DNA of 64,000 bases from Sycon ciliatum (Eukaryota > Porifera > Calcarea > Leucosolenida > Sycettidae): NCBI RefSeq assembly GCF_964019385.1, contig NC_088654.1, positions 20,633,108 through 20,697,107 on the forward strand, in the 5' to 3' direction. Below are positions 1-64,000 of this stretch, piece by piece (position 1 is the stretch's first letter; every line of letters begins with the position of its first letter). The notes under the pieces were generated by a model. The model searched no databases. It saw nothing but the letters and a program-made list of their open reading frames with translations, and was not told where the DNA came from. Made by a program: the position numbers and the translations under genes.

Positions 1-515
1 TCTGACGGCAAAAAAAGCATAGGGATGTTATAAATTGTTCAATTCTCCTATTTTTTTCAGGCATATCCTGGGATTCGAACCAGCACTATCGCCCTACATG
101 CATTCCCCCATACACTTCGCATTCATACCCATTCTTCCAAGTTGCTTCACGTTATTGTCTTGCGTTTGAAAGCCCTATTAAGAATATTGCGGGCAGCTGT
201 ATGTGGCCAGCTGTGTTTGATGGTACGGTACGGTACGGGAGACGGTGTCGTATTACCCTCGATCGTACCTGTCCCGTACCTATCCCCTACCGTACCGTGC
301 CATCAAAGACGGCTGGCCACAATGCATATTCAAATAGGGCTTTCAAATGCAGGATCACAATGTGAAACAACTTGGAAGAATTAGTATGTATGCGAAGTGT
401 ATCGGAGGATGCATGCAGGGCGCGCGATAGTGCGGGTTCGAATCCCAGGTTATGTCTTAAAAAAAGGAATTTTTTAAAGAATTTATAACATCCCTATGCT
501 TTTTTTTGTCTTGGT
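1..515. repeat. Foldback repeat with inverted tRNA-like B-box arms
   Basis: The outer arms (about 8-60 and 478-512) are inverted copies sharing AAAAGCATAGGGATG. Inside, each arm has a Pol III B-box-like GGTTCGAATCCC: the right one on the plus strand (about 437), the left one on the minus strand (about 70-80). The centre (about 190-310) is a further imperfect palindrome of GGTACGG/CCGTACC. A TAGGGCCCTGAGCTTCCAAG tail follows at 538. Related copies lie near 14950-15240, 44690-45270, 51500-51550 and 57715-57770. It looks like a non-autonomous tRNA-related element arranged head to head; no A box is convincing. Confidence 0.55.
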
Positions 516-685
516 CATCAAGACAAAAAAGCATTGCGTAGGGCCCTGAGCTTCCAAGCTCTCTCGTTTCCGGAAAGAACAGAAAATTCGCAAAAAAAGT
601 AGGGCTTGTCCCTTTAACCTGGCGCAATTATAAACCATGTAGCGCTAAATGTGCACCAAATAATAAGTTTGGACTCAGATTTCTT

Positions 686-3600
686 TTTTTTTAAATGTTT
701 ATTTGAATTCGGATAGCTCAACAGTACAGAAGTACAACTACAAAGAGTACCGAATAGAAGGCCCCGAGAACGGGAAACCAAAAAGACAACAAAAAAACAA
801 AACAAAAACAGCAACATCAAGTTACTGATTATGCACATTGCTTGAAAGCAAATCACAACAATGATTAAGAGTTAAGCTGTCTTTTAGCCAAATAGCCAAT
901 TTGACGCGGAAATCTGCGATGGTAGTGCAGGACTTCAGGTCGTCTGGTAAATAATTCCAAACAAGAGCCGATTTACTTGAAAAGGACAGAAAGCCAGACA
1001 TAGATCTATAGCGATTGATACTCATGTTATGAGTTGTAGAGCCGCGAGTAGTTCGGGTAGACGTACAGATGGGAAAGAGGGACTGCAAGCAAACAGCCGG
1101 CTTAATACAGTAACAGTGGAAAATGAATACAAGGAACAAAAATACTGATCGATATTGGAAAGAGGAAACATTGAGGTGGTGAAGAAGTGGCGTGATATTG
1201 GCTTGGGGTGATGCGCCACAAGCAACTCGTACAGCGCGCCGGTGGAGTGAGGCTAGCTTGTTTCTATTTTTAGCGGATATAAACGAAAGGTATACAGGGA
1301 GAGCATATTCTAGATCAGGCTGAATAACACCGACAACGAAAGTACGGCGGGCAAACAGGTTCATCTGGCGGAAAGATCGACGCAGTACACCGATCTTCCG
1401 TGAGGCTTTCCGGACGACTTTGTTAATGTGTTGGTCAAAGGACAGCTTATTGTCAACAACGACTCCTAAGCATCTAGTGCTTTCCACTTCCCCTAGCGTA
1501 ACATTTGACAAGGTGATTTGCAGTTGTTGCCTTTGTTGTTGTTGCTGACGACTCCCTGTGGCACGTTTGGGATGGATTTGCATGACAACGGTTTTGTCGG
1601 TATTTATCTGCATACCAATGGAGCCAAGGTGGTTGTTTAGTATCTCCAGTGCCGATGACAACTTGGCTTCGGAACGCGCCTTCGACGGATCACTAGAGTA
1701 GACTGTCTTGTCATCTGCGAACATCAGTAATTTTGAACCCGCTGTCTCCGCAAGCCGGGGAAGGTCCCTCAGGTAGACATTAAAGAGGGTAGGGCCTAAA
1801 ATACTTCCCTGAGGAACTCCTCGAGACACTGCAAGACTTGAAGACTGGCTGGCTTGCGTGACGACACGCTGAGATCTCCCGGCGAGGTACGACGCAAACC
1901 AACGCAGGGCGCTTGCATGAACACCCATGCCATGGAGCGCAATGAGTAACTGTTGATGCTGGACGCGATCAAACGCCTTGCTGAGGTCGACAAAGGCTAC
2001 ACTGGTAGTCTCTCCGCGGTCCTGGGCCAGTTTCCAATCATTTACAGCAAGTGTGAGCAGTTGTGTCGTGCGAGCTGGTCGGAACCCAAATTGGTGATCG
2101 TGGAGGTGATTTTCGATGGTCAAACTGTCACATACCTGATTTAGAACCAGGCGTTCCAGAGTCTTAGCCAGAATCGACGTGAGTGACACAGGACGATAGT
2201 TTGAAGGAGAAGTAGGATCGCCCATACGGGATTTCAATATCGGCGTGACATTAGCCAACTTGAATTGTGTCGGGAACACAGCAGTGCACAAAGAGGTATT
2301 AAATATTAGGGTGAGGGAGAAGGTGATAACTGGTGCAACGGCCTTCAGGATGCTCAGGAGGAGACCATCTGGCCCAGGCGCTTTCGTACCGTCGAGTTTC
2401 TGAAGGTGCCGAAGTACCTCATCCTCAGAAATAGGGCGAAACTCGTGCAAGTCACACGGTCTTGAGGTACCACTTGGAACAACATAAGCCGGGTTCGGAT
2501 CTGACACAATACTATGGAAATACCTGTTCAAGGTATCTGCCTGGACGAGAGGCTCAGTTCTAGGGTTTGTGCGCCGGGTGACTGAGTTGATGGTGCTCCA
2601 AAGACGCCTAGGATCTCGCCGGTAATCGTCACAGATGGAGCGGAAGTGGGCATTTCGGAGTTGGCGATAAAGGTTATTGCATTTGCTGCGCAAAACTTTG
2701 AACTCCTTCTGTAGAACCGTACTACTGCAGTCAGACGAGCGGTACTTTCTGTAGACGGTTTTACGTCGCCTAATGAGAGCTAGTAATTCCGGTGTCATGA
2801 ATGGGCACTTCTTCCTTTTTCCAGGGGATTGTCTCCGTGATATTATGTAGGGTGCAACCACATCCAAGGCGTCTTCAAATTTTCCTTGCCACTCTTCTAG
2901 CATTACATCGACCGACGGGGACGAGAAGGATCCGAGATCAGAAATTGACAATAAATGAGAGAGATCAGAGGCAGAGGCCTTACTGTAATCACGGCGGCGG
3001 GATCGATATATTTGTCCTTGTGTTGGAATTGACTTCGGAAAAATAATACTGGTGTGAACAAACTCATGATCGGTGAACTCACAGGAGTGAACGCGTCCGT
3101 GCTCAACACAATCCATGTTCGTTAGTACACAGTCGAGAAGTGTTTTAGATGTAGGTGTGATCCGTGTAGGGTGCGTAAACATATTCTTCAGATCAAGGGG
3201 AAGTAGCAGGTATGTGTTCAAATTGTCAAAATGATGTGTTTGAGGGGACAAGAAATCAACATTTAAGTCGCCCATCAGAATGAGATCTTCGCCCTGAATG
3301 TCATACATGACTTGCTGTACAGATTGCCAAAAAGCCACCGGTGCGGACGGTGGCCTGTAGAGACAGCCAATGAGGAATGATTCACCTGCTTCTCGTTTTT
3401 TGGAACGCAACCAAACCATTTCCAGGTCGATGTGCTGAATCAACATCCGCTTAAACCCAAGTTGCAACCTGCTGTAAATCACTACACCGCCGCGCTTTTG
3501 GCAAGGTGTTCCATTTGTACAGGAGCAGTTGTAATTGCACTTTCTGTCGAGACGGTGCATTGAGAACCCCCGGATGTCGACTTCTGAGTCCGAGATGCTG

Positions 3601-3780
3601 TTGTCGAGCCATGTTTCTGATACTGCTAAAAAGGTCTAAGTTATGGACCCGGACAAGCTTGGACATCACGAAAAGCTTATTTCGCAAACTACAAATATCA
3701 ATATGACCAATAGATATAGAAGAATATGTAATGCAATGAGGGGAAGGGTGTGATGAACTTGCGTGTGGCACAAAGGGTTG
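686..3780 (-). mobile_element. Non-LTR retrotransposon (CR1/L2/jockey-like), nearly full ORF2
   Basis: The element runs on the minus strand. Its 3' end shows an AATAAA-type signal followed by a short A-tract (plus-strand T-run at about 683-697), the expected poly(A)-like LINE terminus. It contains an APE-type endonuclease and a reverse transcriptase without an RNase H domain. The 5' end stops near 3780 where an unrelated repeat begins, so the copy is probably 5'-truncated. The clade cannot be fixed without a tree. Confidence 0.8.
822..3560 (-). CDS. LINE ORF2: AP endonuclease + reverse transcriptase
   Basis: This 912-aa open frame encodes the pol protein of a non-LTR element. The first ~180 residues are the C-terminal part of an APE endonuclease: YRPPS, then GDLNVDF near residue 97 and the final TDHEFV histidine motif. 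The RT follows, with KAPGPDG, NYRPVSLTS, FVDLSKAFDRVQH, GVPQGSILGP (about 580-590) and catalytic FADD (about 613-616). The end carries the usual thumb/C-terminal motif (RCLGVVVDNKLSFDQHI). The endonuclease N-terminus (HIDICSLRNK, then SETWL) continues upstream to about 3770 but is out of frame, with a single-base slip in a T-run near 3625. The element therefore has one frameshift but an otherwise intact ORF. Substrate is target-site DNA and its own RNA, by target-primed reverse transcription. Confidence 0.88.
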   Translation of the reverse strand: MHRLDRKCNYNCSCTNGTPCQKRGGVVIYSRLQLGFKRMLIQHIDLEMVWLRSKKREAGESFLIGCLYRPPSAPVAFWQSVQQVMYDIQGEDLILMGDLNVDFLSPQTHHFDNLNTYLLLPLDLKNMFTHPTRITPTSKTLLDCVLTNMDCVEHGRVHSCEFTDHEFVHTSIIFPKSIPTQGQIYRSRRRDYSKASASDLSHLLSISDLGSFSSPSVDVMLEEWQGKFEDALDVVAPYIISRRQSPGKRKKCPFMTPELLALIRRRKTVYRKYRSSDCSSTVLQKEFKVLRSKCNNLYRQLRNAHFRSICDDYRRDPRRLWSTINSVTRRTNPRTEPLVQADTLNRYFHSIVSDPNPAYVVPSGTSRPCDLHEFRPISEDEVLRHLQKLDGTKAPGPDGLLLSILKAVAPVITFSLTLIFNTSLCTAVFPTQFKLANVTPILKSRMGDPTSPSNYRPVSLTSILAKTLERLVLNQVCDSLTIENHLHDHQFGFRPARTTQLLTLAVNDWKLAQDRGETTSVAFVDLSKAFDRVQHQQLLIALHGMGVHASALRWFASYLAGRSQRVVTQASQSSSLAVSRGVPQGSILGPTLFNVYLRDLPRLAETAGSKLLMFADDKTVYSSDPSKARSEAKLSSALEILNNHLGSIGMQINTDKTVVMQIHPKRATGSRQQQQQRQQLQITLSNVTLGEVESTRCLGVVVDNKLSFDQHINKVVRKASRKIGVLRRSFRQMNLFARRTFVVGVIQPDLEYALPVYLSFISAKNRNKLASLHRRAVRVACGASPQANITPLLHHLNVSSFQYRSVFLFLVFIFHCYCIKPAVCLQSLFPICTSTRTTRGSTTHNMSINRYRSMSGFLSFSSKSALVWNYLPDDLKSCTTIADFRVKLAIWLKDSLTLNHCCDLLSSNVHNQ

Positions 3781-3787
3781 GGTGGAG

Positions 3788-4140
3788 AGCCAAGGTTTAA
3801 TTTATACAAAAGAGAAAGACCAAGGAACTACAAGTTACGCTATGCTGTCCACTAACACCACCAGTTACTAAACAATCAGCCCATGCGATAACATTGCACG
3901 ACACTGACCGACGGTACTGACTTTCTACAACTAACTGGCCAACAGCTCTAGCACATCTTGGATGCGCACTCCAACTGCCTTCCAACTTGGAAGGTTTTAG
4001 GTTATAGAAATAACATAACGAGAGGAAGGTGAGCGCAACCAAGATAAGCATGAGCTGAAAGTCTCAGCTGTGAAGGACGTTGGCGGATGTTCATGCATTT
4101 CGATGACGATACTGGCAAGACCAATGGACAATACGGTCAA
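3788..4140. repeat. Interspersed repeat, copy 1
   Basis: This ~350-bp unit starts GGAGAGCCAAGGTTTAATTT and recurs in direct orientation at 4391-4745 with about 95% identity by eye. A palindromic copy is at 51545-51875 and a diverged one at 15240-15400. It has no coding potential. Confidence 0.6.
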
Positions 4141-4390
4141 ACCACGATTCAAGAACGCAAAGCAACACTCCACACAACTTGTGAGGCTCGAAAGATGCGA
4201 AGATCAATAAAAGGGGAAGCTATGCGAACAAGAATCATGAAAAACCAAACGCCTAAGTAAAACAGCACTATACTTCAACTATGACAATTAAGATGGACAA
4301 TAAGCAGCGGTAACAAGCAGCAGTTTCACACGACGATCGTTTCACCGTATAGATAAAGACGGCTTATCAGGTGTGCAGCAATGGACTCAG

Positions 4391-4745
4391 ATGGAGAGCC
4401 AAGGTTTAATTTGTACAAAAGATAAAGACCAAGGAACTACAAGTTACGCTATACTGTCCACTAACACCACCAGTTACTAAACAACCACCCCATGCGATAA
4501 CACTGCACGACACTGACCGACGGTACTGACGTTCTACAACTAACTGGCTAACAGCTCTAGCACATCTTGGATGCGCACTCCACCTGCCTTCCAACTTGGA
4601 AGGTTTTAGGTTATAGAAGTAACATAACGAGGGGAAGGTGAGCGCAAACAAGAAAAGCACGGTTGAAAGTCTCAGCTGTGAAGGACGTTGGCGGATGTTC
4701 AAGAATTTCGATGACGATACTGGCAAGACCAATGGACAATACGGT
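4391..4745. repeat. Interspersed repeat, copy 2
   Basis: Direct repeat of 3788-4140, about 600 bp downstream. The stretch between the copies and the stretch after (4190-4260 versus 4795-4870) share an inverted GAAGCTATGCGAACAAG motif, so the two copies sit in a larger foldback unit. Confidence 0.6.
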
Positions 4746-5070
4746 CAAACCACGAAGGAAGCTATGCGAACAAGAGCTATGCTAGAGCTGTTAGCCAGTT
4801 AGGCGTTCTGTTTTTCATGATACTTGTTCGCATAGCTTCCCCTTTTATTGTCAATTATTGATCTTCGCATCTGTGGAAAAACAAGAAATCATAACAAAAG
4901 AAACAATTATTTCAAATTTGGACTTCACGGAGGATTTCAAAGTTTTAGGAAATTAGAGGCCACATGCCACGTGCTGCTCTTTTCTCTCCGAAACTCAACA
5001 CTTGCAAGCCAGAAGCCAGAAGTCGAAGAAGTCGAAGAAGGATAGATTTACCATCACTGTGGATAAGAGT

Positions 5071-5144
5071 CATACTGTAGCTCAGTTGGTTAGAGCATTG
5101 CTCGCGAATAGCAAGGTCCCTGGTTCGAGTCCCGGTGGTGTGAC
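5071..5144 (+). tRNA. tRNA-like sequence (pseudo-tRNA/SINE head)
   Basis: TAGCTCAGTTGGTTAGAGC forms a normal A box/D arm and GGTTCGAGTCC is a good B box. The anticodon stem TTGCT/AGCAA is perfect, but the loop CGCGAAT has G at position 33 instead of the invariant U. The acceptor stem is poorly paired. It is best read as a tRNA-derived Pol III promoter, not a working tRNA. Confidence 0.55.
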
Positions 5145-5235
5145 TGATGATTTTTTCTTTCTTTCATATCTGGCTTGCAAGTGTTGAGTTTCGGAGAGAA
5201 AAAAGAAACAAACTAATAATAAGAAAAAAGAAGAA

Positions 5236-5332
5236 GAATAATCTACGTGGAGATAATAATTTTAATATAGCTATGAATAGGATGAAGGCCGCAGACATCA
5301 CGCAACTAAGTTACTTGTTTGACATGTATTTA
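5236..5332. repeat. PLE terminal arm interrupted by Ngaro (left part)
   Basis: CGTGGAGATAATAATTTTAA resembles the terminus shared by the PLEs here (compare 58083 and the reverse at 28170). The sequence up to TGTATTTA at 5332 recurs inverted at 10636-10712, where it continues directly into CTGTGTATTTTATAAC. The Ngaro element therefore split this arm. Confidence 0.65.
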
Positions 5333-5670
5333 TGTCGCAGTAATGTAGTTAGTGTGTGTTAGCATCCACCGATCACACTGCCATGTTTGCATCTGCCACG
5401 CACCGCTGCATCGGTGCATTGTGCACTGCACTCACACTGCCAGCGCATAGATTCGGGCACGCTTGGCCTGACGTCACACAACTGCTTCCTTTGAACTTTT
5501 GCTCACTGCACTCACACTAGTACACTGCCAGCGCATGGATTCGGGCGCGCTTAGCCTGACGTCGTACAACTGCTTCCTTTGAACTTTCTCTTTCTTTCTT
5601 GCTGTTGGCTTCACTTCAAAGACTAGTCTAATTAGTGGTGACTTTTAGCTTGTGCCAGCACCAAATTTTC
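5333..5670 (+). repeat. Ngaro split direct repeat A1
   Basis: 338 bp, nearly identical to A2 at 9840-10177. It starts TGTCGCAGTAATG and includes two similar ~60-bp sub-blocks with CACTGCACTCACAC. It probably contains the promoter, because it directly precedes gag. Confidence 0.88.
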
Positions 5671-5767
5671 GCTTGTGACAGCACCAAATTTTCAGTTTGG
5701 CTTCTAGCTTGTGGTAGCTTTGAGTAACTAATTAGCCAGACGCTTCGATTGTGTTCAGCTCGTACTG

Positions 5768-6862
5768 TTGGTGCCTGAAACAATGTCGTCTATTGTGCAT
5801 CGGATGCGGGTGGCAGAACTGCGAGCCGAGCTGGACGATCGAGGTCTGCTGACCACCGGAAAGAAATCCATTCTGGTTCAGAGATTGCTGGACGACATGG
5901 AGAGAGAAAACCTGGGTCCAACTCAACCTTCAGCAAACGACTCTGCCGAACCCACTGTGGATACATGCGAGGTGCTCGCCGATCCCCCGGTCACCTTGGA
6001 TCCGACTGGTATTCGCGAACTTATTCGGGCTGAAGTTCGTTCTGCCATCACAGACGAGATTGGAGCCTCTCTTCTGTCGCAGCCAAGTGCGGCACCAGCG
6101 CCACCAGCTGCGTCATCCGACATTGGCATGGGTGCTGCGTGCTCCACACCGCCTCACGCTGGAAATCTGCATGTCCCAAAGTCGGTGCAGGATAGGATAT
6201 TGCGAGGTGAGTTTGTGGACTTCGACCAATTGTTGCCTGAGATCTTGGGGGCAGTTGATAGCAATAAGTCGTTCGAGCTCAGATCCAGTTCATCCGGGGG
6301 TGCACTGGAAGTCGTAGAGGTGAACACCACTCGCCCGGTTCGTAGACGTGTGCACGATATCGCCACTTGGTTAGAAGCATGGTCTCTGTATATGCATGTT
6401 GTGATCAGCAATGCACCCCACCGCACAGCAGAACTCCTGTCATACCAGTGCATGATCTTGGCGGCCAACAGGCAGTATTTTGCAGAGGCTTGGCTTATGT
6501 ATGACCAGCAATTTCGAAGGCTTGTCGCTTCACAACCTGGCAAGCGCTTTGATACGATTGACATAAATACATGGCAGCTGTGCATCACAGGCAAGGCCAG
6601 GCATAGATGTCAGTCGTGCAGCCTTGTCCACCCAGCGGCTGCAAGCAACATGTGTCCTTTTCGTCCCAAACATGCACACCAAGCTCAAACATCATCATCC
6701 TCACTGCTCACCCGCAACAACACAGGTGCCGTCATCTGCCGAAACTTCAACCTTGGCAAGTGTAGCTGGTCAAATTGCCGGTTCTCCCACATCTGCAACC
6801 GCTGTGGCAAGGACCACCCCCGCAGCAAGTGTTCCGGCAAAGGTCAGCGACCAGCCCAGTAG
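5768..6862 (+). CDS. Ngaro ORF1: Gag-like protein with SAP and zinc-finger motifs
   Basis: This 364-aa protein likely binds element RNA/DNA and forms the nucleoprotein particle. Residues ~8-40 look like a SAP DNA-binding helix-turn-helix (RVAELRAELDDRGL..GKKSILVQRL). Residues ~170-300 are an uncharacterised globular region. The C-terminus has a CCCH finger (C-x7-C-x4-C-x3-H, from residue 324) followed by a CCHC-like knuckle (C-x2-C-x3-H-x4-C). An ATG at 5783 in MSSIVHR context is the likely start; the reading frame also opens a few codons earlier at 5768. The RT frame overlaps the end in the +1 frame. A decayed relative of this zinc-finger tail lies at 42140-42240. Confidence 0.85.
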   Translation: MVPETMSSIVHRMRVAELRAELDDRGLLTTGKKSILVQRLLDDMERENLGPTQPSANDSAEPTVDTCEVLADPPVTLDPTGIRELIRAEVRSAITDEIGASLLSQPSAAPAPPAASSDIGMGAACSTPPHAGNLHVPKSVQDRILRGEFVDFDQLLPEILGAVDSNKSFELRSSSSGGALEVVEVNTTRPVRRRVHDIATWLEAWSLYMHVVISNAPHRTAELLSYQCMILAANRQYFAEAWLMYDQQFRRLVASQPGKRFDTIDINTWQLCITGKARHRCQSCSLVHPAAASNMCPFRPKHAHQAQTSSSSLLTRNNTGAVICRNFNLGKCSWSNCRFSHICNRCGKDHPRSKCSGKGQRPAQ

Positions 6863-8513
6863 TTCGGGATTGCAATCCCAGCCTGAGCAACCAATAACTG
6901 TTGCATGTGTACATAATTTTGTTCCCGCTCACATTAATAATTCCTCTGTACATACCCCTTTGCATGTCTCTCGTTTTGAGCTTCTATTGCGTCATCACCC
7001 CGATAAAGAATTTGCTTCCTATGTGCTAAACGGGCTGCGCTACGGCTTTAGCATAGGTTTCACTGCTTCACGCGACGTTTCTGTCCAGTCTGCTAATCTG
7101 CCATCTTCTGCTGCTTGTGCCTCCTTTATTTCTGACCAGCTTAATGCTTCTTGCCAGCGTGGCGAAACTGCTGGTCCTTTTAGTGCAGCCCCGTTCACCT
7201 CCATGCGCTGCTCTGGTGTCGGCGCGGTACCGAAGAAGAACGGCAAGCTTCGTATGATTCACCATCTTACAAGCCCCGCCGGTAATAGTGTGAACGACGG
7301 AGTTCCAGCTGACCAGTTTTCCCTGCACTACATCAGTATTGACGATGCAATCGAGTCTATTATGTCCTCACCTCAGCCGGTGTACCTCGCAAAGCTGGAC
7401 ATCAAAAGTGCATTCCGGCAAATCCCAGTTCGTGCTGAAGACCACTCACTACTCGGCATATTCTGGCAAGGCAACTACTATTACGAGCGGGTGCTACCGT
7501 TTGGGCTGCGCTCCAGCCCAGCCATTTTCGACTCCGTTGCCTCGGCCATAGAGTGGATTATCCGGAACCATTTCTCCATTGCCGACCTATTCCACTACTT
7601 GGACGACTTCCTAAACGTCACAACTGGCCATACTGTCGCCCAGCGTCAACTAGCAATCCTGCTGCGAGCCTTCATCTATTTGGGCGTGCCGCTAGCGCCA
7701 GCAAAGGTGGAAGGTCCCGCGAGATCACTGACGTTCCTCGGCATTATTCTGGACTGCGAGCGGCTCGAGGCCAGGCTCCCCATGGACAAGCTCAACGACC
7801 TCCGATCGCTATTGGCCAGCACGATCAACAGCCGGAAGATATCCCAACGCCAACTCGAGTCCCTATTGGGTAAGCTCTCGTTTGCTGCCCGTGTCATCAC
7901 TCCAGGCCGTACCTTCATGCGTCGTCTGTGGTCCCTCTGCTCACGGCTTCAGCAACCACACTACTCAATAACTTTGACCCAAGAATGCGTGGATGACCTG
8001 CTATGGTGGATGAGGCTACTAAGTGAGTGGAACGGGAAGTCCTTCTTCCTGCACCCTAACTGGACCCCATCACCAGATCTCCAGCTATACACAGATGCAA
8101 GTGGCACTCACGGCTGGGGTGCTTACAACAACGGGAAATGGATTCAAGGTTCATGGAACAGTGCCCAGATGCTGCAGTCTATTGAGTGGAAGGAGCTGTT
8201 TGCCCTCGTGGCAGCCTGCGCCACATGGGGCGACGAATGGGCTAAGCTCCGGATTCGGGTACACTGCGACAACTCGGCGGTAGTGGACTGCATCCGTTCG
8301 GGCACGTGCAAAGCCCCAGCTGTGATGAAGTTGCTACGCGAACTGTTCTTCGTTTGCTATGAGTTCAACTTTCATGTTAGCGCTGTGCACATTGCCGGCT
8401 CCAAGAATGTCATTGCAGATTGCCTTTCTCGTTTTCTTATGCAGGAATTTCGACGTCATGCTCCGTTAGCGCGGCCGAGTCCAGACCGTGCTCGTCTTCC
8501 AGCAGTCTTGTGA
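6624..8513 (+). CDS. Ngaro ORF2: reverse transcriptase-RNase H
   Basis: The open frame begins inside gag in the +1 frame. Recognisable pol sequence starts about 6880, so expression probably uses frameshifting or reinitiation. RT motifs are LAKLDIKSAFRQIPV, LPFGLRSSPAIF and catalytic YLDD at residues 325-328. RNase H follows: LYTDASGTHGWG, a central IEWKELFAL glutamate, HCDNSAVV, and the closing HIAGSKNVIADCLSR. All catalytic acids appear present. It makes cDNA from element RNA and degrades the template. The frame overlaps the recombinase ORF by 94 bp in the -1 direction. No stop or frameshift is seen. Confidence 0.9.
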   Translation: MSTQRLQATCVLFVPNMHTKLKHHHPHCSPATTQVPSSAETSTLASVAGQIAGSPTSATAVARTTPAASVPAKVSDQPSSSGLQSQPEQPITVACVHNFVPAHINNSSVHTPLHVSRFELLLRHHPDKEFASYVLNGLRYGFSIGFTASRDVSVQSANLPSSAACASFISDQLNASCQRGETAGPFSAAPFTSMRCSGVGAVPKKNGKLRMIHHLTSPAGNSVNDGVPADQFSLHYISIDDAIESIMSSPQPVYLAKLDIKSAFRQIPVRAEDHSLLGIFWQGNYYYERVLPFGLRSSPAIFDSVASAIEWIIRNHFSIADLFHYLDDFLNVTTGHTVAQRQLAILLRAFIYLGVPLAPAKVEGPARSLTFLGIILDCERLEARLPMDKLNDLRSLLASTINSRKISQRQLESLLGKLSFAARVITPGRTFMRRLWSLCSRLQQPHYSITLTQECVDDLLWWMRLLSEWNGKSFFLHPNWTPSPDLQLYTDASGTHGWGAYNNGKWIQGSWNSAQMLQSIEWKELFALVAACATWGDEWAKLRIRVHCDNSAVVDCIRSGTCKAPAVMKLLRELFFVCYEFNFHVSAVHIAGSKNVIADCLSRFLMQEFRRHAPLARPSPDRARLPAVL

Positions 8514-9442
8514 GTGAAGTTACTAAGTACGCTGCCTGTGCAATTGCTGCTAATACCAGACGCACCTACTCTGCCGGTGAGCGTCGTTTTGTCAGTTTCT
8601 GCTCCCTTTGCAATCTGCAACCTTACCCAGCTTCTGATCTTACCCTCAGCTGCTTTTGCGCTTTTCTTGCTCGCTCTGTCCGCCCTTGCACGATATCTGT
8701 TTATTTGCAAGCTGTACGGAATGCACACATTGAACAGGGTCTAGAGGATCCCCTGATCGAGACCTGGCTTCTCAAGAGAGTGTTGAAGGGTGTTCAGCGG
8801 TGCCATGGGACCGAGACAGTAAAGCCTAGATTGCCCATAACTATGCCAACTCTAAGGAAATTAGTCGATGCCTGTGATCACCTCCCCGTGTTGCCCGAGC
8901 ATGACCGAGTTCTCTTCAAGTCTGCTGTGCTGTTGGCATTCTTTGGTTTCCTAATGTGCTCCGAATTTACAGAGGGCCTTACAAGAGAGTGTGTCAGATT
9001 TGAGTCGGGCAGCATGACCATCCTGCTAAAGAGATCAAAGACAGACCAATTTGGAAAGGGAGTCCATATTGTCATTGGACCGGCCGGTCGCCCTTACTGC
9101 CCTGTGTATGCTATGCTACGCTACCTGGCGATGATTGGCAGTCGAAACGCATCCACTCCTCTGTATGTACTTGCCAAGGGTGTGCCGTTATCCAGAGCTG
9201 TTTTCACCAGTACTGTGCGCTTGCTGCTTGAAAAGGCTGCGGTGCCAAACATCGAACTCTACTCGGGGCACTCATTCCGAATTGGCGCAGCTACTACCGC
9301 TGCCATGGCAGGGATACCTGATTCGCTGATTCGTTCTGCCGGCAGGTGGCAGAGCGATGTGTGTCTACGCTATATGCGAATTCCAATGGAGACCAAGTCC
9401 AAGATCTCGGCTCAGCTTGCCTCAGTGAGTGACCTTATCTGA
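8420..9442 (+). CDS. Ngaro ORF3: tyrosine recombinase (Arg-I replaced by Met)
   Basis: This 340-aa integrase of the phage/DIRS tyrosine-recombinase family would insert the circular cDNA. An N-terminal SAM-like core-binding region (ANTRRTYSAGERRFVSFC, about 44-61) precedes the catalytic domain. KRSKTDQ carries the beta-hairpin Lys. HSFRIGAAT gives His284 and Arg287, GRW gives Trp310, and CLRYMR gives the nucleophile Tyr318. The position normally held by the first catalytic Arg (family pattern FLR.xE) reads FLMCSEF, i.e. Met179, codon ATG at 8954-8956. One base change from AGG would explain it, so this copy may be integration-defective although otherwise intact. Confidence 0.88.
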   Translation: MPFSFSYAGISTSCSVSAAESRPCSSSSSLVSEVTKYAACAIAANTRRTYSAGERRFVSFCSLCNLQPYPASDLTLSCFCAFLARSVRPCTISVYLQAVRNAHIEQGLEDPLIETWLLKRVLKGVQRCHGTETVKPRLPITMPTLRKLVDACDHLPVLPEHDRVLFKSAVLLAFFGFLMCSEFTEGLTRECVRFESGSMTILLKRSKTDQFGKGVHIVIGPAGRPYCPVYAMLRYLAMIGSRNASTPLYVLAKGVPLSRAVFTSTVRLLLEKAAVPNIELYSGHSFRIGAATTAAMAGIPDSLIRSAGRWQSDVCLRYMRIPMETKSKISAQLASVSDLI

Positions 9443-9560
9443 TTCTTTGCACGGACAGTTTATGTTCCATCCCTGAAGTCCTAGCATAGGAATGTCACTG
9501 CTCGATAATTTCTTAATGCTGGGCGGGGGGTTGTTCGGGGATAGTGTTGCTGCTTTGTGG

Positions 9561-9839
9561 AGCTCTATCGCTCCTAACTGGTCACTTGCTTCGATAGTTG
9601 CGGCTCTTCACGAGCCAGTTGTTGCCAATTGCATTGGCTTTGCCTTGCAACCCCATTGTGGCACAATGTGGGTTTATTGCGGCTCCTCGCGAGCCAGTTG
9701 CTGCCAGTGGCCTGGCATTGCTTTCCAGCTCTTCGAGCTTTTGCATTACAAGACCAGTTACTCGAAGCAGCACACTATCTCCAAAACAATTCCTTGTTGC
9801 CTTGGGCTGAGTATGAGTGTGTGAGGGATATGGTGCTAA
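9561..9839 (+). repeat. Ngaro split direct repeat B1
   Basis: 279 bp, nearly identical to B2 at 10230-10508. The interval 9443-9560 between the recombinase stop and B1 is non-coding. Confidence 0.88.
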
Positions 9840-10177
9840 TGTCGCAGTAATGTAGTTAGTGTGTGTTAGCATCCACCGATCACACTGCCATGTTTGCATC
9901 TGCCACGCACCGCTGCATCGGTGCATTGTGCACTGCACTCACACTGCCAGCGCATAGATTCGGGCACGCTTGGCCTGACGTCACACAACTGCTTCCTTTG
10001 AACTTTTGCTCACTGCACTCACACTAGTACACTGCCAGCGCATGGATTCGGGCGCGCTTAGCCTGACGTCGTACAACTGCTTCCTTTGAACTTTCTCTTT
10101 CTTTCTTGCTGTTGGCTTCACTTCAAAGACTAGTCTAATTAATGGTGACTTTTAGCTTGTGCCAGCACCAAATTTTC
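9840..10177 (+). repeat. Ngaro split direct repeat A2
   Basis: 338-bp copy of A1, directly abutting B1. A short 52-bp unique stretch (10178-10229) separates it from B2. Confidence 0.88.
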
Positions 10178-10229
10178 ACCCTCCATCCCTCCCATTTTAT
10201 CATCTTGCTAATGGTACTATGGAACATTT

Positions 10230-10508
10230 AGCTCTATCGCTCCTAACTGGTCACTTGCTTCGCTAGTTGCGGCTCTTCACGAGCCAGTTGTTGCCAATTG
10301 CATTGGCTTTGCCTTGCAACCCCATTGTGGCACAATGTGGGTTTATTGCGGCTCCTCGCGAGCCAGTTGCTGCCAGTGGCCTGGCATTGCTTTCCAGCTC
10401 TTCGAGCTTTTGCATTACAAGACCAGTTACTCGAAGCAGCACACTATCTCCAAAACAATTCCTTGTTGCCTTGGGCTGAGTATGAGTGTGTGAGGGATAT
10501 GGTGCTAA
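10230..10508 (+). repeat. Ngaro split direct repeat B2
   Basis: Copy of B1. It ends GTGCTAA exactly where the interrupted PLE arm resumes (CTGTGTATT). Confidence 0.88.
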
Positions 10509-10712
10509 CTGTGTATTTTATAACAAAAATATTATTGAAAACCCATAATCGATTTTCTTGTTCCTATCATCAGTGGGAAAAATAAGAAAATCGATCATGG
10601 GTTTTCAATAATATTTTTGTTATAAAATACACAGTAAATACATGTCAAACAAGTAACGTAGTTGCGTGATGTCTGCGGCCTTCATCCTATTCATAGCTAT
10701 ATTAAAATTATT
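10509..10712. repeat. PLE hairpin arm (right of Ngaro)
   Basis: 10509-10570 and 10573-10635 are inverted copies (CTGTGTATTTTATAAC...). 10636-10712 is the inverse of 5245-5332. Together they form a foldback PLE terminus with a degenerate hammerhead at its centre. Confidence 0.7.
10542..10577 (-). ncRNA. Degenerate hammerhead ribozyme
   Basis: Minus strand: stem I CCCA/UGGG, intact CUGAUGA, intact GAAA, stem III AAU/AUU, cleavage base A. Stem II (UAGGAACAA) lacks the G-C closing pair and has an A.A mismatch, so activity is doubtful. Confidence 0.45.
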
Positions 10713-10724
10713 ATAATAATAATT

Positions 10725-11549
10725 ACAACGGTGCGTTCGTTCACAGTGTTGAAGGACGTCCTGCCAACCCACCATTTGAGCCATCTCATTTATCAATTTG
10801 AATGCCGACAATGTGGTAGTCGGTATGTTGGCAGGACGCTTCCGAACGCATCAAGCAGCACGTCCCATTATCATTGTTGTCCCTGGCTGCCAGGTTAAAC
10901 AGGCCAAAGCGTGGGAGACCACGAAAACATCCGCTGCCTTTTTCTACACCTAGCACGGCTCACAATTCGGAAACAGAAACACCGACTACTTCCATGGAGA
11001 ACGAGCAGACTAATCTGGTTCCTCCCTCGGAAACCGGACCACGGCAAGGGAGGCCGCCGGACGGTCACTCCTCGACAAACCATGTTGCTACAACGGTAAG
11101 AGCGGAGGGGGAACAACTTGAAAACAGAGCAGAACCGAGGAGAAGCAAGAGACTAGCAGAGGCACGACTGAGACAAGTGGAGAACACAAGGCAAGGAGAC
11201 GCAGGAGGAAGCACAGGCACGGCACAGAACGAATCAAGGAGGGGGAAGCGGTGTCGCGAGGAGATGGAGACTGATGACGACGAATACGAGTGCGATGGGA
11301 TGGACGACGGCATTGGAATGGAGGTGGAGGATGAGAGTAGTGATGAGGAGGAGTTTGATGTTGACAAGAGGAAGTCTGCAGTGTACAAGCATTTGGTGTC
11401 CAGTCCAGAATGTCGTAAGGTGTTTGACGATTCCTGGTTTAGTGTTATTCGTTGCGCACGTTTCTTCAAGCAATTGCAGGTGTTGGAAGCTGTGTATATT
11501 CGTACTCGTGACCCTGTGCTATGTAAACAGAATAATAATAATAATAATT
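10725..11549 (+). pseudogene. PLE GIY-YIG endonuclease fragment
   Basis: 5'-truncated Penelope-like pol tail. It reads VRSFTVLKDVLPTHHLSHLIYQFECRQCGSRYVGRT in short segments of one frame, which is the first half of GIY-YIG. It then slips frame near 10840-10870 and continues as a 239-aa ORF (10874-11593) with an AT-hook (KRGRPRKHP), an acidic linker and the C-terminal half (SAVYKHLV..C, LEAVYIRTRD). Just after LCKQ the coding sequence is replaced by an (AAT)n tract read as Asn. It is closest to PLE copy 3. It is bounded by AAT/ATT repeats on both sides. Confidence 0.82.
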
Positions 11550-11705
11550 TTTTTCTTCAGACTTTTCCCGTTTGTCTCTTTCCCTCAAACTAGTGAAGAT
11601 TTTATGACTTGGGGCTCCCCGCGTGCTAGAGTGTACGTGAAGTGTGTGGGTACAGTGAGGGCTGCGTCCCACCCGCCTGTGTGGATTCACAGGAATTTTT
11701 TTTCA
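11549..11705 (+). repeat. Copy of the tRNA-like tandem repeat tail
   Basis: The CTTCAGACTTTTCCCGTTTG...GCTGCGTCCCACCCGCC segment is the reverse of sequence repeated at 30002-30790. It is flanked by AAT tracts on both sides. It has no gene. Confidence 0.6.
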
Positions 11706-11869
11706 ATAATAATAATAATTTTAGAATTGCAATCAACAGAACGAGCTGAACCGACATTTTCACAAAGGCTTTTATTGTATTAAAAAAAACGAGTGGATAC
11801 GAAGGCAGTGAAGAACATGGAAGAAAGAAAAAATGTGATATGGAAGAAATGATGAACAAAAAATTTGTA

Positions 11870-11905
11870 CTTCGAACTAGTTTTCGCACAACACTCCTCA
11901 GGAAG
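11870..11905 (-). ncRNA. Hammerhead ribozyme (PLE1, 3' arm)
   Basis: Stem I CUUC/GAAG, core CUGAGGA, stem II GUG-UUG-UGC, GAAA, stem III AAC/GUU, cleavage after UUC. All core residues match the CUGANGA...GAAA consensus. Short stem III is typical of PLE hammerheads. Confidence 0.85.
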
Positions 11906-12120
11906 CTACGTTGCACTAATGAAAAACAATCCAGAAAGATACTAATAAAAGAAATGGAGTGAGAAGAAACAACACCTATGAAAATGATAATCCTAGCACT
12001 AAGGTAATAACAGGAAAAACTGCGAAAGCACTTAACGAACTTGTAAGGACTACTAGTATACTGTGACACAAGATATGACACCATGGCCAACCAGAGCCAA
12101 ACAGACAGAACAAGCTGCTA

Positions 12121-14061
12121 CTAAAACAATTTCAAACGAATAATGCTGTCCTTCTGGACACACAGATTAGGCTTATGAATACGTTGACAAACAGCTTCTA
12201 ACACACTCAACTGCAACTTGTAACCATGACGAGCACGGCACAAAACAGAAAAAGAAGAATCAGAATAAACCTTACAGCAATCAGGACGAGATGCAAGATG
12301 CTTATACACTGATGACTTCCTACTAGAAAACACACGCTCGCACCCACTCTTACTCACACAATCATTCTCGCTCTCACACTCACACTCACCGGAATCACTG
12401 GACTCACTGGCCGAATCCTCCTTAACGACGTCCTGCCTCGGAGCAATCAGGTCCCGTCTCCTACCATCCCTCGTCTCACGTTCCTGTTGTGTATTCCGTT
12501 GGCTCGGAACTTCCGTACTGAAATAGGTCATGGTGTAATTAGCAGTTGTTCTTCTGGGTCTCGTTGATATTGAGGTAGGTATTGTTGTCGTCTCTGCCGG
12601 TGATGCAGCAAGCGATGCTGATGCAAACGTGTCTGCATGCAACACACGTGGCGTCGCCAAAGCCACATCCACCTCCGCTGGTGGAGGGAGTGACTTGGTC
12701 ATGGCCACGGGAGCCAATGGTGGACTTGTCGAGTGAGACGCTAGGTCCTGTGTTGGCGGAGGTAGTGGTTGTTTACGGGGTCTTCCCCGCGTGGGACGCT
12801 CCAGTTGTGCGCTACGTGGGATAATGTGTAAAGGAGTGTGTTGCTTGATGCGTTCGCTCATGTGCTGAACAGTCCTACAAACATACCGGCTAGCACAATT
12901 CCGGCATTCAAAGTTGTAGATTACATGACTTAAATGATGGGTTGGTAGGACGTCCTTCAACACCGTGAACGAACGCATCGTTGTGTAGACGGGTATGAAG
13001 TGTACCGCATAGTAGGTTTGTTTGATGATCGCACGAACTTCACGACTCACATTGTCAGACTTCTTGCCCTTCCATGGTAAGCACAAAAAGACAGGACAAC
13101 GAGCAGGCCCTATCAATTCATGTTTCGGCGTGGGGGCTGTAGACAACAGTTTTGCCAACATGTCGCCTGGGTATCCGTTTTTGGTGAAAACTGAACGGAG
13201 AAATTCGAGCTCACCACTGAGTTTACAAGGTGAACAGATCCGTTTGGCGCGATCCACGAGATTCTTTACTAAGTTGACTTTATAATTAGATGAACAGTAC
13301 GAGTCATAGGAAATGTATTGTCCGGTGAATGTCGGTTTACGATACACCGATGTTACGCTACCAAATTCGGTTTTCTCAACAAGTACGTCGAGGAAGGATA
13401 ACTTGCTTGACTGCTCGTGCTCACATGTGAAGCGGAGGGAAGGGTGGAGGCTGTTGAGAGCACCAAGAAAGACCTCGCTGTCTTCTATGGAATCAAAGTA
13501 TGTGAAAGAGTCATCAACGAAACGGAAATACAGACTCGGCCATAGAGGCGCATCAATCTTACACTCACAGTAACCGACAAAGACATTAGCTAACACGGGA
13601 CCCAACGGAGAGCCCATGGCTACTCCATCTATCTGCTTATACATCACGTCATTGAACGAAAACTCAACGCCAGTTGTGACTAACAACATCAAACGTCGAA
13701 AAGCACATTCAGGTAGCCACGGAGTGTCAACTTCGTCAACACGGTACAACACATCCGCGCAAATATCAATTGTCTCCTCCAGCGGTACGTTTGTGAACAA
13801 ACTCACTACATCGAACGAACACATATGTGAGTGAGTTGGAACAGGTCGGACCCGTAGCTTCTCTACGAAATCGAAACTATCTTTAACAGTGTGTTGGCAG
13901 TAGTGCTCCTCAACAACTTTCAACAACCTACACAACCACTTAGAGATTGAATATTGTGGCGAAGCTGTCATGGAGACGATTGGCCGGACAGGACATGTAG
14001 GCTTATGTATTTTTGGTAAACCATAAAGGCGAGGACGTATTGATCCGACCGGCTTCATCAA
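12121..14061 (-). CDS. PLE reverse transcriptase with split GIY-YIG endonuclease
   Basis: The open frame is 646 aa from the first ATG and continues upstream to about 14146, where the inverted arm begins. The N-terminal RT fingers are missing. It has YGLPKIHKPTCPVRPIVS, SFDVVSLFTNVP, GVAMGSPLGPVLAN, catalytic FVDD and SVYRKPTFTGQY, the Penelope RT signature. The first GIY-YIG half (YNFECRNCASRYVCRTVQH) has a Cys in place of the usual Gly in YVGRT. An AT-hook (RPTRGRPRKQP) and a ~180-aa Pro/Ser/acidic linker follow. The second half is SSVYKHLASRPDCC...FSVLCRARHGYKLQLSVLEAV..I.KPNLCVQK. It would nick DNA and prime reverse transcription. Loss of the 5' end makes this copy non-autonomous. Confidence 0.88.
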   Translation of the reverse strand: MMKPVGSIRPRLYGLPKIHKPTCPVRPIVSMTASPQYSISKWLCRLLKVVEEHYCQHTVKDSFDFVEKLRVRPVPTHSHMCSFDVVSLFTNVPLEETIDICADVLYRVDEVDTPWLPECAFRRLMLLVTTGVEFSFNDVMYKQIDGVAMGSPLGPVLANVFVGYCECKIDAPLWPSLYFRFVDDSFTYFDSIEDSEVFLGALNSLHPSLRFTCEHEQSSKLSFLDVLVEKTEFGSVTSVYRKPTFTGQYISYDSYCSSNYKVNLVKNLVDRAKRICSPCKLSGELEFLRSVFTKNGYPGDMLAKLLSTAPTPKHELIGPARCPVFLCLPWKGKKSDNVSREVRAIIKQTYYAVHFIPVYTTMRSFTVLKDVLPTHHLSHVIYNFECRNCASRYVCRTVQHMSERIKQHTPLHIIPRSAQLERPTRGRPRKQPLPPPTQDLASHSTSPPLAPVAMTKSLPPPAEVDVALATPRVLHADTFASASLAASPAETTTIPTSISTRPRRTTANYTMTYFSTEVPSQRNTQQERETRDGRRRDLIAPRQDVVKEDSASESSDSGECECESENDCVSKSGCERVFSSRKSSVYKHLASRPDCCKVYSDSSFSVLCRARHGYKLQLSVLEAVCQRIHKPNLCVQKDSIIRLKLF

Positions 14062-14385
14062 GTCAAATTCATGTGTAGAGATACTCTTGTCGGCTTTTAA
14101 TTTCTTTAGGTAATTGATTAGCTCTGCCTCTACCAGAAGGACAGCATTATTCGTTTGAAATTGTTTTAGTAGCAGCTTGTTCTGTCTGTTTGGCTGTGGT
14201 TGGCCATGGTGTCATATCTTGTGTCACAGTATACTAGTAGTCCTAACAAGTTCGTTAAGTGCTTTCGCAGTTTTTCCTGTTATTACCTTAGTGCTAGGAT
14301 TATCATTTTCATAGGTGTTGTTTCTTCTCACTCCATTTCTCTTTATTAGTATCTTTCTGGATTGTTTTTCATTAGTACAACGTAG

Positions 14386-14421
14386 CTTCCTGAGGAGTGT
14401 TGTGCGAAAACTAGTTCGAAG
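14386..14421 (+). ncRNA. Hammerhead ribozyme (PLE1, inverted 5' cap)
   Basis: Identical to the minus-strand ribozyme at 11870-11905 but on the plus strand. The inverted arms therefore place one hammerhead on each strand. Confidence 0.85.
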
Positions 14422-14596
14422 TACAAATTTTTTGTTCATCATTTCTTCCATATCACATTTTTTCTTTCTTCCATGTTCTTCACTGCCTTCGTATCCACTC
14501 GTTTTTTGAATACAATAAAAGCCTTTGTGAAAATGTCGGTTCAGCTCATTCTGTTGATTGCAATTCTAAAACTATTGTCGCCTCGACGCCTATTTA

Positions 14597-14618
14597 AATA
14601 ATAATAATAATAATAATG
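14597..14618. repeat. (AAT)n microsatellite bounding PLE1
   Basis: Seven AAT units directly follow the conserved PLE terminus (TTGTCGCCTCGACG). Confidence 0.85.
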
Positions 14619-15240
14619 GGAGAACTCTCACAACATCAATCGCAGGAGTCTGTTCAAGGAGGATCATTCACTTATCGGAGCCTAGCCTCAGCGACCACGA
14701 GATCTACCGAAGCAGCTGTGACGGAGGGAGTAAAGATGGGACGACGAGCTCCGCATAGGCAGGCGATGCAGGCACGAAGAAGCGCAAAGCATACCCGGCA
14801 GCGGGTCCATGCCATTACCCTGGAGTAGGGGTCCTGGCACTTTTCCGATAGCATGTCAGCAATGCACTTGTACAGCAATGTCGCTGACTTCCCCCTGCCT
14901 CCAGATGTGGAGAGAACGACGGGGCAGAAGGAACCATGCTCGACTTCACAGACTCGCTCTTCAAATAGGGCTTTCAAATGCAAGATCATAACGTGAAGGA
15001 ACTTGGAAGAATGAGTATGTATGCGAAGTCTATCGGGGGAATGCATGCAGCGCAGGGCGTTAGTGCGGGTTCGAATCCTAGGAGAAATGAAAATTTTATA
15101 ACATCCCTCTGCTTTTTTTGCCTAGGTCATCAAGGTGGGTGACGGTATCGTATTACCCTCCAATGCAAAGAGAAAGTTGATTCTCGCTAGGCAAAAAAGC
15201 ATAGCGTAGGGCCCTGAGCTTCCAAGCTCTCTCGTTTTAA
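14619..15240. repeat. Repeat with tRNA-like B box (family of 1-515)
   Basis: 14950-15115 matches the right arm of 1-515, including GCGGGTTCGAATCCTAGG at about 15067 and AACATCCCTCTGC. 15180-15240 has the TAGGGCCCTGAGCTTCCAAG tail. 14619-14940 has no recognisable content. Confidence 0.5.
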
Positions 15241-15429
15241 AAGAAGAAATTGGGACTAAGGAACAACAAGTTATGCTATAATGTCCACTAACACCAGCAG
15301 TTACTTTACACTCAGCTCATGTGCGACGCTGACCAACTGTACTGACGTTCACCTAACTGGCAATCAGCTTAGTACATCTAGGCACATAATGACACCATTC
15401 ATACTACATATATATTTCATTGTTTACAG

Positions 15430-15690
15430 TTGCTTGTAGTTATATTTCATAATGCTCCGTCGGATATCAACATGTTAGGCCTATCTCGACAGCTAGATTT
15501 TTGTAGTTACCTCAACGACCGGTACCAGCATATAGTTATTGGTAAGAGTATGTCAAGATATACACAGTGCAGTCAAGGTGTGCCACAGGAATCCGTTCTC
15601 GGCCCCCTGCTCTTCACCCTGGATATTTGCGACATACAGTGTTACCAACTGCCCGTATTTGTCCATATTTTTACGGAAAAACGATGTTTT
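15430..15690 (+). pseudogene. Non-LTR RT fragment
   Basis: A short stretch reads SYLNDRYQHIVIG, then GVPQESVLGPLLFTLDI, the LINE RT motif 4/5 region with Gly to Glu in PQG. It is truncated on both sides and lacks the catalytic FADD. It is a relic. Confidence 0.65.
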
Positions 15691-15699
15691 GTCCGCAGT

Positions 15700-16815
15700 A
15701 CGGATTTCAATCGAGTTATCCTGGAAAAGCGAAAAAAATATGGTGTCTTCGAAAGGAGGGAAAAATGGTGCAGAAGACGCCAATCCACGTGCCATCGATC
15801 GATCTACCCAAAATCGGATCGCAGAGTGCATGCAGCCTGCATGCAGTGCGCTGTACATATATACATGCCATGTGCATCATGCGCTGTATCATGCGCTGTA
15901 CATGGCTGATGTCTCTCTCGCAGTCTTCACAACAGCTTCAAGGTAGTGAGGCTCCAAGGCATGCGTTATTATGCAGCCGTCTTGGTTCGCTTGCACTGGT
16001 ATTGTGCGGCTATTTTCGAGTCCGTGAACACTCTATTCAGCAAATCTGAGAGATGATCAGCAGCTAAGAAAGGTAGGTTGTGTTGACATATGAAATTTGA
16101 TATTGCTATTTAAGCTGTCATCACTTTAGTCGCCAGACTGTCACTCACAGAAGACGTGAACGATTGAAATGATAAATTGGCAGCAACGACCTTGGAATTT
16201 TTCACGTGCAACTGCGACTTGACATGCCTGGTGCAGGGAATTTTCTAGAACCGCCCCAACCGGTTTTCGCCCGGTTGAAATTGTTGGCGACCGGTTGAAA
16301 AGTTAAAAATCAGTTCCAACCGCCTGTACTTTTCTGTGGGTGAATGGAGCTGTGAACGGTCAAACGCTTTTTTTCTGGACGGATACTTCCAGCGAAGCCG
16401 CGTGGGCTGGTACTAGGGTCACGAAATCTGTTAAATTGCTGTCGAGTGCCATATTTGGGTTGTATTTTGAAAAACATTTCGGGGGGACCCCCGGACTCTT
16501 CATTGGACCGTAACCGGTTGGAAATTCGTCCTAGAATATACCCTGCTGGTGATATCGTTGAAACCTCCGTGCCCAACGTTGAAATCACTGTTGCAGTGCT
16601 TGCAGAAAGCGAAGTGAATTCCCTTCTTGCTATTCGTTATACCTGGCGGTAGCGACCACGACTCTTTGAAGCAAGCGGTAGCTTTTTTCGGCTTTTTCTT
16701 CTTGCCTTGGTTCCTTGTCAGAAATTTGCACAGGTAATAAAAACTATACCGGTGAGAAATGATAGGAAATTCAGCAAGTGCAATGTGACAATGGACATGC
16801 ATGTGCAAGTGTGTG
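15700..16815. other. Stretch without recognisable gene
   Basis: 15700-16815 contains only short imperfect palindromes: ATGCAGCCTGCATGCAG at about 15829, and ACCGGTT-rich inverted motifs at 16250-16330 and 16505-16530. A short stretch near 16745-16800 recurs near PLE3 at 58325-58400 (AGAAATGATAGGAAATTCAGC). No coding signal was seen. Confidence 0.5.
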
Positions 16816-16829
16816 TGTATTGGTTTTTT

Positions 16830-16965
16830 TCCGAATTACACTAATAATCAGTGAGAATGTTGACCTGAAAAAACGAGTATGGAAAACGCTGAAAAATTCC
16901 GCAAAATGGCACTGGGCAATACGGATGGAGGTAGAGGGCACTTGGTAACACTGGACATACACAAT
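16830..16965. repeat. Repeat shared with 36790-36895 (inverted)
   Basis: TTGACCTGAAAAAACGAGTA...GGGCACTTGGTAACA is the reverse of 36790-36895 with small differences. Confidence 0.55.
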
Positions 16966-16985
16966 TGCTTCCCGTGTCCCGTCGT

Positions 16986-17270
16986 CCATCAAGAGTTTGC
17001 GGATGACATTGATCTCGAGGCCTCTGGGAGTTGAGCAGTGGTGCGCACCTCCCTAAGCACCGCCGTCACCAATCTGGTAACTTGGCTTAAGGACCGTGGC
17101 TTTAAGCTGAACCAGACTAAGACAGAGGTCTTGCATATAACACCTCGTGGTGGGCGGCAGAGTGCAGAATCGCTCCAGATCCGTTGCGACGGGAAGCTCC
17201 TACTGGTTGTGTCACAGGCTCGCTATCTTGGTAGGTATTGTTGATAATGAGCTCTCCTGGGATGGTCGAG
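16986..17270 (+). pseudogene. Non-LTR RT fragment (FADDI region)
   Basis: EFADDIDLEASGS then a stop, followed by LVTWLKDRGFKLNQTKTEVLHI and SQARYLG. This is the catalytic motif through the thumb of a LINE RT. It is truncated on both sides. Confidence 0.7.
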
Positions 17271-17380
17271 TCTCAAATCTTTATTCTCACGATAGCCAGT
17301 GGCCAATAAGAGATAATAGTGTAAGAAAGGAGAAAGAGTGAGGAAGAATTGGGTGGGCAGGGCCTAGGGGTTAATGACTA

Positions 17381-17484
17381 CTTAAGTGTACGGGCAGGGG
17401 TGGTCGCCACACGAGCATACAGAGTTGCGTACTTAAGTGTACGGGCAGGGGTGGTCGCTACACAAGCATACAGAGTTGTGCAAC
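17381..17484. repeat. 51-bp tandem duplication
   Basis: Two 51-bp units (CTTAAGTGTACGGGCAGGGG) with few differences, at the 3' end of the LINE tail below. Confidence 0.7.
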
Positions 17485-18180
17485 AGCAGGGATATCTCGG
17501 ATTTGAAGGGAGTTCGAGAAGGGATTTCGCGAAGCTGGGTGAGCAGGCAATTAAAGTAATGAAGGGCCTTGTACAGGGGAGAATGGAGACAGAGGTCAGT
17601 CGGCGGAGTTGGCAAGTGCCAAGTACGAGAGCGACGTAAATTATACGAAGGTTGCACGTTGCTAGCAGTATGCAGCGAGAGTATATGTGGTGGGGCATAA
17701 TTGTGGCGCAGAGAATGTGCGAAGAGTATATGTTTAACTTTAAAGCGTGAAAATAATGTTGGCCATTTGATGCGATGCAAAAGGTGGGAGTGTTCTAAGT
17801 GTGTGTAAAGGGGAAGGTGGAGACATATTCTGGCGGCTTTCCGCTGGAGTCGTTCTAGCCTGTCAAGGGAAGTGTGTGACAACGGTGTGAGAGCATTGCT
17901 CGCATATGAGAATATAGGTAGTATGTATGTCTGATAGATGTGAGATAAAGAATCACTGGTGAGTGTAGACCTTAGTCTAAAAAGAATATTGAAAGACTTG
18001 AGTGATTTTTTGACTATGTATTCAACATGCTCCGTCCAACGGAGGTCATGCTGAAAGATTATTCCGAGGTGTTTGTGTTTTTGTGCTACGGTAAGCGGAC
18101 TATTCCTGAGGGTGATCTGGGGTAGCTGTTCAGGGGGGGGGGGGCGAGTTGACCAGACCATTGATTTTGTCAAGTTCGAT
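17433..18180 (-). pseudogene. C-terminal part of a non-LTR RT
   Basis: 246 aa on the minus strand: TKSMVWSTR, HKHLGIIFQHDLRWTEHV (thumb), then the conserved LINE tail FSYASNALTPLS..LDRLERLQRKAARICL and YNLRRSR. It is 5'-truncated at the poly-G run (18128-18144), which reads as Pro. The upstream edge abuts gypsy integrase at about 18180. The RT core is missing. Confidence 0.8.
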
Positions 18181-18221
18181 GCTCTATTGGTGCGCTATGG
18201 CGCTAACCGCGAAATTCAGCC

Positions 18222-19187
18222 ATGACACCGTCTGCTGAACCGCCCATTTCTGACCGCAAGCCCACTTTGCCATTCGAAAGTGTTAGTGCTGACCTTTTCA
18301 GTGGCCAAGATTGCGAGTATTTGGTATTCATCGACCGTTTAACCGGATGGTCATGCCTGGCCAAGGTTGGTCACTCAGCCACGTCAGCTGACGCCATCCA
18401 TCATTTCTGCAGGTGGTTCCCAGATGTAGGCGTACGACAGGTAATTTGAACGGATGGCGGTCCTCAGTTTGCATCTCACAGATTTGCCGAATTTTGCGAG
18501 CGCTGGGGAATCCGTCATATCAAGTCGTCACCTCACTACCCGTAGTCGAGCGGACATGCGGAAGCAGCCGTGAAGGCAATGAAGTACCTGGTGGAAAAGA
18601 CTACCAATGACGGTATTCTAGACACCGACGCTTTTCAGCCTGGCCTTCTCGAGTGGCGCAATACTCCTGGAACTTCGGAAAGGAGTCCTTCCCAGTTACT
18701 GTATGGTCGCCCACTTGTCTCCTTCGTTCCCGCCCAATGGAGCCAGTTCAACTCCCACTGGCAAGACACCGCATCTGACATGGATGATGTTGATCGAGTA
18801 GACCAGTCTCCCAGTCAGCCTCACCGAGAACTTCCCCACTTGTCTATCGGGACGCACGTTGACATTCAACACCCGAAGACAAAACGGTGGTCTTCCCGCT
18901 GCATTGTCGTGGCTATCGGTGACCACCGCGACTACTACGTCAAGCTACCGAGTGAACGCGTATATTGGTGCAACCGTCGCTACTTCCGCGCGTACCGCCC
19001 TCCTACTCCAGTTTCAGCAGCCACGCCTATATCCTCTAATGTACCCGACGCTGCACCACAAGCAGTCCCTGTGACTCAGTCGTCGCCACAGTCAACTGTT
19101 CAGGTACCACGTTGCACAAGCCAATGTCCCCGGCGACAGAATGTCCCCTTTAACATTATTTCAACGCGTGGGCAATCGTACAATTAA
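18222..19187 (+). pseudogene. Ty3/gypsy integrase remnant
   Basis: Core domain of a retroviral-type integrase: FESVSADLF with the first Asp, VFIDRLTGW, then TDGGPQFAS with the second Asp, and SSGHAEAAVKAMKYLV with the catalytic Glu. Two in-frame stops interrupt it, TGA at 18447 (just before TDGG) and TAG near 18544 (before SSGHAE). The C-terminal part (HLSIGTHVDIQHPKTKRW) continues to 19187. The zinc-binding N-terminus is missing. It lies upstream of a polypurine tract and LTR in the expected order. Confidence 0.85.
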
Positions 19188-19410
19188 CACTCGCTTTGTT
19201 CAGTTGGTGATTTGCATTGTACCTATTCAATTGTCATTCCCATTGTCTCGCAGTGGAAAACCTTCAAGTATATAATTGTGCAATTATCCTTTTTACAAGT
19301 CTGTTGGAAGTTGCTGATGCTCCGCGACATGTCATTTGCTAAGCACATGCAATTTCCACATCATTTTTTGCTGATTAGATAAACACTTGTACGTTTTTTT
19401 ATTGTAGGAG

Positions 19411-19626
19411 GGGCATGATGTATATGGCATACTTCCATATATGGTGCAACTCCTGCATCCCGTATGCACGCGCCTAGAGCTTCCGCTTCCATATCCGCTC
19501 GTACGCACTTTCCTTTTGTGTTCGTACACAATTCCCTTTTGTGTTTGCACACTGCTTTGGAATGTTGTTCTTTGTTTGTTGTCCTACTTGCTAGTTGTGA
19601 ATAAACTCTGTCTGACACCACAACCA
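19411..19626 (+). repeat. Probable 3' LTR of the gypsy element
   Basis: A polypurine tract (GTAGGAGGGGCA, about 19397-19410) precedes TGATGTATATGG. The block carries AATAAA (about 19601) and ends near CCACAACCACA, consistent with a short LTR. The right boundary is uncertain because no second copy is in the window. Confidence 0.55.
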
Positions 19627-19628
19627 CA

Positions 19629-20899
19629 CTTCTGGACCAGCTCCCCGGCGTGTTCGTCTACATGGACGATATCATTGTCTCTGGCCGTACACGAGAAGAA
19701 CACGACCGTAACCTAGCTGCCGTACTAGACATCCTGCAGAAAGCCAATGTCACGCTGAACATGAAGAAATGTCACAAGCGTCAGGCCGAAGTGAAGTTCC
19801 TTGGTCACATCTTCTTCGCCAAAGGTCTCCACCCTGACCCAGCGAGAGTGTCCAGCATCGCTAATCTGAAGCCGCCCAAGAACGTCAGTGCATTCTCGGC
19901 ATGTTCGCGTTCATGTCATGCTTCATTCCCAATCTCTCGGAAGTTAGCGCTCCACTGCGTCTTCTACTGGATCATGACACTGCATGGGAGTGGTCTGCTA
20001 CACAACAACAGGCCCTGGACAAGCTCAAACAGCTTGCCACCAATGCGCCCTGCCTCACGTTCTTCGACCCAACCAAGCCCGCGGTCATTAATGCTGATGC
20101 CAGCAGTTACGGCTTGGGGGCTGTCCAATTGCAGGAGCATGATGACGGAATGCGCCCAATTGCATTTGCCTCACGCAGCCTCGCCACTACTGAGCAAAAG
20201 TACGCGCATGTCGAGAAGGAGTGCTTGGCTGTTGCCGGGGTTTGTGAGCGATTCCACGGCTACATTAATGGCAACCCGTCCCTCTCTGTCCTAGTCTCCA
20301 AGACGAGATCAGCATCAACCTCACATCTTACATTGGTGAGATCGTGTCGGATGATAAAGCCCGTGACATTGCTGACGCCACCACACAAGATGAGACGCTC
20401 AAGCATGTCCTCCACTTCGTCCAACACGGATGGTCGTGCAACCTACGTGATGTCGACGACACTGTGTGCCCCCACTTCCATGAACGCCACTTACTGTCCT
20501 GTGAGCAAGGTGTGCTGTACCATGCATTGTCATGCCACCCTCTGGCCAGATTTCCCTAGAATTCTGGACTCGGAGACCCAGTCCCAGGAGCAGCAGAAGT
20601 TCCACTATGACCAACGGCATGCAGCTAATCCTCTTGCGACTCTACAGCTTCATGACCGTGTATTCGTCACCGATCTCGAACGGGAGGGCAAGATAGTAGA
20701 GCAAGTGTCCAATCGTTCTTACCTCGTTGAGTCTGGTCACTCTGCTGTTCGCCGCAATCGTCGTCACTTGATCCGACTGCCACTTCCAGAAGCAGAGAAG
20801 CCGACAGTCGAGGTTGAGTACGGTGGCACAGCAGCTGATCCAGTCCGTCACTCTGCTAGAGCTCCTCAGCCTGTCAACCGCCTCATTGAATCATGCTAA
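19629..20899 (+). pseudogene. Ty3/gypsy pol remnant (RT, RNase H, linker, integrase tail)
   Basis: It starts inside RT: LLDQLPGVFVYMDDIIVSG with catalytic YMDD, then KCHKRQAEVKFLGHIFFAKG. A frameshift near 19890 moves to the next frame (FAFMSCFIPNLSEVSAPL), then RNase H (VINADASSYGLGAV, FASRSLATTEQKYAHVEKECLAV). A second slip near 20300 leads to the tether region (20344-20559: DETLKHVLHFVQHGW, LSCEQGVLYHAL). A deletion then jumps over the integrase core to the C-terminal HYDQRHA..L..HDRVFV and RNRRHLIRLPLP. It is dead, with at least two shifts and one internal deletion. Confidence 0.85.
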
Positions 20900-21089
20900 T
20901 TCAACAACGTGCCGAGACATATCTGCCGTCGTCTCTGCACATCACTCATTCCCTGTTACTTGCTCTGCAAACAATACTAGTGCACACACTTCCACCATGT
21001 CCACACATCCCACAGAAAGCAGCAGCACATAGCATAACGGGGGAGCTAGCTCGCACTGTACCGACTCCGCGCTGAAAGCGGCCGAAAGT

Positions 21090-21590
21090 TTGAACCACGC
21101 AAGCGCCGTATCCAAAACGGCTTCTGACGGTACGGACACCACGCCGCAAGCAGTCCTGCACCCCAGCTCGAACCCAAGCGACCCAGTCAGCGATCTCGAC
21201 CTTACATCGTCGATGTCGGCAACCAGCACGACAGTGCACCCCGGAACCCCACCAGGCAGCATAGGTACAGGTACGACAACTTTCAACTCACTGCACACCG
21301 ACACAACTACTCCCACCGAAACATGCAATCACTCAGATTCGGCGCGTGCTGAAGACCTTCTCTCCTCACTGGTGACTAACACAGCGATGTCTAATAGGAC
21401 AGCAAACCCTTGGATTACCTCAGAACGACGCAGGACAGCCAGTCCCAATGTGGAATCCTCACCTGATTTCAAAAATTTAAAAAACAAACAAAAAGAGAGC
21501 AACAACATCGACCCTGCCCACAGCCAACCAAATACCCCAGCACATGGCTCATGCTTCAGCCCACTGGCATCACAGGATACTCAATCATAG
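21090..21590 (+). CDS. Thr/Ser/Pro-rich ORF after gypsy pol (hypothetical)
   Basis: 166 aa without recognised domain, rich in Thr, Ser and Pro. It follows the gypsy pol remnant in another frame, so it may be the shifted C-terminal extension of that pol or chance. Its start is not supported by a clear context. Weak call. Confidence 0.25.
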   Translation: MNHASAVSKTASDGTDTTPQAVLHPSSNPSDPVSDLDLTSSMSATSTTVHPGTPPGSIGTGTTTFNSLHTDTTTPTETCNHSDSARAEDLLSSLVTNTAMSNRTANPWITSERRRTASPNVESSPDFKNLKNKQKESNNIDPAHSQPNTPAHGSCFSPLASQDTQS

Positions 21591-21599
21591 CCTACAGTA

Positions 21600-22255
21600 A
21601 CGATGTTCTCCACACAATATATTCGTGTACATAACTATTTTTGTAAACATTCATGTTCTTCCTGTTTTCTCCTTCTCACCCTTCTTTTCTTCTTCTTATA
21701 CCCTTATTATAATGCTTTTCTCGTTTTATTATTAATGCCCGAAGCTTGCTAAATAAGTTCGAGAGTTTTCTCTTCGATATACATACTTCGATCGCGAAAT
21801 TCGAGTAAGAATTGGCTGAATTACGATTGTTGGAGCATGCGTGCCTCCGTAAAAATTTCGTCAGTATGCGATGAACACTCAGGACGTAAATATACGTCCT
21901 TACAAAATATAGTGGACGGGCAGCTGTCTAAAACATAGTGGCTATATTCAGCACTACACAACACAGTTCACTTACAGATCCTCTATCTGCCAGACCTGCT
22001 TGGTAAACATTTCATCTGGTAGGGTTGTCAGGAGATTGTTAAACAATGATCTGCAACACCAGGAAGTGGTACACAGAATGTAAGGATACTTGGGTCAACT
22101 GAACAGAATGCCTCGGATACCGTAAAGTACCACGAGAGCGCCCCGCCATGTCGTCCTTCCGTGGCCGTCTTGTGGAGGTGGTGTCCTGTCTGTAGGTCAT
22201 TATAGCAATAAAAACTGCTTTATTGCAGCTGAAAATACAAATACAAAAGTGCCGC
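21600..22255. other. Stretch without recognisable gene
   Basis: AT-rich, with pyrimidine runs at 21655-21715. The segment 22110-22200 (TACCGTAAAGTACC..GAGCGCCCCGCCATGTCGTCC) recurs at 29526-29600, so it is part of a dispersed repeat. Confidence 0.5.
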
Positions 22256-22256
22256 A

Positions 22257-22259
<3 letters not shown>

Positions 22260-22323
<64 letters not shown>

Positions 22324-22336
22324 ACTCTCTCTCTGT
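22260..22336. repeat. (TC)n microsatellite
   Basis: About 75 bp of nearly pure CT dinucleotide. Confidence 0.95.
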
Positions 22337-22730
22337 TTTTGGTGGACAAAAATATCTCTGGCGTTGATTGCTTTCTTGCTTCGACTTCTGCCGCGCCTTT
22401 GTTCTCGTACTCCCCTTTATGTACAAGTGTTGTGCAGACCCTCCTTTAATATAGTCTGTCTCATTTTGTCCTGAGATGTTTTGATGCATAGTGATTATGA
22501 CGCTCATCATTCGCTCCCTTGTCACTGGACAGTTCTGTCCGTTTGGTTTTAGCGAATTCAAATAAAGAAAACAACAACACAGCAGCAGCCAAGAGTGTGC
22601 AAATACTAAAAAGGAAGATACTGATATTGATATTGATATTGCAGATATTGCTGAGGGAACATATGCTGGTTTGTATTCGTGGGTCCCCATGGTACATGGG
22701 CCACGCGTACTCATCCGGCGGATATGTGTG

Positions 22731-22752
22731 AATAATAATAATAATAATAATA
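22731..22752. repeat. (AAT)n microsatellite
   Basis: Separates the upstream sequence from a PLE2-type 3' UTR fragment. Confidence 0.85.
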
Positions 22753-22871
22753 CCGTGCAGAGAACAAGGGTATACAAGTAAGAACTACGCGTGACAAGTG
22801 TGTATCAGCAACAAAAAAAGTGAGAACGAATGATAATAATAAAAATAACAAACAAGAAGGTGACAAACCAC
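22753..22871 (-). repeat. PLE2 3'-UTR fragment
   Basis: GTGCAGAGAACAAGGGTATA...AGAAGGTGACAAACCACA matches 25547-25670, the region between the PLE2 ORF and its hammerhead. It is bounded by AAT tracts on both sides. Confidence 0.7.
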
Positions 22872-22894
22872 ATAATAATAATAATAATAATAAT

Positions 22895-23297
22895 TCAGAA
22901 CTAAATATTGCAACATCATAATAATAAACGACATACATGTACTGTCCATTGGCATCAGTATTCCGAGTAAGATTTTCGTCGCTTGTGTGGTGTGTTTCTC
23001 CACCAATGAGCGTGTACTATGATTATTTATCGCTGTTCTCACACTTTACCATTTTAGCAGCTTGCATATGCCATTGATATTATGTGGAAAGCGCGCACTT
23101 GCGCCATTTCTGGTGTATAAGAATGATCATTCCTCCATTATCATCATTATCATCCTCTACTGATGAGCTCCGACAGGGAGCGAAACAGCTGTCTAGAGGC
23201 GTGGAGCAATATTATCTCTCAACGGAAGTGTCCTTGCTGGTGTCTGTATGGTTCGGCTGAAGAGCGCGTGGTTGTGATGAGTTGGGAATGCAATGAA
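22895..23297 (+). mobile_element. Short non-autonomous hammerhead repeat
   Basis: About 400 bp lying exactly between two (AAT)n tracts (22872-22894 and 23297-23314), without coding capacity. It carries a canonical hammerhead near its 3' side. It resembles a PLE terminal repeat inserted alone. Confidence 0.55.
23154..23199 (+). ncRNA. Hammerhead ribozyme
   Basis: Stem I CCUCUA/UAGAGG (6 bp), CUGAUGA, stem II GCUCC-GACA-GGGAGC, GAAA, stem III ACA/UGU, cleavage after GUC. Every core residue is canonical. Confidence 0.92.
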
Positions 23298-23422
23298 TAA
23301 TAATAATAATAATTTTTTAAAAGAGGTCGGAGGCGGATAATACTTTAAAACGAAGGTAAGTTATGGGTCGCAAATATCCACGCAAACACACATCCAGTCA
23401 TAATAAGGCACTTGTCATAAGT

Positions 23423-23456
23423 ATCCGAACGTCTACGGTCCCTTCTCATCAAGGAT
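23423..23456 (-). ncRNA. Inactivated hammerhead relic
   Basis: Inverted partner of 24639-24672. The second core block reads GUAG instead of GAAA, so cleavage is not expected. Confidence 0.4.
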
Positions 23457-23602
23457 TATACAGGGAATGGCTCAAGCTGGAAAGACTAAAGCGTAAAGAT
23501 AATTAGATAACAACACTCGTGACAAGGTGGAAAATTATCAAGTTTAGCACGACACAAAACTCGAAGGAAAATAATAATAGTGACAACAACATAGTGAGCA
23601 AA

Positions 23603-24397
23603 TTAAGTTACATTGTTACCACCTCGACGAGGAGTAACACCAAACAATTGTAGCGACAACACATTTTCTTTCTGTACGCAAAGTTCAGGATATAACTTAC
23701 GGATATACAAAGCTTCTAACACAGCCAAATGTAACGCACATCTACCACGTGACAATATTGAGAAAACATTATCACTGTACAACTCACGACAATTGGTATG
23801 GGCTGACAGATGTTGCTTGATTGACGAAGTGCGATTCTTAGCTCCATTGGGTGTTGTCTCCTCCAATGTCCCGTCATCTCGCCTCTTCGTGGCATCACCA
23901 CTATCTGTCTCTTCGCGTTTCCGCGGCCTTCCACGTTTCTTGACACTAACCGTTGGGTGCGCGATACCCGGTGTCCTTTCCGTTACGTCTCCTCCATTGC
24001 GGATTTCTATTGAGCTTCTTACTCCAACTTGTCCGGTGTCCGATATTGAGGTTAGTTTTCGCGGTCTACCACGTTTTCGAATATTGACTGTTGTTGTCAC
24101 TTCCGTTGTCGTTGTACGTTCGTCCTCATCAGTCCGTATTTTCACTTGGCTTCTCGTCACCCTTTCCGACGCCGACAGATCCTTTGTCAGTTTCGGTGGT
24201 TTACGTGTGGGTCCTTCACCATCTTTTATGCTGTTCTCAGCTGGCCCGTGTCCTACACACGCAGAGGAGGACGGGCATGCAGTCACATCTTCACGGGAAG
24301 AAGAAGATCCACCGATGGACTGGACAGCACATTTTGGAGGACGACCACGGCGAGGACGACAATCGCGCGCATCAAGCGGAACACAACTTAACGACAC
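23603..24397 (-). pseudogene. PLE endonuclease C-terminal fragment with three AT-hooks
   Basis: 264 aa with no RT and no first GIY-YIG half. It contains AT-hooks RRGRPPK, KRGRPRK and KRGRPRK separated by Ser/Thr/acidic linkers. The conserved C-terminal half follows (TSSIKQHLSAHTNCRELYSD, FSILSRGRCALHLAVLEALYI). The truncation point lies within the linker; upstream of it the sequence turns into the inverted cap. It belongs to a PLE family distinct from copies 1-3 (LFGVTPRRGGNN tail). Confidence 0.82.
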
Positions 24398-24638
24398 CTG
24401 AACTTTGCGTACAGAAAGAAAATGTGTTGTCGCTACAATTGTTTGGTGTTACTCCTCGTCGAGGTGGTAACAATGTAACTTAATTTGCTCACTATGTTGT
24501 TGTCACTATTATTATTTTCCTTCGAGTTTTGTGTCGTGCTAAACTTGATAATTTTCCACCTTGTCACGAGTGTTGTTATCTAATTATCTTTACGCTATAT
24601 AAGTTTTAGTCTTTCCAGCTTGAGCCATTCCCTGTATA

Positions 24639-24672
24639 ATCCTTGATGAGAAGGGACCGAAAACGTTCGGAT
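24639..24672 (+). ncRNA. Degenerate hammerhead ribozyme
   Basis: Stem I AUCC/GGAU, UUGAUGA (C3 to U), poor stem II (GAAGGGACC), GAAA, stem III AAC/GUU without spare loop, cleavage UUC. Activity is unlikely. Confidence 0.45.
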
Positions 24673-24750
24673 ACTTATGACAAGTGCCTTATTATGACTG
24701 GATGTGTGTTTGCGTGGATATTTGCGACCCATAACTTACCTTCGTTTTAA

Positions 24751-24781
<31 letters not shown>
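24751..24781. repeat. (AAT)n microsatellite
   Basis: About 10 units between the PLE fragment and the hammerhead palindrome. Confidence 0.9.
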
Positions 24782-24782
<1 letters not shown>

Positions 24783-24961
24783 GAAGTAGTGGTTGCGACT
24801 TCGGCGATGAATTGTCAGAAAGGTTTGCTCCCCACACCGGAGCTCGCGCTATTCCGCCGACTTTACTTGACACTTGACTGACTCACGACTGCCATCCAGA
24901 GCACACGAGAAGTCCATCGAACCTTCGACTCGGCAAACCTGTAAGAAAGCACCACTCCCTG

Positions 24962-25005
24962 CTCAATACACAGTGTTTCGGGGAATTCACCCCTCATCAG
25001 TTGAG
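24962..25005 (-). ncRNA. Hammerhead ribozyme (palindrome left arm)
   Basis: Stem I CUCAA/UUGAG, CUGAUGA, stem II GGGG/CCCC, GAAA, stem III ACA/UGU, cleavage after GUA. Canonical core. Confidence 0.9.
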
Positions 25006-25040
25006 CTTGAGTAGGCACAATCTTCCTCAGCCTACTCAAG

Positions 25041-25084
25041 CTCAACTGATGAGGGGTGAATTCCCCGAAACACTGTGTATTGAG
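25041..25084 (+). ncRNA. Hammerhead ribozyme (palindrome right arm)
   Basis: Exact inverse of 24962-25005. Confidence 0.9.
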
Positions 25085-25229
25085 CAGGGAGTGGTGCTTT
25101 CTTACAGGTTTGCCGAGTCGAAGGTTCGATGGACTTCTCGTGTGCTCTGGATGGCAGTCGTGAGTCAGTCAAGTGTCAAGTAAAGTCGGCGGAATAGCGC
25201 GAGCTCCGGTGTGGGGAGCAAACCTTTCT

Positions 25230-25248
25230 AATAATAATAATAATAATT
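25230..25248. repeat. (AAT)n microsatellite bounding PLE2
   Basis: Directly adjoins the inverted arm of PLE copy 2. Confidence 0.85.
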
Positions 25249-25393
25249 TTAATATGGCAATAAGTAGGACGAGCTGAAGCGACATGTGGACTACTTTATT
25301 AACAATGTAAGCGATGGAGACGATGCAAGAAACAACCTAAAGGGTAAGGAAAAATACATGTAAGAAGAAAAAGGGCAATGGAAAAAAAAAGAT

Positions 25394-25431
25394 GATTCGA
25401 ACAAGTTTTCGTACAACACTCTTCAGGAATC
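25394..25431 (-). ncRNA. Hammerhead ribozyme (PLE2, 3' arm)
   Basis: Stem I GAUUC/GAAUC, CUGAAGA, stem II GUG-UUG-UAC, GAAA, stem III AAC/GUU, cleavage after UUC. Same fold as PLE1 with compensatory stem changes. Confidence 0.87.
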
Positions 25432-25713
25432 ACCGTTGTACTAAAGAACAAAATGAGAACAAAGGAAATAATATAGCAATCAAGGTAGGGTGACACGATA
25501 CAATGACAGCACTAGAATATCGAGGTGCGATTTCTCACAAAAGTGTGCAGAAAACAAGGGTATACAAGTAAGAACTAAGCGTGACAAGTGTGTATCAGCA
25601 ACAAAAACAAAAAAGTGAGAACGAATGATAATAATAACAATAATAAACAAGAAGGTGACAAAACACATTTAGGCACAAGTGGCAACAACGTTGCCACACT
25701 ACACAACAGAACA

Positions 25714-27816
25714 TTATTTGAACAATTTTAAGGTAATAACACTATCTTTCTGGACACACAAATTCGGCTTATGAATGCGCTGACAAACAGCTTCCAAAAC
25801 TTGTAACTGCAAAAGATAACCATGACGAGCACGGCACAAAACAGAAAAACAGGAATCAGAATAAGTACGACAACAGTCAGTACTAGAAACCAAATGATTG
25901 TATACTGAAGACTTGTTATTACGAGACGGACGCACACAATCTCGACTCACGCGCACACCCTCACACTCACTCTCACCCTCACTCAGCTCACCTTCTCCCT
26001 CACTGTCCGAATCAGAACCTGCTCCGTCATCCACCGCGGTTTGACTCTCCTCCTCACTTGCATCGTCCTGCGTCTCACCTTCACCACCCACGCCAACCCT
26101 GAATGCCGTTGCCTTCACGTCAGTCGTCGTCCTTTCCGATTGTTTCCTTTGTATTTTTACCGTGAATTCATAGGTCCGGTTGTAATCTGCTGTAGATCTC
26201 CGTGGTCTGTCATTTGCTGCTTTGTTTTGTGGATTAGTTGTTGTTGTTGTTGGATGTGAACCTGGTGTTGTTGTTGGATGTGCAGCTGGTGTTGTTGTTG
26301 CAGCCATGGTTGTTGGTCTTTCTGTTGGATCCAGCTCTGGTTCCGGTGGGACAAATCGACCGCCGCGGGTGCTCCCCACCAACACAGACCTCGAAGGAGG
26401 AGGGTCAGGGGGAGGCAGAGGTGCTGTCACCACTCGAGGCACAGCCCCATGCAAAGCACCCAGAGGCACAGACTTAGGCACACCCGAGGGCTGCACCAAT
26501 GGCGGTTCCGCACGCACCTCCAAAGAGCTGCCAAGCTCCAGCCCGTCCAACACAGATGTCAGAGGGGGAGCGGCAGACAGCGGCAGGGAACTATCCTGCC
26601 GTCTAGGTGATGGGTTTTTCCTAGGCCTCCCGCGTTTGGGCCTCTCAGATTGCGCACTGGGTGGAAGGATGTGAAGTGGAGTGTGTTGTTTGATACGTGC
26701 GTTCAGGTGCTGAACAGTCCTACCAACATACCGACTAGCACAATGTCGGCATTCGAAGTTGTAGATAACATGACTGAGGTGGAGGGTTGGTAGGACGTCC
26801 TTCCGCACCGTGAACGCACGCATTGTTGTGAAGACTGGCACAAAATGTACTGCATAATAAGTACGACGGACGATAGACTTGACTGCGTGACACACTTTGA
26901 TCGATTCCTGCCCCTTCCATGGCAAACATAGATAGACGGGACAGCGAGGTGGACCAATCAGCACCGATTTCGGTTTCTGCTCCATGGACAGAAACTTACG
27001 CAACAAGAATTCCGGATAGCCATTCTTCAAGAAAACAGATCGAAGGAAATCGAGCTCGGCCTGCAGCTTACTGGGCGAACAAATACGTTCCGCACGGTCC
27101 ACGAGGTTACGAACTAAGTTGGCCTTGTATTGAGACGAACAATATGAATCGAAGGCAATGTACTGACCGGTGAACGTAGGCTTACGATACACAGAAGTCA
27201 ACATTTCACAGCCAGTCTTCTCTACAAGCACGTCTAGAAATGACAACTTACTAGACTGCTCGTGCTCACAAGTAAAGCGGAGGGAAGGATGTAGGCTGTT
27301 GAGCACATCGAGAAACAATTCACTGCTCTCAACACTGTCAAAATGCGTGAACGAATCGTCAACAAAACGCACGTAGAACGCGGGCCAAAGCGACTCATCA
27401 ATCTTGCACTCACAATAACCAACGAATATATTGGCGAGGACGGGACCAAGAGGAGATCCCATCGCCACACCATCTACTTGCTTGTACATCACATCGTTGA
27501 ACGAAAATTCGACACCAGTTGTAACTGACAGCATCAAATGACGAAACGCCGCTTCCGATACCCATGGAGTATCAACATCATCGTTACGGTACAATACATC
27601 CATACAGATGTCAACAGTCTCATCAATAGGAACATTCGTAAAGAGACTTACAATATCGAAGGAACACATGTGTGCATTGAGAGGGACCGGACTATCACGA
27701 AGCCTCGCAACAAAGTCGAAGCTATCCTTCACAGTGCGTTTGCAATAGTAATCTTGAACAGGCTGTAGGTAGATGCACAGCCATTTCGAGATAGAGTATT
27801 GAGGGGAGGCGGTCAT
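25714..27816 (-). CDS. PLE reverse transcriptase with split GIY-YIG endonuclease
   Basis: 700 aa from the first ATG; the frame is open to about 27923 (HEFDRIKPTGTLRPRLYG), so the N-terminus is missing. RT: SFDIVSLFTNVP, GVAMGSPLGPVLAN, FVDD. First GIY-YIG half: YNFECRHCASRYVGRT..L..RIKQH, with the C-x2-C pair and intact YVGRT. An AT-hook (RPKRGRPRKNP) and a ~230-aa linker follow, rich in Pro and Thr (TTTPAAHPTTTPG) and then acidic. Last half: SSVYNHLVSSTDCC, FSVLCRARHGYLLQLQVLEAV, KPNLCVQKDSVITLKLF. No stops or shifts in the remaining ORF. It may still give endonuclease, but RT is incomplete. Confidence 0.9.
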   Translation of the reverse strand: MTASPQYSISKWLCIYLQPVQDYYCKRTVKDSFDFVARLRDSPVPLNAHMCSFDIVSLFTNVPIDETVDICMDVLYRNDDVDTPWVSEAAFRHLMLSVTTGVEFSFNDVMYKQVDGVAMGSPLGPVLANIFVGYCECKIDESLWPAFYVRFVDDSFTHFDSVESSELFLDVLNSLHPSLRFTCEHEQSSKLSFLDVLVEKTGCEMLTSVYRKPTFTGQYIAFDSYCSSQYKANLVRNLVDRAERICSPSKLQAELDFLRSVFLKNGYPEFLLRKFLSMEQKPKSVLIGPPRCPVYLCLPWKGQESIKVCHAVKSIVRRTYYAVHFVPVFTTMRAFTVRKDVLPTLHLSHVIYNFECRHCASRYVGRTVQHLNARIKQHTPLHILPPSAQSERPKRGRPRKNPSPRRQDSSLPLSAAPPLTSVLDGLELGSSLEVRAEPPLVQPSGVPKSVPLGALHGAVPRVVTAPLPPPDPPPSRSVLVGSTRGGRFVPPEPELDPTERPTTMAATTTPAAHPTTTPGSHPTTTTTNPQNKAANDRPRRSTADYNRTYEFTVKIQRKQSERTTTDVKATAFRVGVGGEGETQDDASEEESQTAVDDGAGSDSDSEGEGELSEGESECEGVRVSRDCVRPSRNNKSSVYNHLVSSTDCCRTYSDSCFSVLCRARHGYLLQLQVLEAVCQRIHKPNLCVQKDSVITLKLFK

Positions 27817-27993
27817 GGATACTATTGGTCTAACAGGGCATGTAGGTTTATGAATTTTAGGAAGGCCATAGAGTCTAGGACGAAGGGTACCAGTCGGTTT
27901 GATGCGATCGAATTCATGTTTTGAATTCGTGTCACCCTACCTTGATTGCTATATTATTTCCTTTGTTCTCATTTTGTTCTTTAGTACAACGGT

Positions 27994-28031
27994 GATTCCT
28001 GAAGAGTGTTGTACGAAAACTTGTTCGAATC
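27994..28031 (+). ncRNA. Hammerhead ribozyme (PLE2, inverted cap)
   Basis: Inverse copy of 25394-25431, core intact. Confidence 0.87.
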
Positions 28032-28203
28032 ATCTTTTTTTTTCCATTGCCCTTTTTCTTCTTACATGTATTTTTCCTTACCCTTTAGGTTGTTTCTTGC
28101 ATCGTCTCCATCGCTTACATTGTTAATAAAGTAGTCCACATGTCGCTTCAGCTCGTCCTACTTATTGCCATATTAAAATTATTGTCTCCTCGTCGAATTT
28201 TTA

Positions 28204-28229
28204 AATAATAATAATAATAATAATAATAC
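28204..28229. repeat. (AAT)n microsatellite
   Basis: Separates PLE2 from the next palindrome. Confidence 0.88.
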
Positions 28230-28412
28230 GAAGTAGTGGTTGCGACTTCGGCGATAATTTGTAAGAAAGGGTTTGCTCCCCACACCGGAGCTCGCGCTAT
28301 TCCGCCGACTTTACTTGACACTTGAGTAAAGTCGGCGGAATAGCGCGAGCTCCGGTGTGGGGAGCAAACCCTTTCTTACAAATTATCGCCGAAGTCGCAA
28401 CCACTACTTCGT
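28228..28412. repeat. Palindrome related to 24819-25228
   Basis: Arms 28228-28314 and 28326-28412 are inverted copies with an 11-bp loop (TTGACACTTGA). This is the outer part of the hammerhead palindrome family without the ribozymes. Confidence 0.8.
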
Positions 28413-28664
28413 ACTGTTGTGCCCAGCGCGGGCTTGCGACTAGTTGGTTTGGAGGTGACAGCGTTGCGAATGACCGAGGGTCCTCGACGTCTGTCTCACC
28501 GTCCAGGAGCGACACTGACTCACGCTGCTATCTGGTGTTCACGAGGTGTTTATCGCGCTGGAAGCGGAGCGTCTCTGTAAGTTTGTATCCCTGGTGATGT
28601 TTGTGCCTGGAGAGCACTATATAAGTGGTGCTCTTCAGGCACAATCTTCCTCAGCCTACTCAAG

Positions 28665-28708
28665 CTCAACTGATGAGGGGTGAATTCCCCGAAACACTGT
28701 GTATTGAG
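28665..28708 (+). ncRNA. Hammerhead ribozyme
   Basis: Same sequence as 25041-25084. It lies in a single-arm copy of the palindrome family (about 28640-28835). Confidence 0.9.
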
Positions 28709-29058
28709 CATGGAGTGGTGCTTTCTTGCAGGTTTGCCGAGTCGAAGGTTCGATGGACTTCTCGTGTGCTCTGGATGGCAGTCGTGAGTCAGTCAAGTGT
28801 CAAGTAAAGTCGGCGGAATAGCGCGAGCTCCGGTGTCCGGCGCTGACAGGTTTTTCACTCCAAAGGCAGCTCACAACACGTGCCACACATACTGATGGCA
28901 CTTGGGTCTTTTTCCCTCCCCCAGGGGACCAACCACGGTCAGTTTCTGGAAACTACCAGAGGTGAAAGAAAGTGATTAAATTTGGAAAGGATTGGGAGAA
29001 CTTCATATTCAAAGGATCAGTCGGGGAAGTGAACTGCCTGAAAAGAGAAAAAAACGCC

Positions 29059-29129
29059 AGACCCACCAGGACTCGAACCTGGGACCCTGCTTGTCATGAG
29101 CAATGCTCTAACCACTGAGCTATGGGACC
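29059..29129 (-). tRNA. tRNA-like sequence
   Basis: Minus strand: acceptor GGTCCCA/TGGGTCT (one mismatch, one wobble), A box TAGCTCAGTGG, T stem CCAGG/CCTGG perfect. The anticodon loop CATGACA lacks U33. Pol III promoter boxes are intact; a functional tRNA is unlikely. Confidence 0.6.
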
Positions 29130-29360
29130 AGGCTGAACCTAGAAGGCGCTGACAAGTTTTTCACTCCAAAGGCAGCTCACAACACGTGCCACACATACTG
29201 GTGGCACTTGGGTCTTTTTCCCTCCCCCAGGGGACCAACCAAGGTCAGTTTCTGGAAACTACCAGAGGTGAAAGAAAGTGATTAAATTTGGAAAGTGTGT
29301 GGCCGTGTTGTGAGCTGCCTTTGGAGTGAAAAACTTGTCAGCGCCTTCTAGGTTCAGCCT

Positions 29361-29431
29361 GGTCCCATAGCTCAGTGGTTAGAGCATTGCTCATGACAAG
29401 CAGGGTCCCAGGTTTGAGTCCTGGTGGGTCT
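29361..29431 (+). tRNA. tRNA-like sequence
   Basis: Inverse copy of 29059-29129 with GGTTTGAGTCC as B box; followed by a T-run (29436) that could terminate Pol III. Confidence 0.6.
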
Positions 29432-29507
29432 GGCTTTTTTTTCTCTGTTCAGGCAGTTCACTTCCCCGACTGATCCTTTGAATTTAAAGTTCTCCCAATC
29501 CTTTCCA

Positions 29508-29527
29508 AATAATAATAATAATAATAC
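29508..29527. repeat. (AAT)n microsatellite
   Basis: Separates two repeat blocks. Confidence 0.85.
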
Positions 29528-29854
29528 CGTAAAGTACCGCCAGAGCGCCCCACCATCTCGTCCTTTCGTGGTCGTCTTGTGGAGGTGGTTCCTGTCTGTA
29601 GGTCATACGACACGGACCTTGTACACATATTGCAGTCAATCCGTATCCAGTTTACTTTCAAGCGGATGCGAGGTCTACATAAAACATGACAAGCGTGACC
29701 TTAGTACACGAAGGTTCTCACACCGTACAAACTTAGTAGCATTCTGCCATACGATTGTCTTCCCTTGGCTGTTAAATCAAGGTGGGGCGCTCTCGCGAGA
29801 CGGGGCGCTCTGGCGGTACTTTACGGTAATAATAATCTCTGCTGGGATGACGAC

Positions 29855-29926
29855 TACACCATAGCTCAGTGGTTAGAGCATCGCTGGCTACAAGCGAGGG
29901 TCCCTGGTTCGAGTCCTGGTGGTGAC
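29855..29926 (+). tRNA. tRNA-like sequence
   Basis: A box TAGCTCAGTGG, B box GGTTCGAGTCC, anticodon stem TCGCT/AGCGA; the loop GGCTACA lacks U33 and the acceptor has five good pairs. A T-run follows at 29933. Confidence 0.58.
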
Positions 29927-29980
29927 AGTCAATTTTTTCTTCAGACATTTCCCTTTCGTATTATTCCCTCAAAACCAGTT

Positions 29981-30000
29981 AATAATAATAATAATAATAA
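29981..30000. repeat. (AAT)n microsatellite
   Basis: Separates a plus-strand tRNA-like unit from the inverted tandem units; flanks are inverted copies of each other. Confidence 0.85.
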
Positions 30001-30057
30001 TCTTCACTAGTTTGAGGGAAAGAGACAAACGGGAAAAGTCTGAAGAAAAAATTGACT

Positions 30058-30129
30058 GTCACCACCAGGACTCGAACCAGGGACCCTCGCTTGTAGCTAG
30101 CGATGCTCTAACCACTGAGCTATGGTGTA
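30058..30129 (-). tRNA. tRNA-like sequence, tandem copy 1
   Basis: Same family as 29855-29926, loop AGCTACA without U33. A/B boxes intact. Confidence 0.58.
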
Positions 30130-30338
30130 GTCGTCATCCCAGCAGAGACTGTTCAACATTTTCTTCAGACTTCGTAACTCACACTTCCTGTGAATCCACA
30201 CAGGCGGGTGGGACGCAGCCCTCACTGTAACCCACACACTTCACGTACACTCTAGCACGCGGGGAGCCCCAAGTCATAAAATCTTCCCTCTTTTGATTGA
30301 AAGAGACAAACGGGAAAAGTCTGAAGAAAAAATTGACT

Positions 30339-30410
30339 GTCACCACCAGGACTCGAACCAGGGACCCTCGCTTGTAGCTAGCGATGCTCTAACCACTGAG
30401 CTATGGTGTA
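30339..30410 (-). tRNA. tRNA-like sequence, tandem copy 2
   Basis: Identical to copy 1, 281 bp away. Confidence 0.58.
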
Positions 30411-30619
30411 GTCGTCATCCCAGCAGAGACTGTTCAACATTTTCTTCAGACTTCGTAACTCACACTTCCTGTGAATCCACACAGGCGGGTGGGACGCAGC
30501 CCTCGCTGTAACCCACACACTTCACGTACACTCTAGCACGCGGGGAGCCCCAAGTCATAAAATCTTCACTAGTTTGAGGGAAAGAGACAAACGGGAAAAG
30601 TCTGAAGAAAAAATTGACT

Positions 30620-30691
30620 GTCACCACCAGGACTCGAACCAGGGACCCTCGCTTGTAGCTAGCGATGCTCTAACCACTGAGCTATGGTGTA
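30620..30691 (-). tRNA. tRNA-like sequence, tandem copy 3
   Basis: Identical to copies 1 and 2. Confidence 0.58.
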
Positions 30692-30801
30692 GTCGTCATC
30701 CCAGCAGAGACTGTTCAACATTTTCTTCAGACTTCATAAATCACACTTCCTGTGAATCCACAGAGGCGGGTGGGACGCAGCCCTCACTGTAACCCAACCA
30801 C

Positions 30802-30830
30802 TAATAATAATAATAATAATAATAATAATT
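30802..30830. repeat. (AAT)n microsatellite
   Basis: Nine to ten units; a second tract at 30855-30873 directly precedes the LINE tail below. Confidence 0.88.
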
Positions 30831-30872
30831 AACTGGTTTGAGGGAAAGAGACAAATAATAATAATAATAATA

Positions 30873-31379
30873 ACACTGTACATCGAACGGCATGACACGC
30901 TGGTCAAGTTGGTGCATTGGGCACTATGCAAGCGGCATGGTCTGGGTCAGCCGGGAAGCAACCCGCTGAAGCATCATCTTGTGCCTGTCACGGACAATCT
31001 TGACATGAAGCTCCTGTGGGAGTTCAAAATCCCAACGGATACGCAAGTGCGCCACAACCGTCCAGACCTGGTGTTGCGGTCCAGCACACAGGTGCTGCTG
31101 ATGGATGTCAGTGTTCCATTGGACCAGAATGTGCCCACAAAAATTGCTGAAAAAATAACAAAGTACGCTCCCCTTTGCCAAGAGCTGCGGCGCATCTGGC
31201 ATGTGGATGATGTCCGCGTTGTGCCCCTGGTTGTTGGGGCGCTTGGTGGACTGACTGGTGTGTCCCTGTCACACTTTGTGTTGGCATTGCCAGGCACTCT
31301 GCGCATTGAAAGGGCTCAGCAATGTGCTATCCTGGGCACGCTGAACATCGTCAAGTTGGTTCTTGGCATTCGGCATTAG
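30873..31379 (+). pseudogene. C-terminal restriction-like endonuclease domain of an R2/NeSL/Hero-like LINE
   Basis: The frame is open from the (AAT)n tract: YIERHDTLVKLVHWALCKRHGL, then RPDLVLRSS and LLMDVSVPLDQN, EKITKYAPLCQEL, VVPLVVGALGG, stop at 31377. The PD...(D)VSVP arrangement and the following conserved KY match the PD-(D/E)XK endonuclease that ends RLE-type non-LTR pol proteins. The RT is absent, so the copy is heavily 5'-truncated. It begins exactly at a microsatellite. Confidence 0.72.
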
Positions 31380-31830
31380 GCTCCTCATGTTACGGGTAGA
31401 GCTAGTCCGTATAAACCTCCAATACCGCAGTTGCTTTGACATCCATGAATGTGCAGTATGACGGTCCTCACAACCTGATTTTTCTCTTGTCATTTGAGTA
31501 TGTCCTGCATTCATCTCTTCCTCTATTTCTACAGGTCTATTCCTGGTAGTCCATTTTTGTGATTACTCTTTTTGTATTCAAATATGTCCTGTCCTCCTCC
31601 ATCTTTTTGTATTCGAGTATGTCCTGGCCTCCTCCATCGTTCTGCTTATTTCTGTTCGTCTCTCAGTTTCTCCCTCGGCTTTCAATCCTTTTTGCTTCGG
31701 TCTTCATTGCGTTGGCCATTTAGCTATTTTTTTCTCTCATTACCCTTGGTCTCTTTTGGCCCGGTGATGGGTTCTTACCTCATGTCATGACAACGTGAGT
31801 GAAATAAAGCCAACTCCATAATAATATTGC
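31380..31830 (+). other. Presumed 3' UTR of the RLE-type LINE
   Basis: Non-coding, with two ATTCGAGTATGTCCTG.CCTCC-like repeats at 31577-31640 and an AATAAA at 31802 followed by (AAT)2. Confidence 0.45.
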
Positions 31831-32510
31831 AGCTGACATTCAACGACCTGATGCTTAGATCCATGAGGGGGGGGGGGGGGGAGGGGGAGTGCGGATCTCA
31901 TCAGTCAGTTTTTGTGCTAATTGTTTTTGACTCAACAGTATTCTGCTTATAACCGTTAGTGTTGGACAAAATGGATAACTTGTAAACTTATAGAAAGGAA
32001 ACGGACATATGGAAACGAGTTAAGAGTAACTCTCCATCACTGTAACTAGATACTATAATACAGTCAGACATATGTCTTTTTCCTTTCTACTTTTATTATT
32101 GGCTCAATACCCGAGTTTCAAATTGTAAACTTGTGGTCCTCTTTTTTTTAAATTCAATCCTTGCCTCTCCATCCGAGTTGAAAAGAAATTATAGCAATAA
32201 AAACTGATTTATGGCAGCTTTCGAAAAAGAATTATTGTCTTCTAGTCCTGGGTCCTTCCCCTATAGAAAATTTCTAAAATTGCATTCCAAACTGTCTTGG
32301 ACTCCGTCTAAAAAGTAAGAAATTAACGAAATGTGATTGCCGAAAATTAAAATGTCACACAAAACCTCACAATAATCACAACATTTGACAATCAAATACT
32401 GCTTTCAACACTTGTTCAGTCTGACACTTGTACTTGTACTGTACCAATATGAATGCATGGGAAAGAGGATGACGAGGGGAAAAGCTCTTCTCGCTTTTCA
32501 TCCTGTGTGT
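31830..32510. other. Stretch without recognisable gene
   Basis: AT-rich with a 16-bp poly-G run near 31867. No coding signal or repeat structure recognised. Confidence 0.4.
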
Positions 32511-32515
32511 CATTA

Positions 32516-32990
32516 CAGTCGTCCCTCTCTAATCCGGCACCTTTTGCAACGGCATTTTCTGCTGGATAAACAAGGGTGCTGAATTATCAAATCCTGCCCT
32601 TCAACCCGGCCCACCTGTTAACATCCATGTTGGTGTTGTACGTCAAAACGTAGGGATTTTCTGGGTCAATCCAAGTACTTTGTGGAATGCATGTCTTTAA
32701 CATACACTTCGGAATATCCTGTGCACTGGCATAGGATATTCCCAAGTGTATGTTACATGTGTTGTGTCTGTTACAATGCTCCCTGACGGTATGCGATGTG
32801 CAACTGCTGGATAAGAAAATCAAATTTTGTACAGTTTGAGTGATTTGTTGCAGAAAATCGCGGCTGGAGGCGGAATTCAAGTGCCGGATTAAAGTGTAGA
32901 AAATGAACTTAAAAAATCCGTTTTGCCAGAAAGTGTGCTGGTTTGCAAGGGTGCTGGATAAACAAGTGCCGGATTAGAGAGGGACGACTG
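32516..32990. mobile_element. MITE with pogo/Tigger-like termini
   Basis: Terminal inverted repeats CAGTCGTCCCTCTCTAATCC and its inverse at 32965-32990. TA on each side (32514-32515, 32991-32992). It is 475 bp, non-coding. TA target and CAGT termini fit the Tc1/mariner-pogo group. Confidence 0.85.
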
Positions 32991-33055
32991 TATTGTGAGG
33001 TTTTGTGTGAAATTTTAATTTTTTTCTCCTTCTTTTCCATTTTATCTCCTTATAT

Positions 33056-33745
33056 AGGTCGTCCCTTGTTAATACATAATCTCTGGGACTTGACAAATGT
33101 TATGTATTAACGGGGTTTATGTACTAAACGAAAGTGTACATAACTTGCTTGTGTACCAGAATTTTTCACTTTTTTCAACTTTTCTGATTGTTTCTTGCTA
33201 CCATGACTAGGGAGCGAGATATTCTTGATTCCCTCGATATAACATAAAATTTTGTTATAACGGTCACGATCACACTCAGCGAAGATTGTACAGTTTACAT
33301 GATAACATGCCCAGCCGCGCCTGGACAGTCACTCGAAAGAAAAACAGAGCTTTCTCGGCTTGTGATGTGCGCTCTGATTTCTGAGCTAATTGCGTCCACA
33401 AGTAGAAACTAGAACACAATGTGCCTCCACTGGAAGGCCGAAAGACCAACAAATTATGTATTATTGAGGTAGGTGGCATGCGGGTACGGAGAAATGTTAT
33501 GTACAGTGGTCCCTCTATAATCCGGCACCATTTGTGCCACGAAAATCTGCTGGATTAGGGAGGGTGCTGGATTAACAAATCTGATTTACTGCTGCAATGT
33601 GCATGAAGAGGACATTTTGGCTACTGAAAATTGTGCTGGTTTATCGAGGGTGCTGGATTATAAAGTGCCGGATTAGAGAGGGACGACTGTACTAACGGGG
33701 TTTATGTACTAACGAATTATGTACTTGGATTTTCTGGCCTTTTTG
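33056..33745. mobile_element. Older non-coding repeat holding a nested MITE
   Basis: ATGTATTAACGGGGTTTATG at about 33103 recurs as ACTAACGGGGTTTATGTACT at 33692, on the far side of the nested MITE. The outer unit appears to be a MITE broken by 33504-33689; its exact ends are uncertain. Confidence 0.45.
33504..33689. mobile_element. Short MITE, same family as 32516-32990
   Basis: 186 bp, TIR CAGTGGTCCCTCTATAATCC/...GAGAGGGACGACTG, TA duplicated at 33502 and 33690. A deletion derivative. Confidence 0.82.
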
Positions 33746-34061
33746 TAGATGCGCCAAAGAGGTAAAATTATATTCCATGCAATACGATACAATACAATAA
33801 TACAATAATGTCCTTGCCTTGATAGTGTGCTTGTGCTTAAAGGGGAAGTTAAGGCAAAAATCAAAATTTCACCAGTTGTAGTCTTCGGGGTGCCGAGTCG
33901 AATGGTCGTGGTCCGAGGAAGCTGAGACGCTCCCTTCCTACGTTAATCCCATTCGAACTCGCGCACTTCCACCGAAACTGGGTGACTGCGCCCTACTAGA
34001 TGGGGATTTGTATGCAAAATGTCACTAAAAGCGCCATGTCGTTCTTATAAAAGCGCGGATG

Positions 34062-35013
34062 ACCGTGATTGGTCCATATGTTGTAGTCTTTTGGACGCTG
34101 AGTCGATTGGTTTTGGTCCGAAAAGGCTGCGATGCAGCGTTCCTCCTTTATTCCCAATCGAACAAGGTTGAACACGCGGTCACGTGCTCCTGCGTACGCC
34201 AGTCATCTGATCACCGTGCCTGCAGGGTACAACTTAGGCTGCGTTTACACGACAACGCTGGGGGCGAAAACGCAACGAAATCCTTTCGGATCCATGGTTC
34301 ATTTACACGGTACGCGGAGCAAAACGTAAAAGTTGTACACCAAAACGGAAGAAAACCAAAACGCTGGCCAAGGTGGAAAAATTTGAAAACGGAAATGTTC
34401 TGCCGGATAAATTTGGGTGTGTAAACAGTGGAAACGGTGTGCTGGCCTCGTTTTCGGTCACGTTTGTTTCGTTTTCAGCCATTTACACGGATCCGACAAT
34501 CAAAAAAAATTGTTTTTACAAGTTTCGTCATATGACGTGTGTTGTCGTGTGCCATTATACTTGAGTGTGATTGGTGCTTCCACGGCAACACTTGGCACAT
34601 GACGAACTTTGGCGGATCCTTTGCTCTCGTGTAGACGCTTGAAAACGATACAAACAGAGACCACCTCGGATCGGCTTTGATCGTGTAAACGGACGAAAAC
34701 GAAAAAAGAAATGCGGGACTGAAAACGGAAAACTGGCCGTGCGTTGTCGGTTAAACGCAGCCTCACTAGCCAGTTTGACCTTTTTCGGGTGCAGTCTTGT
34801 CACTCGAGTTGAGCTCGAGTTGAACCTTGGTGTGAAAGTTGTCGCCTGCTGGCGTGGTGACCAGGTGATTTGGGCACCCCGGAGCACGTGACCGCTTGTT
34901 CAACCATGTTCAATTGGGAATAAAGGAGGAACGCTGCATCGCAGCCTTTTCAGCACAAAACCAGTCGACTCAGCGTCCAAAAGACTACAAGATATGGACC
35001 AATTGCGGTCATC
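34062..35013. mobile_element. Long-armed inverted repeat element
   Basis: Arms of ~135 bp (34062-34200 and 34878-35013) share TTGTAGTCTTTTGGACGCTG and GGAGGAACGCTGCATCGCAG in inverse orientation. A second MITE lies between them. Related diverged sequence at 33880-33960 (CTTCGGGGTGCCGAGTCGAA). Confidence 0.7.
34237..34762. mobile_element. MITE with GGCTGCGTTTA termini
   Basis: Ends GGCTGCGTTTACACGAC and ...GTTAAACGCAGCC are inverted. ~526 bp, non-coding, nested in 34062-35013. GGCTGCGTTT termini are common among hAT-like MITEs, but no clean target duplication is visible. Confidence 0.65.
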
Positions 35014-35014
35014 C

Positions 35015-35980
35015 ATTTCAAGGAGGCTCTGCCAAAGTAATGCTCTTTAACACTCCAGGCTGTATTGATACGTATTTTTCTTCTTCTTCTTTCCTTTCTT
35101 TCTTTCTTTCTTCGCATATTTGCTCTCGGTCTGTGGTTGAATTCACCCTCACTTCCTTCTGTTGCCTTTTTTAAACACGTGAAATGAAACAAGAAACTGA
35201 CTCTAACAAACAATTTATTGATATACGTGAAATGAGGTGAAAAGAATAGAGCCGTTGTCAGTTGACAACCCCCCCCCCCCCTTTATTTGAAATAAAGTGT
35301 AGACTGTATATAAATAAAAAAATTAACGGAATTTAATATGTCACACCCTCTATGACCAACATACAACTTACAATGTTTTAAGATGACTTGAAAACGGTAC
35401 GCTTGGTAAGGTCTTGATTCGATTATTTTGCAAATGACTGCATGAACATACAATGTAGGCACGTAGATAACTGAAGTATGCGAATTTATGCTAGGTTGTG
35501 CGTGATTTTGTGCACGTTGCCTGTACGTGGTGTTGGTGCATGCCCGTGTTACTGGGGTTTGAAAAGCAGTCTTTGTCTTCAGTGAACATCATGGGTGTTT
35601 TGCCTGCGCAAAAGTGTTTCTATGCTCCACACCTGTCTATATTATTAGTATTATTATTTAAAAGCACTGTCGCGTTCAAGTCGGTGGATGCCATTAGGTG
35701 CACCCACAGGTTCGCTCGTGCCGGCTAGACTAAAGTAAGTGGATAATGATTTGATGATGTTGAGCTACGTGTCTATATGAGTACATTTAAAAAATACATG
35801 TGAATGTATGCACACGATCCAATATGCCGCGAATGTATGGGATCTGGTTCTAAAGACCACCTAGCTTTAAAGACCACTTTTGCTCGCACCGTCGTCGGGG
35901 CGGTCGCTCGCGGTTTTACTATTATTCTCTTCCAGGACATTACTGTCATCTAGCCCATGACCATGTCAAAACCTACCGGT
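35015..35980. other. Stretch without recognisable gene
   Basis: Contains a (TTTC)n tract at 35088-35112 and a poly-C run near 35268. No gene-like signal. Confidence 0.4.
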
Positions 35981-35983
35981 AAG

Positions 35984-36033
35984 TCTGTGTGTGCGTGTGT
36001 GCGTGTGTGCGTGTGTGCGTGTGCGTGTGTGTG
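35984..36033. repeat. (GTGTGTGC)n microsatellite
   Basis: Imperfect GT/GC-rich short tandem repeat. Confidence 0.8.
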
Positions 36034-36531
36034 CGCGCACAACGCGGCGTCATCCGCAAACTGAGACTCGGTTAGAGTGCATTGAGACAAATGACTCTTG
36101 GCACTCTTGGCAGTAGCTGCAACAGCTAAGTCATGGATGTATTCAGGGTGCTCAGCGCTGGACGTCCGCCACCTGAGGCTGAATGCTGGCCGTGGTGAGG
36201 GAGTTGCAATTGTGTTGGATCGTGAAGCAGCTGATGCCTGGAAAAGTGGAGGAAGCAGTTGGATGCCAGAAAAGTTTGTTTGTCGTCTCATGCCGCTTGA
36301 AATTTTAACTAGCTGATGGATCTGCAGAATGGTTTACCCTGGTTTGCTCCTATGCTCCTACATTTGGAGATAGTCGTGCGAGCAAAGAACACTTATTTAT
36401 CAAACTGCAGGGTGTTTTCTGTAATGCACCACTAACGCACCATTGTAAAGTACGCGGAGATTTTTTTAAATGCGCGAGTCATGGGCTCTAGACTGTGTGG
36501 AGATGTGTGGTATGGGCAGCCATGGCTTGCA

Positions 36532-36796
36532 GTGTTACCAAGAGTACATGAAAACCAGAGTGCGCAGCCTGGGGTCTTTTCTGCTATGGGTGTCTGCCAC
36601 GGCGGAATTCCGTGATTACATCATATTTGGCGTAGATCTCAGGAAGCCGGAAATGGCGTAGTGCATACAAGAGACCTGCTGGAATCCTCCTTGTACGCAC
36701 TACATCACTAAAATGATGTAATCACGGAGTTCTGCTGTGACAGCAACCCATCGGAGCTGCACACTCTGGTTTTCATGTACTCTTGGTGTTACCAAG
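36532..36796. mobile_element. Inverted-repeat MITE with long arms
   Basis: Arms of ~90 bp, CAAGAGTACATGAAAACCAG and its inverse. Flanks GTGTTAC on both sides suggest a 7-8 bp target duplication. It sits inside the repeat shared with 16830-16965. Confidence 0.7.
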
Positions 36797-36899
36797 TGCC
36801 CTCTACCCCCATGCGTATTGCCCAGTGCCATTTAGCAGACATTTTCAGAGTTTTCCGTACTCGTTTTTCAGGTCAACATTTTTTACTGATGTAGTTCAC

Positions 36900-37430
36900 T
36901 TGTGAAGCCTACGCACAAATTCAGATCATAATTATATCAGTACAATTTTCAACTTCACCAGGTCATAACTTTGGTCTACTTCGCTTGATTTTCACAACTT
37001 GATCTAGGGCTCGTTGGAAAGCTCTAGGCAGGAGCAACGCGAAGACGCCAAGCTCCATTATGAAGCCGCCACAAATCAGGCGCGGTAACACAGCAAAGTC
37101 GTCTCCAAGCCTAATATGCAAGCAAATCGTCCCATCAACACCATTCCACTCTCCTTCATCGCAGAACGCTCCAAATTTTTCGAGGCGATTCAAACTTCAC
37201 CCAACTACAGCATTATAAAGTGCTCAGTCACTCAAAGAGCACACAAAAAAGGATTTCCCACCAAAATGGCGAAGAGTTCGATCAAAAAATTGATTTTGCC
37301 AAGGCAAGAATACCTGAATACGGCGCGTGATATCTCTGGAGTTCGACACCGTAACGCTTCAGCGATTGTTGCACTGGACAGCTTGGAGTTTTTGCTACCC
37401 TTCGATTTTTGAATTAGTGTAGCGTATAGC
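36900..37430. other. Stretch without recognisable gene
   Basis: Overlapping small ORFs on both strands have no recognisable motif. Confidence 0.4.
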
Positions 37431-37436
37431 ATATCC

Positions 37437-37530
37437 CGTACGGTAGCGTATCCCCGTACGTTACTGTATTCCCGTACATTAGCATATCCCCGTACAGTTT
37501 CCCCATACGTTAGCGTATCCCCGTACATTA
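37437..37530. repeat. Minisatellite of CCCCGTACRTTAGCGTAT units
   Basis: Five to six imperfect ~18-bp units. Confidence 0.75.
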
Positions 37531-37984
37531 GCGTACGGAGTCTGCCTTTGTATAACAGCTGCTGCTCACGATTCTTTTGAGTCAGTTAATTAAGTAGCCA
37601 GTTAATTTCATTGCCAGTTAATTTCATTGTCAGTTATAGTTACATTTCAATTGCCAGTTACAGTGTGTTCACTGAGACCCGTGTGCATTTGCCTCCAAGA
37701 GAGACTGCGGCCCGCTACATTAGCACAAGAAACGATGGAGTTACGATGGTTTTAGTAATCGATCATATACATGATCGTTTGCGGGATATTCGATTGAAAT
37801 CCGTACTGCAGACAAAACTTCGTTTTTCCGTAAAATACGGACAAATATGCAACACTGTCCCCGAAGAGTTCAGAGAGCACAATTAAGGGTGCGGCCTACC
37901 CATGCAGAGGCGCAAGAGCACACACCTGCTGAGATGTACCCGGCAACTATTGTTGAGGAACTGGAATGAACATGGCTAGAGGAC

Positions 37985-39365
37985 GCAGCCGTGGACAGCA
38001 AGTGCTCTGCAGCATCTGCTACGCTCTGCCATGCGAAACGTTATCAACCGGACTGGTTTCGCGAGGCAATACCTACGCTACAGCCTATTCTGAATGACCG
38101 TGATGCTGCTTACAATTCCTGGGTGTACCATGGTCAGCAGGGCGATACTCCGTCCCATTGCCGGTTTTTAGGCGGCCAAGACAAGGGCACGTACCGCTGC
38201 AGACTCGGCTGGGGTTATGTGGATTCAGGCCAAGGCCCAAGAAGCAACTGAGTCTTGTTTCAATGGCGCCATAGTATGGAAATGCATACATGACTTCAAG
38301 GCGGTGGACCAGGGGCTGCGGCCAGTGTGGACCTTCGCCATATTTGATGCAAATGGGAACATCTGCAACTCTCCTGAGGAGCAGGGCCAACGCTGGAGAG
38401 GGCACCTCTCAACTGGTGTTTTCAACATGCAGAGCACATAGACGCCAAACACTCTTGAGTCTGTTCCGGAACTTCCTATTGCTGAGGATTTGATGGGCTT
38501 CCTGATACGCGTGAGGTCAGCTACGCTGTGACACGACTGCGGAACGGGAAGGCGGCTGGGGCTTCTGGTATATCGCCAGAAATGCTGAAAGCTGGCGGTG
38601 AAAACCTCAATCTGAGACTAGTGAGCCTGATCCGGGATCCAGGATGTGTGGCGTACTGGTAGCGTATCGCAGGAATAGGTTGATGCTACTCTCGTGCCGG
38701 TGCCCAAGAAGGGCGACCTCTCTAAGCGCGATAACTGCCACCATTACTGCAATGCCCAAGCCTGGAGACCCGACACAACCAACAAACTATAGACCCATCT
38801 CTCTCTTGAGCACTACATCAAAAATCCAGGAAAAATTTGTACATCGGCTCCTCTACAAGTACATAACACCCGACCTACCCAACCAGCAATCCGGTTTCCA
38901 TGAGAAAGATGGCAGTGAACGGCAGCTTGCTCTTCTTGTCCACGCCCTCTCCACTGCGAGAGACAATGGGAAACACGTCGATCTCAGCAAGGCCTTCGGT
39001 CGTGTGTGGCATGCAGGTCTTCTAGCAAAACTCCCCCACTATGGTGTTCAGGGCAACGCCCTGGAGTGGTTCCGACAGTACAGTTGGCGCGACGGCAGAG
39101 GGTCCAGGTGGGTGGCGACCTATCGCCTTTCCTCGGGACCCCTGCCGGTGTCCCTCAGGGATCTGTTCTTGGGCCGCTTCTATTCCTCGTCTACGCCATG
39201 GACCTTCCGCACACATGTGAGAATCCCCGCACCCCCTGTAGCCAATTTGCAGACGATGCCGCTCTGATTTCCATAGCAGGAACTCTTCAAGACTGCACCC
39301 GAAACCTACAACAGAGTGTCACAGCAGCTGGAGACTGGCTAAAAATCATGACACAAGTGCAATAA
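37985..39365 (+). pseudogene. Non-LTR retrotransposon RT, several frameshifts
   Basis: Pieces in order: pre-RT linker (QPDWFREAIPTLQPILNDRDAAYNSW at ~38050 in short parts), fingers (NYRPISLLST at ~38790), FGRVWHAGLL (Asp of motif 3 altered: ..DLSKAFGRV), then a frame change near 39060 to AGVPQGSVLGPLLFLVYAMD and catalytic FADDAALIS at ~39250. At least three shifts separate frames. It ends near 39360 where a PLE-like hairpin starts. Non-functional. Confidence 0.82.
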
Positions 39366-39520
39366 AACCACTAGATCTTGCTACCTTTTTTGTGTTTCCT
39401 CTAGTGGTTTTATTGCACTTGTATCATGATTCTTATGTGGCATTTCTAACACCTTTCTATTATTGATGAAAGTAAAATGAGTGCACTCATACCACGATTA
39501 CAATTGAACAATAATAATAA
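39350..39520. repeat. Hairpin and PLE-like terminus
   Basis: ACAAGTGCAATAAAACCACTAGA and TCTAGTGGTTTTATTGCACTTGT face each other around 39385, in pieces of under 24 bp. It is followed by TGAGTGCACTCATA..ACGATT and (AAT)4, a terminus also seen at 43980 and 60770 next to PLEs. Confidence 0.55.
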
Positions 39521-39524
39521 TGAG

Positions 39525-40785
39525 CCTGAATCAGCTAAAGCCATCACATGTGCACGAATTTCTAAAAATATTTTTTCTTCCAAATTGATCCACAACTACT
39601 GATAACCAGTCTCAAGAAATTTTTGAATCAATCACAGCACCCTAAGTGTGTAAAAATGTGGTACACTACATATCTGTACTAATGTTGGAAGTGGCATTTC
39701 TGTGTAAGATACAGGTATGAGAGTGGGTATGTGTCTGATCCTGTTAGGCCATACCATCACTCAGCTGGCTAGCAAGGAGGAATTTTTATAGTCCTTAATT
39801 AGGGGTGTACTCAGACACTTGCTTGTCCAAGTAATCCATTTGCTTCACTGACTATACAACTGATCCAACGGCATATGGACAAGTTCCAGGGACTGATATT
39901 TCTTTCGCTTGCATCCACACCAGGCTCTGTACAGATGCTCTCCAAGCCCCCTCACTTCCAGGAAAACATATGTGCACACACGGAGGCTATGAATACTTAG
40001 CACAGAGATTCATGAGGTACGTACTAGGTACACATGCAGATACCTGACTAAACAGGAACATATTTTTGAATATTTTTGAGAGCTGCTGCATGGACCAAAT
40101 AAATATTTCAAGTCGCTCAGTGTCCAAGCCAACGAAGCAGATCTTATCTTGCACTAGCACTCGTTGCTCTTCCAGTCGCGGATCGAGACGCATTTGCTCT
40201 GCAACGTCACTGTCGATATCCGACTAACGTACTAGTGAATGAGTCGTTCATCCCTCCGCAATATCGACTTCGTCGTCAGTCTCAGCAGAGCTGCTTTCTT
40301 CTACACAAAGTCTGCAGCCTTGCTGAGTTGCTTTGCGGCAGGAGAGCGTCATCCTCCGGAGCTCCGTATCTTTCACCTGACTCCCTTGATGAGCAATCAC
40401 CATCCCAGTCATCAACAAAAAATGTCGTGACGTGATTGGCGTCAACGACGATCGATGCGCGTGCGATGCTTGCGCCCCGCGATCGTAGAATCTACGTATT
40501 CACCAGCCAAGCGCAGGTACGTGGGGTTTCCCAGCCGTGTCTCCTCACTTGCCTGGGGCTTGCCTAGCTAGCTAGTCACTGACAAATAAACAAACACAGG
40601 ATTGTCAGGTGGAAAAAAAGGCTGAGTGGCAAGAAAGACAGGAAGGTGGTGGGAAGTTATTAGGTCCACGACTTTTCTTTCGCTCGACTTCAAAGTCACT
40701 TTTTGATCAATTTGATATCAAACGCAAGCGATGGTTTTTGCTGATCCGGGCTCATATGTTAAAATTTGACCGTCGATTTCTTGTG
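39525..40785. other. Stretch without recognisable gene
   Basis: Several 60-68 aa ORFs on both strands with no motif. No internal repeats seen. Confidence 0.4.
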
Positions 40786-40790
40786 ATTAT

Positions 40791-40975
40791 ATGAGCGTTA
40801 GCATGCTAACGCGAGTTAGCAGCCAGCCCAGCGAGCTGGCCCAACCTGCACGCATGCGCGAGTCACGTGGGCACGCGCCCTTCAAAATCCTGTACAATGT
40901 CTCTTTCATGTCATTGCTGTTTGGACTTTCGAGCGTGCAACTTGCGGAACAGGTGTTCCCAAAACAATTTCCTTC
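40791..40975 (+). repeat. Split direct repeat A1 (Ngaro-like 2)
   Basis: 185 bp, nearly identical to 42734-42918. Confidence 0.85.
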
Positions 40976-41044
40976 AATTTCCTTTCGTTAGACTTTCAAG
41001 CTTGCATTCTCGTATCTCTACGTTTCAAATTCAGACTTCAATGA

Positions 41045-42256
41045 CGCCTGTTGGTGCCTGAAACAATGTCGTCGTCTACAGTGGAACGTCCACTGTGGAC
41101 TTTTAGCTTGCGCCATCATCAGGTTTCCTGAAATGAAGTACCTCCACGTGATCTCAGCGACCCTTGTTTGTGCCTTGAAACAATGTCGTCGTCACCAGCC
41201 GGCGTCCAGCCTCTCCGGATCGCCTCGCTCTACCTGGCTCCGCCGCCCGCCTACTGCGAACGCAGCGACGGCCGCCATGCAGCACCACCACTGCAACAGC
41301 AGGCGCGAGCCTGACGATCGTAATTCGTATCCAGAGAAGCGAGTTCGTGGACTTTGATTTTCTGTTGGAAGTAACAACGGTAGTTGTCCACTGCCGTCAC
41401 CAACGCCACCCAGCTTCTCCTCGCTCTACTTGGATCCGTATCGCCGCTCGCCGCCAGCAGGCCGGACCCTACTGGGAGCCCGGTGCAGTGACGACCGCCA
41501 TATACGCATGCAGCACCAACAGCAGGTGAACCTGACTGTCCTATACGGGCCCTTCTCGATCGTGTCCAGAGAGGCGAGTTCGTGGACTTCGATTTCCTGC
41601 TGCCCGAGACAGTTGCAGTCAGTCCAGCTCCGGCGACGTTCCAACTCCGTAGCCCCTCATATGTTGCTCTTCTGGCGCACTAGCATTTATTTGAATCCGA
41701 ACCCAGAACTGCGCTTCGTAGGCTGCATGACGGTAGCACTTGAGTTGAGACCTGGACAGTGTTCATGAATGGTCTCTGTTCCACTGTTCCTCACCGCGTT
41801 TCACGAGTGCCTGTGGACGCATTTGGCCACGATCGTCGCGGCCAATCGCCAGTTCTTGCCACCTAGAAACTGGACGTTATCAATACTCAATCTGCGGACA
41901 ACTGTTTCGTCCTTTTTGGACTCATCAGCGCAGCACAGAGGGAATTAAGCCAAACCTGATAGCAATGGAAAAAAATAAATCTCCAAAGCCAGGTTATCAA
42001 TATCAACTTGTGGCAACTGAGCCTCGTGGTGTAAGGAACAGCACGACCCGCCTGCCAGCAGTGCAGCTCAGTGCACCCGCCAGCATTTCCGTGCGCATTT
42101 CGTCCTACTCACCAGTACAGATCCGCATCACGTACCGCAACCGTATGCCGCTACTACGAGTACGGCGCTTGCATGTGTCAGCTCAGGCAGTGCTACCTCC
42201 AGTGCCGACAGGAGCACCATAGGGCAAAGTGTAAGGCCTCATCATTAACTGTGTAA
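41045..42256 (+). pseudogene. Decayed Ngaro-like gag
   Basis: The TTGGTGCCTGAAACAATGTC start context occurs at 41052 and in degraded form at 41170. The 3' part (42140-42240) encodes VCRYYEYGACMCQ..QC and QCRQEHHRAKC, matching the CCCH plus CCHC tail of the autonomous gag at 6740-6840. The middle is broken into short frames. A hammerhead sits in it at 41892. Confidence 0.6.
41892..41933 (-). ncRNA. Hammerhead ribozyme inside Ngaro-like element
   Basis: Stem I CUGCG/CGCAG, CUGAUGA, stem II GUCC-AAAAA-GGAC, GAAA, stem III ACA/UGU, cleavage after GUC. Close relative of the 49238/49469 ribozymes. Confidence 0.9.
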
Positions 42257-42325
42257 GCACTCAGTTTCTCACTTCTCAAAATTACTGGACTCACATCCTG
42301 ATCCTATGCTCCGGAGGTATGTTGT

Positions 42326-42733
42326 CTCTCAACTGGTTATGCATCTCTATATATCTAGCATTTGGCGGCTCTATTCAGAGTCATTGCCGGCTCCATGTGG
42401 AGGCATTGGCGGCTCCATGCGGAGTCATTCGGCGGCTCCATGCAGAGTAATTGGCAGCTCCATGCGGAGTAATTCGGCGGCTCCATGCAGAGTCATTCGC
42501 TGGCTCCATGCGGAGTCATTCGCCGGCTCCATGCGGAGCATTCGCCGGCTCCATGCGGAGTCATTTGCCGGCTCCATGCGGAGTCATTTGCCGGCTCCAT
42601 GCGGAGTTATTCGCCTGCTCCAAGCGGAGTCATTTGCTGGCTCAGCTGTGAGCCATTATACCAGTTGCTCGAATCGGCACTCCCAGCTTAATGCAAAACT
42701 CGGTTGCTCTGTTGTGAGGTGGGGGGATGCTAA
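42326..42733 (+). repeat. Split repeat B1 with ~22-bp minisatellite
   Basis: Contains about a dozen units of GGCTCCATGCGGAGTCATTC. Copied at 42997-43405 with slight unit differences. Confidence 0.85.
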
Positions 42734-42918
42734 ATGAGCGTTAGCATGCTAACGCGAGTTAGCAGCCAGCCCAGCGAGCTGGCCCAACCTGCACGCATGC
42801 GCGAGTCACGTGGGCATGTGCCCTTCAAAATCCTGTACAATGTCTCTTTCATGTCATTGCTGTTTGGACTTTCGAGCGTGCAACTTGCGGAACAGGTGTT
42901 CCCAAAACAATTTCCTTC
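42734..42918 (+). repeat. Split direct repeat A2 (Ngaro-like 2)
   Basis: Copy of 40791-40975. Confidence 0.85.
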
Positions 42919-42996
42919 CAACCCTCCCACCCACTAGCTCAACTCATGTTTCTGGCGCACACATGACGGTATCTGTATAGTCCATGAGAATATAGG

Positions 42997-43405
42997 CTCT
43001 CAACTGGTTATGCATCTCTATATATCTAGCATTTGGCGGCTCTATTCAGAGTCACTGCCGGCTCCATGCGGAGGCATTGGCGGCTCCATGCGGAGTCATT
43101 CGGCGGCTCCATGCGGAGTAATTGGCAGCTCCATGCGGAGTAATTCGGCGGCTCCATGCGGAGTCATTCGCTGGCTCCATGCAGAGTCATTCGCCGGCTC
43201 CATGCGGAGTCATTCGCCGGCTCCATGCGGAGTCATTTGCCGGCTCCATGCGGAGTCATTTGCCGGCTCCATGCGGAGTCATTCGCCTGCTCCAAGCGGA
43301 GTCATTTGCTGGCTCAGCTGCGAGCCATTATACCAGTTGCTCGAATCGGCACTCCCAGCTTAATGCAAAACTCGGTTGCTCTGTTGTGAGGTGGGGGGAT
43401 GCTAA
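42997..43405 (+). repeat. Split repeat B2 with minisatellite
   Basis: Copy of B1, ends GGATGCTAA at 43405. Confidence 0.85.
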
Positions 43406-43679
43406 CATTAGAAATTTTCATCACAATGATAGTTGGACAACAAAGGAAAGATATTTATGGTCCCATAAGGTGAACATTATTAGATCTAAAACTGATGCAA
43501 GAGACACTGGTATTCTAAAGCTAGCACTATTGGAGGCATGATTACATTTATTTATTTATTTATTCAACATCTTATAGCTTCCGATGGCAGCCAAAACGGG
43601 AAGATGTGAGTGATAGCCAACCGTGGTTAAAGAAGGGGAAGATTATGTACATGAAAAGGAAACAGCCGGAAAGCTATAT

Positions 43680-44178
43680 TGATTAGTTTATTATTATTAT
43701 TATTATTATGGTGCACTCAGTCATCAGCAGGCCCTCAGATTCACTTAAAATTCTTTCAATGATGCAGAAGTCTTCACTGAGTCGGGAAGTTGAAGAATGG
43801 CGATCTTGTGAATTGCGTTGACTTGGCCTTGGGAAGAGACACTTTTTTCTGGTTGAGCGGCCCGAAACAAACCAGTTATAAGGCTTTATATGTTCAGGAA
43901 CACAACCCAAGAGCATTCGATGAACCAATACACAGAGGCAAGTTAGTCGACATAATAATTTTAACATAATTATATTGTTCAATTGCTATCGTAGTATGAG
44001 TGCGCTCATTTAACTTTCGTCAATATTAGGTTTCTTGTCTCCACGCCGATTTTTTAACCTTTCTCCTACTTAACTTCAGTTTAATTCGTTGGTATCCTTT
44101 AGTTTCTGGTTGCAAAGGTTGGGTTTCTTTGTGTGGATGTATACAGCTTCCAAAACATTCAGCAATCTAGCACTGCGT
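43680..44178 (-). pseudogene. PLE remnant with C-terminal endonuclease scrap
   Basis: 44103-44178 on the minus strand encodes RSARLLNVLEAVYIHTKKP then NLCNQK, the conserved end of PLE endonucleases. Nearby are a GTGCGCTCAT terminus (about 44000) and TTGTCTCCACGCCG (about 44035), both PLE end motifs, plus a (TTA)n tract at 43685-43708. A degraded PLE 3' end of a family shared with 53463-53583. Confidence 0.65.
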
Positions 44179-44199
44179 ACACTGCATATCCTTTAGTTC

Positions 44200-44680
44200 C
44201 GTATTTTTCCCCACTGATGATTATATGGACGAAGTATTTACACAAGAGAGTAGCCAAGAGTGAGAAGGAGAGCAGAACACTAGAGAACCACTGGAGCATG
44301 CGCTCTTCTATACTTGATAGGCTCTCGTTGCTATGGTGAAGGAGCGGGAAATACGAATAGTGATTATAGTACGGTCTTAGTATGAATACACCTATTACAC
44401 CTTGCAATGTCCACATGAAAATCCTTTGCTGGTACTGCTGGTGTTGTTTCAGTCACTAATCATACTGCTGCTTTCGTTGCAATGTCATCTCAATCTCCTT
44501 AAATATTCTTACAGGTATGTTAATTGTCTGCTCGATGTAAACATTGAAGCTGGCACGGTCGTCAGGTTATTAGCATCCAGTATTCTGCAAAATAGAACAC
44601 AGAAAGAGAAACAGGAGCCAGTACACTTGTCTAAACACATGCTTAATATTATTTCAATAAACGCCGCGGATACAACAATA
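44200..44680. other. Stretch without recognisable gene
   Basis: No recognised motif. Confidence 0.35.
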
Positions 44681-44689
44681 AATGAGAGA

Positions 44690-45270
44690 GCTTGGAAGCT
44701 CAGGGCCCTACGCTATGCTTTTTTGCCTAGCAAGAGGCAACTTTCTCTTCGCGATCGAGGGTAATACGACACCGTCTACCACCTTGATGACATAGGCAAA
44801 AAAAGCATAGGGATGTTATAAATTTTTCATTTCTATTTTTTTTTGTTCGTGTTGTGCGACCCGTGCGTAGGCTGCCATGCTCGATTGACTTCCGCTGATC
44901 AGCGCGATCACGTTGATCACGACTCGACTTTGTCAAATGCAACCCCCCTACTTTCTCTACTGCTATCTACAGGCCAGCTACTGAAGCGTCTCTGTACAAA
45001 ATATCAGACACCTGCGATGTACGTGACCGGCTCTGTGCTCGATTTTAGTATGCACTGTCAGCATAGGACGAAATCGATGTACCGGCACCTAAGGGTTAAG
45101 ACAAAACCTAGGATTCGAACCCGCACTATCGCCCTGCATGCATTCCCCCGATACACTTTGCATACATACTCATTCTTCCAGGTTGCTTCGCGTTATGGTC
45201 TTGCATTTGAAAGCCCTATTTGACCATTGTGGCCAGCTGTCTTTGATGGTACGGTACGGGACAGGTACGG
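44690..45270. repeat. Repeat of the 1-515 family
   Basis: GAGCTTGGAAGCTCAGGGCC at 44693, AAAAAGCATAGGGATG at 44802, minus-strand B box (GGATTCGAACCCGC) at 45112 and the GGTACGGTACGGGACAGG palindrome at 45249. Confidence 0.55.
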
Positions 45271-45524
45271 GATAGCTCCCTCCGTCTCTCCCTCCCTCCC
45301 TCCGTCTCTCTCTCTCTCTCTCTCTCTCTCTGTCATTCCTCTCCTCGCCCCCATCCCCATGTTGATTGCTGTGTACACCGATCCCGAGACCCTTGGTCGG
45401 GGGGAGTCCACCGCATCTAACCGGAGCAGCTCATGCAGCGCATACACCCCATTGTTGTTTCTTGTTTTGTCTTTGTTCTGCTTTCCCTTCTTCCGTAGGT
45501 ATGTGCAATGTGATAATAAAAAAC

Positions 45525-45719
45525 AGCCTCCAACATTTTCATCTGTAACTGACAGCCATGACATCCACGACACAAAACGGAGAAACATGAATTAGAATAC
45601 AATTGGCAACATTCAGGACGAGATACCAAGTGATTATACACAGAAGACTTACGAGGTCGAAACACCCACCCACACTCACTCCCACAATCTCCTATACCGA
45701 CGCACTCTCCCTCACTCAA
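45525..45719 (-). pseudogene. PLE endonuclease C-terminal scrap
   Basis: Minus strand: RPRKSSVYNHLVSRPECCQLYS, FSVLCRGCHGCQLQMKMLEAV in short segments, closest to PLE copies 1 and 2. It is cut after LEAV, where an unrelated sequence takes over. Confidence 0.75.
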
Positions 45720-46215
45720 CTGCTAGAATCTCCTCCGTAAGTACCATTTCCGTCGTCGCCCTCATCGTTTGCGGTCACGTCCAGTGTTGCCGTCACCTTT
45801 GGATTTGTGATGTGTGCGTGTGTATGCATGCACTTTGCGTGCAAGCGGTGAGAGTGAGCAGATCAAAAGAGATAAGCTCGATACGGTTGTGCTCAGTTGG
45901 CAAGCTGCGTCTGAATGCGGACGGTGTCCCGACAAGGAGTCTAGATTTCGTCTGTATCTGTAGATGGAGATTAGAGATAAGACAACTGCTGATATTGTGC
46001 TGCTCTGCTTCCTGACAAACATTGCGCTGCTGAACATCCGGGACATCGGAGTTTGATCGCTAGTGACAGGTAAGGAAGAGAAGGTTATGAAGAGGTGGGA
46101 GGTACATGAACATAATTACCAATCTACCCATTCGCCATGGAAAAGAGAAACTTACGTCGTTCATCGATGTTGCCGTGGAACTGTGTGTGTATGTGTCTCT
46201 GTCTCTCTCTGCCTC
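45720..46215. other. Stretch without recognisable gene
   Basis: No recognised motif. Confidence 0.35.

Positions 46216-46217
<2 letters not shown>

Positions 46218-46298
<81 letters not shown>
46218..46298. repeat. (GT)n microsatellite
   Basis: About 80 bp of GT dinucleotide. Confidence 0.95.
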
Positions 46299-46299
<1 letters not shown>

Positions 46300-46305
46300 T
46301 GTGTG

Positions 46306-46380
46306 TCCCATATGGTGCAGTGGTATGTGCAGTCGATTTCCAATCGAGAGGTTGCGGGTTCAATTCCCGACGATTATGGT
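46306..46380 (+). tRNA. tRNA-Gly-like sequence
   Basis: The anticodon loop TTTCCAA has U33 and anticodon TCC. The T arm GCGGG/CCCGA has four pairs and box B GGTTCAATTCC. The acceptor CCATA pairs with TATGG only after a 4-nt insertion. Probably a pseudo-tRNA or SINE head. Confidence 0.45.
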
Positions 46381-46717
46381 CGCACACGTCTTTCTTCTCT
46401 TTCTTGGACTCTTCCTGACTTTTCTTTCATTCTCCTGGGTGGTTACCAACAGCCAGTGTATGCCGGAGTATGTGGTGTGGTGTGTGTGTAAAAAAATGGA
46501 AAAAAATTGAAATGAAAAATAGGGATTCACTGGCCAGAAAAAGTCACTTCAAACAGCTGTGTGGTGGATACCAGGCTAAAAATAGTGGCGGTCAATTCAT
46601 CAGCCTTGCAAGCTGTTGAATGGTGTAATCCCAGCACAAGTTGCTATGTCTAACATAGCTGTTCGCTATCATCGCTTCCGCGATGGGCATGTCTGAGGTC
46701 TGAGGTCTGAGGTGTGT

Positions 46718-46719
<2 letters not shown>

Positions 46720-46782
<63 letters not shown>

Positions 46783-46798
46783 TCTCTCTCTCTCCATC
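46720..46798. repeat. (TC)n microsatellite
   Basis: Imperfect CT dinucleotide repeat. Confidence 0.95.
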
Positions 46799-46808
46799 TC
46801 CGTACACT

Positions 46809-48163
46809 TCACTTTGTTCCACTATGGCTCCCTCTGTGTCTTAAAAATACAAAATGTGGGGAATAGATCTCCATGTGGCCGTGGCTGTTGAATTTATTTT
46901 CCTGAGAACGAGAAAGTATTCTGTCTCTGCTGCTATGTCCTTTGTTGATGTGATTTCGACGTGAGCTGCGGGTCATTCGCGTTGTTTTTAGACTTACAAG
47001 TGCGTCGGACGCAATGTCAAACCCTTTGTGGGCCATAATCACATCGCCTTTGTCCAGCAGCTTCAGTAGTTCGCATCTCCTTACCAACTCCTTGTCAGAC
47101 GTTCGTCCGCCATCCAGCTGCGACACAAACGACAGAGCACCACCAGGTGTTGTTCCTGCATGCGCTTTAACAGTGTTACGTTGCTTGTATTCCGACCATG
47201 TGGCAGCTTGAGTAGTGGGGCTCTTTGGCTTTTCTATCGGAATCTCCAACGCATCGATGATAATCCGTGTCCGTGGATACATTTCACGGAACGACAGTGA
47301 CATTAGCTCATCCACTTGGGATCTGCTCGGCAAGATCGGGATTTGGCGAAGTGCATTGGCAGCCAACGGAATCCAATGGCGGATAATCCTGGATATTGTT
47401 GGTTGGGAGACACCAGTTAGCCGTGCCAGCTCCTCTTTCGGATAATCCTTCCACACCTTCACCATTGCAATAAAAAGCAGTCTTCCAGTGGAAGGATTGG
47501 TGCAGTACCTCTTGCTTGGGTGGCAGAACGGGTGGACAAAACAAGTTTGAACATCTCCTCAAACTGTCCGAATGTTCTGAACCCAGTATACCAGCGAATG
47601 TTTTTGTTCGATGTGAACTGCCGTGCCGTAAAACGCTGCCTTTCAAGCTGAGCTTCGAGGATCGTGTTTTGGTCTTTCAATAGCTCTAGCTGTGATTTCA
47701 GGTCCAAGATCTCATCCCTCAGCCGCTGATTCTCTTCGACAACGTCCACCTCTCCAGTATCCTCGGTGCTGGCCACTTCTTCCTCATCCACCGTCATACT
47801 TTCTTCCTCGGCCTCACTCGCTTTCTTGGAGGTCAGTGTTTAACGGTCCACCGCTGGGATGGTCCAAGCAAATACAGAGGGAACTTCATCGTCATTCTCG
47901 CGTTGCAGGGCTGGGAAATGTGCTCCACATACACGCACATCGTTTGTTGCAGCCACCATTAAATTTTGTTTTTGAACAGCATCTTTCCACGATTTGATTA
48001 ATTTTCTTTGCCGTTTAGCTAGATGTGGATCAGCGCTTTCGGGCAGGGATTTGGGGAACTTGGCGAACGGCAACGTCCTGCACACGCTGCAAGCGCCCCT
48101 ACAGCTGACACGCTTTGCCGTATTCCCACATTGTGGGAGAAACCAGCGACCGCTTGGGAACAA
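46809..48163 (-). pseudogene. THAP-domain DDE transposase (ISL2EU/Harbinger-like), broken
   Basis: Three minus-strand pieces. First (48163-47840): C2CH THAP-like finger, CSVCRTLPFAKFPKSL with the IKSWKDAV helix and VCGAHFP. Second (47797-47459): a coiled coil (EENQRLRDEILDLKSQLELLKDQ in short segments) and IRWYTGFRTFGQFEEMF. Third (47465-46809): helix-turn-helix (EELARLTGVSQPTISRI), IIDALEIPIEKP with the first catalytic Asp, SEYKQRNTVKAHAGTTPGG, and GDVIMAHKGFDI where the family usually has an Asp (A-D-R-G-F). Frameshifts occur between pieces and after the KGF motif. Dead element; THAP plus DDE_Tnp_4-type order is as in ISL2EU. Confidence 0.78.
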
Positions 48164-48184
48164 TGAACATATTGTTGGCCGGTA

Positions 48185-48785
48185 TAATAGTTCATACTGT
48201 AATAAGTTGTTGAATGTCTTGGTCTTTGAGAAGTTGTTGTAGTCTGCTCCAATGTTGACGACGGCAAGGTTTGGTCAGAAGGTGGTGGATTCGGCAGGGG
48301 GCGTATGCCTGGCGTTTGTTGAGGAGGCATAGCCTTCCTGGGTTTGCCACGATCTATGATAGTGATGGACATTGGTGTCGGCTTTGCTGTCTTTTCACCA
48401 TCGACTACCGTCACCGCTATTGCTATTGCTGATGCTGCAGGCACCAAAGAGTCTGTTAAACCAGCACCGGATAACCTGACTGGATTTGGTGGAGAAGGCT
48501 GGGGCAGGACAGGTAGTGGGTGCTTCCGTGGCCTGCCACGCCTAGGCCGGTCTCTGCGTGCTTCCTCTGATAGAATGTGAAGCGGTGTGTGTTGTTTAAT
48601 CCGTGCGCTCCGGTGCTGAACAGTTCTACCAACATAACGGCTAGCACAACGCCGGAATTCAAAGTTGTATAAAAGATGACTGAGTTGGTGGGTTGGTAGA
48701 ACGTCCTTCAGCACCGTGAACGCACGCATTGTGCAGTGTAGACGGGTGTGAAGTGCACTGCATAGTAGGTTTGTTCTACAACTAA
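48185..48785 (-). pseudogene. PLE GIY-YIG fragment
   Basis: MRAFTVLKDVLPTHQLSHLL, YNFEFRRCASRYVGRTVQH, RIKQHTPLHIL, then AT-hook RPRRGRPRKHP and the start of the linker. The first Cys of the C-x2-C pair is Phe (FEFRRC). The C-terminal half is missing. Inserted between a LINE endonuclease piece and the transposase. Confidence 0.8.
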
Positions 48786-48789
48786 GCGG

Positions 48790-49155
48790 ACTTAAGCGGG
48801 TGATGTTACTGTGGCTGAAGCCAGAGATGGCCTGGTCCAGGCACGATGTAGGTGTGTGTTGGCATAGGTGGGTGGCAACGGAGAAGTGTTGTGTGAGGCC
48901 ATGAGTCTGGCACAGCCAAAAAAGGTCCTCACCTGAGGCATCAGTGCTGTTGTTGGAGTGCCACAAGCAGTTCTTGGCGTTGAAATAGCTAAGGAGAACT
49001 ATCTCATCTTGGGGTCTTTCAACTATCTTTATGACTCTCTCCAGTTCCATCACGAACTCTGCCGGGTCGGACCGTGGGGGACGGTAGATGTTCCCTACCA
49101 CAAGGGAGGCTTGGCCGGTTGTTATTCTAATCCAAATACATTGCGCGTGAGTCAT
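48790..49155 (-). pseudogene. LINE AP endonuclease fragment
   Basis: GNIYRPPRSDPAEF, then LLSYFNAKN (the usual GDFNAK, with Gly-Asp changed to Ser-Tyr), LWHSNNSTDASGEDL and TSCLDQAISG. A jockey/CR1-type endonuclease, truncated by the PLE piece. Confidence 0.7.
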
Positions 49156-49237
49156 GGGAATGGTAAGTGTCTAGTGTTGGCAGCTGTACGGTATGTATGT
49201 ATTCATTGCTACCCGGTTCGGCTTCATTTCCTCGGTG

Positions 49238-49281
49238 CTGCCCTGATGAGTCCACAAAGGACGAAACAGTTCTGTCCGCAG
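49238..49281 (+). ncRNA. Hammerhead ribozyme (dimer unit 1)
   Basis: Stem I CUGCC/CGCAG (4 of 5 pairs), CUGAUGA, stem II GUCC-ACAAA-GGAC, GAAA, stem III ACAG/CUGU, cleavage after GUC. Confidence 0.85.
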
Positions 49282-49468
49282 ATTTTGCTTCTGCTCTTGT
49301 GGCAATTGAGCACTCTCACGTGGGGTAGTGCCTTTGCTGTCTGCATTATGCAGAGCTCACTGACTTGTCACTTTGATCACCCTGGCAAAGTATATTCGGA
49401 CTGGTTTAAATCTAGGTTTGGAAAATATATTTCTCATTGCTACCAGGGTCGGCCTCATTTCCTCTGTG

Positions 49469-49512
49469 CTGCGCTGATGAGTCCTCAAAGGACGAAACAG
49501 TTCTGTCTGCAG
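49469..49512 (+). ncRNA. Hammerhead ribozyme (dimer unit 2)
   Basis: Stem I CUGCG/UGCAG (one wobble), CUGAUGA, stem II GUCC-UCAAA-GGAC, GAAA, stem III ACAG/CUGU, cleavage after GUC. Confidence 0.9.
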
Positions 49513-49525
49513 ATTATTCCCGTAG

Positions 49526-49740
49526 CTATGCAGAAGGCGTTACTTCAGTAAGTCTGGCATTAGCCAGGGTCCACATAGCTTTAATTCCGTGTTTGTTTGT
49601 TTGGGCCATCGGCATGCCTGGCGCTATCCCGTACCTTTCCTGTACCGCACCATCAAGGACAGCATTGGCATGCCTGGCGCTATCCCGTACCTGTCCCGTA
49701 CCATACCATCGAAGACAGCCAGCCAGACAGCCAGACATCA
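49526..49740. repeat. CCCGTAGCTATGCAG repeat and GGTACGGGA palindrome
   Basis: CCCGTAGCTATGCAGAAGRC, then GGCGCTAGCCAGGGTCCACA, GCATGCCTGGCGCTATCCCG. Copies at 55567-55740, 56136-56460, 57090-57290 and 57530-57600. Confidence 0.6.
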
Positions 49741-49799
49741 ATACGGTGTTGTATGGTATAAGGATGTCGTATAGCATGTCGTACAACAGTACGATGACA

Positions 49800-50225
49800 T
49801 TGTGCGAGTGCTATCCCGAGCATTATGTTAGCATTACCAAAGCATAGACTGGATGTGTATTATAGGAGGCCCAAGTTGCTGAAGATCAGTAGTCATTGCT
49901 GATAACGTGCAGAAGAACTAAATCCACAGCTTCTTTTGCCGTCGGACAGGATGCATATTATAGGAGACTTTAAAGTTATGTGATGTGCTCCACAGGTAAC
50001 GATGAATTTGGCCGTCAGCAACAGTTAAGAACAAGCACACTGTCAGGTGGCCGTTTTAAAGATTGCTGAAAGGGTTTTTCTACGGTTAATATGGCCGAAT
50101 AGTACCTCCCTCTGGCATAGGTCCTCGTCTTCCTATTTCTCTCTGATTGTTAATTTTTTCGAACTTGTAATTACCGGTACATTTACATATACTTACTCTT
50201 GACTCTTTGTTGCCATCTTCATTAG
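49800..50225. other. Stretch without recognisable gene
   Basis: No recognised motif. Confidence 0.35.
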
Positions 50226-50339
50226 GTCCATCAAATAGTAGTAATAGGTTTTTCATTTGACCCGACGAGACCACACGACGCTTGCAGACCACAGCACGAA
50301 CAGTTCACCAGCCACACTCCACGAAAGCAAGTAGTGTTA

Positions 50340-50394
50340 CTCCTGACAAGTCTTGTTTCGTTCCATAAAGTTGACGGGGAACTCATCAGAGGAG
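50340..50394 (-). ncRNA. Hammerhead ribozyme (175-bp unit 1)
   Basis: Stem I CUCCU/AGGAG, CUGAUGA, stem II GUUCC/GGAAC with a 13-nt loop, GAAA, stem III ACAAG/CUUGU, cleavage after GUC. Larger stem III than the PLE types. Confidence 0.92.
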
Positions 50395-50514
50395 AAGCAG
50401 TTGTTGAATGAAGGGGTTAAGCTGAATAATGCTATTTTATAGAGAAGACACGACGCTTGCAGACCACAGCACGAACAGTTCACCAGCCACACTCCACGAA
50501 AGCAAGTAGTGTTA

Positions 50515-50569
50515 CTCCTGACAAGTCTTGTTTCGTTCCATAAAGTTGACGGGGAACTCATCAGAGGAG
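50515..50569 (-). ncRNA. Hammerhead ribozyme (175-bp unit 2)
   Basis: Identical to 50340-50394. Confidence 0.92.
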
Positions 50570-50915
50570 AAGCAGTTGTTGAATGAAGGGGTTAAGCTGA
50601 ATAATGCTATTTTATAGAGAAGATACCGGCGCAGGGTGTAAACACTCAACTAACTCATATCATGTGACAAATCAGTACTCTTTGTGACGTGTAAATTAGC
50701 GCAATCTATTCCTGTGTACCTCTCCTTCTCATTGTGATTGATTTAGCACTTGTGATTGTTGTGTTTGGTAGGGTTCATAACACCTCCATTCTGCACTATT
50801 CCTTTTGTGTTGATTTGTCACATAATATGAGTTAGTTGAGTGTTTACACCCTGCGCCGGTATCTTCTCTATAAAATAGCATTATTCAGCTTAACCCCTTC
50901 ATTCAACAACTGCTT

Positions 50916-50970
50916 CTCCTCTGATGAGTTCCCCGTCAACTTTATGGAACGAAACAAGACTTGTCAGGAG
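50916..50970 (+). ncRNA. Hammerhead ribozyme (inverted arm)
   Basis: Inverse copy of 50340-50394. Confidence 0.92.
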
Positions 50971-51099
50971 TAACACTCCTTGCTTTCGTGGAGTGTGGCT
51001 GGTGAACTGTTCGTGCTGTGGTCTGCAAGCGTCGTGTGGTCTCGTCGGGTCAAATGAAAAACCTATTATTACTCTTGACTGTTTTCTCATTTTCTCAAG

Positions 51100-51500
51100 T
51101 GCAGCTTTATCGAACCACACTTTTTATTCTATCGCCATCATAATATTGGGCATCGATGCCCGTTTGGTTTGTGATGTAAAATAAAACTTCAAACAAAAAA
51201 GGCAAGACATTATTGTATTATTGTATTGTATCATATTGTATGAAATATAATTTTACCTCATTGGCTCAACAGCTCAATGTATTACTACAAAAGGCCAGAA
51301 AATCCGATTATAAGGAGATAAAAAAGAAAAGAAGGAGCAAAGCAAAAGTGGATGAAGTGGGAGAAAATAACAATCCGCAATAAAATATGCAATATACTTT
51401 TGCCTAACTCATATTCAAACTGATTGAAACGTTTTTGCAATACAATGATGTAGCCAATCAATGGAAAAAACCATTTCCATTAGTTCTAATGACATGCATG
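51100..51500. other. Stretch without recognisable gene
   Basis: AT-rich. 51215-51350 resembles, inverted, 33760-33800 (CAATACAATAATA), so probably the edge of a dispersed repeat. Confidence 0.4.
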
Positions 51501-51504
51501 ATGA

Positions 51505-51875
51505 GTTAGGCAAGAAAGCATAGCGTACGGCCCTGAGCTTCCAAGCTCCCTCGTTTATACAAAAGAGAAAGGGAAGTACAAGTTACCCTATACTGTCCAC
51601 CGACACCAACAGTCACTAAACAATCAGCTCATTCGAAAACATTGCACGAACCTTCCAAGTCGGAAGGCTGTTGGAGTGCGCATCCAAGATGTGCTAGAGC
51701 TGTTAGCCAGTTAGTTGTTGAACATCAGTACCGTCGGTCAGTGTCGTGCAATGTTATCGCATGAGCCGATTGTTTAGTAACTGGTGGTGTTAGTGGGCAG
51801 TATAGCGTAACTTGTAGTACCTCGGTCCTTACTCTTTTGTATAAATTAAACCTTGGCTCCCCATCCGAGTTTATT
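51505..51875. repeat. Palindromic copy of the 3788-4140 repeat
   Basis: The two halves, 51545-51680 and 51680-51875, are inverted versions of GCTCTAGCACATCTTGGATG and CAAGTTACRCTATACTGTCC. Preceded by the GGCCCTGAGCTTCCAAGCTC tail. Confidence 0.65.
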
Positions 51876-51996
51876 AATTATTCCTAATATTAACGCAATG
51901 GACAGAGTGAGTTGCGCACTCAGTATGAACACAGAAATACAAAGTAACTAGTCCAGCAACTTCAGGGTGAGGACTCTCACTAGTAAGGGTAGCATC

Positions 51997-52000
51997 ATAG

Positions 52001-52055
<55 letters not shown>

Positions 52056-52071
52056 AGCAGCAGCAGCAGCA
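51997..52071. repeat. (ATAG)n(AG)n(CAG)n compound microsatellite
   Basis: Three adjoining short tandem tracts. Confidence 0.92.
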
Positions 52072-52567
52072 GCCACGTCATTCAAAGCATCAGTGCTGAC
52101 AGCTGGAGTAGTGCGAAGCCTTTTTGTAGTACAGTATTAGATGCATTCCTTTCCCCTACTTCAATGCAAAGGACTTACAGGTATATGACATTTTTAAGTG
52201 GTGTGAACAATCCTTCTGGGAATGCTTTTAATTTATTGTTGCTCATGTAACTGCAGAAAAAAAAGCATGAGGATATACTCGGATACTGAGCCAGAAATAA
52301 TTGTAAAAAAGAGAAGAAACACATTCCCCTCTTCGGTCCTACGTAACCACGAACCTTCCAAGTTGGAAGGCTGTTGGTTCGCGCACTGGAGATGTGTCAG
52401 AGGTAGGTCTCGTGTCGCTGAATGTCTCAGTAGCCTGTCAGTTTTGTACCTTATTATTGTGCCCTATTATCGCACTTTCTGACTGTTTATCATCTTGTTA
52501 CAGTCGTGGATATTTGCTGCATAACTCGTTCTCATGTGTTTCTTCTCTTTTTTTAAACATTAGGATA

Positions 52568-52785
52568 CTGTAAAACACAATGCTTTTGGTGTAACTTTAT
52601 TTTCGGTGATTTCGGTAGAGAAAACAAGCACCTAAATTTAGATTACACCTAAAAGGCACCAGAGTATGCACTGTATGTGCACTGTATGTGCAGGGAATGC
52701 TGGTCACCTAATTCTAAATTACACCTGAAACCTGGCAGGTCCCTGACACCGAAATTTTAATACACCTAAATTACATGTTTTACAG
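52568..52785. mobile_element. MITE with TA target duplication
   Basis: Ends CTGTAAAACA and TGTTTTACAG; TA at 52566 and 52786. Internal direct motifs of AATTACACCT. 218 bp, mariner-like. Confidence 0.8.
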
Positions 52786-52828
52786 TATAGAGTTAGAAGG
52801 TGGTAAAACAGCAAAAGGAAGAAGGTTA

Positions 52829-52949
52829 GGAATGGGTTTGCTCCGACACTGGAGCTTGCGCTATTCCGCCGACAACTTGACACTTGAGTCAAGTGTCAAG
52901 GCATCGGCGGAATAGCGCGAGCTCCAGTGTGGGAGCAAACCCATTCCTA
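52829..52949. repeat. Palindrome of the 24819-25228 family
   Basis: AATGGGTTTGCTCC...CTTGACACTTGA facing GTCAAGTGTCAAGG...GGAGCAAACCCATT. No ribozyme in this copy. Confidence 0.8.
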
Positions 52950-53050
52950 AACAAAATCATCGCCGAAGTCGCAACCTCTATTTCGTAAAGAAGAAGATAG
53001 CTAAAGTATTAGCAATAAGGAAAACAAATTCTGCTGTCATCGCCACACTA

Positions 53051-53100
53051 CAACGAAATCAAGATTTCTTGTCACATTCATCAGTTGAAGTCGTGACTGA
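53051..53100 (-). ncRNA. Degenerate hammerhead relic
   Basis: Minus strand CUGAUGA and GAAA with a short AUG-UGA-CAA stem II (A.A at its base). Stem I pairing is poor. Same subfamily as 58172 and 60700. Confidence 0.3.
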
Positions 53101-53205
53101 AGAGTAACCATGCTGAACAATGATGTGTTACGAGAACAAAATACAGTGCAAAAATAGAATGTGGGAAGGTGAGACAATAGAAGTGAAGTGAGAGCTAAGT
53201 GCAAC

Positions 53206-53226
53206 GGGGGGGGGGGGGGGGGGGGG
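53206..53226. repeat. Poly-G run (21 bp)
   Basis: Uninterrupted G tract; others at 18128, 31867 and 63437. Confidence 0.9.
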
Positions 53227-53462
53227 AGAAACTAATTGTAACGCTAGAACTGTGTAGTGCGCGTCGATTATTTACATAGCTAAAGTAAACAGCAAAAAAT
53301 GCGTGACCTATACACATAGCAATAAATAATATAGATGCAAGTGCGAGAAACCTCAATAAGCGTGACATGTAGTGCGACAACAAGAGACAAGCACTGGATA
53401 TAACTAACGAGGTTTTATCGACCTACCTAACAACCTAAGTGTGAATTTAATTTGCTTCTGCT

Positions 53463-53583
53463 TAGGTTGGGTTTCTTTGTGTGGATGTATATGGCTTCAA
53501 AAACATCCAGCAATCTAGCACTGCGTACACGTGACACAATAAAAAAACAATCATCTGAATACACAGCACGACAATCAGGATGC
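53463..53583 (-). pseudogene. PLE endonuclease C-terminal scrap
   Basis: Minus strand: CRAVYSDDCFFIVS, VRSARLLDVFEAIYIHTKKP. The conserved PLE end, same family as 44103-44178, truncated both sides. Confidence 0.7.
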
Positions 53584-53589
53584 CCAAAC

Positions 53590-54130
53590 AACACTACATG
53601 TCACACTTATTGAGTTTTCTCACACTTGCACCTTTGTGTCATTATTGCTATGCGTATAGGTCACGCAGTTTCGCTGTTTACTTTAGCTATCTTCTTCTTT
53701 GCGCTGTTTTACAGTATACGAAAAACATTACTTTGGTCTATGCACTGTGCACGTTCTACTTCACCTAACATACAACCTTACGAAGTTTTATGAATGTTAA
53801 AGTAGGAGACAACAAACACACCTGATCTCCATGTGTTTTCTATCATGCGATCTGTGTGTGTGTGTTTTTTTACTACGTTCACATAACCAGCTCGAAAAGA
53901 ATAAGGAAAGACAATGGTACGGAGACTAGCACAAATGTGACAACTAATGAGCAGGCGCTGTACCGAGACGCAGCAGTGATGGCGGGGCATTGATGACTCT
54001 GCCGACCTGAGGTCTCGGCGTCACTGCCAAAAACACGCACCAAAAACAAAGAAGAAGAAAAAAAGAAGCTGTACAGGTCAGGAAGATGCAAAAACCCAAG
54101 GCTTAACACGAGCGAGTGTAGGGGGGAAAC
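53590..54130. other. Stretch without recognisable gene
   Basis: Contains GT/T runs near 53848. No gene-like signal. Confidence 0.35.
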
Positions 54131-54134
54131 TATC

Positions 54135-54285
54135 ATAGCATCATATGTGTCATGTCACCTGTGTCATGTGATCTCCGTCATGTGATCTCCGTAAAGTGAT
54201 CTGTGTCATGTGATCTCCATAATGTGATCTGCGTAATGTCATCTGCATCATGTGATCTCTGCAATGTAATCTGTGTAATGTGATG
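54135..54285. repeat. Minisatellite of ATGTGATCTCCGTCA units
   Basis: About ten imperfect 15-bp units. Confidence 0.8.
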
Positions 54286-54289
54286 TCCG

Positions 54290-55180
54290 CCTCCACCGCC
54301 GCGGCCACCTCCACCGCGGCCACGCACGAACTTTGAACTATCTACTATCTATTATACTGTCAGTATGATACATGTACAGATAGTTGACACAGAGATTGTC
54401 AAAAGCCACGGACAAAATACGACTACTGGCTTACAGTTCTGTTATTGATCCAGAGTCACGAAAGAGGTTTGCTGGTAGGGTTATGAGAAAATTATGATGT
54501 AATGCCCTGGAGAAAGTACATGTTCAGAAAAGAATGAAAAAACAGTGAGCACAGGACAAGCATATTTCACTAAGGGTCGTTCTTGGTGTACTTTACTGAG
54601 CCCGGCAATCTGTGTATGAAGTCAATAAAGTAAGTAATGGTGACAAAATACCAATACCTCCAGACAGACTACACCCTACATCAGCGATAGAACATTGCTG
54701 GTTTTAAGCCATATTCTCTGGTCCGAGTTCTGGTAATGACAGTCTATTTTACTTCAGACGTATCCAGTTTCCAACTCTATTGAACTTATGAAAACCTCCA
54801 AGCACTAGCGCATTCTGTAGAATCCAACTCAGTCACGGTGTTTTCGTTAAAGCCAGGTACTAAGATAATATAAAATTCATATTATGATCTACAATAATAT
54901 ATTTGTAAGCTACTAAAATGCCCTCATATGCGGCAACATGACAATCTCATCCACACAGAACATCGAGGACCCACTTGAATCAGGGTCGTCACCCATTGCA
55001 CCAAGGTACTTGGTCCGCGTCAGCAATATTGTCGCATATCTTTTGACAATTTGAACTTAGACTTTGAACAACAACGCATGCACTTGAGGTGATAAAACTT
55101 GGTATGATGGAAGGTAAGTTATAGAATGTCAACTAGCAATGATTTTGGTCCTCCTCGTCGCTTCTTTTGGTACTGGTGTC
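54290..55180. other. Stretch without recognisable gene
   Basis: 54690-54770 has a badly decayed tRNA-like motif (TGGTCCGAGTTCTGGTAATG) related to 29855-29926. Otherwise nothing recognised. Confidence 0.4.
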
Positions 55181-55194
55181 AAACATTTTTCCAG

Positions 55195-55385
55195 GCACAA
55201 TCTTCTTCAGCCTACTCAAGCTCAACTGATGAGGGGTGAATTCCCCGAAACACTGTGTATTGAGCAGGGAGTGGTGCTTCCTTTCAGGTTTGCCGAGCGA
55301 AAGGTGCGACGTGCTCCTTGTGTGCTTCGGATGGCAGTCTTGAGTCAGTCAAGTGTCAAGTTCGGCAAGAAGCGTGTGCTCCTCA
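55195..55385 (+). repeat. Single-arm copy of the hammerhead palindrome family
   Basis: GGCACAATCTTCTTCAGCC through GTCAAGTGTCAAG matches 25015-25190 with more divergence downstream. Confidence 0.8.
55221..55264 (+). ncRNA. Hammerhead ribozyme
   Basis: Same as 25041-25084, all core and stem positions kept. Confidence 0.9.
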
Positions 55386-55564
55386 TTGGAGCAACCATCT
55401 GCAGAAAGATATGCGACAGTATTGATGACGTGGACCAAGTAGCTCAATACAAAAAATATTGGTCAGGAGATTGGTCTTTTTGTCTTTAGCACCTGTCAAC
55501 TGACAACCGCTCTATTCAGTTTCTATTCACAATCGCCGCATGCGCTGGATGAAGAATGAATTTT

Positions 55565-56600
55565 ATTCCCGTAGCTATGCAGAAGACGTTACTTCAGTAA
55601 CGTCTGGCGCTAGCCAGGGTCCACACAGCTTTGATTTGGTGTTTATTTATTTTCTTTGTTTGTTTGTGTGTGCTATCGGCATGCCTGGCGCTATCCCGTA
55701 CTTGTCCCGTATCATCAAGAGTACCGTACCATCAAGAGAATAAGTATGTATGCGAAGTTTATCGGGGAATGCATGCAGGCCGATAGTGCAGTGCATTGAG
55801 CATTCAAGAGTTGCGTAGTTTAGACACGATACTGGTCAAGCGAGCTAAGACAGAGATCCTTGCCGTCAAGTCTGTCGAACCAGGCCTCAGTCAAACTGGC
55901 TGTTTACGAATGTCCAGATAGCGCGCCGCGTGTCAAGCGTACCATCCTGAGAGAAAATTTTCTGCATGCACCGGTATGCTGTGAAGTATGGCTGCCCTTT
56001 CATATCCAGGGTTCTACCGCATCTGATCTGTTTCGATAAGCGGTACGGCCTGGAATGTGACAACACGACAACGCCCGAAAACGATGCCTAAACGGAACGA
56101 AATGGAAACGCACTTCAACGTGTTCCAAGCTCTCTCGTTCCCGTAGCTATGCAGAAGACGTAACTTCAGTAACGTCTGGCGCTAGCCAGGGCCCACACAG
56201 CTTTAATTCCCGTAGCTATGCAGAAGACGTTACTTCAGTAACGTCTGGCGCTAGCCAGGGTCCACACAGCTTTAATTTGGTGTTTGTTTGTGTCACGCCT
56301 GGCGCTATCCCGTATCTGTCCCGTACAGTACCGTACCGTACCAGCAAAGACAGCTGGCCACAATATTTTTGTTTGTTTGTGCCATCGGCATGCCTGGCGC
56401 TATCCCGTACCTGTCCCGTACCATCAAGAGTACGGTACCATAAAGAGAATGCGAAGTGTATCGGGGGAATGCATTCAGTGCAGTAACATTTTGTGTGGAT
56501 TTGTGTGCGAGGCCGAGATCCCACTAGCAGGCTGGCTGGGCCGCCTTTCGACTAGCCCAGGAATTGCATGTAGGCCGATAGCATAATAATTATAACGTAT
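55565..56600. repeat. Cluster of CCCGTAGCTATGCAG/GGTACGGGA repeats
   Basis: Copies start at 55568, 56139 and 56211 (the last two in tandem at ~72 bp). Each has the palindrome GACGTTACTTCAGTAACGTC and the GCTATCCCGTAC..GTCCCGTACC motif. 55800-56130 is unassigned. Confidence 0.65.
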
Positions 56601-56603
56601 AGA

Positions 56604-56645
56604 TGTATAGCAGGGAGTCGTATTATGTAAACGACTCCCTGCTGT
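56604..56645. repeat. Small hairpin
   Basis: AGCAGGGAGTCGT and ACGACTCCCTGCT facing each other with a 10-bp loop, just upstream of the next ORF. Confidence 0.6.
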
Positions 56646-57068
56646 ATGGGGAGATTTTCTGGAAAGAAATACGAAGTAGGGAGACGAGTAAATGCTATTA
56701 GAATGGACGTTAGTTGCCGAATAGGTGACAGGAAGCATCAGCAAAAACATACTTTGGAAGAGAGACCCCGTCGTCTCCAAAATAATCCTGAACGGGCGAG
56801 TCAGCGCCGGTCACAGGAAACGTCGGGAGAGAGATCCCGTCGACTCCAGAACGCCCGTGATCCTCAGAGTCAGCGCCGGTCACAGGAAACGTCGGAAGAG
56901 AGATCCCGTCGACTCCAGAACATTCGTGATCGGCAGAGTCAGCACCGGTCACAGGAAACGGCAGGACAGACATCCCGTCGACTCCAGAACGCCCGTGATC
57001 GGCAGAGTCAGCACCGGTCCCCAGGAAACGTCAGGACAGACATCCCGTCGACTCCAGAACGCCCGTGA
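56646..57068 (+). CDS. ORF with 23-aa tandem repeats (RRLQNxRDxQSQxRSQET)
   Basis: 140 aa, basic and Gln/Arg-rich. Three 69-bp units (from about 56815) keep the frame, giving RRLQN.RD.QSQ.RSQET repeats. Repeats of this type are familiar near the N-terminus of Helitron/Pif1-like proteins (ETxEQRxxRLQxxR), so this may be such a scrap. No helicase is nearby. The frame shifts at the last unit (single extra C near 57021). Confidence 0.4.
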   Translation: MGRFSGKKYEVGRRVNAIRMDVSCRIGDRKHQQKHTLEERPRRLQNNPERASQRRSQETSGERSRRLQNARDPQSQRRSQETSEERSRRLQNIRDRQSQHRSQETAGQTSRRLQNARDRQSQHRSPGNVRTDIPSTPERP

Positions 57069-57084
57069 CCGTCAGAAACGAGAC

Positions 57085-57780
57085 AGGTACGGGATAGCGC
57101 CAGGCATGCTGATGGCACAAACAAACAAAAATACTGCGGCCAGCTGTTTGTGGCCAGCTGCCTTTGATGGTACGGTACGTTACGGGACAAATACGGGATA
57201 GCGTCAGGCTAGGCTTGACCCAAAAAAAGTTAAAAAATATAAAATAAATACCAAATAAAATATTAATCCCGTAGCTATGCAACAGACAACCCACGAGTCT
57301 CCACAGTTAATTGGGAACTCGTGGCCTGGCACGAGGGTAACATGGATGCAGCTAATGAGATTTCGGTCTTTGACCACTTGGTGGTGGGTCTGATCTACTC
57401 ACCTCCCACCGTTTAGGCGCTGCATCTGCGCCTTTGATCCTAGAGGGTGGTGGCGTTCCCACGGCGGATGTGGAAAATTCGGCTTCCAGCCGAGTCTCAC
57501 GCGAACTGTGAAATTGTTTTTATTTTTATTATGCAACAGACGTTAGTTCTGTATCGTTTGGCGCTAGCCAGGGTCCACACAGCTTTGACACGTTACCAGG
57601 TTACATGCTTTCATTTCGCTCTGCAAAGAGCACCTAGGGTTGCCTGTAAAAAGACGGCAACGTCTGTAGGGATTAAAAAAAAAAATACTACTACTGCTAC
57701 TACTATGCATGATGAGCAAACAAAAAAGCATAACGTAGGGCCCTGAGCTTCCAAGCTCTCTCGTTTCGTGTTTGTTTGTT
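57085..57780. repeat. More GGTACGGGA and TAGGGCCCTGAGC repeats
   Basis: GACAGGTACGGGATAGCGCC at 57078, GGTACGGTACGTTACGGGAC at 57168, CCCGTAGCTATGCA at 57269 and TAGGGCCCTGAGCTTCCAAG at 57737. 57300-57530 is unassigned. Confidence 0.5.
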
Positions 57781-58171
57781 TGTGTCACGCCTGGCGCTAT
57801 CCCGTATCTGTCCCGTACCGTGCCATCAAGAGAATGAGTATGTATTATAGCATTATGTATAGCACTAAAGCGGCCAGCACCAAGAAATGAGAGACTGTAG
57901 AGGCCTGGCATATGTTATGTTAACTTTATTTTACTTCACCATAGATACAGGTATGGCTGCCTTCTTGCTGTGGATCATAAAGTGCCATAGCTCCTAGGCT
58001 ATGATGAAAAATAAAAATAGATTCATCATCATCATCTGCGCTGCCGAAAAAATAATAATACTAAAATAAAAAATGTAAAAAGGCGACGTGGAGACAATAA
58101 TCTTAATAATGCAATGAATATAACTAAATGCGCACTCATATCACAACCATGGGGACGAATCATGTACATGT

Positions 58172-58209
58172 ATTCCAGAACGTTTTCTTGTCACAATTAT
58201 CAATGGAAT
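58172..58209 (-). ncRNA. Degenerate hammerhead (PLE3, 3' arm)
   Basis: Stem I AUUCCA/UGGAAU perfect, stem II UUG-UGA-CAA, GAAA intact, cleavage UUC. The core reads UUGAUAA instead of CUGAUGA (C3 and G8 changed), so it is probably inactive. Confidence 0.5.
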
Positions 58210-58415
58210 TCGTGACTAAAGAGAATGATGAAACTACAATAGGATTTATACACTTGGAGTGGAACAGCGAGGATACAAGCATAGTAAGAAAAATAGCACA
58301 AACCTAGGAACAATGTGCACAGGTAATAACTATAGGTGAGGTGAGAAATGATAGGAAATTCAGCAAGTGCAGTGTGACAATGGACATGCATGTGCAAGTG
58401 TGTGTGAGTGCGAAT

Positions 58416-60443
58416 TTACTGGAATAGCGTAAGTGCGGTGACATTTTCTTTTTGTTTACAAAGATTTGGATCACGAATGCGAATGTAGACTGCTTCTAGA
58501 ACTTTCAACTGCTTGAAACTACTTGCAGAACGAACAACACTAAACCAAGAATCATCATAACTTTCACGACACACGGGGTTAGACAACAAATGCAATTTAA
58601 TTGCCGATGTATTCTTCTTCTTCTCACCGCCTCTGCCTTCCCTTGGTTTCTGACCACCACCGTCCTTCACACCATCTGCACCATCATCGTCATCATCGTC
58701 ATCGTCCTCTTCATCATCGCTGCCACCTTCACCTGTCGTCAGCTCTCCCAGCAACTGACCACCGGGTTCATCATCGTCACTGCACATGTCGCTTCCACAC
58801 TCCTCCTCCAGCTGCCGTCGCGTTCTCTTCCTGACCGGTCTTCCCTTGCCATTGCCAAACACCTCACAGTCGTCAACCCTTCCGCTGGCATCATCCATAT
58901 CCGGAGAGTTTCGTTGCATCTTTCCAGTCACCTCTGCAAACCGAGCTGCCAGCCGTTTGCTCCTTCTCAGCTTTGGTGAGTTGCGGTTGTCTGCGTCCGG
59001 CGTACCGGTACTCGCTGATAATGAAGATAAGACACAGTGTTCGTCTTTGTTTACATTAATGTTTGTTACCGATTTCTGCGTGCTGTGTTGGTTTTTCCGA
59101 GACACCGTTTGTGGAGCAGAAGCCTCTGCCGGAACGGACACTGGAGTCGGGTGCTTACGTGGTCGGCCACGCTTTGGTCGGGAGGACCTAGCCGCCTGTG
59201 ACAATAGTGAGAGCGGCACGTGTTGTTTGATACGTTCGGACAGATGTTGAAGGGTCCTACCAACATACCGACTACCACATTGTCGGCATTCAAAGTAGTA
59301 AATGAGGTGACTCAATTGTAGGGTTGGTTGGACATCCTTCAACATCGTGAACGAACGGATCGTAGTGAACACGGTAACCACATTGGTGGCAAAGTAGGTT
59401 TTCTCCACTAGGGATTTCACCACACGGGCCGTGTCCTTCGATTCGTTCCCTTTCCAGGGCAAGCAAAGAAATACGCGGCACGGCAACGGTCCGATAGCTC
59501 GTTCCTTAACAACAGGTGTAGTTGTTAGAAGTTTGTTGAGGAGCTGCTGCGGGTAGCCATTCTTCACAAATACGGAGCGTAGAAAATCAAGTTCCTGTTG
59601 TAGCTTTGTGGGTGAACATATGCGTTGTGCCCTATTTACAAGGTTACGAACTAAGTTTGACTTGTACTGGGAAGAGCAGAACGAGTCAAACATCATGTAC
59701 TGCCCGGTGAAAGTGGGTTTACGGTATACTGTAGTCAATACACCAGTCTGGGTCTTTTCGACTAACACATCCAGAAACGATAGCTTATTGGACTCTTCAT
59801 GTTCACACGTAAATCTCAGTGCAGGATGGATTGTATTCAGTTTCAGCAGAAAGGCGTCAGCGTCTGCTCTCGAATCAAAGTACGTGAAGGAGTCATCCAC
59901 AAACCTGACGTACAATTCCGGCCACTTATCTATCTTCGATTCACAGTACCCAACAAACACATTGGCTAGGACCGGACCCAATGGAGAACCCATAGCCACG
60001 CCATCCGTCTGTTTATACATGTTGTCGTCAAATGAAAACTCCACACCACTCGTAACCATCAACATCAAGCGGCGAAAAGCCGCTTCGGACAGCCATGGTA
60101 CATCTTTTATTTCCTTGTTGTGGTACAGTGTTTCTACACAGATATTGATTGTCTCGGATAATGGTACGTTTGTAAACAGACTGACAACATCAAAGGAACA
60201 CATGTGCGCAGAAGATGGAACTGGGTTCTCATGTAAGATTTCAACAAACTGGAAGGTGTCTTTGACGTTGTGCTTACAGTAGAAATCCAGCACTGGCTGG
60301 ATCATCATACACAGCCATTTGGATATTCTGTATTCCGCTGAGCCAGTCATGGAGAGTATCGGACGTAGCGGGCAAGATTGCTTGTGAATTTTTGGCAAGC
60401 CCAAAAGTTCTAGAAGCAGTCTACATTCGCATTCGTGATCCAA
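58416..60443 (-). CDS. PLE reverse transcriptase with split GIY-YIG endonuclease
   Basis: 675 aa; the first ~12 residues come from the inverted cap, then LGLPKIHKQSCPLRPILS. RT: SFDVVSLFTNVP (83-94), GVAMGSPLGPVLAN (148-161), catalytic FVDD (181-184), VYRKPTFTGQY (239-249). First GIY-YIG half 379-409: YYFECRQCGSRYVGRTLQHL..RIKQH. AT-hook PKRGRPRKHP (423-432). Linker of ~180 aa ending in a strongly acidic run of Asp/Glu. Second half ~612-675: SAIKLHLLSNPVCRESYDDS, FKQLKVLEAVYIRIRDP, LCKQKENVTALTLF. N-terminal RT is lost by truncation. No stops or shifts in the rest. It would nick target DNA and extend from it. Confidence 0.9.
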   Translation of the reverse strand: MDHECECRLLLELLGLPKIHKQSCPLRPILSMTGSAEYRISKWLCMMIQPVLDFYCKHNVKDTFQFVEILHENPVPSSAHMCSFDVVSLFTNVPLSETINICVETLYHNKEIKDVPWLSEAAFRRLMLMVTSGVEFSFDDNMYKQTDGVAMGSPLGPVLANVFVGYCESKIDKWPELYVRFVDDSFTYFDSRADADAFLLKLNTIHPALRFTCEHEESNKLSFLDVLVEKTQTGVLTTVYRKPTFTGQYMMFDSFCSSQYKSNLVRNLVNRAQRICSPTKLQQELDFLRSVFVKNGYPQQLLNKLLTTTPVVKERAIGPLPCRVFLCLPWKGNESKDTARVVKSLVEKTYFATNVVTVFTTIRSFTMLKDVQPTLQLSHLIYYFECRQCGSRYVGRTLQHLSERIKQHVPLSLLSQAARSSRPKRGRPRKHPTPVSVPAEASAPQTVSRKNQHSTQKSVTNINVNKDEHCVLSSLSASTGTPDADNRNSPKLRRSKRLAARFAEVTGKMQRNSPDMDDASGRVDDCEVFGNGKGRPVRKRTRRQLEEECGSDMCSDDDEPGGQLLGELTTGEGGSDDEEDDDDDDDDGADGVKDGGGQKPREGRGGEKKKNTSAIKLHLLSNPVCRESYDDSWFSVVRSASSFKQLKVLEAVYIRIRDPNLCKQKENVTALTLFQ

Positions 60444-60699
60444 ATCTTTGTAAACAAAAAGAAAATGTCACCACACTTACGCTATTCCAGTAAATTCGCA
60501 CTCACACACACTTGCACATGCATGTCCATTGTCACACTGCACTTGCTGAATTTCCTATCATTTCTCACCTCACCTATAGTTATTACCTGTGCACATTGTT
60601 CCTAGGTTTGTGCTATTTTTCTTACTATGCTTGTATCCTCGCTGTTCCACTCCAAGTGTATAAATCCTATTGTAGTTTCATCATTCTCTTTAGTCACGA

Positions 60700-60737
60700 A
60701 TTCCATTGATAATTGTGACAAGAAAACGTTCTGGAAT
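60700..60737 (+). ncRNA. Degenerate hammerhead (PLE3, inverted cap)
   Basis: Inverse copy of 58172-58209 with the same two core changes. Confidence 0.5.
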
Positions 60738-61122
60738 ACATGTACATGATTCGTCCCCATGGTTGTGATATGAGTGCGCATTTAGTTATATTCATTGCAT
60801 TATTAAAATAGAAAATAGAAATGAAAAAACGGCATTATGCAGCTGTGTAAGCAGTAGATGCACAGTGTGACTGCCAGGCATCTCTGTCAGATGCCAACTG
60901 GCAATTCTCATGCAGAGACATACCAAAAAATAGATTAATATGATCAAATATGAACAGTATGGAAAGAATAAGATGTCATGACTTTCAGCAGGCCAATTAT
61001 AAAACATACCATGCAGCAGTGTATTTTATGTGTGTGGTGGTTGTACATGTAGATAATATACAATGTATATTATCTACATGTAGATGATGGACAGGGGACA
61101 GAACGTAATAGTGTATCAATAG

Positions 61123-61551
61123 CTAATGGAGTGAAGTGAGATCAAGATCTGAAAGAGATTTTTTGAAATGAACAAGGTTTGTTAGAGAGCGGGTAGCATC
61201 GGGTAGAGAGTTCCACGTGGTGCAGCCCAGAAATTGGATAGAACATCTTCCAGCAGGATTGGGTAGGAATGGGATGCGAAGTAAATTATGCAGCTGCCCA
61301 CGGGTGACTATACGATCAGCAAGTGGTATCTGAGGCTGGGCAAGTAATACAAAATAATCTTGAAAAAGAGAGCTTGCAGATCCGTGTATATACTGGAAAA
61401 CAAAAACAAGCATCCTCTGTAAAAGGACTTGGTGAAGTGATGGCACGGATAACTTAGCAAGCAAGGGAGCTGCTGCAGTGCGGCGGGGAGCCTGAAACAC
61501 AGTGATGAATACCAGACTTATGCAGATATATGTGTAGGACTCAGAGAGCAA
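61123..61551 (-). pseudogene. 3' end of a non-LTR RT
   Basis: Minus strand, 142 aa: RILVF/YIHG region, then RCSIQFLGCTTWNSLPDATR and LVHFKKSLSDLDL, the standard C-terminal end of CR1/jockey-type pol (R.S..FLG..WNSLP..IR....  FK..L). 5'-truncated. Confidence 0.75.
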
Positions 61552-61554
61552 TCA

Positions 61555-62250
61555 CGTCTCTATGACCGATCACGATCCCCGTGACCAATCAAACAGTCAC
61601 AAATCCCCGAAGAGAAGTCATAAAGTCACACACCAGTTTGAATCCCGATGACTAGTCAGAAACAGCCGCGACTTTCTCTGTGAACGGTCACAGAATCCAC
61701 GTCAAAATATTACGACTCAACTGTAGGCATTCACGCGATCAGCATACTTTTCCTTCACAGGTTTCAGAAGTGAGCAAGAAAGATTTCGACCAACTCTCGA
61801 TCTCCGCGTAGTTTACTTGTAGCTCGAGTCTGGTGTGTGTGGGCTCCACTCCAAAACGAAGGGCGGTCGAAAATCTTGCAGGCTTCAGATAGAATCTCTT
61901 TTGAGAGTACGTTCTGGCTAGTAGATTACTATTTGAAGAACAAACTTTGTCGTTCAGAAAAGCTATTTCGGAATATTTTCAGTCATGTAATTTTTGCATG
62001 CCGATCTTGCTAGAACGGAGACTAACTTCAACTGATCCAGCATACAAGCAGCACTCGCTTTGTGTTTTTGGAGAGGATGGGTGACAAGATTACGTAGGGC
62101 CGTAGGAGGCGGTCCGGCAGGTCCGGCAGTTGCCGGACCAATATTCGGCCAAAAAAAAAAAAAAAAAAAGCCGGGAGCTCACACATATGAGCAGCTCAGG
62201 ATGTCCACCCATGATGATGATGTGTGCAATAAGTAGTATCAAGAGTATAC
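61555..62250. other. Stretch without recognisable gene
   Basis: Contains a poly-A run at 62151-62170. No coding signal. Confidence 0.4.
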
Positions 62251-62257
62251 ATGTAGG

Positions 62258-62835
62258 TACAGTCAAACCTCGTTAGGACGAACACTGATAAGGCGAACTT
62301 TCCATTAGTACGAACTAAGGCCAATCCTATGGTTGGCCAGGCATCAATTCAAGTCAAAATTATTTGTTTACGACGAACTTCTGTACAGCGAACTTTCGCG
62401 AAGAGGAACTATTTTCAAGTATGATTTGAAGAAAATCAGTGTGGTCATGTACATGTAGTACGAACTTTCGGTCCACGAGCGTGCACGTGCGCTGGCTGCT
62501 TTTTTTCTTCTTCATTTTTTCTATAGTCGAGGTCATATTGTACGTACAGTGCAAATTGCTTTCAAGCGTGTTTTGAACAAATCAATCAGTGCGTTGTACG
62601 AACTTTCGACACAGTCGTGATTCATTGCACTTTGTCATTGTAATTACCTGTTTCTGGCTTATGCTAAGAATGACATGCTTCCCATGTACACGTTTACCAC
62701 AGCATGCACCTTCAGGTAAATACAATCCATCTGATATGCATATCGATTTTTTGTCAGATCTGGATAAGAAGAACTCCCGATAAGACAAACAAATTTGTTC
62801 AGTCCCTTGAAGTTCGTCCTAACGAGGTCTGACTG
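62258..62835. mobile_element. MITE with TA target duplication
   Basis: TIRs CAGTCAAACCTCGTTAGGAC and GTCCTAACGAGGTCTGACTG (one extra base), TA at 62256 and 62836. 578 bp; GGACGAAC/GCGAACTT motifs recur inside. Non-coding, Tigger/pogo-like by termini. Confidence 0.85.
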
Positions 62836-62837
62836 TA

Positions 62838-64000
62838 CTACAGTGTATGCGCCGGTAGTAGACCTCATCAGGAGTATGACCCTGCTGAAGGTCATGTGGA
62901 CAGTCATGCCTGTGAATGTTCCTACACTGTACTTCTTGAAATGTATTGATCATTTTCTTCCTCCACTTATTTCTAGATAGGGTTTGTACCAAAGATATTC
63001 CATTGCAATATCCTTTCTCCTCCTCGAAAGGCACATTTTTTGGTTCTTTATCACAAGCACTTAGATACTGTTGCTATGCTTCAACAAGTTCTGTTTGGAC
63101 CCACACAACATGCTGATGCCCTTTTTCCTGACTCATGCAGAACGGCCTTCTTCCTTTTCTCACCCTATTTCACTCTGCATGGTCATGATCACACATACAT
63201 GTATGTCCATGTACATTCGACGCGTTTGCTGTGCAGTGAAGCCGAGACCCTAGGTCGGTGGAGCACATCAGACCCCGTCACCACGTCCACGATTCATGCC
63301 TGCGATGCTGCACCGCTGCTTTGCATGTCATGATTGGAAGCTGTGGCCTTAGTAAAAAAAACAACAAAAAAAAACACATACAATCATGTACATTTTGTAC
63401 ATGTACCGGCATATGTACATGTATGAGTATGGGCTCGGGGGGGGGGGGGGGGGCATCGAAGTCGGATCTTGCCGGACCAACCAAAATGGGGCTGCTACGG
63501 GCCTGTTACGGAGTCAAAAGTGGACATCTTCGACGATGCAGAGACGAAAATATAATGAAGATGGAAATGAAAATACGTTCATCTCCAAGAAGGTACTGAG
63601 TACATCAAGCACCTTCGTGTGTGTAGCTCTGTCTTTCTTGTGGAAGACTCCACAGAAAAACAATGTCGAGCTTGTTGAAACTGAAACTGCCTCTCAGTTG
63701 AAGTCGTTCAAAGAAGACATCTATTCAAGACACCATTGATCCTTTCTCAAGAACCATCGTAAGAATTTAAATCAAGTCATGGTAGCGATAAGTTTGGCGA
63801 ACTAGACCAGAGAAGTGTGAGTGTCTTGTTTTGACTGCAGGAAACTGTATTTCAATATTCTGGCTCAGCGTAGTGCTTACGCAGTTTACTGCTTCGAACA
63901 CATCTTCATTCCTACTCCCAAAATAACTCTGTTAGATTTATTGTTTCCTCTGAGACAAAAATGTGATAATACTCATAAAAAGGACACACTTCAGGCTCGT
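62838..64000. other. Stretch without recognisable gene
   Basis: 63186-63340 is weakly like 45810-45830. Poly-G at 63437-63452. A 117-aa ORF (63386-63739) has no motif. Confidence 0.35.

Follow-up and report, generated by a model that had tools for sequence, protein, structure and literature searches.

Hammerhead motifs in Penelope-like elements and in short retrozyme-like insertions within a 64-kb window of Sycon ciliatum DNA

Results

Penelope-like insertions

The window, by which we mean the whole 64-kb stretch of DNA analysed, contains insertions of Penelope-like elements (PLEs) with inverted, outward-facing arms and a 3′ tail on one arm. Their features are listed below (insertions are given without strand).

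11714..14596: PLE1 insertion; arms 11714-12157/14133-14576 (437/443 identical), right-arm tail, AAT runs on either side
11869..11906, minus strand: hammerhead, PLE1 left arm; minimal, with palindromic stem III (pattern scans)
14385..14422, plus strand: hammerhead, PLE1 right arm (pattern scans)
12121..14211, minus strand: PLE1 ORF; reverse transcriptase, 5′-truncated relative to P0001
25242..28203: PLE2 insertion; arms 25242-25498/27927-28183 (257/257), right-arm tail, AAT on either side
25391..25434, minus strand: hammerhead, PLE2 left arm (pattern scans)
27991..28034, plus strand: hammerhead, PLE2 right arm (pattern scans)
25714..27936, minus strand: PLE2 ORF; reverse transcriptase, 96% identity to P0001, without its first 279 residues
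58077..60806: PLE3 insertion; arms 58103-58505/60404-60806 (402/403), left-arm tail
58172..58209, minus strand: hammerhead variant, PLE3 left arm; core UUGAUAA (U3-A8)
60700..60737, plus strand: hammerhead variant, PLE3 right arm; core UUGAUAA (U3-A8)
58416-60467, minus strand: PLE3 ORF, within the PLE3 insertion
23314..24751: PLE4 insertion; arms 23344-23689/24397-24751 (344/346 aligned bases), left-arm tail
5236..10714: PLE6; inverted ends of about 80 bp, tail only on the left, DIRS/Ngaro-like element between

Similarity to P0001 and to RVT_1 identifies a PLE reverse transcriptase in PLE1-3; PLE4 is assigned by its C-terminal part only, and PLE6 is known here from its ends alone. Pfam matches to GIY-YIG are weak and below the cut-off in PLE2 (E 0.017) and PLE3 (E 0.0039), and none was found in PLE1; the homolog P0080 carries PF01541. 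Exactly one arm is tailed in all five PLE insertions read at both ends (PLE1, 2, 3, 4 and 6), a count that leaves out PLE5 and the PLE fragments near 10.7, 44-46 and 48 kb. The tail translates as MS..L...IAIL.LLSPRR(L/I)F, similar to the N-termini of related proteins, and, judged by this translation, it is the stretch coding for the PLE N-terminus, that is, the ORF start; in the PLE4 tail the match appears only without an open ATG-led frame. In three PLE families the hammerhead follows the ORF and precedes the tail, and the PLE linkage proposed in the preliminary description is supported for two pairs. By reading, each arm of PLE4 has a hammerhead-like core, TTGATGA.

Short hammerhead elements

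The other hammerheads would belong to short elements, listed below with related palindromes (R2 is the covariance model described in the next section).

24782..25229: GGGG palindrome; arms 24817-25016/25030-25229 (200/200), 13-nt centre, 36-nt tail on the left arm only, AAT on either side
24961..25006, minus strand: hammerhead, GGGG palindrome left arm (pattern scans and R2)
25040..25085, plus strand: hammerhead, GGGG palindrome right arm (pattern scans and R2)
28227..28413: pal28, a short palindrome of the GGGG family lacking a hammerhead; arms 89/89, tail on both arms, AAT on the left
28664..28709, plus strand: hammerhead, GGGG family (pattern scans and R2)
52826..52950: pal52, a palindrome of the GGGG family, more diverged and lacking a hammerhead; arms 57/62; 36-nt tail on the right arm only, located beyond 52950
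55220..55265, plus strand: hammerhead, GGGG family (GG55; pattern scans); the GG55 insertion has short inverted ends, 55007-55043/55405-55441 (34/37)
50205..51068: R175 insertion; inverted arms (225/227 identical) with two units in the left and one in the right; only the left arm has a tail (37 nt)
50340..50394, minus strand: hammerhead, 175-bp unit (Rfam below cut-off, R2, pattern scan)
50515..50569, minus strand: hammerhead, 175-bp unit (Rfam below cut-off, R2, pattern scan)
50916..50970, plus strand: hammerhead, 175-bp unit (R2 and pattern scan)
41892..41933, minus strand: hammerhead, GUCC family (Rfam below cut-off and pattern scan)
49238..49281, plus strand: hammerhead, GUCC family; C-C mismatch at the innermost stem I pair
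49469..49512, plus strand: hammerhead, GUCC family, 231 bp after the 49238 hammerhead
23154..23199, plus strand: hammerhead 23154, in a 401-bp stretch (22895-23295) between two AAT runs

A one-arm tail is present in three of the five inverted GGGG-family or R175 insertions (the GGGG palindrome, pal52 and R175); in pal28 and GG55 the ends match on both arms. In two separate palindromes the GGGG family shows a recurring pair of alternative 3′ ends, spaced by 36 nt, and the distances from cleavage site to end are 150/186 for GGGG, 154/179 for PLE1 and 152/177 for PLE2. Small non-coding units with tandem type I hammerheads, as in metazoan retrozymes, were found in R175 (175-bp unit twice) and the GUCC family (231-bp spacing). 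GGGG-family hammerhead units occur in this window only as inverted or single copies, none in tandem, and we would therefore call this family only "retrozyme-like". For the 23154 element, neither inverted arms nor a tail were found.

A 12-bp sequence, TTACTCTTGACT, is duplicated on either side of R175, at 50193 and 51069, and occurs nowhere else on the plus strand of the window; among about 3000 pairs of 74-nt stretches drawn at random, 7 shared at least 12 nucleotides. By reading, the R175 tail is open from an ATG and could thus be the terminus of an unseen PLE. A motif scan found no LSPRR-type N-terminus in GGGG or R175 elements, and a shuffle test of 16 pairs gave no convincing similarity of the post-hammerhead regions of GGGG, GG55, R175 and 23154 to those of PLE1-4; PLE3-23154 was the sole pair above the 95% shuffle level (20 against 19) and stayed below the shuffle maximum of 21. 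No helper PLE can therefore be named. PLE4 does not resemble PLE1-3 in this region either (shuffle test), and GGGG and 23154 score 22 against a shuffle maximum of 21.

Pattern scans and covariance models

The type I pattern consists of a CUGANGA...GAAA...NUH core and three helices, with stem I open. Fifteen sites had been described as carrying it in full; in the pattern scan of the 64-kb window 14 of them conform strictly, and the one at 49238 departs by a single C-C mismatch at the innermost stem I pair (hand alignment). A strict scan of the window returned 11 sites and a relaxed one 14 rows, 12 with an intact core (those at 2365 and 4327 have one core change each). The three 175-bp-unit copies are absent from the relaxed scan because their loop II measures 13 nt, and were recovered by reading. 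When longer loops and any paired 3-8 combination were allowed, 16 sites appeared: 14 of the 15 reported ones and two U3-A8 variants. The controls were windows simulated from this one with a first-order Markov model rather than exact shuffles. The strict scan found no site in 10 simulated windows, and the scan with longer loops and any 3-8 pair none in 40; under relaxed rules, one of eight simulations held one site scoring at least 8 (9.2), and none reached 10. CTGATGA at 10567 was rejected as a hammerhead, as it sits within a hairpin (10503-10639).

None of the 15 sites reached the gathering score of the Rfam hammerhead models in the window, a score that is a membership cut-off and no test of activity; the best match, at 41891, came near it (33.0 bits against 34). 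Further matches below the cut-off were those at 49238 (23.2), 49469 (22.1) and 23142 (HH9, 23.4) and two of the three 175-bp copies (19.0). Within 24930-25460, the GGGG pair and the left PLE2 copy were unmatched by any hammerhead model at E ≤1. Our covariance model R2, built from 23154, 41892, 49238 and 49469, recovered all seven left-out copies of the GGGG family (four, E 2.9e-5) and the 175-bp unit (three, E 2.8e-8), which lie outside its training set; the minimal PLE hammerheads stayed at background (PLE2 E 2.4, PLE3 E 3.1, PLE1 unlisted up to E 10). As motifs, the hammerheads are confirmed by sequence analysis.

Pairing, folding and a core variant

Among eight distinct, hand-aligned sequences, stem I positions 1-5 are paired in 39 of 40 cells, with three to five pair types each, and position 6 in three of eight. 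Sites were chosen partly on pairing, so that the variety of pair types weighs more than the percentage paired; the claim that stem bases differ among families yet pair is borne out. Several stem III helices are unable to close as hairpins. In the PLE and 23154 types stem III is palindromic with a "loop" of 0-2 nt, which suits dimers. As monomers, PLE1, PLE2 and the 175-bp unit do not take a hammerhead shape in their lowest-energy folds, and in palindromic copies the antisense arm is able to pair with the ribozyme (hairpin models match 24930-25460). The sites at 58172 and 60700, likely among those set aside as relics because the range first described runs up to 60737, have the core UUGAUAA, in which positions 3 and 8 are both changed and form a U3-A8 pair; this is a compensated pair rather than simple decay.

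Insertion sites

Of the 20 element ends, 12 have an AAT run of at least 12 nt no more than 6 nt away, against 0.8% of random positions and none of 51 ends of other repeats, both sets of ends having been placed by hand after the pattern was noticed. Within (AAT)n runs, many elements are strung one after another like beads; PLE3, R175, GG55, the right end of pal28 and a 281-bp tRNA unit do not adjoin 12-nt AAT runs. The 15 hammerheads do not represent 15 independent ribozymes, being mostly arms of inverted insertions, two of which have 100% identical arms; by our count they would stem from about nine insertion events.

Discussion

Endonuclease-containing PLEs reportedly carry minimal type I hammerheads, as described by Cervera and de la Pena in 2014 and Lunse in 2017. 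PLE hammerheads, inverted ends and tails are already known; what appears to be new is that hammerhead passengers in which no PLE sequence was detected have PLE-style ends. Like known endonuclease-containing PLEs (PMC11167929; passages of PMC3846280), the elements found here combine a PLE reverse transcriptase, a weak GIY-YIG match (PLE2 and PLE3, below the cut-off), inverted terminal repeats, a one-arm tail coding for the ORF start, AT-rich targets and a minimal hammerhead near the element end; they differ in the bead-string of many (AAT)n insertions and in the U3-A8 pair of PLE3 instead of C3-G8. Purified PLE protein is able to cleave and extend both strands, with a preference for 5′-ATT-3′, and starts inside its RNA, the tail being the stretch between its two start sites (PMC11167929). 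Mutating the hammerhead of the Anolis PLE leaves insertion normal; without protein this hammerhead did not cleave, and no RNA-seq ends were seen at the cleavage site (PMC11167929), which argues against a needed role of cleavage. For rotifers, passages of PMC3846280 describe PLEs that often bear inverted terminal repeats, one of which may have an extra 31-bp tail, and that use simple AT-rich targets; one PLE trans-mobilised a host gene. The passages give no evidence that PLE families mobilise one another, which speaks against insertion in trans.

Metazoan non-LTR retrozymes, as parts of PMC7229834 present them, are likewise small non-coding units with type I hammerheads, a likeness seen in the tandem 175-bp unit of R175 and in the two hammerheads 231 bp apart at 49.2-49.5 kb. 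They are described there as tandem copies, unlike the outward-facing inverted pairs with PLE-like alternative 3′ ends found here; the word "inverted" is absent from the text of PMC7229834. Another comparison is with the PLE-mobilised host sequences of Adineta vaga (passages of PMC3846280), which share foreign sequence, PLE-style ends and a target duplication; there, however, the passenger lies between PLE terminal repeats (pLTRs), whereas no PLE sequence was detected in the passenger here.

The motifs, inverted arms, one-arm tails, AAT flanks and the N-terminus-coding PLE tail are read in the DNA itself. Taking these features together, we consider it about 65% probable that the hammerheads are parts of PLEs and of short non-autonomous retrozyme-like elements inserted by PLE-type machinery. 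A PLE-type enzyme would nick an AT-rich target, in this window frequently an (AAT)n run, on each of its strands. Reverse transcription would then be primed from either side on the 3′ portions of element RNAs, beginning at one or the other of two start sites that are spaced by 25-37 nt and located 75-190 nt past the hammerhead. The two cDNAs would then join head to head, yielding an inverted pair with outward hammerheads and a one-arm tail, and the (AAT)n run left on either side of the insert would be open to renewed hits, leading to a pile-up. The hammerhead would trim or circularise the element RNA, probably dimeric in PLE types. Double priming, trans-mobilisation and RNA cleavage are the steps that we infer. 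Against this reading weigh the 23154 element with neither arms nor tail, the two tails of pal28, the ends away from AAT runs, the post-hammerhead regions unlike those of PLE1-4, the sub-threshold Rfam scores, the monomer folds, and the antisense arms able to pair with the ribozyme. We put it at slightly under even odds that the GGGG and 175-bp passengers were integrated in trans by Penelope proteins with priming on both strands, and that the U3-A8 core of PLE3 is compensated and still mobile.

On another reading, GGGG and R175 would be solo pLTRs belonging to additional PLE families as yet unseen; each would be moved by the enzyme of its own family, and inverted, tailed ends would be ordinary for such elements. 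Solo pLTRs are reported in passages of PMC3846280, the R175 tail is open from an ATG like real PLE pLTRs, the GGGG cleavage-to-end distances resemble those of PLE1 and PLE2, and PLE4 shows that PLE ends can differ from those of PLE1-3. We find this possible but doubtful: both elements lack an LSPRR-type N-terminus (motif scan) and are unlike the post-hammerhead regions of PLE1-4, neither ATG between GGGG hammerhead and tail stays open (by reading), and the tandem unit of R175 is as in small retrozymes. The head-to-head copies could also arise by self-priming on one template instead of priming from both nicked strands, as proposed for rotifer PLEs on antisense RNA from palindromes at inverted junctions (passages of PMC3846280), and the short centres, such as the 13 nt of the GGGG palindrome, would agree with this; yet the arms of a single insertion end at different 3′ start sites, which two priming events explain simply, and purified PLE protein extends both strands (PMC11167929), so that we regard self-priming as unlikely. 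That the pairs formed without reverse transcription, by later palindromic rearrangement or as fold-back DNA transposons, seems highly improbable, even though these near-perfect palindromes, with their very short centres, are reminiscent of fold-back elements, since the arm ends differ and nevertheless recur at 3′ sites, the 12-bp duplication flanks unequal arms in R175, and PLE arms contain the coding start of the element.

It might further be argued that the real hammerheads are confined to the 11 that the covariance model sees, with the minimal PLE motifs and the U3-A8 variant being inactive look-alikes: R2 leaves PLE2 and PLE3 at background and does not list PLE1, and PLE1 and PLE2 fold poorly alone. 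Against this, the PLE motifs sit between ORF and tail in three PLE families and satisfy the full pattern, as nothing did in 40 simulations, and PLEs in general are reported to have such minimal motifs (passages of PMC7761336 and PMC6155905); we judge the look-alike explanation quite unlikely. As for the density that the preliminary description found striking in one locus, the sites are present, but repeated insertion at (AAT)n runs would probably explain it better. The density could simply be the ordinary average of the host genome, given reports of thousands of minimal hammerheads in many animal genomes (passages of PMC7761336), but the clustering of many elements around AAT runs in this window makes us somewhat sceptical.

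If PLE-type machinery did insert the short elements, the proposal that PLEs move retrozymes, which rests on shared ribozymes, tandem copies and co-occurrence (passages of PMC7229834 and PMC7761336), would gain from the present case: the PLE-style passenger ends suggest structural support for this mobilisation of animal retrozymes. The inserted copies suggest that Penelope elements also carry small passengers unable to move alone. Trans-integrated passengers would, if true, be a physical record of how retrozymes spread, with a signature (two fixed 3′ ends 36 nt apart, a one-arm tail, AT-rich targets) that is countable in any genome and reconstitutable in vitro. PLE3 and PLE4 combine near-identical arms with altered hammerhead cores, which would bear on whether PLE movement needs the ribozyme.

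Termini of Penelope-like elements and hammerhead passengers

Hammerheads, their linkage to Penelope-like elements (PLEs), inverted PLE ends and PLE tails are already known. In the PLE insertions of the window, the stretch past the hammerhead stops at one of two sites, and its longer version reads MSVQLILLIAILKLLSPRRLFK in PLE1 and MSLQLVLLIAILKLLSPRRIFK in PLE2, with similar sequence in PLE3 and PLE6. This 3' extension, or tail, is present on exactly one of the two inverted copies (arms) in all five insertions whose two termini could be compared (PLE1, 2, 3, 4 and 6), a count that excludes PLE5 (53276-53690) and other PLE fragments. Readings of the tail resemble protein N-termini, for example MSVPLSLFLAVVFFLSPRRLFKYF in the related protein P0016; the PLE4 match has no open ATG-led frame. 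RVT_1 ORFs are found in PLE1-3, with weak GIY-YIG matches in PLE2 and PLE3 and none in PLE1. PLE2 shares 96% identity with P0001 (1015 aa, cluster of 50 members) but has no counterpart of the first 279 residues of that protein; the 120 matches listed for PLE2 include a Sycon ciliatum protein (67% over 59%). The short inverted ends of PLE6 enclose another element (5332-10508) with split direct repeats, a SAP-domain ORF and a reverse transcriptase, which we take to be DIRS/Ngaro-like. One-arm tails and alternative ends agree with rotifer PLEs as published (PMC3846280), and the two PLE ends agree with the two start sites of an Anolis PLE (PMC11167929).

Among hammerhead elements with no detectable PLE sequence, here called passengers, and their relatives, three of five inverted insertions have ends of the same style. 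The arms of the GGGG palindrome (24782..25229) are identical at 200/200 positions, the left being 36 nt longer than the right. In its more diverged relative pal52 (52826..52950; arms 57/62 identical) one arm is again 36 nt longer and stops at the corresponding place. R175 (50205..51068), built of a 175-bp unit, has two units in its left arm, one in its right and a single 37-nt tail. Its 12-bp target duplication occurs on the plus strand at those two places only, and at least 12 shared bases were seen in 7 of about 3000 random pairs. Of the other GGGG-family insertions, pal28 (28227..28413) carries the tail on both arms, and both arms of GG55 (hammerhead 55220) end at matching sites. Arm alignments revealed neither inverted arms nor a tail in the 23154 element. 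No convincing similarity was found between the passengers and the 3' regions of PLE1-4, and PLE4 is likewise unlike PLE1-3 in this test; relatives were found in neither viral_contigs nor genome_contigs. Full-text searches, with partial coverage of the older key papers, returned no hammerhead passengers combining PLE-style one-arm tails with two recurrent 3' ends. The ends of the passengers support, without proving, their mobilisation by PLE machinery.

Proposed mechanism of insertion

We consider the hammerheads best explained, with a probability of about 0.65, by PLEs and short retrozyme-like elements inserted by PLE-type machinery. If each of two nicks primed on the 3' part of an RNA, choosing between two start sites, the products would be head-to-head copies whose ends are unequal. 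Cutting and extension of both strands is established for the Anolis PLE protein (PMC11167929). The rotifer PLE authors proposed that head-to-head copies arise instead by self-priming on an antisense template (PMC3846280). Double priming is our tentative preference, as the two arms of a single insertion stop at different start sites. The rotifer authors also saw no cross-mobilisation among PLE families (PMC3846280). This observation and the published self-priming model slightly lower our confidence both in the overall explanation and in its more specific form. The latter, in which Penelope proteins integrated the GGGG and 175-bp passengers in trans by two-nick priming and the U3-A8 core of PLE3 stayed mobile, appears to us tentative, at a little under even odds. 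The part of the ribozyme in insertion is less clear than double priming: in Anolis, hammerhead mutants inserted normally in vitro, cleavage required protein, and RNA ends were not found at the hammerhead cleavage site (PMC11167929).

In both PLE3 hammerhead motifs UUGAUAA replaces CUGANGA, while GAA, the stems and NUH are intact; with the two core changes combined, positions 3 and 8 can still form a Watson-Crick pair. Cleavage by the Anolis PLE hammerhead is restored in part by the C3G/G8C exchange (PMC11167929). Since the PLE3 arms are identical at 402/403 positions, their sequence suggests that PLE3 moved recently, carrying the U3-A8 core. By reading, the PLE4 core is UUGAUGA with a poor stem II. 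A limited literature search found no natural U3-A8 core in print.

Hammerhead motifs and insertion events

The preliminary description had listed 15 hammerheads with the full pattern. The strict scan of the window gave 11. Under relaxed rules 14 rows resulted; the core was intact in 12 of them and altered at one position in the other two (2365, 4327). All three 175-bp copies escaped detection only because their loop II is 13 nt long. With the loop limit raised to 14 nt and positions 3 and 8 free to form any pair, we obtained 16 sites, namely two in PLE3 and 14 of the 15. The fifteenth, 49238, falls short of the full pattern, its first stem I pair being a C-C mismatch. First-order Markov simulations of the window yielded no sites under the strict scan (n=10) or with longer loops and any paired 3-8 combination (n=40); under relaxed rules, one of eight gave a single site (score 9.2). 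Site 10567 was rejected as a coincidence within a hairpin, the MITE-like hairpin 10503-10639 holding a chance CTGATGA; 44214 and 53078 were judged by eye and turned down.

Nor can the 15 be counted as independent: by our own count they correspond to about nine insertion events, several being inverted arm pairs. The repeat map and arm alignments place the hammerheads of PLE1, PLE2, the GGGG palindrome and R175 within inverted insertions, facing outward.

Insertion events and their hammerhead sites
PLE1: two sites
PLE2: two sites
GGGG palindrome: two sites
R175: three sites
49238 with 49469 (GUCC family)
Single-site events: 28664, 55220, 23154, 41892

Rfam found no hammerhead at its cut-off in the window; matches below it were 41891 (33.0 of 34 bits), 49238, 49469, 23142 and two of the three 175-bp copies. 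Model R2, trained on four window hammerheads with an explicitly stated structure, took over from R1, whose automatic structure was wrong and which was never searched with. R2 recovered all seven GGGG and 175-bp copies, all outside the training set (E 2.9e-5 or better). PLE2 (E 2.4) and PLE3 (E 3.1) were at background and PLE1 was not listed, so that the case for the PLE motifs is one of pattern, position and covariation. R2 also scored one hammerhead-like site, located between direct repeats 3783-4147 and 4392-4755:
4326-4376, minus strand, core CTGATAA, 21.5 bits, C3/A8 mismatch remaining

To count base pairs, eight distinct sequences were aligned by hand, since an alignment of seven put the PLE sequences in the wrong place and one of five shifted the GGGG row. 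Stem I was paired in 39/40 cells at positions 1-5 (3/8 at position 6), stem II in every cell present, and stem III in 24/24 at positions 1-3 (7/8 at position 4). As sites were chosen partly by pairing, weight falls on the variety of pair types, and the earlier claim that families differ in stem bases yet stay paired is borne out. The predicted fold of the 23154 dimer formed the hammerhead, whereas that of the PLE3 monomer contained stem I but stem II only in part. For PLE1 and PLE2, whether as monomer or dimer, and for the 175-bp unit monomer, the lowest-energy fold was other than hammerhead.

AAT runs and other repeats

The window contains 15 AAT runs of at least 12 nt; 20 Markov simulations contained none. 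From 22.9 to 29.5 kb, AAT runs flank and separate, in order, the 23154 element, PLE4, the GGGG palindrome, PLE2 and a pal28/GGGG/tRNA composite. Of 20 hand-set element ends, 12 are no more than 6 nt away from an AAT run, compared with 0.8% of random positions and 0/51 hand-picked ends of other repeats. Not among the 20 are PLE5, PLE6 and pal52 nor, for the tRNA units, the left end of the 306-bp one and the right end of the 281-bp one; a formal probability is not to be relied on, since the ends were set once the pattern had been seen. AAT runs that persist to the left and right of an inserted element would provide new targets.

At 28980-30841, tRNA-containing units (ARAGORN: Ser-TGA, others called Pyl-CTA) form inverted pairs (210/215 and 131/138) and, together with a 281-bp tandem array of about three copies, alternate with AAT runs, as if these units too had been moved by PLE-type machinery.

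Other repeats in the window
822-3635, minus strand, LINE-type ORF, 99% identical to a matched protein
46809-47558, minus strand, DDE_Tnp_4 transposase fragment
42359-42643 and 43030-43315, 23-bp tandem array, two occurrences inside a larger duplication
520, 15188, 51507 and 57717, short conserved repeat (family D17), four copies, all with GGCCCTGAGCTTCCAAGCTC
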